A stretch of DNA of 34,362 nucleotides from Saccharomonospora azurea NA-128 (GTDB taxonomy: Bacteria; Actinomycetota; Actinomycetes; Mycobacteriales; Pseudonocardiaceae): positions 2,318,702 to 2,353,063 of the forward strand of contig NZ_CM001466.1 in assembly GCF_000231055.2 (NCBI RefSeq). Direction: 5' to 3'. Under the pieces are notes generated by a model. It had not been told where the DNA came from, made no database searches, and saw only the letters and a list, made by a program, of their open reading frames with translations. The translations under genes were made by a program, and so were the position numbers. Each line of letters starts with the position of its first letter. The stretch's first letter is position 1. This document shows positions 1-34,362 of this stretch, piece by piece.

Positions 1-6
1 CGGCGT

Positions 7-21
7 CGCCCGCTTCGGGCG
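7..21. other. Small hairpin at left edge
   Basis: CGCCCG (7-12) pairs with CGGGCG (16-21) across a 3-nt loop. It may belong to the end of a gene outside the window. It has no T-tract, so its role is unknown. Confidence 0.25.
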
Positions 22-64
22 TCCACGCGGAGCGAAGTCGATGGTCGACGGTCTCGTTCACGGC

Positions 65-70
65 TAGAGT
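65..70 (+). promoter_or_regulatory. Candidate -10 element, possible leaderless start
   Basis: TAGAGT lies seven bases before the ATG at 78, and no Shine-Dalgarno sequence lies between them. Transcription starting 6-7 bases after a -10 hexamer would begin at or next to the start codon, giving a leaderless mRNA, which is common in actinobacteria. No convincing -35 box is visible. This is inference from position only. Confidence 0.35.
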
Positions 71-77
71 GTGACAC

Positions 78-710
78 ATGAGCCGAGAACGTCACATCCC
101 TCCGCGGTCCGGAACGGCCGGGAGTGAACGGGCCTCCACCGGGCGGGTACCCGACGACGTGCTCCTCGACGCGGCACGCGCGTGCGTGCTGACCGGCGGC
201 GTCCGCCGGACGACCCTCACCGACATCGCACGCACGGCGGGCGTGAGCCGCATGACGCTGTACCGGCGGTACCCGGACGTGCGCAGCATCCTCGCGGCGC
301 TCATGACCCGCGAGCTCGGCGCGCTGCTCCACGGGGTGAACGCCACCGTCGCCGTCGCACTGCCCGCGCGGTCCCGGCTCGTGGAACTGGGTGTGGCGGC
401 CGTGCGCGCACTCGTCGCCGATCCCCTGCTGCGCACCGTGCTCGACCGCGACGCCGAGCTGCTCCTGCCGTACATCACCGAACGTGTGGGCAGCACGCAG
501 CGACTCGCCGAACAGGTGCTGGCCGACCTGATCGCCCAGGGACACGCCGACGGCTCGGTCCGGGTCGGCGACCCGGCGGTCCAGGTCAGGGCCCTGCTGC
601 TCACGGTGCAGTCGTTCGTCCTCTCCTGGCGTCCCGCCACCCGGGACGTCCCGGCGGAGCCGCTGCTGTCCGAACTCCGACACCTCCTGGAAAGAAGCCT
701 GACGCCATGA
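78..710 (+). CDS. TetR-family transcriptional regulator
   Basis: This 210-residue protein has a TetR N-terminal DNA-binding domain at about residues 24-75. The recognition helix region reads TLTDIARTAGVSRMTLYRRYPD, of which the IARTAGVS and TLYRRY segments are typical. The rest is a helical ligand-binding and dimerisation domain of ordinary TetR length. The stop overlaps the start of glpD by 4 bp (ATGA, 707-710), so the two genes are almost certainly co-transcribed and translationally coupled. That suggests control of glycerol-3-phosphate metabolism and of its own operon, but the ligand cannot be read from the sequence. The ATG at 78 is the natural start because little room and no ribosome site lie upstream. 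Confidence 0.9.
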   Translation: MSRERHIPPRSGTAGSERASTGRVPDDVLLDAARACVLTGGVRRTTLTDIARTAGVSRMTLYRRYPDVRSILAALMTRELGALLHGVNATVAVALPARSRLVELGVAAVRALVADPLLRTVLDRDAELLLPYITERVGSTQRLAEQVLADLIAQGHADGSVRVGDPAVQVRALLLTVQSFVLSWRPATRDVPAEPLLSELRHLLERSLTP

Positions 711-2266
711 GCGCAACGAACCTGATCCACGCCTCCCTCACCGCCCGGCGACGCGCCCGCGAACTCGACGCACTCACGTCGGGCGAACAGGTGGACGTGC
801 TCGTGGTGGGCGGTGGCGTGACCGGCGCCGGGGTCGCGCTCGACGCGGCGTCGCGTGGGCTCTCGGTCGCGCTGGTGGAGGCGCACGACCTGGCGTTCGG
901 CACCTCCCGGTTCTCCAGCAAGCTCGTCCACGGCGGCCTCCGCTACCTCGCTCACGGCCGCCTGGGACTGGCCCGCGAGAGCGCCGTCGAACGCGACGTC
1001 CTCCTGCGTCGCACCGCACCTCACCTGACCCGGCCGCTGGCCCAGCTCTTCCCCCGCTACGCCGACACACCGGCGCGGGAGTACGCGCTCACCGCCGCCG
1101 GGCTCACGGCGGGCGACGCGCTGCGCCGGTTCGCCGGGACCCCGTCGACCCTGCTGCCCCGCCCCCGGACGGTGCCCGCCGCCGCGGCACTGACGCTGGT
1201 GCCGGGACTGCGTGCCACGGGCCTTCGCGGTGGCCTGCTGGCGTTCGACGGCGCCCTGACCGACGACGCGCGACTCGTCGTGGCTCTCGCCAGGACGGCG
1301 GCCGGGCTCGGCGCGCGAATCCTGACCCGGGTGCGCGCCCTCGAACTGCGGGGCGACCAGGTCCGGGCACGCGACGAGCTGACGGGCGACACCGTCGACC
1401 TGCGCGCCCGTCAGGTCGTCAACGCCGCGGGAGTATGGTCGGGCGGACTGGTGCCGAACGTCCGGCTGCGACCGTCCCGCGGGTCGCACCTCGTCCTCGA
1501 CGCCCGCAGCACGGGCCTCGGGGAGACGGCGCTCATGGTCGGTGTCCCGGGAGAGCTCAACCGGTTCGTGTTCCTGCTGCCCCAACCCGGCGGCACCGTC
1601 TACCTCGGACTGACCGACGAACCGCTGGACGGCGAGGCGACCGACCACACCGACGTCCCCGACACCGACGTCGACTTCCTGCTCGACGTGGCCTCCACCG
1701 TGCTCGACCGGCCACTCACCCACGACGACGTCCGCGGCTCGTTCGCCGGCCTGCGCCCGCTGCTCGACACTCCCGGCGGCCGCACCGCGGACCTGTCCCG
1801 CGAACACGCCGTGCTCACCGACCCCGGTACGGGCGTGGTGACGGTCGTGGGCGGCAAGCTCACCACCTACCGGGTGATGGCCGAGCAGGCCGTGGACGCC
1901 GCCGTAACGGAAGCCGGGCTGCGCGCACCGTCCTCGCGGACCGGGCGGCTCCCCCTCGTGGGCGCGGCGAGCCGAGCGGCATTGACCACTGTGGACGCAC
2001 CCCGCAGGTTGGTGGGCAAGTACGGCATCGAGGCACCCCGCGTGGCCGCGCTCGGCGACGTCGACCACGCACTCGCGCGTCCCCTGTTCCCCGGATGCGC
2101 CACCACGGCCGCCGAAGTCGTGTGGGCGGTGCGCCACGAGGGAGCACTCGACGCCGACGACGTGCTGCACCGCCGCACCCGCCTGGGCCTGGTGCCCGAC
2201 GACGCGGAGAAGGCGCGTCCCGCCGTGTCCGACCTGGTCGAGCGATCGTTGCGGGGCCTCGCCTGA
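707..2266 (+). CDS. glpD: Glycerol-3-phosphate dehydrogenase (FAD, GlpD type)
   Basis: GlpD oxidises sn-glycerol-3-phosphate to dihydroxyacetone phosphate at the membrane and passes electrons to quinone. The 519-residue product has a dinucleotide-binding motif VVGGGVTGAG at residues 33-42. Next comes the family segment GTSRFSSKLVHGGLRYL at about 64-80, a middle substrate domain with GLTDEP, and the late VVGGKLTTYRVMAE motif. The C-terminal helical DAO_C domain is also present. Length fits the family. The ATG at 707 gives a 4-bp overlap with the tetR gene; the frame is open further upstream, but that part overlaps the regulator and has no GlpD similarity. No glycerol kinase or facilitator gene is adjacent, so the substrate may come from phospholipid turnover or a kinase encoded elsewhere. 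Confidence 0.95.
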   Translation: MSATNLIHASLTARRRARELDALTSGEQVDVLVVGGGVTGAGVALDAASRGLSVALVEAHDLAFGTSRFSSKLVHGGLRYLAHGRLGLARESAVERDVLLRRTAPHLTRPLAQLFPRYADTPAREYALTAAGLTAGDALRRFAGTPSTLLPRPRTVPAAAALTLVPGLRATGLRGGLLAFDGALTDDARLVVALARTAAGLGARILTRVRALELRGDQVRARDELTGDTVDLRARQVVNAAGVWSGGLVPNVRLRPSRGSHLVLDARSTGLGETALMVGVPGELNRFVFLLPQPGGTVYLGLTDEPLDGEATDHTDVPDTDVDFLLDVASTVLDRPLTHDDVRGSFAGLRPLLDTPGGRTADLSREHAVLTDPGTGVVTVVGGKLTTYRVMAEQAVDAAVTEAGLRAPSSRTGRLPLVGAASRAALTTVDAPRRLVGKYGIEAPRVAALGDVDHALARPLFPGCATTAAEVVWAVRHEGALDADDVLHRRTRLGLVPDDAEKARPAVSDLVERSLRGLA

Positions 2267-2304
2267 CGTAGGCTCCTCCCGTGGCGGCGGAGAGGAGCGG
2301 GGCC

Positions 2305-3429
2305 GTGCCCGAGAGCGTGACCCGACAGCGCGAGTCGACGACGGTCGCCACCGCTGCCCGCCAACTGCGCACCCACCTGCACACGGGCTACTTCATCACC
2401 AGCACCACGCTCGTGCTCGCCGCACTCACGTGCGTCGCCCTGCTCCACGTGTCGGTGTTCCGGGAACTCGGGGGCACCACGGTGGGCGTCACCGGCCAGG
2501 CCAACGCCATCACCGACCCGCTGCGGCGCGCCGCCGAGAACGCGGGCGAAGACCTCCGCGTCGTGCGCTACCCCGATGCCGAGGGCGGGCGAGCCGACGT
2601 CGAACGCGGCGTGCTCGACGTGTTCGTCTCCGGCAGCGCCGCGAACCTCCACGCGCTCACCGGGTCCGGGCTCGACGACTCCGTGCGCAGTCTGCTCACC
2701 GGTGTCACGCGGTCCGAGATCGTCGCGGCGAAACTCGCGGAGGCCGGAGCCGATCCGGCCACCGCGCAGGACGACGTGATGGCCGCCGAGATCGAGGTGG
2801 AGACGCTGCAACCGGCCGTCGCGTCGCGCGGCGAGCGGTCGATCACGGCGTTGGCGGTCGTCGCGCTGCTCGTGGTGACCCTGGCGGGTGGCGGCGTCGT
2901 GGTGGTCCGTGGCCTGGCTCGGCTCCGAGGGCGTGGGGCGGCGGCGCGTCAGCGGTCGTTCGTCGTCGCCACGGTGGCGGGCGCGGGACTCGCGGGCGCG
3001 CTGCAACTCGTCGTGCTCGGCGCGGCTGCCCTGGTGGTCGCCGTCGTGACAGGTGTGGCGCCACCCTCCGGCGTCGCCGTGACCACGCTCGCGTGGGGCC
3101 TGGTGTGGTTCGGGCTCGGGTGGACGTTCTACGCGCCGGTGTCGGTGTTGACGTCGCCGCCCTGGAGCGGGCGGCCCACGGGGCTTCCCGCGGCGCTGGT
3201 CCTGCTGGCGGCCTTGGGCACCACCATGGCCGTGTCACCGCAGCCCGACAGTCCCACCGCGTTCGTCCTGTCGTTCGTGCCGCCGCTCTCGCCGTTCGCG
3301 GTGCCGATCCGCATCGCCACCGGTGTGGCCGAGCCGATCGAGGTCGTCGTGGCCGCGGCACTCACCCTCGCGGCCGCCGCCCTCCTCGCCCGAGCGGCGA
3401 GAACGACGCTGCGCCCCGCCCACCCCTGA
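2305..3429 (+). CDS. ABC-2-type membrane protein (permease-like)
   Basis: A 374-residue membrane protein. It has one transmembrane helix near residues 32-52, a soluble segment of about 120 residues, then roughly six hydrophobic helices from about residue 178 to the end. This single helix, large extracytoplasmic domain and helical bundle layout is typical of ABC-2 transporter permeases. No ATPase partner is nearby, so the transport role is only inferred. I start it at the GTG at 2305 because AGGAG (2293-2297) lies 7 bp upstream; a GTG at 2281 is in frame but lacks a ribosome site. It follows glpD by 38 bp and may be the last gene of that operon. Its stop codon touches the first repeat locus. 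Confidence 0.6.
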   Translation: MPESVTRQRESTTVATAARQLRTHLHTGYFITSTTLVLAALTCVALLHVSVFRELGGTTVGVTGQANAITDPLRRAAENAGEDLRVVRYPDAEGGRADVERGVLDVFVSGSAANLHALTGSGLDDSVRSLLTGVTRSEIVAAKLAEAGADPATAQDDVMAAEIEVETLQPAVASRGERSITALAVVALLVVTLAGGGVVVVRGLARLRGRGAAARQRSFVVATVAGAGLAGALQLVVLGAAALVVAVVTGVAPPSGVAVTTLAWGLVWFGLGWTFYAPVSVLTSPPWSGRPTGLPAALVLLAALGTTMAVSPQPDSPTAFVLSFVPPLSPFAVPIRIATGVAEPIEVVVAAALTLAAAALLARAARTTLRPAHP

Positions 3430-3433
3430 CACC

Positions 3434-3574
3434 GTGTCCGCGCGTGGCGCACGCGTGTCCGCACCTCCCGCACGTCGGCGCCCCCGAGGCGTCTCCCGAA
3501 CTCCCGACTCGACGTCCCGCAACGGCGAACACGCGTCGTCGAAGTGCAAACACGCGTGCGTGACACGCGGACAC
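3434..3574. repeat. 21-bp phased repeat locus 1 (2 + 3 units)
   Basis: Two minus-orientation units (GTGTCCGC cores at 3434 and 3455) face away from three plus-orientation units (GCGAACAC at 3525, GCAAACAC at 3546, GCGGACAC at 3567). Core spacing within each array is exactly 21 bp. A decayed half-unit lies at about 3463-3483. The locus fills the gap between two convergent genes; its outer units end within about 15 bp of both stop codons. The 62 bp between the arrays are GC-rich and show nothing else. Confidence 0.9.
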
Positions 3575-3586
3575 GATGTTCGGGGC

Positions 3587-4819
3587 TCAGCGGTGGGCTG
3601 TCGCGGACGGGGTGAAGCGCACCGGGAGCGAGGTCAGGTGCCGGTTCCACAACGCCGGCGTGAACGTCAGCTCCTCCACCGGAACCGCGACCGTGACGTC
3701 GTCGAATGCGTACAGTGCGGTCTCGACCGCGATACGTGCGATCAGCCGCCCCGCACGCTGCGCCGGGCAGGCATGGGAACCCGCGCTGAACGACAGGTAG
3801 GCGCGGTTGCCGATCTCCAGCCACGGGTCGTTGGTGCGCACGCGGTAGTCCGCGTTGCCCGCCGCGAAACTGAGGATGACCGCGTCCCCGCGCCGGATCG
3901 GTTGACCGGCGAGCTCGCAGTCGGCCGCCGCGTAGCGACCCATCAGGTTCGCCACGGGCGGGTCGCGCCACAGCACCTCGTCGAGGGCCTCGTCGATCCC
4001 GAGTCGACCGCCGCGCATCCGCGCGGTGAACCGGCGGTCGGTCAGCATCAGACGCAACGCCATCGCGATCCAGATGCCGGTGACCTCGTAGCCCATGCCG
4101 ATCACCATCATCATGGCGTGCAGTACCTCGTCGTCGCTGCGCAACGAGGGGTGCCGCACGAACTTCGAGGTCAAATCATCCTGCGGTCGAGCCCGCCTGT
4201 CCTGCAGCAACGCGACGAGCAGCCGCTGCATCGAGTCGTCGGCGAAGTACGACTCGATGCCCGCCAACAGGGTCGCCCGCAGTTTCTCCTGGTCCTCAGT
4301 GGACACGCCGAGGAGCGACAGGATCACCAGCATGGGGATGGCGGCGGAATACTCGCTCACGAGGTCCGCGTGGCCGCGCATGGAGAACTCGTCGAGCAGG
4401 CCAATGCAGATCTGCTCGACGGTCCTGCGCAGGCGGTGTTCGTCGAGGTCGTCGAAGCCCTCCTCGACCGGAGCGCGCAACCGTCGGTGCTTCTCGCCGT
4501 CGGCGTAGACGGCGTTCTCCAGCGGTGACAGCAACGCCGCCAGCGGCGCGTCCGGCGGGATGACGCCGCTCGTGTACTCGCGCCAGCTCCGCGGGTCGTG
4601 GGAGAACAGCCGTTCGTTGCGAGCGACCTGGCAGATCTCGGAGTGCCCCATCACGAGCCACCCGTTGACCTGCGGCAACAGCTCCACCGGGGCGACCTGG
4701 CCCCAGCGGGCTCGCAGTTCGCTGTACACAGCCTGCGGGTTCTGCGAGTTCACGATGTGCGACAGCGGCGTCAGCCCGGTCATCTCGGCCAGCGTCCGCT
4801 GCTGCGGCGACGTCGTCAT
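3587..4819 (-). CDS. cvnE: Conservon cytochrome P450, CYP157-like, atypical motifs
   Basis: This 410-residue P450 is the last gene of the conservon and overlaps cvnD by 4 bp (ATGA). The heme-ligand loop FSAGSHACPA carries Cys351, and the C-helix His/Arg pair (H111, R115) is present. The K-helix, normally ExxR, reads EVLW at 281-284. The I-helix, normally AGxET/T, reads MGYEVT at 242-247, so the first threonine is replaced by valine. Loss of ExxR was described for CYP157C1 of a Streptomyces conservon, so this is probably a related family rather than a decayed gene; the frame is intact and full length. Substrate and redox partner are unknown. It may act as a sensor or regulator rather than a monooxygenase (inference). 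Confidence 0.9.
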   Translation of the reverse strand: MTTSPQQRTLAEMTGLTPLSHIVNSQNPQAVYSELRARWGQVAPVELLPQVNGWLVMGHSEICQVARNERLFSHDPRSWREYTSGVIPPDAPLAALLSPLENAVYADGEKHRRLRAPVEEGFDDLDEHRLRRTVEQICIGLLDEFSMRGHADLVSEYSAAIPMLVILSLLGVSTEDQEKLRATLLAGIESYFADDSMQRLLVALLQDRRARPQDDLTSKFVRHPSLRSDDEVLHAMMMVIGMGYEVTGIWIAMALRLMLTDRRFTARMRGGRLGIDEALDEVLWRDPPVANLMGRYAAADCELAGQPIRRGDAVILSFAAGNADYRVRTNDPWLEIGNRAYLSFSAGSHACPAQRAGRLIARIAVETALYAFDDVTVAVPVEELTFTPALWNRHLTSLPVRFTPSATAHR

Positions 4820-5415
4820 GCGACCTCCGAGTTGTTCCGCACCGCGATGGCGTACTCCACCAGTTTGATGAGCGTCTGCGCCGACGACTTCCGCTCGCGC
4901 GCGTCGCAGAACACGATCGGCGTCTCCGGGAGCAGGTCCAGCGCGTCCCGGAGCTGTTCCGTGTCGTACTGCGGCGAGTTCGGGAACTGGTTGACCGCGA
5001 CCGCGAACGGCACCTTGGTGTGCAGCTCCAGCTGGTCGAACACCTCGAAACTGTCCTCCAGCCTGCGCGGATCCACCAGGACGAGCGCGCCCACGGCACC
5101 GTCGGCCAGGCCCTCCCACAGGTTCCAGAACCTCTTCTGCCCCGGCGTGCCGAAGAGGTACAACACGATCTCCGAGCTCAGCGTGATGCGACCGAAGTCC
5201 ATGGCCACCGTGGTGGTGCTCTTGCTGTCCAGCCCGGCGAGGGAGTCCACACCGACGCTCGCGGCCGTCATGGTCTCCTCGGTGCGCAGCGGTGCGATCT
5301 CGCTCACCGAGCCGATCAGCGTCGTCTTGCCCACGCCGAAGGCTCCGACAACGAGGATCTTGACCGACTGGATGACGGTCGAGGACACATAACGCTCAGA
5401 GCTTTCGGAGCCCAT
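4816..5415 (-). CDS. cvnD: Conservon Ras-like GTPase (CvnD)
   Basis: This 199-residue small GTPase has a P-loop GAFGVGKTT at 24-32. Switch II reads FGTPGQKRFW, where TPGQ replaces the Ras DxxGQ motif. The base-recognition motif appears as NQFP in place of NKxD, as in other bacterial MglA/CvnD-like GTPases. In conservons, CvnD works with the sensor-like CvnA and the CvnB/CvnC proteins as a G-protein-like switch. The start at 5415 gives a 20-bp overlap with cvnC, with GGAG just upstream inside the cvnC coding region. The stop overlaps the start of the P450 gene. Confidence 0.95.
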   Translation of the reverse strand: MGSESSERYVSSTVIQSVKILVVGAFGVGKTTLIGSVSEIAPLRTEETMTAASVGVDSLAGLDSKSTTTVAMDFGRITLSSEIVLYLFGTPGQKRFWNLWEGLADGAVGALVLVDPRRLEDSFEVFDQLELHTKVPFAVAVNQFPNSPQYDTEQLRDALDLLPETPIVFCDARERKSSAQTLIKLVEYAIAVRNNSEVA

Positions 5416-5752
5416 TCAGCACTTTCTCCAGCAGGTCGATTTCAGGGATGACGAGTCGCTGCGGGCTGGACCGCACCACGAGGTGTCCCGTGTCGATCAG
5501 GTCCGACGCGAGCACCACGACCACGCTCACCGGCAGGCGAAGGTGCGCCGCGGCCTCGGCGACCGACAGCACGCCTCGGCACACGTTCACAAGGGATCGC
5601 TTCTCCCGGCTGGTCGACACCGGGAGGAGCGAGTCGGGGTTGGCCACCAGCAGGGTTTCCGGCCGCAGCGTGTTCCGGGAGGGATGAGCGCGGCCGCCCG
5701 TGATGACGTAGGGCCGGACCGGCCCGTCCTGGTACTCCTCGGAGTGGCTCAT
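5396..5752 (-). CDS. cvnC: Conservon DUF742 protein (CvnC)
   Basis: A 118-residue DUF742 protein. The hallmark VRPYVITGGR lies near residues 12-21. It is followed by a winged-helix-like C-terminal half containing a hydrophobic segment (LPVSVVVVLASDLIDTG) and the closing LLEKVLNGLRKL. In conservons CvnC accompanies CvnB and the GTPase; its biochemical role is not firmly known. It begins 2 bp after cvnB stops and overlaps cvnD by 20 bp, so all five genes read as one transcript with translational coupling. Confidence 0.95.
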   Translation of the reverse strand: MSHSEEYQDGPVRPYVITGGRAHPSRNTLRPETLLVANPDSLLPVSTSREKRSLVNVCRGVLSVAEAAAHLRLPVSVVVVLASDLIDTGHLVVRSSPQRLVIPEIDLLEKVLNGLRKL

Positions 5753-5754
5753 GG

Positions 5755-6150
5755 TCAGCGTGCGCGCGTGGGCGTGCTGAGCGTCCGCTCACCGATCTGG
5801 AGCACTTGGAGCTGCATCTGCTGGGCGATCAGGCCCGGGTCGATGACGGGGTCGGTGACCACGGCGAGCCGCGACCCGTCGCCGGCGCCGCGCACGAACA
5901 GGAAACCGCCGTCGAACTCGACCATCACCTGCTTCGGGTCACCACCGGAGCCGAACTCGTCACCGACGCCGCGACCGAGCGAGGTCAGCCCCGCGCACGC
6001 GGCCGCGAGCTTGTCGGCGAGGTCGGTGGCGGTCTGCTCGGTCTTCACCTTCAGCAGACCGTCGGACGTCAGCACGATCGCGTGGCGAACGCCGCGCACG
6101 CTCCTGATCTGCTCCAGCATCCAGCTGTTGTCACCGGCGTGGGCAACCAT
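5755..6150 (-). CDS. cvnB: Conservon roadblock/LC7 protein (CvnB)
   Basis: A 131-residue roadblock/LC7 domain protein. Visible family features are the N-terminal SWMLEQIRSVRGVRHAIVLTSDGLLK strand-helix segment, the ADKLAAACAGLTSLGRG helix and the later VMVEFDGGFLFVRGAGDGSRLAVVT sheet. Roadblock proteins of this group bind MglA/CvnD-type GTPases and influence nucleotide cycling. The A of its ATG is also the last base of the cvnA stop (TAATG overlap at 6150), which implies coupled translation with the sensor kinase-like gene. Confidence 0.95.
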   Translation of the reverse strand: MVAHAGDNSWMLEQIRSVRGVRHAIVLTSDGLLKVKTEQTATDLADKLAAACAGLTSLGRGVGDEFGSGGDPKQVMVEFDGGFLFVRGAGDGSRLAVVTDPVIDPGLIAQQMQLQVLQIGERTLSTPTRAR

Positions 6151-7703
6151 TACTCCTCCGAAGTGTCACGAGAGGCGGACGGTGTGTTCGGGGTGGCGGC
6201 GATCCGGTTGGACGCGCCGGTGTCCGAACTGAGGAAGGCACTCATCCACTGCCCTGCCTGCTCCGCTGATTGTTGGGGGTCGGCCGGGATCGCGGGGATG
6301 TCCATGGTGATCTCGCTGCTGTTCTCGACGACGGCCTCGCCACGGCGGGACCGTCGGCGGGGCAGCACGGGTAGGTCGGCCTGCGGACCGGCGGGTTTCT
6401 CCTTCGGCTCCTCACGCTGAGCGGGAGCCGGCGTGGGCGCGGGAGCCGGAGCCGGCGCGGGAGGAGGCGTGGGAGCGGGGTCGGGCAACGGCAACTGCTG
6501 CGACTGTGGCACGGTCTGCGTCGGGACCGCCCCCTTCACCACGGGCTTGAGGTTGTCGGCCGTGCTGTGCTGCCGGGAGAGGGCGAGCTGCCCGCTCATC
6601 GCGGCGTGCCCGGGCGGCAACGGCTCGGTCAGCTCGGACGGCACCATCACGATGGCACGCACACCGCCGTAGACGGACTCACCGAGGTCGACCCGGAACC
6701 CGTAGCGACGCGCGTAGGTGCCCACCGACGGCAGGCCGGTCTGCGGTACCTCGCCGAGCGTGAACAGGTCGTGCACCGTCTCGCCCGAGGCGATGATCCT
6801 GGCCTGTTCGAGCCGGCGGTCGTCCATGCCGACCCCGCAGTCGTCGATCTCGATCACGGCGCCGCGTTGGACGTGGCGCAGCGTGACCAGCACGTTCGTG
6901 GTGGGCGGAGAGGACTGCGCCGCGTTGGCCAGCAGCTCGGCGACGATGTGGATGAGCGGTTCGACCACCCGCGCGGTGACGGCGATGGCGGGGTCACCGG
7001 AGGCCTCCACCCGCTGGTAGGCGGTAATCCGACCGGCGGCACCACGCACGACGTCGGACAACGCCAGCGCCTCGTTCCACTGCTGCCCCGGCCGTTCACC
7101 ACACAGGGCGGCGAGCGACTGGGCGTACCGCGCCTGCTGCGCGGCGGCGTGGTCGACGCGCATGCTGGTCTCCAGCACGTCCGGATCGTTCGGGTGCCGG
7201 CTGACCATCCGGCCGGCTTCCTCCTGCATCCGGTGCGCCGAGGTCTGAACCTTGCGCGCGAGCGACACCACGGCGGAGTGCACCGCACTGCGTTGCGCGT
7301 CATAGACGTCCCGCGCGTTGCCGACCAGCGACTTCATGCGTTCGTACTCGGCGGCCGCCTCCGGGCGAGGCGGTGTGTCCGGGAGCGGCGGCGGCGTCCG
7401 CCCGCTGGAGTACGCCTCCATGTACCGCAGGAACACGTCCTGCACCTCGCGCTGCGCGGCGAACTCGTCCGCCAGCGCCTGCCGGCACGCGGCCATGGCG
7501 CCGGCGGCGCGCACGGTCAGGGCGGCGAACACTCCCAACGCGGCGAGCGCCAGAACCCCGGGTATGAGCCACCACAGCTGCCCGGAGTCACCGACGGCCA
7601 GAAAGACTGAGGCGACGACCACGTAACCGGCGACGAGGGCGACGCACGCCCATCCGAGCGGACTCGGTCCACGCCGCGTAGTCGGTGAGTTTTCCATGAT
7701 CAT
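6150..7703 (-). CDS. cvnA: Conservon sensor kinase-like ATPase (CvnA)
   Basis: This 517-residue membrane protein heads the conservon. Two transmembrane helices (about 16-36 and 45-65) precede a coiled linker. A conserved Asp-His pair (D184, H185) occupies the usual conservon position. The HATPase domain has an N-box ELLANAAQSS at 256-265 and a G1 box DDCGVGM at 287-293. After the ATPase comes a long proline/alanine-rich tail, with alternating Ala-Pro at about 410-428, and then a low-complexity C terminus. ATG codons at 7703 and 7697 are both possible; neither has a clear ribosome site. Whether it autophosphorylates is not evident from the sequence. It is divergent from the endonuclease V gene. 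Confidence 0.92.
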   Translation of the reverse strand: MIMENSPTTRRGPSPLGWACVALVAGYVVVASVFLAVGDSGQLWWLIPGVLALAALGVFAALTVRAAGAMAACRQALADEFAAQREVQDVFLRYMEAYSSGRTPPPLPDTPPRPEAAAEYERMKSLVGNARDVYDAQRSAVHSAVVSLARKVQTSAHRMQEEAGRMVSRHPNDPDVLETSMRVDHAAAQQARYAQSLAALCGERPGQQWNEALALSDVVRGAAGRITAYQRVEASGDPAIAVTARVVEPLIHIVAELLANAAQSSPPTTNVLVTLRHVQRGAVIEIDDCGVGMDDRRLEQARIIASGETVHDLFTLGEVPQTGLPSVGTYARRYGFRVDLGESVYGGVRAIVMVPSELTEPLPPGHAAMSGQLALSRQHSTADNLKPVVKGAVPTQTVPQSQQLPLPDPAPTPPPAPAPAPAPTPAPAQREEPKEKPAGPQADLPVLPRRRSRRGEAVVENSSEITMDIPAIPADPQQSAEQAGQWMSAFLSSDTGASNRIAATPNTPSASRDTSEE

Positions 7704-7964
7704 CCAGAGATCGGTCGACCAGCCAGGAACATGTCAGCACACCGTGGCACGGGCGCGCTGGAAAACCGCGAAACCCAGTGCACCTCCATACGAAAGCCCC
7801 AAGATGGACAGCGGCGCGAATGGCCTACCCCACTGCCCGGCTCAGAGTAGTCGATCTCCGTGGGCGGCGTACAGGCCTGGAGTCGATCACGTCGGACGAC
7901 CAGGTGTTCGACGCGCCGGAGACCGTCGAGAATGGACCTGTACGTGAGCGAATCGGGGGTAGCA
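7704..7964. other. Divergent intergenic region, conservon / endonuclease V
   Basis: These 261 bp separate the divergent conservon and nfi. Promoters for both are expected here, but I see no convincing -35/-10 pair, clear dyad or small gene. Short open frames in it look like shadows. Confidence 0.4.
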
Positions 7965-8663
7965 ATGGAGATCCAGCTCGCTGAGCCGTGGCCGACCACG
8001 GTGGCCGAGGCGGTCGCCGTGCAACGACGTCTGCGCCACCGGGTCCGGGCCGGCGACGACGCGGGGAGCCCCGTGCGCACCGTCGCCGGCGTCGACGTGG
8101 CCTACGCCGCCGACTCGGACCGCCTCGCCGCGGCGGTCGTGGTACTCGACCACACCACTCTGGACGTGCTGGAGACCTCGACCGTGGTGACCACCGCGGA
8201 GTTCCCCTACGAACCGGGACTGTTCGCGTTCCGGGAACTCCCCACGCTGGTGACGGCGTTGCGCGGCCTGCGGACGGTGCCCGACCTGATCGTGTGCGAC
8301 GGGCACGGCCTGGCCCACCCGCGCCGGTTCGGCCTCGCCTGCCACCTCGGGATACTCGCCGACGTCCCGACCTTCGGTGTGGCGAAGAACGTGCACGTCG
8401 GCGAGTTCGTGCCCCCGGCGTCACAACGCGGCGCGACCTCGCCGCTCACGGTCGGCGGCGAGGTCGTCGGGGCCGCGGTGCGGACGCGCAGCCGTGTCAA
8501 ACCGGTGTTCGTCTCCGTAGGACACCGGATCAGCCTCGACACGGCGTGTGCTCACACACTCACGCTGAGCACGCACTACCGGCTTCCGGAGACCACCCGG
8601 CACGCCGATCACCTCTCGCGCGAGGTGCTGGCGGGCCGGATCAGCCCGACCGTTGCAGGGTGA
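7965..8663 (+). CDS. nfi: Endonuclease V (deoxyinosine endonuclease)
   Basis: Endonuclease V cuts DNA one bond 3' of deoxyinosine and related lesions, starting repair of deaminated adenine. The 232-residue product shows the family order: VAGVDVAYA with the first catalytic Asp, FAFRELP with the catalytic Glu, ICDGHGLAHPR-like VCDGHGLAHPRRFG with the second Asp, and GVAKN with the conserved Lys. The late VSVGHRISLDTA segment is also typical. I start it at the ATG at 7965, which follows GGGGGT and gives normal family length; an in-frame ATG at 7932 would add 11 residues. The 3' end overlaps the end of the convergent ZIP pseudogene by 23 bp. Confidence 0.93.
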   Translation: MEIQLAEPWPTTVAEAVAVQRRLRHRVRAGDDAGSPVRTVAGVDVAYAADSDRLAAAVVVLDHTTLDVLETSTVVTTAEFPYEPGLFAFRELPTLVTALRGLRTVPDLIVCDGHGLAHPRRFGLACHLGILADVPTFGVAKNVHVGEFVPPASQRGATSPLTVGGEVVGAAVRTRSRVKPVFVSVGHRISLDTACAHTLTLSTHYRLPETTRHADHLSREVLAGRISPTVAG

Positions 8664-9134
8664 ACGCGGCGAGGAACCCCACGGTGGTGATGAGTCCGGT
8701 GAGGACGTGGGTGCGCTGGAACGCCTCGGGAATCATCGTGTCGGCCACCATGGCGAGGATGCCGCCCGCGGCGACCGCCGTGATCACCGCGATGGTGGCT
8801 GCGGGCGCGCCGTCCAGCAACAGGCTGCCGAGTGAGGCGGCCGCGGCACACGCGAGCGCGATGCCCGTCCACACTCCGAAGACGTAGCCCGCGCGGCGCC
8901 CGGCCCGCCTCATGCCCGCGGCACTCGACAATCCCTCGGGAACGTTGGAGACGACGATGGCGGCGAGGACGGTGATCCCCACCGTGCCGCTGCCCAGGAC
9001 GGACAGTCCGAGGACGACCGTTTCCGGTATGCCGTCGAGCAGGGCGCCGAAGGCGATCGCCGCTCCGCTGCCCCGAGCAGGAGGGCCGCCCCGGCGACCA
9101 GTCCCCACAGTCCCGCCTCCAACCACACCGCCAT
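8641..9134 (-). pseudogene. ZIP-family metal transporter, internally deleted and frameshifted
   Basis: The start is convincing: ATG at 9134 follows GAGGAGGG and encodes MAVWLEAGLWGLVAGAALLLG, a typical first helix. Around 9065-9085 the reading frame must change to continue with GSGAAIAFGALLDGIPE, a later ZIP helix containing the metal-binding-type GALLDGIPE segment. From there to the stop at 8641 the C-terminal half is well conserved (SNVPEGLSSAAGM, GGILAMVADTMIPEAF). Relative to normal family members of roughly 240 residues, about 80-100 residues between these points, covering the second and third helices and the loop, are absent. Both missing protein and frame change argue for a deletion rather than a simple sequencing error. 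The protein is probably non-functional. Confidence 0.8.
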
Positions 9135-9177
9135 CGCGCCCTCCTCGGCCCGCCCGGGTGTGGTGTACCCGCACATC

Positions 9178-9266
9178 GTGTCCGCAGTCTGCGTACGCGT
9201 GTTCGCGTCGCACGGCGCGAACACACGTACGGGAAGCGCGGACACGCGTGCGGGGAGCGCGGACAC
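9178..9266. repeat. 21-bp phased repeat locus 2 (2 + 3 units)
   Basis: Minus-orientation cores lie at 9178 (GTGTCCGC) and 9199 (GTGTTCGC); plus-orientation cores lie at 9217 (GCGAACAC), 9238 and 9259 (both GCGGACAC). All steps within an array are 21 bp. Only 10 bp separate the arrays, so the locus can fold into a long imperfect hairpin. It sits between the ZIP pseudogene and the TPP enzyme, which are divergent. Confidence 0.92.
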
Positions 9267-9331
9267 GGTTGAGAAGTACTCGCTCGGGTAGCCGGGTCGC
9301 AGACCGGAGTGCATCGACCCGAGGAGGGCCC

Positions 9332-11122
9332 ATGACCGAGACGGTCGGCGACTACCTACTCCAGCGGCTCCGGGACTGGGACGTGCAGCAGGTCTTCGGC
9401 TACCCCGGCGACGGCATCAACGGCATCGTCGCCGCGTTCGGCAAGGCGGACAACCAGCCCCGGTTCGTGCAGTCGCGGCACGAGGAGATGTCGGCGTTCC
9501 AGGCGGTGGGGTATGCGAAGTTCAGCGGCGAAGTTGGTGTCTGCCTCGCCACGTCCGGCCCCGGGGCGATCCACCTGCTCAACGGCCTGTACGACGCGAA
9601 GCTGGACCACGTGCCGGTGGTCGCTCTCGTGGGCCAGACCGCGCGCAGCGCGATGGGCGGCAGCTACCAGCAGGAGATCGACCTCCAGGCGCTGCTGAAG
9701 GACGTCGCGTCGGAGTACCTGGTGGAGGTCAACGTCGCACAGCAGCTGCCCAACGCCCTCGACCGGGCCTTTCGCACGGCGCTGGCCCGCAAGGCACCGA
9801 CCGCGGTGATCATCCCGGCGGACCTGCAGGAGCAGGAGTACACCCCGCCCGAACACGCGTTCAAACAGGTTCCCTCCAGCCCGCCGAGCACGCCGAGAGC
9901 GGTGGTCCTCCCTCCCGAGGACGAGCTCGCCCACGCCGCCGAGGTCCTGAACGAGGGTCGACGCGTGGCGATCCTGGCCGGGCAGGGTGCCCGCAACGCC
10001 GCCGAGGAGCTCGCCCGCACCGCCGACACGCTCGGCGCCGGGGTGGCGAAAGCGTTGCTGGGCAAGGACGTCTTGCCGGACGACCTGCCGTACGTGACGG
10101 GCTCGATCGGTCTGCTGGGCACCAAGCCGAGCTACGAGTTGATGCGCGACTGCGACACGCTGCTCATCGTGGGTTCGAACCTGCCGTACTCGCAGTTCCT
10201 GCCGGAGTTCGGCCAGGCGCGGGCCGTGCAGATCGACATCGACGGCGGCCGGATCGGCATGCGCTACCCGACCGAGGTGAACCTCGTCGGCGAGGCGAAG
10301 GCCACGCTTCGTGCGCTGCTGCCGCTGCTGTCGCACAAGACCGACCGGTCGTGGCGGGATACGGTCGAACGCAACGTCGCCGACTGGTGGTCGACCCTGC
10401 GCGATCAGGCTCTCCTCGACGCCGCGCCGATCAACCCGATGCGCATCGTTCACGAACTGTCCCACCGCGTCCCCGAAGACGCGATCGTGACCGCCGACTC
10501 GGGCTCCTCGACCAACTGGTACGCCCGCAACCTGCGGATGCGGGGCCGCATGCGGGGCTCGCTGTCCGGGACGCTCGCCACGATGGGCGCGGGAGTGCCG
10601 TACGCGCTCGGCGCCAAGTTCGCCCACCCCGAGCGGCCGGTGGTCGCGCTCGTCGGCGACGGCGCGATGCAGATGAACGGGATGGCCGAACTCGTCACCA
10701 TCGCGCGGTATCGGAACCTCTGGCAGGACCCGCGGTTGGTCGTGTGCGTGTTCAACAACCACGACCTGAACCAGGTGACGTGGGAGTTGCGCGCCATGGG
10801 TGGAGCGCCGAAGTTCGAGGAGTCGCAGAGCCTGCCCGACGTGCCGTACGCGGAGTTCGCCAAGCTCGTCGGCCTGGAGGGCATCACCGTCGAAGAGCCG
10901 GGTGACCTCGCCAGGGCGTGGGACGTGGCGCTCACGGCCGACCGGCCCGTGGTCCTCGACGTGCACTGCGACCCCGAGCTGCCGCCGATCCCACCCCACG
11001 CGACGTTCGACCAGGTCAAGTCGATGACGGAGGCGTTGGTGAAGGGCGACCCCAACGCCTGGCACCTGCTCGTGCAGGGCGCGAAGACCAAGGCGCAGGA
11101 GGTGCTGTCGCGCTCACGGTGA
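9332..11122 (+). CDS. Thiamine pyrophosphate enzyme, pyruvate oxidase/dehydrogenase (quinone) type
   Basis: This 596-residue member of the TPP family also including acetolactate synthase and PoxB has three domains. The N-terminal PYR domain contains the catalytic Glu in RHEEMSAFQAVGYAK (E51 or E52) and GYPGDGINGI. The central domain runs from about 190 to 330. The C-terminal PP domain carries the TPP/Mg motif GDGAMQMNG to NN at about 441-470. The sequence resembles pyruvate:quinone oxidoreductases, which make acetate and CO2, more than acetolactate synthases. No small ilvN-like subunit is nearby, which agrees. Substrate assignment is moderate. The start at 9332 follows GAGGAGGG; the longer upstream frame runs through the repeat and ZIP region and is rejected. 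A terminator follows the stop. Confidence 0.85.
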   Translation: MTETVGDYLLQRLRDWDVQQVFGYPGDGINGIVAAFGKADNQPRFVQSRHEEMSAFQAVGYAKFSGEVGVCLATSGPGAIHLLNGLYDAKLDHVPVVALVGQTARSAMGGSYQQEIDLQALLKDVASEYLVEVNVAQQLPNALDRAFRTALARKAPTAVIIPADLQEQEYTPPEHAFKQVPSSPPSTPRAVVLPPEDELAHAAEVLNEGRRVAILAGQGARNAAEELARTADTLGAGVAKALLGKDVLPDDLPYVTGSIGLLGTKPSYELMRDCDTLLIVGSNLPYSQFLPEFGQARAVQIDIDGGRIGMRYPTEVNLVGEAKATLRALLPLLSHKTDRSWRDTVERNVADWWSTLRDQALLDAAPINPMRIVHELSHRVPEDAIVTADSGSSTNWYARNLRMRGRMRGSLSGTLATMGAGVPYALGAKFAHPERPVVALVGDGAMQMNGMAELVTIARYRNLWQDPRLVVCVFNNHDLNQVTWELRAMGGAPKFEESQSLPDVPYAEFAKLVGLEGITVEEPGDLARAWDVALTADRPVVLDVHCDPELPPIPPHATFDQVKSMTEALVKGDPNAWHLLVQGAKTKAQEVLSRSR

Positions 11123-11200
11123 GCCGCCGTGACTCACCGTGAGCGCGCGGGTCGGTACGGTGACACAGGTCGATCCTGCAGAAGGTGTTCCGACCGACGG

Positions 11201-11239
11201 CGAAGGCCGCCGTCCCCGGTCGGGAGGCGGCGGCCTTCG
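11201..11239. terminator. Bidirectional hairpin terminator
   Basis: A perfect 12-bp stem (CGAAGGCCGCCG at 11201-11212 with CGGCGGCCTTCG at 11228-11239) encloses a 15-nt loop between the convergent TPP-enzyme and citrate synthase genes. There is no long T-tract, as is usual for actinobacterial terminators. It could serve both genes. Confidence 0.75.
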
Positions 11240-11263
11240 TGTCGCGTTCGTGCGGCAGGCGAC

Positions 11264-12577
<1,314 letters not shown>

Positions 12578-12591
12578 GCACATGCCTCTCA

Positions 12592-12634
12592 CGGTCACAC
12601 GGGCCGGCTGTGACCGCAGATCATGCGGTTCACA
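12592..12634 (-). promoter_or_regulatory. Nested inverted repeats upstream of gltA
   Basis: CGGTCACA (12592-12599) is a perfect inverted partner of TGTGACCG (12609-12616). The second arm overlaps another dyad, in which GTGACCGCA (from 12610) pairs with TGCGGTTCAC (12624-12633) apart from one bulged base. TGTGA at 12609-12613 and TCACA at 12630-12634 resemble CRP half-sites but are 16 bp apart, not 6. Regulator unknown. Confidence 0.5.
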
Positions 12635-12742
12635 TACTTCGCACACCGCCCCGCTGGGGTATGAATGCCCTCTAACGCTAGTCCAGATGAGGGCGGTTAC
12701 GCAGCCGTGGCGTTACCCACAGCTAACCGAGTGCGACCAGCT

Positions 12743-13672
12743 TCACACGCATTGCTGCAGCTCCTCCTCGGTCGGGGGTTCGGCCCCACTACGCGACACC
12801 GTGACGGCCGCCGCACGCGCCGCGTAGGCGAGCAAATCGCGGCCCTCGGCCCTGGTCAGGGAAGACACGTCCGTGACCTGGTGACGCACCAGCCACGCCA
12901 GGACGGCGCCCTGCACCGTGTCGCCCGCGCCGATGGTGTCCACCACAGCGACCTCGCGGACGGGCTCGGTGACCTGGAGGCCGGACGACGTGAGAAGAAC
13001 CACGCCGTCGGCGCCCTTGGTCAGGACCACCGCGCCGGGTCCCGCGTCGAGCCACGAGCGCGCGGCGGCGAGCACGTCGTCGGGGTCGGTCGCTCCCGTG
13101 AGCCACTGGGCGTCCTCGAGGGAGACCTTGAGCAGGTGCACCGACGGCAGCCACGAGGCGAAGCGCGCCCGGTAGGCGTCACCGTCGGCGATCATGTCGG
13201 CGCGGATGTTCGGGTCGAGCGCCGTCAGCACTCCGCGGGCGTGCTCGCGTCGCAGCAACGTCTCGTAGACCCGCGCGCCGGGGTCGAGCACCATGCCCAG
13301 CGTCCCCACCGCCAGCGCGCTCGTGCCGTCGGGCAACGGCCCGGGGTCGGCGACGAACCGATCGGCGGTGCCCTCGGTGTAGAAGCTGTAGCGGGCGCTG
13401 GAATCGTCGTCGAGCGTCACGACGGCCAGCGTGGTGGGCTCCGCGCCACGCTGCACCAACGACGTGTCCACACCGGACTCCACGAGTCTGCGGACGAGCG
13501 CGTCGCCGAACGCGTCGGTCGAGATCCGTGAGAGGAACGCCGTGGGCACACCGAGTCGCGCGGCCGTCAGAGCCACGTTGTAGGGACCGCCGCCGAGCCG
13601 GGGAGCGAGCAACCCGCCTTCCCCAGCGGCCGGGACGAGGTCGACGAGCGCTTCACCACCGGACACGATCAC
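12743..13672 (-). CDS. PfkB-family sugar kinase (fructokinase-like)
   Basis: A 309-residue ribokinase/PfkB-fold kinase that probably phosphorylates a free sugar using ATP. It has the N-terminal GGGPYNVALTAARLG signature at about 27-41. The C-terminal VDTIGAGDTVQGAVLAWL motif supplies the anion hole and catalytic Asp. Glycines and the substrate-side segment FLSRISTDAFGD are conserved. Overall it most resembles fructokinases, but sugar specificity is not certain. The start is a GTG (13672) giving MIVSGGEALVDLVP, a normal family N terminus; the ribosome site is weak. It is followed by gltA on the same strand after about 165 bp, and preceded by the tetR gene, whose stop lies 63 bp upstream. Confidence 0.88.
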   Translation of the reverse strand: MIVSGGEALVDLVPAAGEGGLLAPRLGGGPYNVALTAARLGVPTAFLSRISTDAFGDALVRRLVESGVDTSLVQRGAEPTTLAVVTLDDDSSARYSFYTEGTADRFVADPGPLPDGTSALAVGTLGMVLDPGARVYETLLRREHARGVLTALDPNIRADMIADGDAYRARFASWLPSVHLLKVSLEDAQWLTGATDPDDVLAAARSWLDAGPGAVVLTKGADGVVLLTSSGLQVTEPVREVAVVDTIGAGDTVQGAVLAWLVRHQVTDVSSLTRAEGRDLLAYAARAAAVTVSRSGAEPPTEEELQQCV

Positions 13673-13735
13673 GGCTGCCGATGCTAGCGCCTCGAAGGCG
13701 GCGACGGCGGTGCCCGACGCGGGTCCGACGCGCGG

Positions 13736-14332
13736 TCAGTGCGACAGACCGACCCGCAGGCCGTTCAGCAGCAGCTCCGCCAGGGCCTCGAACGCCTCGG
13801 CATCGGTGGTCCGGGCGCGCATTCCCACGACGCCCGACTGGATCGCCTCGACGAGGATGCCCGCCATCTCGGCGATCGCGTCGGCGTGAGTGTCGCGGAA
13901 GACGCCCTGCTCGACACCGTCGGAGATGAACTGGCGGATCCGGCGGGCGGCGGCGTCGGAGTTGAGCGCGTAGACCGCCCGGGCGGGTTCGAACTTCTCG
14001 ACGTCGGTCATGAACGCCGTCGACGCGCGGTCGAGCTCCGCCGACACCCCCGCCAGGTACGTGCGCACCGCCGCGGCCGCGTCGTCGATGTCCGCGACCT
14101 GCGCCTCGATCCGCTCTGCCGCACCCTTGAAGAAGTGTGCGACCACCTTGACGGCGAGCTGCTCCTTGCTGGGCGCCAGCGCGTACAGCGTCGTCTTGGA
14201 ACACCGCAGTTCAGCGGCCAGATCGTCGAGGGTGAAGGAGACGAAACCCTCGGCGAGGAACAACTCCTCGAGCTCGGCCAGCAGCACCCGCTGACGCCGA
14301 GTTCGAGGCTCGGTCGAACGCATGGTGGCCAT
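13736..14332 (-). CDS. TetR-family regulator divergent from acyl-CoA dehydrogenase
   Basis: A 198-residue TetR regulator. The N-terminal helix-turn-helix (VSFTLDDLAAELRCSKTTLYALAPSKEQL) spans about residues 30-58, followed by a long helical ligand domain. The arrangement, divergent and 60-63 bp from an acyl-CoA dehydrogenase gene, strongly suggests it represses that gene and itself through the GTAC-containing dyad between them, perhaps responding to an acyl-CoA. This is inference from context. Two in-frame ATGs exist at 14332 and 14323. A longer frame upstream is antisense to the dehydrogenase gene and is rejected. Confidence 0.9.
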   Translation of the reverse strand: MATMRSTEPRTRRQRVLLAELEELFLAEGFVSFTLDDLAAELRCSKTTLYALAPSKEQLAVKVVAHFFKGAAERIEAQVADIDDAAAAVRTYLAGVSAELDRASTAFMTDVEKFEPARAVYALNSDAAARRIRQFISDGVEQGVFRDTHADAIAEMAGILVEAIQSGVVGMRARTTDAEAFEALAELLLNGLRVGLSH

Positions 14333-14341
14333 CGTACGTTG

Positions 14342-14369
14342 TAGTACTGTGATGCGGACTTCAGTACTA
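14342..14369. promoter_or_regulatory. Candidate TetR operator, inverted repeat TAGTACTG / CAGTACTA
   Basis: Perfect 8-bp arms TAGTACTG (14342-14349) and CAGTACTA (14362-14369) are separated by 12 bp in the divergent promoter region. Further GTAC copies at 14334 and 14376 flank it, giving four GTAC elements in 46 bp. Binding there by the divergent TetR protein would control both genes. Confidence 0.7.
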
Positions 14370-14395
14370 TTCGCAGTACGCTTTCGGAGGCGATG

Positions 14396-15580
14396 ATGCC
14401 CACGACGCCGACCGCACCGACGGGACCCACGAGGTCCGCGGTGCCCCGCCTGCTCCCCGACACCGAATCCGAGGACCTGCTCGCCCTGACCAGGGAGATC
14501 GCCCGCGACGAGCTGGCTCCCCTGGCTGCGGAGTACGAGGAGAAGGAGACCTTCCCCCGCGAGCAGTTCCGCATCCTCGGCCGGGCGGGCCTGCTGGGGC
14601 TGCCCTACCCGGAGCGCTGGGGCGGCGGCGCCGTGCCGTACGAGGTGTACCTCCAGGTGCTGGAGGAGATCGCCAGGGCGTGGATGTCGGTGGGCGTCGG
14701 ACTCTCCGTGCACACGATGTCGTGCTACGCGCTCGCCGAGTACGGCACCGACGAGCAGCGGGACCGCTGGCTGCCGTCGATGCTGGAGGGCGAGCTCCTC
14801 GGCGCGTACGCGCTGTCGGAGCTCCACGCCGGGTCGGATGCCGCCGCGCTGTCCACGCGGGCTCGGCGGGAGGGCGACGTCTACGTGGTCAACGGTGTGA
14901 AGGCGTGGACCACCCACGGCGGCCACGCGGACTACTACACGACGATGGTGCGCACCTCGGACGACGGCGGTCGCGGCATCAGCTGCCTGCTCGTGGACGG
15001 CGCCACACCGGGCCTGTCCGCGGCGCCGCCCGAACGCAAGATGGGGCTCACCGGCTCCACCACCGCGCAGATGATCTTCGAAGACGTGCACGTGGACGCC
15101 GACCGGCTCATCGGCGCCGAAGGCCAGGGGTTGAAGATCGCGCTGTCGTCGCTGGCCTCGGGACGGCTCGGCATCGCCGCCTGCTCCGTCGGACTCGCCC
15201 AGGCCGCGCTCGACGAGGCCGTCGCCTACGCGAAGCAGCGCACCCAGTTCGGAAAGCCGATCATCGACTTCCAGGGACTGGAGTTCCTACTCGCCGACAT
15301 GGCCGCCGCCGTGGACTCCGCGCGGGCCACGTACCTCGACGCCGCCCGCCGTCGCGACCGGGGACTGCCCTTCACCCGGCAGTCGTCGGTGGCGAAGCTC
15401 GTCGCCACCGACGCCGCCATGAAGGTGACCACCGACGCCGTCCAGGTGCTCGGCGGCGCCGGCTACACGCGGGACTTCCCCGTGGAGCGCTACCTGCGCG
15501 AGGCGAAGGTCCCGCAGATCTTCGAGGGCACGAACCAGATCCAGCGCATGGTCATCGCGCGGGAACTGCGCACATCATGA
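14396..15580 (+). CDS. Acyl-CoA dehydrogenase
   Basis: A 394-residue FAD-dependent acyl-CoA dehydrogenase that introduces an alpha-beta double bond in an acyl-CoA thioester. It shows the three-part fold: N-terminal helices from about residue 25, a middle beta domain ([20 protein letters not shown] and [10 protein letters not shown], the FAD-contacting segments), and a C-terminal helical domain with [28 protein letters not shown] and [11 protein letters not shown]. The glutamate in IFEGT is the usual catalytic base position. Chain-length specificity cannot be read. Tandem ATGs lie at 14393 and 14396; GGAGG at 14386-14390 is better spaced for the second. Regulation is probably by the divergent TetR protein. 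Confidence 0.93.
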
Positions 15581-15607
15581 CCGCGCGGGAGTCGCGCGAG
15601 TCATGAC
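15556..15607 (+). repeat. Imperfect 26-bp tandem duplication across the stop codon
   Basis: 15556-15581 and 15582-15607 match at 20 of 26 positions. The first copy carries the last codons and stop of the acyl-CoA dehydrogenase; the second lies just downstream and repeats the TCATGAC end. It looks like a small local duplication that has diverged. Confidence 0.6.
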
Positions 15608-15622
15608 CGGCTGCGACGGGAC

Positions 15623-16834
15623 TCACTCGCGATAGCGGCGGTCGGCGACCACACCGTCGCCGGCCGCCTCGTCGAAGTGGTACACCTCGCGGCCCCGGAC
15701 GAACACGCGCAGGGCGCGGTTCATGACGTCCAGCGGGTCACCCGACCAGATCACCACGTCGGCGTCCAGCCCCGGCTTGAGCGCGCCCACCCGGTCGTCC
15801 AGACCGAGGATGCGGGCGGGGTTCACCGTCAACGTCCGCAGCGCGGCCTCCGGGTCCAGGCCGTCCTTGACCGCGAGCGCGGCCTGGTAGACGAGGAAGT
15901 TGATCGGGACCACCGGGTGGTCCGTGGTGATCGCGACCTCCACGCCCGCCCTGGTGAGGATGCCCGCCGAGCGCAGGGTGCGGTTGCGCAGCTCCACCTT
16001 GCTGCGGCTGGTGAACAGCGGCCCGAGGATCACCGGGACGTTCCGCTCGGCGAGGAAGTCGGCGATGAGGTGTCCCTCGGTGCCGTGGTTCACGACGAGC
16101 TTGTAGCCGAACTCCTCGGCGAGCCGCACGGCCGTGACGATGTCGTCGGCGCGGTGGGTGTGCTGGTCCCAGTAGAGTTCGCCGTCCAGGACGCGCGTCA
16201 GGGTCTCCAGCGTCAGGTCCACGTCGAACGGCTTGCCCTCGGCGCGGGCGGCGTCGCGCTGGGCGGCGTAGTTGCGCGCCCTAGTGAACGCCTCGCGCAG
16301 GGTCGCCGCGACACCGAGCCGGGTCGCCGGGGTCTTGTCCTTCTCGCCGTAGACGCGCTTCGGGTTCTCGCCCAGCGCGCTCTTCACGCTGACGTCCTCG
16401 GCGAAGACCATGTCGACCACCGTGCGGCCCCACGTCTTCACGCCGACCGTCTGGCCGCCGATCGGGTTACCGGACCCGGGCTTGATCACCACGCTGGTGA
16501 CGCCGCCCGCCAGCGCGTCGTCGAACCCGACCTCGTACGGGTCGATGCCGTCCAGAGCCCGGAAGCGGGCGCCGTTCGGGTCGGTCATCTCGTTGACGTC
16601 GTTGCCGGACCAGCCCTCGCCCTCCTCGTGGACGCCGAGGTGCGCGTGCGCGTCGATGAAGCCCGGAAGCACCCACGAGCCGGACGCGTCCACGAGTTCG
16701 GCGCCGTCGGGCACGTCGACCTCAGCCTGCGTGCCCACGGCGACGATCTTGCCGTCCTCGACCAGTACGGTCCCGCCGTCGATCGGTTGCCCGTCGACGG
16801 GAACCACGTATCCGCCAATGATCGCAGTCGTCAT
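15623..16834 (-). CDS. Amidohydrolase (imidazolonepropionase-like)
   Basis: A 403-residue metal-dependent amidohydrolase. It starts with the small beta domain (GTVLVEDGKIVAVGT). The TIM barrel carries the metal-binding HxH in GFIDAHAHLG, and later histidines lie in QHTHRADD and VNHGTEGH. A final Asp segment ITTDHPVVP and the returning beta domain (LKPGLDADVVIWSGDPLD) complete the architecture. It is full length. The group includes imidazolonepropionase-related and prolidase-like amidohydrolases; substrate is unknown. It is translated from ATG 16834, 11 bp after the aldose epimerase stop, so the two are probably co-transcribed. A 17-bp palindrome lies over the junction. Confidence 0.88.
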   Translation of the reverse strand: MTTAIIGGYVVPVDGQPIDGGTVLVEDGKIVAVGTQAEVDVPDGAELVDASGSWVLPGFIDAHAHLGVHEEGEGWSGNDVNEMTDPNGARFRALDGIDPYEVGFDDALAGGVTSVVIKPGSGNPIGGQTVGVKTWGRTVVDMVFAEDVSVKSALGENPKRVYGEKDKTPATRLGVAATLREAFTRARNYAAQRDAARAEGKPFDVDLTLETLTRVLDGELYWDQHTHRADDIVTAVRLAEEFGYKLVVNHGTEGHLIADFLAERNVPVILGPLFTSRSKVELRNRTLRSAGILTRAGVEVAITTDHPVVPINFLVYQAALAVKDGLDPEAALRTLTVNPARILGLDDRVGALKPGLDADVVIWSGDPLDVMNRALRVFVRGREVYHFDEAAGDGVVADRRYRE

Positions 16835-16836
16835 AG

Positions 16837-16853
16837 TTCGTTACGCTAACGAA
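16837..16853. promoter_or_regulatory. 17-bp palindrome TTCGTTACGCTAACGAA
   Basis: Perfect 7-bp arms (TTCGTTA/TAACGAA) flank CGC. It covers the end of the aldose epimerase gene and lies 2 bp upstream of the amidohydrolase start codon. It looks like a dimeric repressor site and shares TTCGTTAC with the dyad at 23145-23159. Confidence 0.5.
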
Positions 16854-17757
16854 TGTCGACGAGGATGCCCCACGACGCTCCCCACGACGCGCCGGGTTCC
16901 AACTCGATGAGGTCGGTTTTCGAGTTGAGCGCGTCGGCCGGACACGTCATCGGCTCGATCGCGATCGCCCGTCCCCGGCCGGGGAAGTCCGACGGCGTGA
17001 AGACCTGCACCCACCCGAAATCGGGGTCGGCCCACAGGTCCACCGTCGTGTCGTGGTGCGACAGCAGGTGGTGGTACCGGCCGTCGTCGTAGGCCGCGAG
17101 CCCGCCGAACGCGGTGTCGAGGTCCAGTCCACCGACGATACGGCCCTCGCGCAGGTCGTAGTCGGTGCCCTCGACGTCGATCTCGTCGCCGAAGGGCAGC
17201 TGCTCGTCGGCGACGTACGGGCGCACGCGCGACGCCGCGAGCGTGAGCGTCAGTTCGTCGGTGGGCACGTCACCGATGCGCAGGTACGGATGCGTGCCGA
17301 CGCCGAAGCCGATCGGCTTGTCGCCCTCGTTGCGCACCTCGTGGGTGACCGTGATCCCGCGCGGGGCGAGGTCGTAGGTGATCTCGGCGTGCAGCGGCAC
17401 CGGCCAGCCCTGTTCGGCGCCGACCTCGACGGCGAGCCGGATGAACCACTCGCCGTGTTCCAGCAGCTCCCACTCCTTGTCGCGCACGAGCCCGTGGATG
17501 GCGTTGCCGCGGGCCTCCTCGGTGACCGCGAGCTCCTGCGGTTCGCCGTCGAAGGTCCAGCGCGCGCCCTTCGTGCGGTTCGGCCACGGCAGCAGCACCT
17601 GCCCGGCCGCCTTCGGGGGCTGCTCCTCGGCCGCGAACGTCTCCAGGTACGGCACATTGTTGATCTCGAACGCCCGCAGGCCCGCTCCGATCTCGGTGAC
17701 CACGGCACGGGCGTTGCCCCTGGTCAGTTCGAACTGTTCCCCCGTCGGATTCGCCAT
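16846..17757 (-). CDS. Aldose 1-epimerase
   Basis: A 303-residue galactose-mutarotase-fold protein that interconverts alpha and beta anomers of an aldose or a related hexose derivative. Recognised features are LLPWPNRTKGARW at about 56-68, an HGLVRD segment with the first active-site His, GVGTHPYLRIG with the second His, and AIEPMTCPADALN, whose Glu is the usual catalytic base. This variant resembles the Actinobacteria-type mutarotase-like enzymes. ATG at 17757 gives MANPTGEQFELTRG; the frame continues upstream through the repeat locus, but there it encodes no family sequence. It is followed 11 bp later by the amidohydrolase gene. Confidence 0.9.
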   Translation of the reverse strand: MANPTGEQFELTRGNARAVVTEIGAGLRAFEINNVPYLETFAAEEQPPKAAGQVLLPWPNRTKGARWTFDGEPQELAVTEEARGNAIHGLVRDKEWELLEHGEWFIRLAVEVGAEQGWPVPLHAEITYDLAPRGITVTHEVRNEGDKPIGFGVGTHPYLRIGDVPTDELTLTLAASRVRPYVADEQLPFGDEIDVEGTDYDLREGRIVGGLDLDTAFGGLAAYDDGRYHHLLSHHDTTVDLWADPDFGWVQVFTPSDFPGRGRAIAIEPMTCPADALNSKTDLIELEPGASWGASWGILVDIR

Positions 17758-17775
17758 GCCGGAGACGATACCGAG

Positions 17776-17872
17776 CGTCCCGGAACTGCGAACACGCGTG
17801 CGTGACTGGCGGACACGAGCCCCTGTGCACCGTGTCCGCGCCGCACGCACGGGTGTTTGCGCTTCCGGGACG
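17776..17872. repeat. 21-bp phased repeat locus 3 (2 + 2 units, arms facing inward)
   Basis: Plus-orientation cores at 17788 (GCGAACAC) and 17809 (GCGGACAC) are followed by minus-orientation cores at 17832 (GTGTCCGC) and 17853 (GTGTTTGC). The spacing is 21 bp in each array. The arms extend to a 42-bp imperfect inverted repeat (34 of 42 positions match) around a 13-nt loop; CGTCCCGGAA at 17776-17785 is matched at 17863-17872. Array direction is the reverse of the other three loci. Confidence 0.92.
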
Positions 17873-17876
17873 GGCG

Positions 17877-19202
17877 TCAGCTCGGCTTCGCCTCGGTGGG
17901 TGCGCGATACCGCCAGAACGCCGGCAGCAGCGCCACCGCCACCACGACGCCGATCACCACGAGCACACCGCCGCCCGCCGTCGCCGCGCTGGTGCCCACG
18001 GCCGCGGCGGCCCAGCCGTGCGTCATGTCGGCGAGCCTCGGCCCGCCGGCCACCACCACGGTGAACGTCCCCTGCATCCGGCCGCGCATCTCGTCGGTGG
18101 TCGCCTGCTGGAGGATCGCCTGCCGGAAGATCGCGCTGACCATGTCGGCGACACCGCCGAGCGCGAGGAAGAACACCGCGAGCCACAGCGACTGCGCCAA
18201 CCCGAACCCGACCATCGCGAGGCCCCACACCCCGATCGACACCGCGACCGCGACCCCGTGCCGACCGATGCGGTGTGCCCAACCGGACATGAGCCCGAGC
18301 AGCAACGCACCGAGCGGGATGCCGGCGTACAGCCAGCCGAGCGCCGTGCCTCCGCCCGGCGGATCGCCGAACGTGCGCTCGGCCATCTCGGGGAACAACG
18401 CCCTCGGCATCCCCGCCACCATCGCCACGACGTCCACCACGAACGACGCGAGGAGCACCTTCTGCGTCGCGAGGTAGCGGAAGCCCTGGAGCACGTCGCG
18501 CAGCCCGGCGGCCCGGATCTTGCCCGACAACGGCGGCAGCGGCGGCAGCTTCCACACCGCCCACAGCACGGCCACCAACGCCAGGGTGTCGACGAGGTAC
18601 AGCGTCGACAGCCCGACCACCGGCAGCAACGCCCCGGCCAGCATGGGCCCGAACACGGCGCCGAACGTGGCCATCGTGCCGGTCAGCGCGGCGGCGGACG
18701 GCAGCAGGTGCTCGGGCACCACGCGGGCGACCACGGCCTGCCGCGTGGGCATGTTGATCGCGAAGAACGCCTGGTTGACGCTCAGCAGCGCGAGCACCAC
18801 CCACACCGAGTCGAGCCCCACGAACGCCTGCGCCCACAGCAGCAGGGCCGCCAGCGCGATGCCGATGTTGGAGACGAGCAGCAGCACCCGCCGGTCGACC
18901 GTGTCGGCGATCGCCCCGCCCCACAGCCCGAACACCAGCAGCGGGACGAGCCCGAACAGCCCGGTGAGCCCGACGTAGGCGGACGAGCCGGTGATGTCGT
19001 AGATCTGCTTGGGCACGGCGACGGCCGTGAGCTGGCTGCCGAGCGCCGTGACGATCGAGCTCACCCACAGCCGCCGGAACGCGGGGATGCGCAGCGGCCG
19101 CCGGTCGGCGACGACCGCACCCACGGCGCCCACGATCCTGCGGAGCCGTCCCGTGGCCGGTGGTGGCGTTTCGGAGGGGTCTGTGGAGGTCTGCTCGGTC
19201 AC
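17877..19202 (-). CDS. MFS exporter (EntS/MFS_3-like)
   Basis: A 441-residue major facilitator with about 12 hydrophobic helices. It starts FRRLWVSSIVTALGSQLTAVAVPKQIYDITGSSAYVGL and contains GGAIADTVDRRVLL (the loop 2-3 signature), MPTRQAVVARVVP, and in the second half AIFRQAILQQATTDEMRGRMQG. These segments fit the enterobactin-exporter-like MFS_3 group. The substrate is unknown. GTG 19202 is taken as start; an alternative GTG at 19259 is also in frame, and neither has a good ribosome site. A palindrome TTAGCTCGGCTAA lies just upstream of the chosen start. The stop codon lies 4 bp from the repeat locus. Confidence 0.85.
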   Translation of the reverse strand: MTEQTSTDPSETPPPATGRLRRIVGAVGAVVADRRPLRIPAFRRLWVSSIVTALGSQLTAVAVPKQIYDITGSSAYVGLTGLFGLVPLLVFGLWGGAIADTVDRRVLLLVSNIGIALAALLLWAQAFVGLDSVWVVLALLSVNQAFFAINMPTRQAVVARVVPEHLLPSAAALTGTMATFGAVFGPMLAGALLPVVGLSTLYLVDTLALVAVLWAVWKLPPLPPLSGKIRAAGLRDVLQGFRYLATQKVLLASFVVDVVAMVAGMPRALFPEMAERTFGDPPGGGTALGWLYAGIPLGALLLGLMSGWAHRIGRHGVAVAVSIGVWGLAMVGFGLAQSLWLAVFFLALGGVADMVSAIFRQAILQQATTDEMRGRMQGTFTVVVAGGPRLADMTHGWAAAAVGTSAATAGGGVLVVIGVVVAVALLPAFWRYRAPTEAKPS

Positions 19203-19213
19203 GTGGGAGGAGC

Positions 19214-19226
19214 TTAGCCGAGCTAA
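19214..19226. promoter_or_regulatory. 13-bp palindrome upstream of MFS gene
   Basis: TTAGC and GCTAA arms flank three bases, 11 bp before the GTG start. It is an operator candidate. It resembles half of the actinobacterial iron-box pattern (TTAGG...CTAA) only loosely. Confidence 0.4.
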
Positions 19227-19265
19227 CGACCTGGGTCCGGCGGGTGAGACCCCGCGCACGCGGGC

Positions 19266-19967
19266 TCAGGGAGCGACGCGGCGCACCGTCCACCCGTCGT
19301 CGGTGCAGACGAACCGCAGCCGGTCGTGCATGCGGTCCTGCCTGCCCTGCCAGAACTCGACGACGTCCGGGCGAATCCGCCAACCACCCCAGTGCGGCGG
19401 CACCGGGATCTTCTCGACGTCGCGGAAGCGGCGTTCGATGGCACTCAGCGCGGTGTCGAGGTCGCGCCTGCCGTCGACGAACTTCGACTGCGGCGACGCC
19501 CAGGCGCCGAGTTGCGACCCGCGCGGCCTGGAGGCCCAGTACGCGGCCGTCTCCGCGACGTCGACCTTCTCGACCTCACCGCGCACGTGGACCTGCCGCT
19601 GCAGCGGATACCAGGGGAAGGTCGCGGACGCGTACCGCGTCACGGTCAGGTCGTGGCTCTTCGCGGACGTGTAGTTGGTGTAGAAGACGATGCCCCGCTC
19701 GTCGAGCCCCTTGCACAGCACGGTGCGGGACGACGGGAAGCCGTGGGCGTCGGCGGTGGCGAGCACCATCGCGTTCGGTTCCGGGAGGCTCTGCGCGATC
19801 GCCTCGTCGAGCCAGGCCTGGAGCTGTTCGTGCCAGGTCGGGGCGAGGTCCGCCTCGTCCAGCGAGCCCGCGTTGTAGGCGACCCGCATGGCGGGCAGTC
19901 GTACGGCCACGTCGACACTTCCGGCGTCGTCCACACCGCCGACAGCGCCGTCTCCGGATTCGGTCAT
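19266..19967 (-). CDS. pdxH: Pyridoxamine 5'-phosphate oxidase
   Basis: PdxH uses FMN and oxygen to make pyridoxal 5'-phosphate from pyridoxamine or pyridoxine phosphate. The 233-residue product contains the family order NAMVLATADAHGFPSSRTVLCKGLDERGIVFYTNYTSAKSHDL, FPWYPLQRQVHVRGEVEKV, SRPRGSQLGAWASPQS and the C-terminal FWQGRQDRMHDRLRF. These cover the FMN phosphate and substrate phosphate contacts. GGAGG 5 bp upstream supports ATG 19967; an upstream in-frame ATG at 20075 lacks support. PLP is the cofactor of SerC, encoded at 26504. It is divergent from the second citrate synthase. Confidence 0.95.
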   Translation of the reverse strand: MTESGDGAVGGVDDAGSVDVAVRLPAMRVAYNAGSLDEADLAPTWHEQLQAWLDEAIAQSLPEPNAMVLATADAHGFPSSRTVLCKGLDERGIVFYTNYTSAKSHDLTVTRYASATFPWYPLQRQVHVRGEVEKVDVAETAAYWASRPRGSQLGAWASPQSKFVDGRRDLDTALSAIERRFRDVEKIPVPPHWGGWRIRPDVVEFWQGRQDRMHDRLRFVCTDDGWTVRRVAP

Positions 19968-19987
19968 GGCAACCTCCCGCGCCCCTG

Positions 19988-20016
19988 GGTATCCCCGACT
20001 TGTGGCCGACGGTAAA
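19988..20016 (-). promoter_or_regulatory. Candidate promoter for pdxH
   Basis: On the minus strand TTTACC (-35, 20011-20016) and GATACC (-10, 19988-19993) are separated by 17 bp, 20 bp before the pdxH start codon. Spacing is ideal for the main sigma factor; the match to consensus is moderate. Confidence 0.5.
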
Positions 20017-20240
20017 TGGTCTGGCGGGCGGGCGAAAGTACGCGGAAGGTGATGGGTCCCACTTCGGTAGGCCAACGCTTTTCTGAATCGTTCTCGGAAT
20101 CGTGACCGAAACCACCGCGCTTTTCATTGCTACCTACTGGTAATGGCGGCAGAGTCACTTTCGACGCGCGACGAGGCGCGTGATCGTGCCTCCCGCGCTC
20201 GAAGACGGCCAACGGCGATTCGCACGAAAGGTCTACTGCC

Positions 20241-21404
20241 ATGACATCCACCACGAGCGGGCAGGCAACAGCGAGCGCGGCGCAGGCCACCGAGCCGGAC
20301 GACGGTTTTCGTCCCGGTTTGGAGGGCGTCGTCGCGTTTCGGACGGAGATCGCCGAACCCGACCGCGACGGAGGCGCGCTGCGCTATCGCGGCGTCGACA
20401 TCGAGGAGCTGGCCGGCAACGTCGGCTTCGGCGACGTCTGGGGCCTGCTGGTCGACGGACATTTCGAAAACGGACTTTCACCTGACGAACCTTTTCCGAT
20501 TCCCGTACGCAGCGGCGACGTGCGCGCCGACGTCCAGTCGGCACTGCCCGCGCTCGCGCCCCGGTGGGGGCTGGGCCCGCTGCTCGACATCTCCGAGGCC
20601 GAGGCCCGCGAGCAGGTCGGCCGCGTGTCCGCCACGGCGTTGTCGTTCATCGCCCAGTCCGCGCGCGGCATCGCCGCACCGGCGGTACCGGAGTCCCGCG
20701 TCGACGAGGCCCGGGGCATCACCGAGCGGTTCCTCGTGCGCTGGCGGGGCGAGCCCGACCCGGCACACGTGAAGGCGCTCGACGCCTACTGGGTCTCGGC
20801 CGCCGAGCACGGGCTCAACGCCTCCACGTTCACGGCCCGGGTGATCGCCTCCACGGGCGCGGACGTCGCCGCCGCGATCTCGGGCGCGATCGGAGCCATG
20901 TCCGGCCCGCTCCACGGAGGCGCACCCGCCCGCGTCCTGCCGATGATCGAGGAGGTCGAGCGCACCGGCGACGCGCGCGCCGTCGTCAAGGACATCCTCG
21001 ACCGCGGCGAACGTCTGATGGGCTTCGGCCACCGCGTGTACCGCGCCGAGGACCCGCGCGCGAGGGTGCTCCGGCGCACGTGCCGCGAACTCGACGCCAA
21101 GCGCTACGAGGTCGCCTCGCAGCTGGAACAGGCCGCGCTCGCCGAACTGCGCGAACGGCGTCCCGACCGGGCCATCGAGACGAACGTCGAGTTCTGGGCC
21201 GCGGTGATCCTCGACTTCGCCGAGGTGCCGCCCGCCATGATGCCCGCCATGTTCACCGCGGCCCGCACCGCGGGATGGGCCGCGCACGTGCTCGAACAGA
21301 AGCGCACCGGACGGCTCGTGCGGCCCTCCGCGACCTACATCGGCCCCGGACCGCGGGCCCCGCACGAGGTCCGGGGCTGGGAGCGCCTCGCGAACGACGC
21401 CTGA
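20241..21404 (+). CDS. citA: Second citrate synthase (CitA-like)
   Basis: A 387-residue citrate synthase paralogue, shorter than the GltA at 11264. Conserved segments are LRYRGVDIEELAG near the N terminus, SGPLHGGAP with the catalytic His, MGFGHRVYRAEDPRA, and NVEFWAAVIL. The last replaces the usual Asp of NVDFY by Glu, probably a trait of this CitA-like subgroup. Function is likely citrate or methylcitrate synthesis; which cannot be decided. The ATG at 20241 follows GAAAGG. Its stop lies 7 bp from that of the convergent hydrolase/reductase gene. The M. tuberculosis order citA - serC - sepH homologue supports the name. Confidence 0.9.
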   Translation: MTSTTSGQATASAAQATEPDDGFRPGLEGVVAFRTEIAEPDRDGGALRYRGVDIEELAGNVGFGDVWGLLVDGHFENGLSPDEPFPIPVRSGDVRADVQSALPALAPRWGLGPLLDISEAEAREQVGRVSATALSFIAQSARGIAAPAVPESRVDEARGITERFLVRWRGEPDPAHVKALDAYWVSAAEHGLNASTFTARVIASTGADVAAAISGAIGAMSGPLHGGAPARVLPMIEEVERTGDARAVVKDILDRGERLMGFGHRVYRAEDPRARVLRRTCRELDAKRYEVASQLEQAALAELRERRPDRAIETNVEFWAAVILDFAEVPPAMMPAMFTAARTAGWAAHVLEQKRTGRLVRPSATYIGPGPRAPHEVRGWERLANDA

Positions 21405-21411
21405 CGCGTCG

Positions 21412-23124
21412 TCACCGGCGGCGCAGGGCCGCGCGCACGAGTCCCGGAGTCCACCGGGCGGCCAGGCGCGCGGCCTTCGCCTCCACGGTGGGCGTCACGA
21501 CCGGCAGATCCTCCTCCACGGCCCGCAGCACGTCCCTCGCCACGAGTTCCGGGCGGGCTTTGCGGGCGGTGTAGAACCGCTGTGCCCGCTGCCGCCTGCG
21601 CTCCTGCTCCGACTCGTCGGTGCCGGCGAACCGGGTGGCGCCCACGATGCCGGTGTCCACGAATCCGGGGCACACGGCACTCACCCCCACGTCGGTCGCC
21701 GCGAGCTCGGCCCGCAGCGACTCCGACAGCATCAGCACCGCGGCCTTCACCGTGGAGTACGCGGGCAGCATGGGGTTGGGCAGGTACGCCGCCATCGACG
21801 CGACGTTGACCAGGTGGCCGCCCTCGCCCCGCTCGACCATGTGCGGCGCGAACAGCCGGCATCCGTGGAGGACGCCCCAGAAGTTGACGTCCACCAGCCG
21901 TCGCCACTCGTCCTCGGTGGTGTCGAGTACGCGCCCCGCCAGGCCGATGCCCGCGTTGTTCACGACGACGTCGGGGACGCCGCAGTCGCGCACGACCTCC
22001 TCGACGAAACGTTCCATCGCCCCGGCGTCGGCCACGTCCACGTGGTGCGTCACCACCGTCACCCCGGCGTCCCGCACCGCGCGAGCCGTCTCGGCGAGCG
22101 CCGACGCGTCGATGTCGGCGAGCACCAGGTCGGCGCCTTCCCGCGCGAAGGCCAGCGCGGTCGCGCGTCCGATGCCGTTCGCCCCGCCGGTGACGACGAC
22201 GAGCCGACCGTCGAACCGTCCCACGCGCAGCGTCCCCCGGCGAGCCCGCTTGAGGGCCCGCGTCTCGGCCGCGCCCTCCACATAGGCGGCGAACTCGGCG
22301 GCCGCCGAGGCGACCCGGGCCGGATCGGCCCGCACGACCCAGTGACTGCCCGGGATGCGCCGCACCCGGAGGTTCGGGACCCAACTCTCCAGTTCGGTCT
22401 GCAGCGGCACCCCGACGAACGGATCGGCGCGGGGCGCGAGAACCTGCACGGGCACGGTCACCGGCCGGGGGCGCGCCCGGTCGCGCGCCTGCCCGCCGCG
22501 CATGTTCGCCCGGTAGAGGTCGAGACCGGCCACGGCGTCCGCCGTCACCGGCGCGGGCTCCGCGGGTTCCCGACGGCGGACCAGCGCCGTCGCGACACCG
22601 GTGCGCCAGGCGAGCTCGGGCAGCACGGGAGTCCGGAAGAAGCCGATGTAGCTCGACCGCACCAGCTGGGACGACACCGCCGCGGCGCTGCGGGGACGCA
22701 GCCAGCCTGCGCGCAGCCAGCGGAACGCGTGCGCGAGCGACGGCCCGGAGATCGACGTGAACGAGGCCACCCGCCCGTCGAGCCACGGCCCCTCCAGCGC
22801 GTGCCAGGCCTGGATGGATCCCCAGTCGTGGCCGAGCAGGTGCACGGGACGCCCGGGCGAGACCGCGTCGACGACCTCGCGCAGGTCCTCGGCGAGTCGA
22901 TCGAGGTGGTAGGCGTCGCGGTCGCGCGGCCGGTCGGAGGAGCCCGCGCCACGCACGTCGTAGGTGATTACGCGCCACCCGTCGGGCCACTCGGCCAGGA
23001 CGCCGTCCCACAGCCTCGCGTTGTCGGGATAGCCGTGCACGCACACCAGCGTCGGGGCCTGTTCGGGGCCACGCACCCGCACTGACAGCTCGACGCCGTC
23101 GCTGGTCGTCACCGTCGTTCGCAT
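21412..23124 (-). CDS. ephD: EphD-like fusion: alpha/beta hydrolase plus short-chain dehydrogenase
   Basis: A 570-residue fusion with the arrangement of mycobacterial EphD. Residues 1 to about 290 form an epoxide-hydrolase-type alpha/beta hydrolase: HGYPDNARLWD, nucleophile elbow GHDWGS (Asp100), and a late His in GSHWVVRADP. From about 305 comes a short-chain dehydrogenase with TGGANGIGRA, NNAG, active-site Ser in NVASMAAY and YSTVK (Tyr, Lys). Both active sites look intact. In mycobacteria EphD is linked to mycolic acid metabolism; if this host lacks mycolates, as most Pseudonocardiaceae do, its substrate differs (inference). It is divergent from the lactate permease gene, with a TetR-style dyad between them. 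Confidence 0.88.
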   Translation of the reverse strand: MRTTVTTSDGVELSVRVRGPEQAPTLVCVHGYPDNARLWDGVLAEWPDGWRVITYDVRGAGSSDRPRDRDAYHLDRLAEDLREVVDAVSPGRPVHLLGHDWGSIQAWHALEGPWLDGRVASFTSISGPSLAHAFRWLRAGWLRPRSAAAVSSQLVRSSYIGFFRTPVLPELAWRTGVATALVRRREPAEPAPVTADAVAGLDLYRANMRGGQARDRARPRPVTVPVQVLAPRADPFVGVPLQTELESWVPNLRVRRIPGSHWVVRADPARVASAAAEFAAYVEGAAETRALKRARRGTLRVGRFDGRLVVVTGGANGIGRATALAFAREGADLVLADIDASALAETARAVRDAGVTVVTHHVDVADAGAMERFVEEVVRDCGVPDVVVNNAGIGLAGRVLDTTEDEWRRLVDVNFWGVLHGCRLFAPHMVERGEGGHLVNVASMAAYLPNPMLPAYSTVKAAVLMLSESLRAELAATDVGVSAVCPGFVDTGIVGATRFAGTDESEQERRRQRAQRFYTARKARPELVARDVLRAVEEDLPVVTPTVEAKAARLAARWTPGLVRAALRRR

Positions 23125-23139
23125 CGCCTCATGCTAAGG

Positions 23140-23159
23140 CGAACGTTCGTTACACGAAC
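23140..23159. promoter_or_regulatory. Operator-like overlapping dyads, ephD / lactate permease
   Basis: CGAACGTTCG (23140-23149) is a perfect 10-bp palindrome. It overlaps GTTCG..CGAAC (23145-23159, GTTCGTTACACGAAC). The site lies 15 bp from the ephD start and directly upstream of a -35 box for the divergent permease. Confidence 0.55.
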
Positions 23160-23161
23160 TA

Positions 23162-23189
23162 TTGACGCCAGGCGCACCCGCTGTAACAC
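23162..23189 (+). promoter_or_regulatory. Candidate promoter of the lactate permease gene
   Basis: TTGACG (23162-23167) and TAACAC (23184-23189) are spaced by 16 bp, close to the main-sigma consensus. The promoter abuts the dyads at 23140-23159. A leader of about 80 bp follows. Confidence 0.6.
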
Positions 23190-23277
23190 TGTGTGATCCC
23201 GATAACAGAGCGGAAGTTCAATTCCACTCTGCGGAAGGGCTACCTGAACCACCAATGAAGGCGGGGCGGGCGACACG

Positions 23278-27637
<4,360 letters not shown>

Positions 27638-27816
27638 CGGTCGGATTCGTTCCTCACGAAAACGGGTAGCCGGGCGCGTCGGAACTGGCATTGTGTGGGC
27701 CGTAGCGAACAGATCGACGGCGGATGCACAGGGAGTTCGGCGCGCCTCACTCGTCAAGGCGACTCGCCGTTCTACCGTGGACCCCCACACAGGTGAAGTC
27801 TTTCGGAGGCGGGGAC

Positions 27817-28656
27817 ATGCGAACGCTACGAGTGGTCGGGTTGCACGAGGACGGCAAGTCCATCGTGTGCGAAGACCCGGAGCGGCGCGAGCGGTTCCTC
27901 CTGCCCGCGGACGAACGCCTGCGTGCCGCGGCGCGCGGTGACGTCGCCCGACTCGGCCAGCTCGAGATCGAGCAGGAGAGCACGATGCGTCCGCGCGAGA
28001 TCCAGGCCCGCATCCGAGCCGGCGGCTCGGTGGCCGAGGTCGCGGAGGCAGCGGGGATGTCGGTCGCCCGGGTCGAACGCTTCGCGTACCCGGTGCTGGC
28101 GGAACGCGCCCGCACCGCGGAGCTCGCCCAGCGCGCGCACCCCGCGCGTGAGGACGGCCCCGACGTGCGCACCCTCGGCGAGATCGTCGCCCACTCCTTC
28201 GCGCTGCGCGGGCAGGACTACACGCAGGCGACCTGGGACGCGTGGCGTTCCGACGAGGGCAAGTGGATCGTCGGTCTCGCGTGGACGGCAGGCCGTTCGG
28301 ACAACCGGGCACGCTGGGCCTTCTCCCCCGGCGCCCACGGCGGCACCGTGACGGCGTTGGACGAGCTGGCCGAGACGCTGCTCGACCCCGACGCGTACCG
28401 GGTGCCGAGGGCGGTGGGCCAGACAGCCGAGCCCCGGCTCACCGACGTGGCCACCCGCGACGGAGCCAGGGTGATCGAAGCACCGATCCCCACACCGGCC
28501 GAACGCGACACGGACGAGCCTTCCCCCGCACGCCAGGCGGCGGGCGACTCGCTCGTGCCCGAGCAGTCGGCCAACGCGGTCCGCGGCAAGAAGAACCACC
28601 CGACCGTGCCCGCGTGGGAAGACGTCCTGCTGGGCGTGCGCAGCCAACGCGGCTGA
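27817..28656 (+). CDS. sepH: Cell-division protein SepH (DUF3071)
   Basis: SepH binds FtsZ and promotes filament assembly in actinobacteria. The 279-residue product starts MRTLRVVGLHEDGKSIVCED. A helix-turn-helix-like segment (RPREIQARIRAGGSVAEVAEAAGMSVARVERFAYPVLAERAR) spans about 60-102. A DUF3071 region contains WDAWRSDEGKWIVGLAW. A disordered, acidic stretch leads to the conserved tail VPAWEDVLLGVR. GGAGG lies 8 bp before ATG 27817, which is preferred over the in-frame ATG at 27724. The serC - sepH order is also seen in Mycobacterium (Rv0884c-Rv0883c). Confidence 0.95.
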   Translation: MRTLRVVGLHEDGKSIVCEDPERRERFLLPADERLRAAARGDVARLGQLEIEQESTMRPREIQARIRAGGSVAEVAEAAGMSVARVERFAYPVLAERARTAELAQRAHPAREDGPDVRTLGEIVAHSFALRGQDYTQATWDAWRSDEGKWIVGLAWTAGRSDNRARWAFSPGAHGGTVTALDELAETLLDPDAYRVPRAVGQTAEPRLTDVATRDGARVIEAPIPTPAERDTDEPSPARQAAGDSLVPEQSANAVRGKKNHPTVPAWEDVLLGVRSQRG

Positions 28657-28698
28657 CCGGCATTACCGCGACCGCACACCGCTCGCACTACGGACAGA

Positions 28699-28736
28699 AG
28701 ACGGGCCCCCACCGACTTTCCGGTGGGGGCCCGTCT
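28699..28736. terminator. Strong bidirectional terminator hairpin
   Basis: A 16-bp perfect stem (28699-28714 with 28721-28736) encloses a 6-nt loop, ACTTTC. It lies between the convergent sepH and sugar-nucleotide enzyme genes, 43 and 9 bp from their stop codons. It is the strongest hairpin in the window. Confidence 0.9.
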
Positions 28737-28744
28737 GTCGTCAC

Positions 28745-29920
<1,176 letters not shown>

Positions 29921-29929
29921 TTACTTCGC

Positions 29930-29962
29930 AGTGCACCGAGCTCAACCTCGCCCTGGTGCACT
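29930..29962. promoter_or_regulatory. Inverted repeat between divergent sugar genes
   Basis: AGTGCACC (29930-29937) and GGTGCACT (29955-29962) are perfect 8-bp arms with a 17-bp spacer, between the SQD1-like and GtrA-like genes. It is a candidate regulatory site; no regulator gene is adjacent. Confidence 0.45.
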
Positions 29963-30071
29963 TCTCCCACCTGCTAGCTCTACCGTGTACCACTCGAGCC
30001 CACGGATCAACCCGCACGGAGAATACGGACGTTCCGCGGCCACCCGAATGGCGGGTATGCACAATGGATAG

Positions 30072-30569
30072 GTGAGCACCGCTACCACGGCAGCCGAGGA
30101 GCCCTCCATGGCATCGGGCCGCCGACCCCGTCTGCTGGTCCGCCTGTTCCGGGCCGCGACGAGTTCCGCACTGGCCACCGGCATCAGCCAGGTCAGCCTC
30201 ATCGGACTGTTGTGGTGGGGGGCCACGCCCATGGTCGCCAGCGCGGTGGCGTTCGTCGCCGGAGCGATCCCGAACTACTTCCTCGCGCGGCGCTGGGCGT
30301 GGGGCCGGCGCGGCACGCCGACCGTCACCGGGGAACTCCTGCCCTACCTTCTGGTGATCGGCCTCGCCGGCCTGGCGTCGGTGGGTCTGACCACCCTGGC
30401 CGGTCGGCTCACCGAACCGCTCGACCTTTCCGGCTTCGTGCGGATCGTGGTACTCGACGCGGTCTTCCTCACCGGCTACGCGATCGTCTTCGTCATGAAG
30501 TTCGCACTGCTCGACCGGCTCGTTTTCCACCGCGAAGAACGTACTCGCGGATCCAAGTCCCCAACATGA
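30072..30569 (+). CDS. GtrA-family membrane protein (lipid-linked sugar translocation)
   Basis: A 165-residue protein with four transmembrane helices and the GtrA pattern: FRAATSSALATGISQVSLIGLLW, FVAGAIPNYFLARRWAWGRRG, a long third helix, and LTGYAIVFVMKFALLDRLVFHR. GtrA proteins are thought to flip undecaprenyl-phosphate sugars across the membrane. The GTG at 30072 gives MSTATTAAEEPS; ATG 30108 with GAGGAG upstream is an equally reasonable start and would shorten it to 153 residues. The last 77 bp overlap the convergent glycosyltransferase gene. Confidence 0.88.
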   Translation: MSTATTAAEEPSMASGRRPRLLVRLFRAATSSALATGISQVSLIGLLWWGATPMVASAVAFVAGAIPNYFLARRWAWGRRGTPTVTGELLPYLLVIGLAGLASVGLTTLAGRLTEPLDLSGFVRIVVLDAVFLTGYAIVFVMKFALLDRLVFHREERTRGSKSPT

Positions 30570-32745
30570 CGCGCGCGTAGTTGGCGCCGTACTTGATGCT
30601 GCGGCCCTTCTTGCTGCTGCCGTTGTTGCGCAACCGCATCGTCATCGGCACCTCCAGCACCCGCGCGCCGCGGGCCATGACGCCGAGCAGCAACTCCGAC
30701 GACTGGTACTGCGGTTCCCGCAGAGTGACCGACGTGGCGAGTTCGGCCCTCATGGCACGGAAACCGAACGACGTGTCGGTGACCTTCTGCAGCGTCAGCA
30801 CGGTCGCGATCCACGAGAACACGCGCACACCCAGCCAGCGGATCGCACTGTCGTGCTGGTAGCTGCCGAGCCTGCGGGACCCGGTGACGAAGTCGGCCGT
30901 GTCGTCCAGCAGCGGCTTCACGAGCATCGGCATCTCGTTGTTGTCGTACTGGCCGTCGGCGTCGGTGGTGACGATGTAGCGCGCCCCGCACTCGGACGCG
31001 AGGTGGTAGCCGAGCCGCAGCGCCGCGCCCTGACCACGGTTACGCGGGGCCACGCACACGTACGCGCCCGCCTCGTGCGCCACCTCGGCGGTATTGTCGG
31101 TCGCGCCGTCGACCACGACGAGCGTGGACACCGGCAGGTCGCCGCAGTGGGTGGGCATGCCCCTCAGCACCGCGCCGATGCCCTTGGCCTCGTTGTAGGC
31201 GGCGATCACCACCACCAGCGGCGTCAGCGGGCTGTTGCCGTAGCGCTGCCGGAAGTCGGCCACCGCCTCGGCGTCGACGTCGTCGGGGTAGTCGTCCAAC
31301 GTGGTCCTCCGTGTTCCTGCCGCCGCGCCGGACGGCTCCTTGCGCGCCCCCAGCATCGCAGCGAGCCCGAGCGCGCCTCCGAGGGGGAGCAGCACCAGCG
31401 CGGGAAGTTGGTAGCGCCAGGAGAACTCGAACGACGCGGCTCCCAGCAGGATGATCAAACCACTTCCCGTGGCGAGGAATGCGGCCGACCTCAACCCGGA
31501 CCGGCGGGCCCGGCCCACACCGGCCGCCGCGATCAGCCCGCATACCGCGAACGCCGCCAGCAACGGACCCCACGTGTAGCCGCCGCCGAGCTGGTAGGTG
31601 CGGAGGAACGCCGCCAGATCCTGGTTCGCGCGCGGCGGCACGCCGTCGTAGGCGTACGTCATCGCGTTGTACGCCTCCAGGCTGGAGTCGCCGATGTTGT
31701 AGTACGGATACGAGAGCTGGAACTGCCAGCGTTCCACCGGCACGTCGTTGTGGTGGGTCCGCTTGATCGGATCGAAGTTCTTCACGAAGTCGCGCAGGAT
31801 CGACCCCACGAAGTCGACCGGCTGATTCAGCATCACTTCCTTGGCGAACTGGTTGGCCAGCTCCTCCTTGGACCGCGAGTCGGGCAACCCCTCGGCGGGC
31901 CAGTTCGGGTCGCCGTACACGAAGTGGGTGTAGTAGTCGATCCCGTGTCGTTCGTCGACCGGCTCGTCGGGGCAGAACAACTGCAGCCCCGCGTCGCCGG
32001 GAGGCAGTTCGGCGCAGTCGGCGATGCTGGCCGTGCGCCCGTAGAGCACGTTGCCGGTGGCTCCGGTCAGCCCCCAGTACCCGGCCTGCGAATAGAAGTA
32101 CGCCGAGTACGGGAACAGCACCGCCAGGACACCGAGGACACCCGCGGCGGTCCGCACACCGATGCGCTTCCACCCCGCCCTGCTGCGCCAGGCCCCGCCC
32201 GCCAGGACGAGATAGCCGACCATCGGCACCACGAGCGTGAACCCGATCGTGCGGGTGACGACCGCGAGCCCGAGCAGAATCCCGGCTCCCCCGGCCCGCC
32301 ACCACGTGGGCTCACCACGCCCGAGCAGCACCCACAGCATCCCCACGAGCAACGCCTGGAACCAGACCTCCGACATGAGGAGCGCTTCGATCTGCAGCTG
32401 GTAGGCGTCCAGCAGCACCGGCGCCGCGACGAGTGCGCCGATCCACCTCCGCGACGTGTGGCGCAGCGTCAACGCGTACAGCGACACCGCGAGCACCACA
32501 CCCACCACGTGCTGCACGGCCTGCACGAACGCGAGTCCCCCGAAGGCGAACAGCACCTTCAGCACGACCGTGTACCCGAGCGGGTTCAGGTCGGTGGGCC
32601 GCAACGCGTCCAGGTTGTTGAGGTACCGGAAGCTGTCGATGTACAGCAGCGCAGGCTCGTACGCCAGCCACACCAGCACACGGAGCGTGATGCCACCGGC
32701 GAGCAGAACGAACAACAACCAGTGGCGGCGGAGGAAGCCGGTCAC
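30493..32745 (-). CDS. Fused GT-C membrane glycosyltransferase and GT2 polyprenol-phosphate glycosyl synthase
   Basis: A 750-residue bifunctional protein. Residues 1 to about 460 form a polytopic domain with around 11 helices and an acidic residue (D37, in LLYIDSFRYL) in the first external loop, as in GT-C enzymes that use lipid-linked sugars. From about 510 to 720 lies a GT2 domain like dolichyl-phosphate mannose synthase: VVIAAYNEAKGIGAVLRG, VVDGATDNTAE, RNRGQGAALRLGY, and the DxD motif DADGQYD near 593. The fusion joins a charging enzyme to a transferase. Start is GTG at 32745, directly after the stop of the epimerase gene. Its last 77 bp overlap the GtrA gene. Confidence 0.85.
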   Translation of the reverse strand: MTGFLRRHWLLFVLLAGGITLRVLVWLAYEPALLYIDSFRYLNNLDALRPTDLNPLGYTVVLKVLFAFGGLAFVQAVQHVVGVVLAVSLYALTLRHTSRRWIGALVAAPVLLDAYQLQIEALLMSEVWFQALLVGMLWVLLGRGEPTWWRAGGAGILLGLAVVTRTIGFTLVVPMVGYLVLAGGAWRSRAGWKRIGVRTAAGVLGVLAVLFPYSAYFYSQAGYWGLTGATGNVLYGRTASIADCAELPPGDAGLQLFCPDEPVDERHGIDYYTHFVYGDPNWPAEGLPDSRSKEELANQFAKEVMLNQPVDFVGSILRDFVKNFDPIKRTHHNDVPVERWQFQLSYPYYNIGDSSLEAYNAMTYAYDGVPPRANQDLAAFLRTYQLGGGYTWGPLLAAFAVCGLIAAAGVGRARRSGLRSAAFLATGSGLIILLGAASFEFSWRYQLPALVLLPLGGALGLAAMLGARKEPSGAAAGTRRTTLDDYPDDVDAEAVADFRQRYGNSPLTPLVVVIAAYNEAKGIGAVLRGMPTHCGDLPVSTLVVVDGATDNTAEVAHEAGAYVCVAPRNRGQGAALRLGYHLASECGARYIVTTDADGQYDNNEMPMLVKPLLDDTADFVTGSRRLGSYQHDSAIRWLGVRVFSWIATVLTLQKVTDTSFGFRAMRAELATSVTLREPQYQSSELLLGVMARGARVLEVPMTMRLRNNGSSKKGRSIKYGANYARVMLGTWIREYVLRGGKRAGRAVRTS

Positions 32746-33690
32746 TCAGAACACTTTCTGCCTGTCGTTGTCGAGGAAGTACTGCCAGGTGGCGGCCAGG
32801 CCGTCACGCAGACTGAACGTCGGGCGGTACCCGATGGTCTCCGCGCTCCGCGCGATGTCGACGACGACCGCGGGCATCTCCCCGCCCGGCGCGGGCACGT
32901 GTTCCACCGGGATCGGCGCCCCGGTGACCTCGCGAACGGTGTCGATCAGCTCCAGCACCGACACCGACCGGCCCGCACCGACGATCGCCCTGCCGACGTG
33001 CTCGCTGTCCCACGCCGACTCGATCGCCCGCACCACGTCGTCGAGGAAGACGAGGTCACGCCGCTGCTGCCCGTCCCCGTAGACCTTCACCCCGCCGTCC
33101 GACAGAGCCGCCCGCATGAGCCGCGGCACGAAGCTGTCCTTGTGGCTCATCCCGGGGCCGTACACGTTGGTGAACCGCAGCGCGCACGCGGCCATGCCGT
33201 ACGTGCCCGCGTACCCGGACAGCAGCATCTCGCAGGCCGCCTTCGTGGCGCCGTACGGCGTGAGCGGCTGCAGCGGCATGTCCTCGGTGATGGTGCTCGT
33301 GCCGACGTCGCCGACCACCGCGTTGGTGGAGGCGAGCACGAACCGGCGGACGCCGTGCATCCGCGCCAGTTCCAGCAGCTCGTGGGTGATGCCGACGTTC
33401 TCCGCGTAGGTCTTCGCGGGCATCTCCTTGGAGCGCAGCACGGAGGTGATGGCCGCCAGGTGGACGATCCCGTCGGTGCCCGGCACCACGGCGCGCTCCC
33501 GCACCGCCGGGTCGGCCAGGTCGCCTTGGATCGCGACGACTCCCTCGTCGTGCACGGCGGCCGGCTCGCGGTCCACGATCGTCACCCGAGCGCCACGGCG
33601 CCGGAAGGCCGCGACGACCGCTCGTCCGATGAAGCCGCAACCACCGGTGACCACGACGTGAGGCGAGTCTGCATTCGTGGCGGAAGACAT
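32746..33690 (-). CDS. NAD-dependent nucleotide-sugar epimerase/dehydratase
   Basis: A 314-residue extended SDR enzyme. The Rossmann motif TGGCGFIGRA is at 15-24. The active site has ASTNAVVG and YGATKAACE (Tyr and Lys of YxxxK). YGPGMSHKDSFVPR and GDGQQRRDLVFLDDV are the usual UDP-sugar epimerase segments. It resembles UDP-glucose 4-epimerase or UDP-glucuronate-type enzymes; the sugar is not certain. Start ATG 33690 has no strong ribosome site. The stop TGA is directly followed by the GTG start of the glycosyltransferase, so the two form an operon and the epimerase probably supplies its donor sugar. Confidence 0.9.
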   Translation of the reverse strand: MSSATNADSPHVVVTGGCGFIGRAVVAAFRRRGARVTIVDREPAAVHDEGVVAIQGDLADPAVRERAVVPGTDGIVHLAAITSVLRSKEMPAKTYAENVGITHELLELARMHGVRRFVLASTNAVVGDVGTSTITEDMPLQPLTPYGATKAACEMLLSGYAGTYGMAACALRFTNVYGPGMSHKDSFVPRLMRAALSDGGVKVYGDGQQRRDLVFLDDVVRAIESAWDSEHVGRAIVGAGRSVSVLELIDTVREVTGAPIPVEHVPAPGGEMPAVVVDIARSAETIGYRPTFSLRDGLAATWQYFLDNDRQKVF

Positions 33691-33733
33691 GGAGTCAAAG
33701 TACCCGGTGCTCCGAGTGGTCCAACCCGTACCC

Positions 33734-33895
33734 GTGTCCGCGGTCCACGCACGTGTGTCCGCACTTCCCGTACGCGAGTTCGCAGATCACGGCCCCTCCT
33801 CCCCCGCACGGACGTCGCCGAGTGGCGGACACGCGTACGCCAGGCGCGGACACGGCGTCGTGGGGTGCGGACACGCGTACGCCAGTCGCGGACAC
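33734..33895. repeat. 21-bp phased repeat locus 4 (3 + 4 units)
   Basis: Three minus-orientation cores (33734, 33755 GTGTCCGC; 33776 GAGTTCGC) face away from four plus-orientation GCGGACAC cores (33825, 33846, 33867, 33888). All internal steps are 21 bp. Between the arrays is a 41-bp pyrimidine-rich stretch. This is the largest copy in the window. It lies between the start of the epimerase gene and the stop of the membrane protein gene, both on the minus strand. Confidence 0.93.
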
Positions 33896-33917
33896 GATGT
33901 CGGGGTGGCGGGTGGGG

Positions 33918-34349
33918 TCAGCCGAACGCGATGAACAGGACTCCGAACCACGACAGGATCGTGCCGGCGACGGCGCCGAGCACGACCCAGCGCACCACCG
34001 GTACCCGCCGTCCCAGCCACAGCGACGGGGCGAGCCCGCCGGTGACCACTGCGGCGGCGACGACGGCGACCCATCCGGCCGTCTCCGTCGCGAGGGCCGA
34101 CGCGAGCGCGAGCATCGCCACGACGACGAACGCGGCGATGAAGGCCGCGACGGTCAGCCCGGTGCCCCACGGCGTCGGATCGACCGCCGCCGAACGTCGT
34201 GACCACGCCACCGCCGCCGTCGCCGGTCCCGCACCGGAGCGGGGCGGGTGGACGAGCGTCGTCGCGTCGGTCATCGGATCGCGGTACCGCACGGGTTCGT
34301 CGAGGATCGCCGCCACGCGGCGCGCGAGCTGCCCGCCCCGCCGCGACAC
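33918..34349 (-). CDS. Three-helix membrane protein, DUF2537-like, possibly partial
   Basis: About 143 residues are visible. A polar N-terminal half ends at DPTPWGTGLTVAAF; three hydrophobic helices follow (about 66-88, 92-113, 120-142). The pattern PWGTGLTVAAF to GGLAPSLWLGRRVPVVRWVVLGAVAG resembles DUF2537, a family whose gene follows the sepH homologue in Mycobacterium (Rv0882). Function is unknown. The frame stays open through the right window edge, so the 5' end may be outside. Possible starts inside are the GTG at 34349 and ATG at 34274. The stop lies just beyond the fourth repeat locus. Confidence 0.7.
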   Translation of the reverse strand: MSRRGGQLARRVAAILDEPVRYRDPMTDATTLVHPPRSGAGPATAAVAWSRRSAAVDPTPWGTGLTVAAFIAAFVVVAMLALASALATETAGWVAVVAAAVVTGGLAPSLWLGRRVPVVRWVVLGAVAGTILSWFGVLFIAFG

Positions 34350-34362
34350 GACCGCACGGCCC

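What the first reader, a model, noticed from the sequence alone, without database searches (positions are those of the whole stretch)
3434..33895. A dispersed intergenic repeat with strict 21-bp phasing, present at four sites
Seen directly: 21 units with a core GCGRACAC (or reverse complement GTGTYCGC) occur at 3434, 3455, 3525, 3546, 3567; 9178, 9199, 9217, 9238, 9259; 17788, 17809, 17832, 17853; 33734, 33755, 33776, 33825, 33846, 33867, 33888 (33776 and a few others carry one changed base). Within every array the step is exactly 21 bp, two turns of B-DNA, although the last six bases of each unit vary. The core continues as ACGCGTRCG, a near-palindrome. All copies are intergenic and occur about every 6-16 kb. 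Constant phasing with variable spacers fits binding of a protein to one face of the helix, for instance a nucleoid or chromosome-organising factor, or a mobile REP-like element. I know of no described family with this form.
Basis: seen in the sequence. Interest (0 to 1): 0.85.

Follow-up and report, generated by a model that had tools for sequence, protein, structure and literature searches.

The report
Helix-phased repeat arrays at gene ends
In a group of soil actinobacteria, some of the borders between genes, mostly just past gene ends, carry rows of a short DNA word repeated every two turns of the double helix; the sites keep to one side of the helix even where the DNA between them differs, which points to an unknown protein that assembles there.

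Summary
In detail: 18 of the 21 listed units have exact cores, 3 have one changed base, all intergenic by gene prediction. A dinucleotide model gives 0.003 same-strand 21-bp core pairs per window; 9 are seen. The genome (size of Saccharomonospora azurea NA-128) holds 218 adjacent core pairs; seven other genus genomes hold 103-329 and five genomes of other genera in the family 5-126. In 295 other genomes drawn from the phylum the maximum is 2.

An arm is 2-9 head-to-tail 21-mers, GTGTCCGC-RNBYYV-CGYACGC; arms stand singly or as inverted pairs. The outermost core is exact in 87 of 87 sampled arms, the innermost in 41 of 87.

Key result: the gap between paired arms follows a 10.5-bp lattice (64 of 67 pairs within 2 bp). 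Paired arms do not covary. 59 of 86 arms face a gene 3' end, 45 of these within 30 bp. Sites are shared between species while unit number and spacers change.

Best reading: a clade-specific, one-face DNA-binding array for an unidentified protein at gene 3' borders. Mobile-REP and RNA-hairpin readings are disfavoured, not excluded.

The parts
3434..3475 (-). Array 1, left arm: two 21-mers GTGTCCGC...; outer end 4 bp after the stop codon of gene 2305-3429(+), an ABC-2 membrane protein by Pfam
3512..3574 (+). Array 1, right arm: three 21-mers ...GCGRACAC (3546 with one changed base); outer end 12 bp before the stop codon of gene 3587-4819(-). 62 bp between the arms' inner cores (about 5.9 turns)
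   Evidence: the orthologous gap lacks the array in G003, G009, G001
9178..9206 (-). Array 2, left arm: two cores 21 bp apart, upstream of a predicted gene on the minus strand that ends at 8641 (start uncertain, 9108-9134; ZIP match below Pfam's cut-off)
9217..9266 (+). Array 2, right arm: three cores 21 bp apart, upstream of the TPP-enzyme gene 9332-11122(+); 10 bp between the arms (GTCGCACGGC), the common short-centre type
17775..17816 (+). Array 3, left arm: two units, upstream of the aldose-epimerase-like gene 16846-17757(-); here the two outer cores face each other ('>> <<')
   Evidence: the same '>> <<' arrangement in the orthologous gap of G003, G008 and G009; G010 has '<<<'
17832..17873 (-). 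Array 3, right arm: two units (17853 with one changed base), ending 3 bp before the stop codon of the MFS gene 17877-19133(-)
33734..33796 (-). Array 4, left arm: three units (33776 with one changed base), upstream of the epimerase-like gene 32746-33690(-)
33812..33895 (+). Array 4, right arm: four units; outer core ends 22 bp before the stop codon of gene 33918-(-). 41 bp between the arms' inner cores (about 3.9 turns)
   Evidence: arrays with other unit numbers in the orthologous gap of G003, G009, G001, G010 and none in G004, G008

Best explanation
These are clade-specific protein-binding arrays at gene borders. The unit is a 21-bp (two-turn) site whose fixed part is CGTGTCCGC with a weaker second contact (G-N-A-C) about 8-11 bp further on. 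A sequence-specific DNA-binding protein, not yet identified, binds each unit on the same face of the helix. It assembles inward from an obligatory outermost site just past a stop codon, and in paired arrays meets a mirror-image row so that all sites of both rows face the same way. Most likely this filament or patch marks and insulates the 3' border of transcription units: it blocks read-through and opposing transcription, or holds the supercoils of converging polymerases. Shown here: array anatomy, helical lattice, outer-core invariance, position past gene ends, sharing of sites between species, near-restriction to one clade in the genomes searched, no arm-arm covariation. Inferred: that a protein binds, its assembly order, and the insulating or transcription-stop role.
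For: Spacing in the 1.05-Mb own-genome sample: 109 same-strand unit pairs at 21 bp and 54 at 42, at most 2 at any other distance up to 60 bp. Inter-arm gaps: of 67 distinct outward pairs from 11 genomes or record sets, 42 have gaps over 11 bp; the best period over 5-20 bp is 10.5 with R=0.86, reached by 0 of 2000 random sets. It holds in G000 (20 pairs, R 0.96), in the others (22 pairs, R 0.80), and without centres that contain a core (35 pairs, R 0.89); period 21 alone gives R 0.29 on an earlier set of 32. With a fitted offset 64 of 67 gaps lie within 2 bp of the lattice. Beyond the half-unit at each side, centres of equal length are mostly unlike in sequence. At two orthologous sites the gap differs between species but stays on the lattice: 41, 29 and 20 bp in G000, G009, G001 (gap 4); 30 and 10 bp in G000 and G009 (2423278; read). 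Outermost core exact GTGTCCGC in 87 of 87 arms, innermost in 41 of 87. Outermost units at orthologous sites: core 3 differences of 153, rest 88 of 221; positions 15, 17 and 18, which the search did not select for, 5 of 51. In the systematic 800-kb sample 24 of 32 arms have the outer end towards a gene 3' end, 20 of 24 within 30 bp of it; 0 of 8 for 5' ends. Replicated for 3'-facing arms in extra G000 loci (20 of 24), G008 (9 of 10), G001 (18 of 22), G009 (18 of 24), G003 (5 of 8), G031 (3 of 6).
Against: No binding protein was identified and nothing was measured at the bench. 27 of 86 arms with context face a gene 5' end, 8 of them in divergent gaps, so 3' location is a bias and not a rule. 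Three of 67 gaps (5, 48, 132 bp) are about half a turn off, and four sites in the whole-genome list have a 5-bp centre. Three paired arrays fold into very stable hairpins as RNA (z -4.6, -5.9, -6.7), so an RNA role for pairs cannot be excluded. Only 19 of 686 gaps in the systematic sample carry arms, so the system cannot be a general gene border. Four of 12 genus genomes have none or one adjacent pair (three of these four are only 82-83% complete), so it is dispensable. Pairs and arms are related by descent and are not fully independent data points; the core count at orthologous sites is biased because arrays were found by their core. Genes were called with a home-made finder.
Confidence: 0.5

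Rival explanations
1. RNA-level bidirectional terminators or 3'-end stabilisers: the inverted arms form a long hairpin in the transcript of either neighbour.
For: Position right after stop codons, excess in convergent gaps (8 of 114 against 11 of 572 others; p 0.007), strong folding of arrays 1-3 (z -4.6, -5.9, -6.7).
Against: Arms of a pair are not more complementary than shuffled pairs (41 pairs, 22.3 against 22.8 of 29, p 0.98; RNA pairing also below shuffled). 19 of 59 3'-facing arms are single, and four arms folded alone show no special structure (z -1.7 to 0.6). A 10.5-bp lattice of loop length has no meaning for RNA. At the gap 2412721 (neighbour's C-terminus looks like GroEL, by eye) a separate hairpin with a T-run stands between gene and array.
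Confidence: 0.15
2. Non-autonomous mobile or selfish repeat (REP/BIME, MITE or MIRU-like), kept near gene ends because insertion there is harmless; the invariant outer cores are terminal repeats needed for movement.
For: High copy number, intergenic, inverted ends with invariant outer core, presence/absence differences between species (4 of 10 G000 sites empty in G003), one isolated locus in G191 that looks horizontally acquired.
Against: Site sharing between species; Y1 transposase in only 4 of 12 genus genomes, absent from five of eight array-rich ones; no target duplication could be read by eye at empty sites; single arms lack a second end; mobility does not explain a helical lattice between the arms.
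Confidence: 0.17
3. Topology sites in the manner of E. coli BIMEs: phased motifs ease wrapping by gyrase or another topology protein downstream of transcription units.
For: 3' ends and convergent gaps, 10.5-bp periodicity; E. coli REPs are gyrase targets and may relieve transcription supercoils (passage in PMC3733652).
Against: A strict core (exact in 87 of 87 outermost sites) is much more specific than a wrapping preference; restricted to one clade although gyrase is universal (recalled).
Confidence: 0.1
4. Rho-utilisation or WhiA-type known-factor sites: either C-rich RNA for Rho, or arrays of the WhiA motif GACAC contained in GCGGACAC.
For: Sense strand is pyrimidine-biased (T 21% against A 8%, C 39% against G 33%). 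WhiA binds GACAC, apparently as a monomer, in Streptomyces (passages in PMC3781837); the genome has one WhiA.
Against: C barely exceeds G, and Rho reads RNA, so the DNA lattice would be unexplained. GACAC is only 5 of the 9 conserved bases; no exact core occurs in the 3.2-kb locus around whiA, although WhiA autoregulates in Streptomyces (passage); WhiA is far more widespread than the arrays (recalled).
Confidence: 0.06

Closest known systems
REP/BIME elements (E. coli, Pseudomonas; GTAG/CGTC superfamilies)
   Same: Dispersed, many copies, extragenic, mostly after genes and between convergent or co-directional genes; opposite-orientation neighbours (PMC3733652, abstract and passages).
   Different: The unit is not a palindrome but a 21-bp direct repeat in rows of 2-9; exact helical spacing; no matching distribution of Y1 transposase. 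A GTAG/CGTC tag was not tested.
MIRU of Mycobacterium (recalled, no call)
   Same: Actinobacterial intergenic repeats that touch stop codons and vary in tandem number (recalled).
   Different: MIRU units are several times longer (recalled) and not phased arrays of a short core.
Iteron and DnaA-box arrays
   Same: Rows of short direct repeats at helical spacing for a protein that assembles on DNA (recalled).
   Different: Not at the origin: no exact core in the 4-kb region around dnaA, which holds three exact TTGTCCACA boxes and many near ones; about 200 core pairs around the genome.
TAACTGA direct repeats of Beggiatoaceae
   Same: Many sets (169) of short intergenic direct repeats, 2-6 copies, binding factor unknown (PMC4679880, abstract and section list seen).
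   Different: Most of those lie just upstream of start codons and use another heptamer; these favour the bases after stop codons.
WhiA sites (GACAC)
   Same: The 5-mer GACAC lies inside GCGGACAC.
   Different: WhiA sites in Streptomyces are described as a short motif upstream of target genes with no further over-represented sequence (passages).

Membership tests
REP/BIME | Each unit palindromic, able to form a stem-loop (definition seen in PMC12306157, passages) | tested here: not met
   Unit GTGTCCGCRNBYYVCGYACGC is asymmetric; four arms folded alone are close to shuffles (z -0.25, 0.64, -1.70, -0.69)
REP/BIME | Extragenic, many copies, downstream of genes | tested here: met
REP/BIME | Associated Y1 (RAYT) transposase | tested here: not met
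   Y1_Tnp PF01797 in 4 of 12 genus genomes and absent from 5 of the 8 array-rich ones. G000 itself has one; whether it is RAYT-type was not tested
Intrinsic (Rho-independent) terminator | Hairpin followed by a T-run | tested here: not met
   7 terminator-like sites in the window (6 + 1, about 8.7 expected from shuffles), none within the four arrays
RNA hairpin element | Compensatory change between arms | tested here: not met
   41 of 48 pairs (those from genomes with three or more), within-pair identity below shuffled
Known structured RNA (Rfam) | Match above gathering score | tested here: not met
   0 matches in the window
CRISPR array | Repeats of about 20-40 bp with long unique spacers (recalled) | tested here: not met
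   The 21-bp period leaves 13 bp between cores, of which the 6 variable bases are constrained. The S. cyanea paper lists 0 CRISPR repeats (PMC3910552, passage), while G009, the genome of that size, holds 103 core pairs
DnaA-box cluster | TTGTCCACA-like boxes | tested here: not met
   The dnaA region has three exact TTGTCCACA boxes and many near ones; the array core is absent there and differs at two positions
WhiA site array | Bound by WhiA | not testable with these tools
   only the GACAC overlap
Protein-binding phased array | Sites kept on one helical face independent of the DNA between | tested here: met
   3 of 67 gaps off the lattice
Protein-binding phased array | A protein that binds | not testable with these tools
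   no protein identified

The most novel reading that the evidence does not exclude
A bacterial insulator system found only in the Saccharomonospora group: a dedicated DNA-binding protein nucleates at an invariant site beside stop codons and builds a one-face filament over scores of gene borders, with mirror rows in helical register that lock together, separating neighbouring transcription units and their supercoils.
Probability: 0.25. Interest if true: 0.85.

Novelty: new variant of a known kind. Interest (0 to 1): 0.64.

Why it matters
Dispersed bacterial repeats are usually known as palindromes of unclear use. Here the sequence itself shows that helical geometry is maintained: spacing in whole helical turns is kept while the DNA in between turns over. 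That is strong evidence for a protein assembly on DNA at gene ends and gives a concrete probe (two or three 21-mers) to fish for the protein. If the border role holds, it would be a sequence-specific way for bacteria to separate converging genes, comparable in purpose to eukaryotic insulators or roadblock terminators.

Tried and rejected
Mobile REP with Y1 transposase: distribution does not fit. RNA hairpin: no covariation. Rfam family: none in the window. Plasmid or phage origin: no match for array 4, the only array tried, in either collection. Horizontal donor locus G191 as a clue to the protein: the 20-kb region holds metabolic genes and ordinary-looking regulators, nothing specific (translations read by eye). 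DnaA boxes: the dnaA region uses canonical boxes. WhiA: a lead only; no exact core in the whiA locus. Replication-strand or ori/ter bias: no clear pattern in 87 arms, a partly targeted sample. A lag scan for a different core in G005 was uninformative: its counts were high at all lags, probably because of runs of N, which I did not check. Literature: nine searches answered; one search found 171 papers holding one of two 9-mers, 15 listed, none of the listed titles on this subject. One search gave the WhiA paper.

Rows dropped: 4 of 91 arms that overlap predicted genes (two-core chance hits) and 1 at a stretch edge; likewise 3 of 18 arms in G008, 1 of 27 in G001 and 2 of 32 in G009 that overlap predicted genes; gaps of 11 bp or less (25 of 67) from the period test. 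Of those 25, 24 have 10 bp (in phase) and one 5 bp (half a turn off). The covariation test left out 7 of 48 pairs from genomes with fewer than three pairs. In one search gaps whose two flanking genes were not both found close together in the relative were not compared.
Full report
Observation. The four groups in the window are real and exact in step. 18 of the 21 listed units have an exact core and 3 have one changed base. By a dinucleotide model the window should hold 0.003 same-strand core pairs at 21 bp; it holds 9. All four lie between genes predicted by codon usage. The window lies at 2,318,702-2,353,063 of a 4,763,852-bp contig, a length that a paper lists for S. azurea NA-128 (PMC7990883, passages).

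Anatomy. I fetched 40 systematic 20-kb stretches and 20 targeted ones of the same genome, with the window 1,054,282 bases. Chains of GTGTYCGC or its complement (one mismatch allowed) at exact 21-bp steps give 91 arms; 4 lie in predicted genes and were dropped. Arms have 2-9 cores. The unit, from 182 copies, is GTGTCCGC-RNBYYV-CGYACGC. The outer end is C-GTGTCCGC, often preceded by (G)ACAY, and conservation fades within about ten bases outside. The outermost core is exactly GTGTCCGC in 87 of 87 arms, middle cores in 84 of 95, the innermost in 41 of 87, where GTGTTCGC is the commonest other form (25). Two arms often stand back to back with the outer cores outside ('<< >>', 30 pairs in that sample); rarely face to face ('>> <<', as in array 3; 2 pairs).

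Helical lattice. Within arms the step is 21 bp (109 unit pairs at 21, 54 at 42; no other distance up to 60 bp exceeds 2). Between the two arms of a pair each side first continues with the rest of the innermost unit; the DNA beyond that is not conserved, except in a common 10-bp type (GTCGCACGNC-like, either way round). Yet the gap takes the values 10, 20, 29-31, 39-41, 50-52, 62, 71, 82, 115, 126 and few others. Over 67 distinct pairs 64 lie within 2 bp of a 10.5-bp lattice with a fitted offset; the exceptions are 5, 48 and 132. For the 42 pairs with gaps over 11 bp the best period between 5 and 20 bp is 10.5 (R 0.86; 0 of 2000 random sets reach it), in this genome and in the others alike. A 21-bp period alone does not explain it (R 0.29 on the earlier 32 pairs), so single turns are added or lost. 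A whole-genome pattern search for every gap of 5-35 bp between exact cores found 50 places with gaps of 5, 10, 20, 26, 30 and 31 bp and once 8 (gaps of 26 and 31 mostly span an inner core); the search for 36-66 bp was cut at its end and not tallied. A few G001 centres are near-copies of each other; most centres of one length are unlike. At two orthologous sites the gap differs between species but stays on the lattice: 41, 29 and 20 bp (G000, G009, G001) and 30 and 10 bp (G000, G009; read). This is what protein-protein contact on one helical face predicts.

Not an RNA hairpin by covariation. In 41 pairs the two arms of a pair are no more alike than arms shuffled within species (22.3 against 22.8 of 29; p 0.98), and RNA pairing counts tell the same. 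Arrays 1-3 can fold strongly (z -4.6, -5.9, -6.7); the two arms of array 4 folded apart and two single arms elsewhere do not (z -1.7 to 0.6).

Place. In the systematic sample 24 of 32 arms turn their outer end to a gene 3' end, 20 of them within 30 bp; of 8 turned to a 5' end none is within 30 bp (p 5e-5). Over all 86 arms with context: 59 and 27; 45 of the 59 (76%) are within 30 bp against 28% for random placement in the same gaps. Other loci repeat it for 3'-facing arms: extra G000 loci, which were chosen for carrying inverted pairs, 20 of 24; G008 9 of 10; G001 18 of 22; G009 18 of 24; G031 3 of 6; G003 5 of 8. Convergent gaps carry arms most often: 8 of 114, co-directional 10 of 457, divergent 1 of 115 (convergent against the rest p 0.007). 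Genes were called with a home-made codon-usage finder, so single borders may be off.

Evolution. The adjacent-pair pattern CGTGTCCGC-N13-GTGTCCGC occurs 218 times here, 103-329 times in seven other genus genomes, 0-1 in four. In the family sample of 249 genomes 25 have any, and outside the genus only five have 5 or more (105, 126, 38, 29, 5); the reversed control pattern hits twice in all 249. Of 296 genomes drawn from the phylum, 5 match, this one included; the other four have 1-2. A longer two-unit pattern in a named genome collection hit Saccharomonospora sp. NB11, Prauserella shujinwangii and Qaidamihabitans albus. In a 194-kb syntenic stretch 92 gaps could be compared with G003: 6 carry arrays in both, 4 only here, none only in G003, 82 in neither (p 3e-7); with G009, of 77: 5, 4, 0 and 68. 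Unit number, orientation and spacers change at shared sites. In 17 comparisons of outermost units (copied by eye) the core differs at 3 of 153 positions, the rest at 88 of 221; positions 15, 17 and 18, which the search did not require, at 5 of 51 against 83 of 170 for the other rest positions. The core count is biased because arrays were found by their core; the second is not. The second half-unit differs by species group.

Mechanism. The data ask for a DNA-level explanation with a polar, sequence-specific, cooperative binder. The best-supported role, from position, is at the border after transcription units. Whether the bound array stops RNA polymerase, holds supercoils, or organises the chromosome is inference. 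At one site, whose neighbour I read by eye as GroEL, a hairpin with a T-run stands between gene and array, so there the array is an addition to a terminator and not the terminator itself.

Known families. REP/BIME elements share the place and the abundance but are palindromes and come with Y1 transposases; both defining features were tested and not met. Intrinsic terminators, Rfam RNAs, DnaA boxes, and phage or plasmid matches were tested and not met. WhiA's GACAC lies in the core and is the one named candidate, with little behind it.

Noticed in passing
L163, G000:2412721-2413001: Array outer core stands directly beside a strong hairpin with a T-run after a gene whose C-terminus looks GroEL-like (by eye); the same order in G003 and G009, where the G009 outer core has one change.
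   Followed up: partly
L046, L055, L056, L033, L034: Exact 8-mer recurrence is as high at lag 42 as at lag 21 (144 and 140), suggesting that two spacer types alternate along arms; the spacer ranking by position also hints at it.
   Followed up: no
L121 (G191:C1:6283001-6303000): A genome of another genus holds 5 core pairs, all in one 2.6-kb stretch amid metabolic genes: probably a horizontally acquired segment that brought its arrays along.
   Followed up: partly
G000:272589, 934215, 2317102, 4365145: Four sites with a 5-bp centre make a 21-bp inverted site GTGTYCGC-N5-GCGRACAC, half a turn off the usual lattice.
   Followed up: no
10-bp centres, e.g. window 9207-9216: The short centre is itself conserved and polar (GTCGCAC next to one core) in this genome and G001, with similar forms in G008 and G009; it may be a distinct site.
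   Followed up: no
window 8641-9134: The ATG that relatives seem to use for this gene (about 9134) is out of frame with the predicted coding stretch here, so a small frameshift or sequence error is possible (by eye).
   Followed up: no
window 6419-6479: Imperfect 18-bp (6-bp) tandem repeats inside a predicted gene, not related to the arrays.
   Followed up: no
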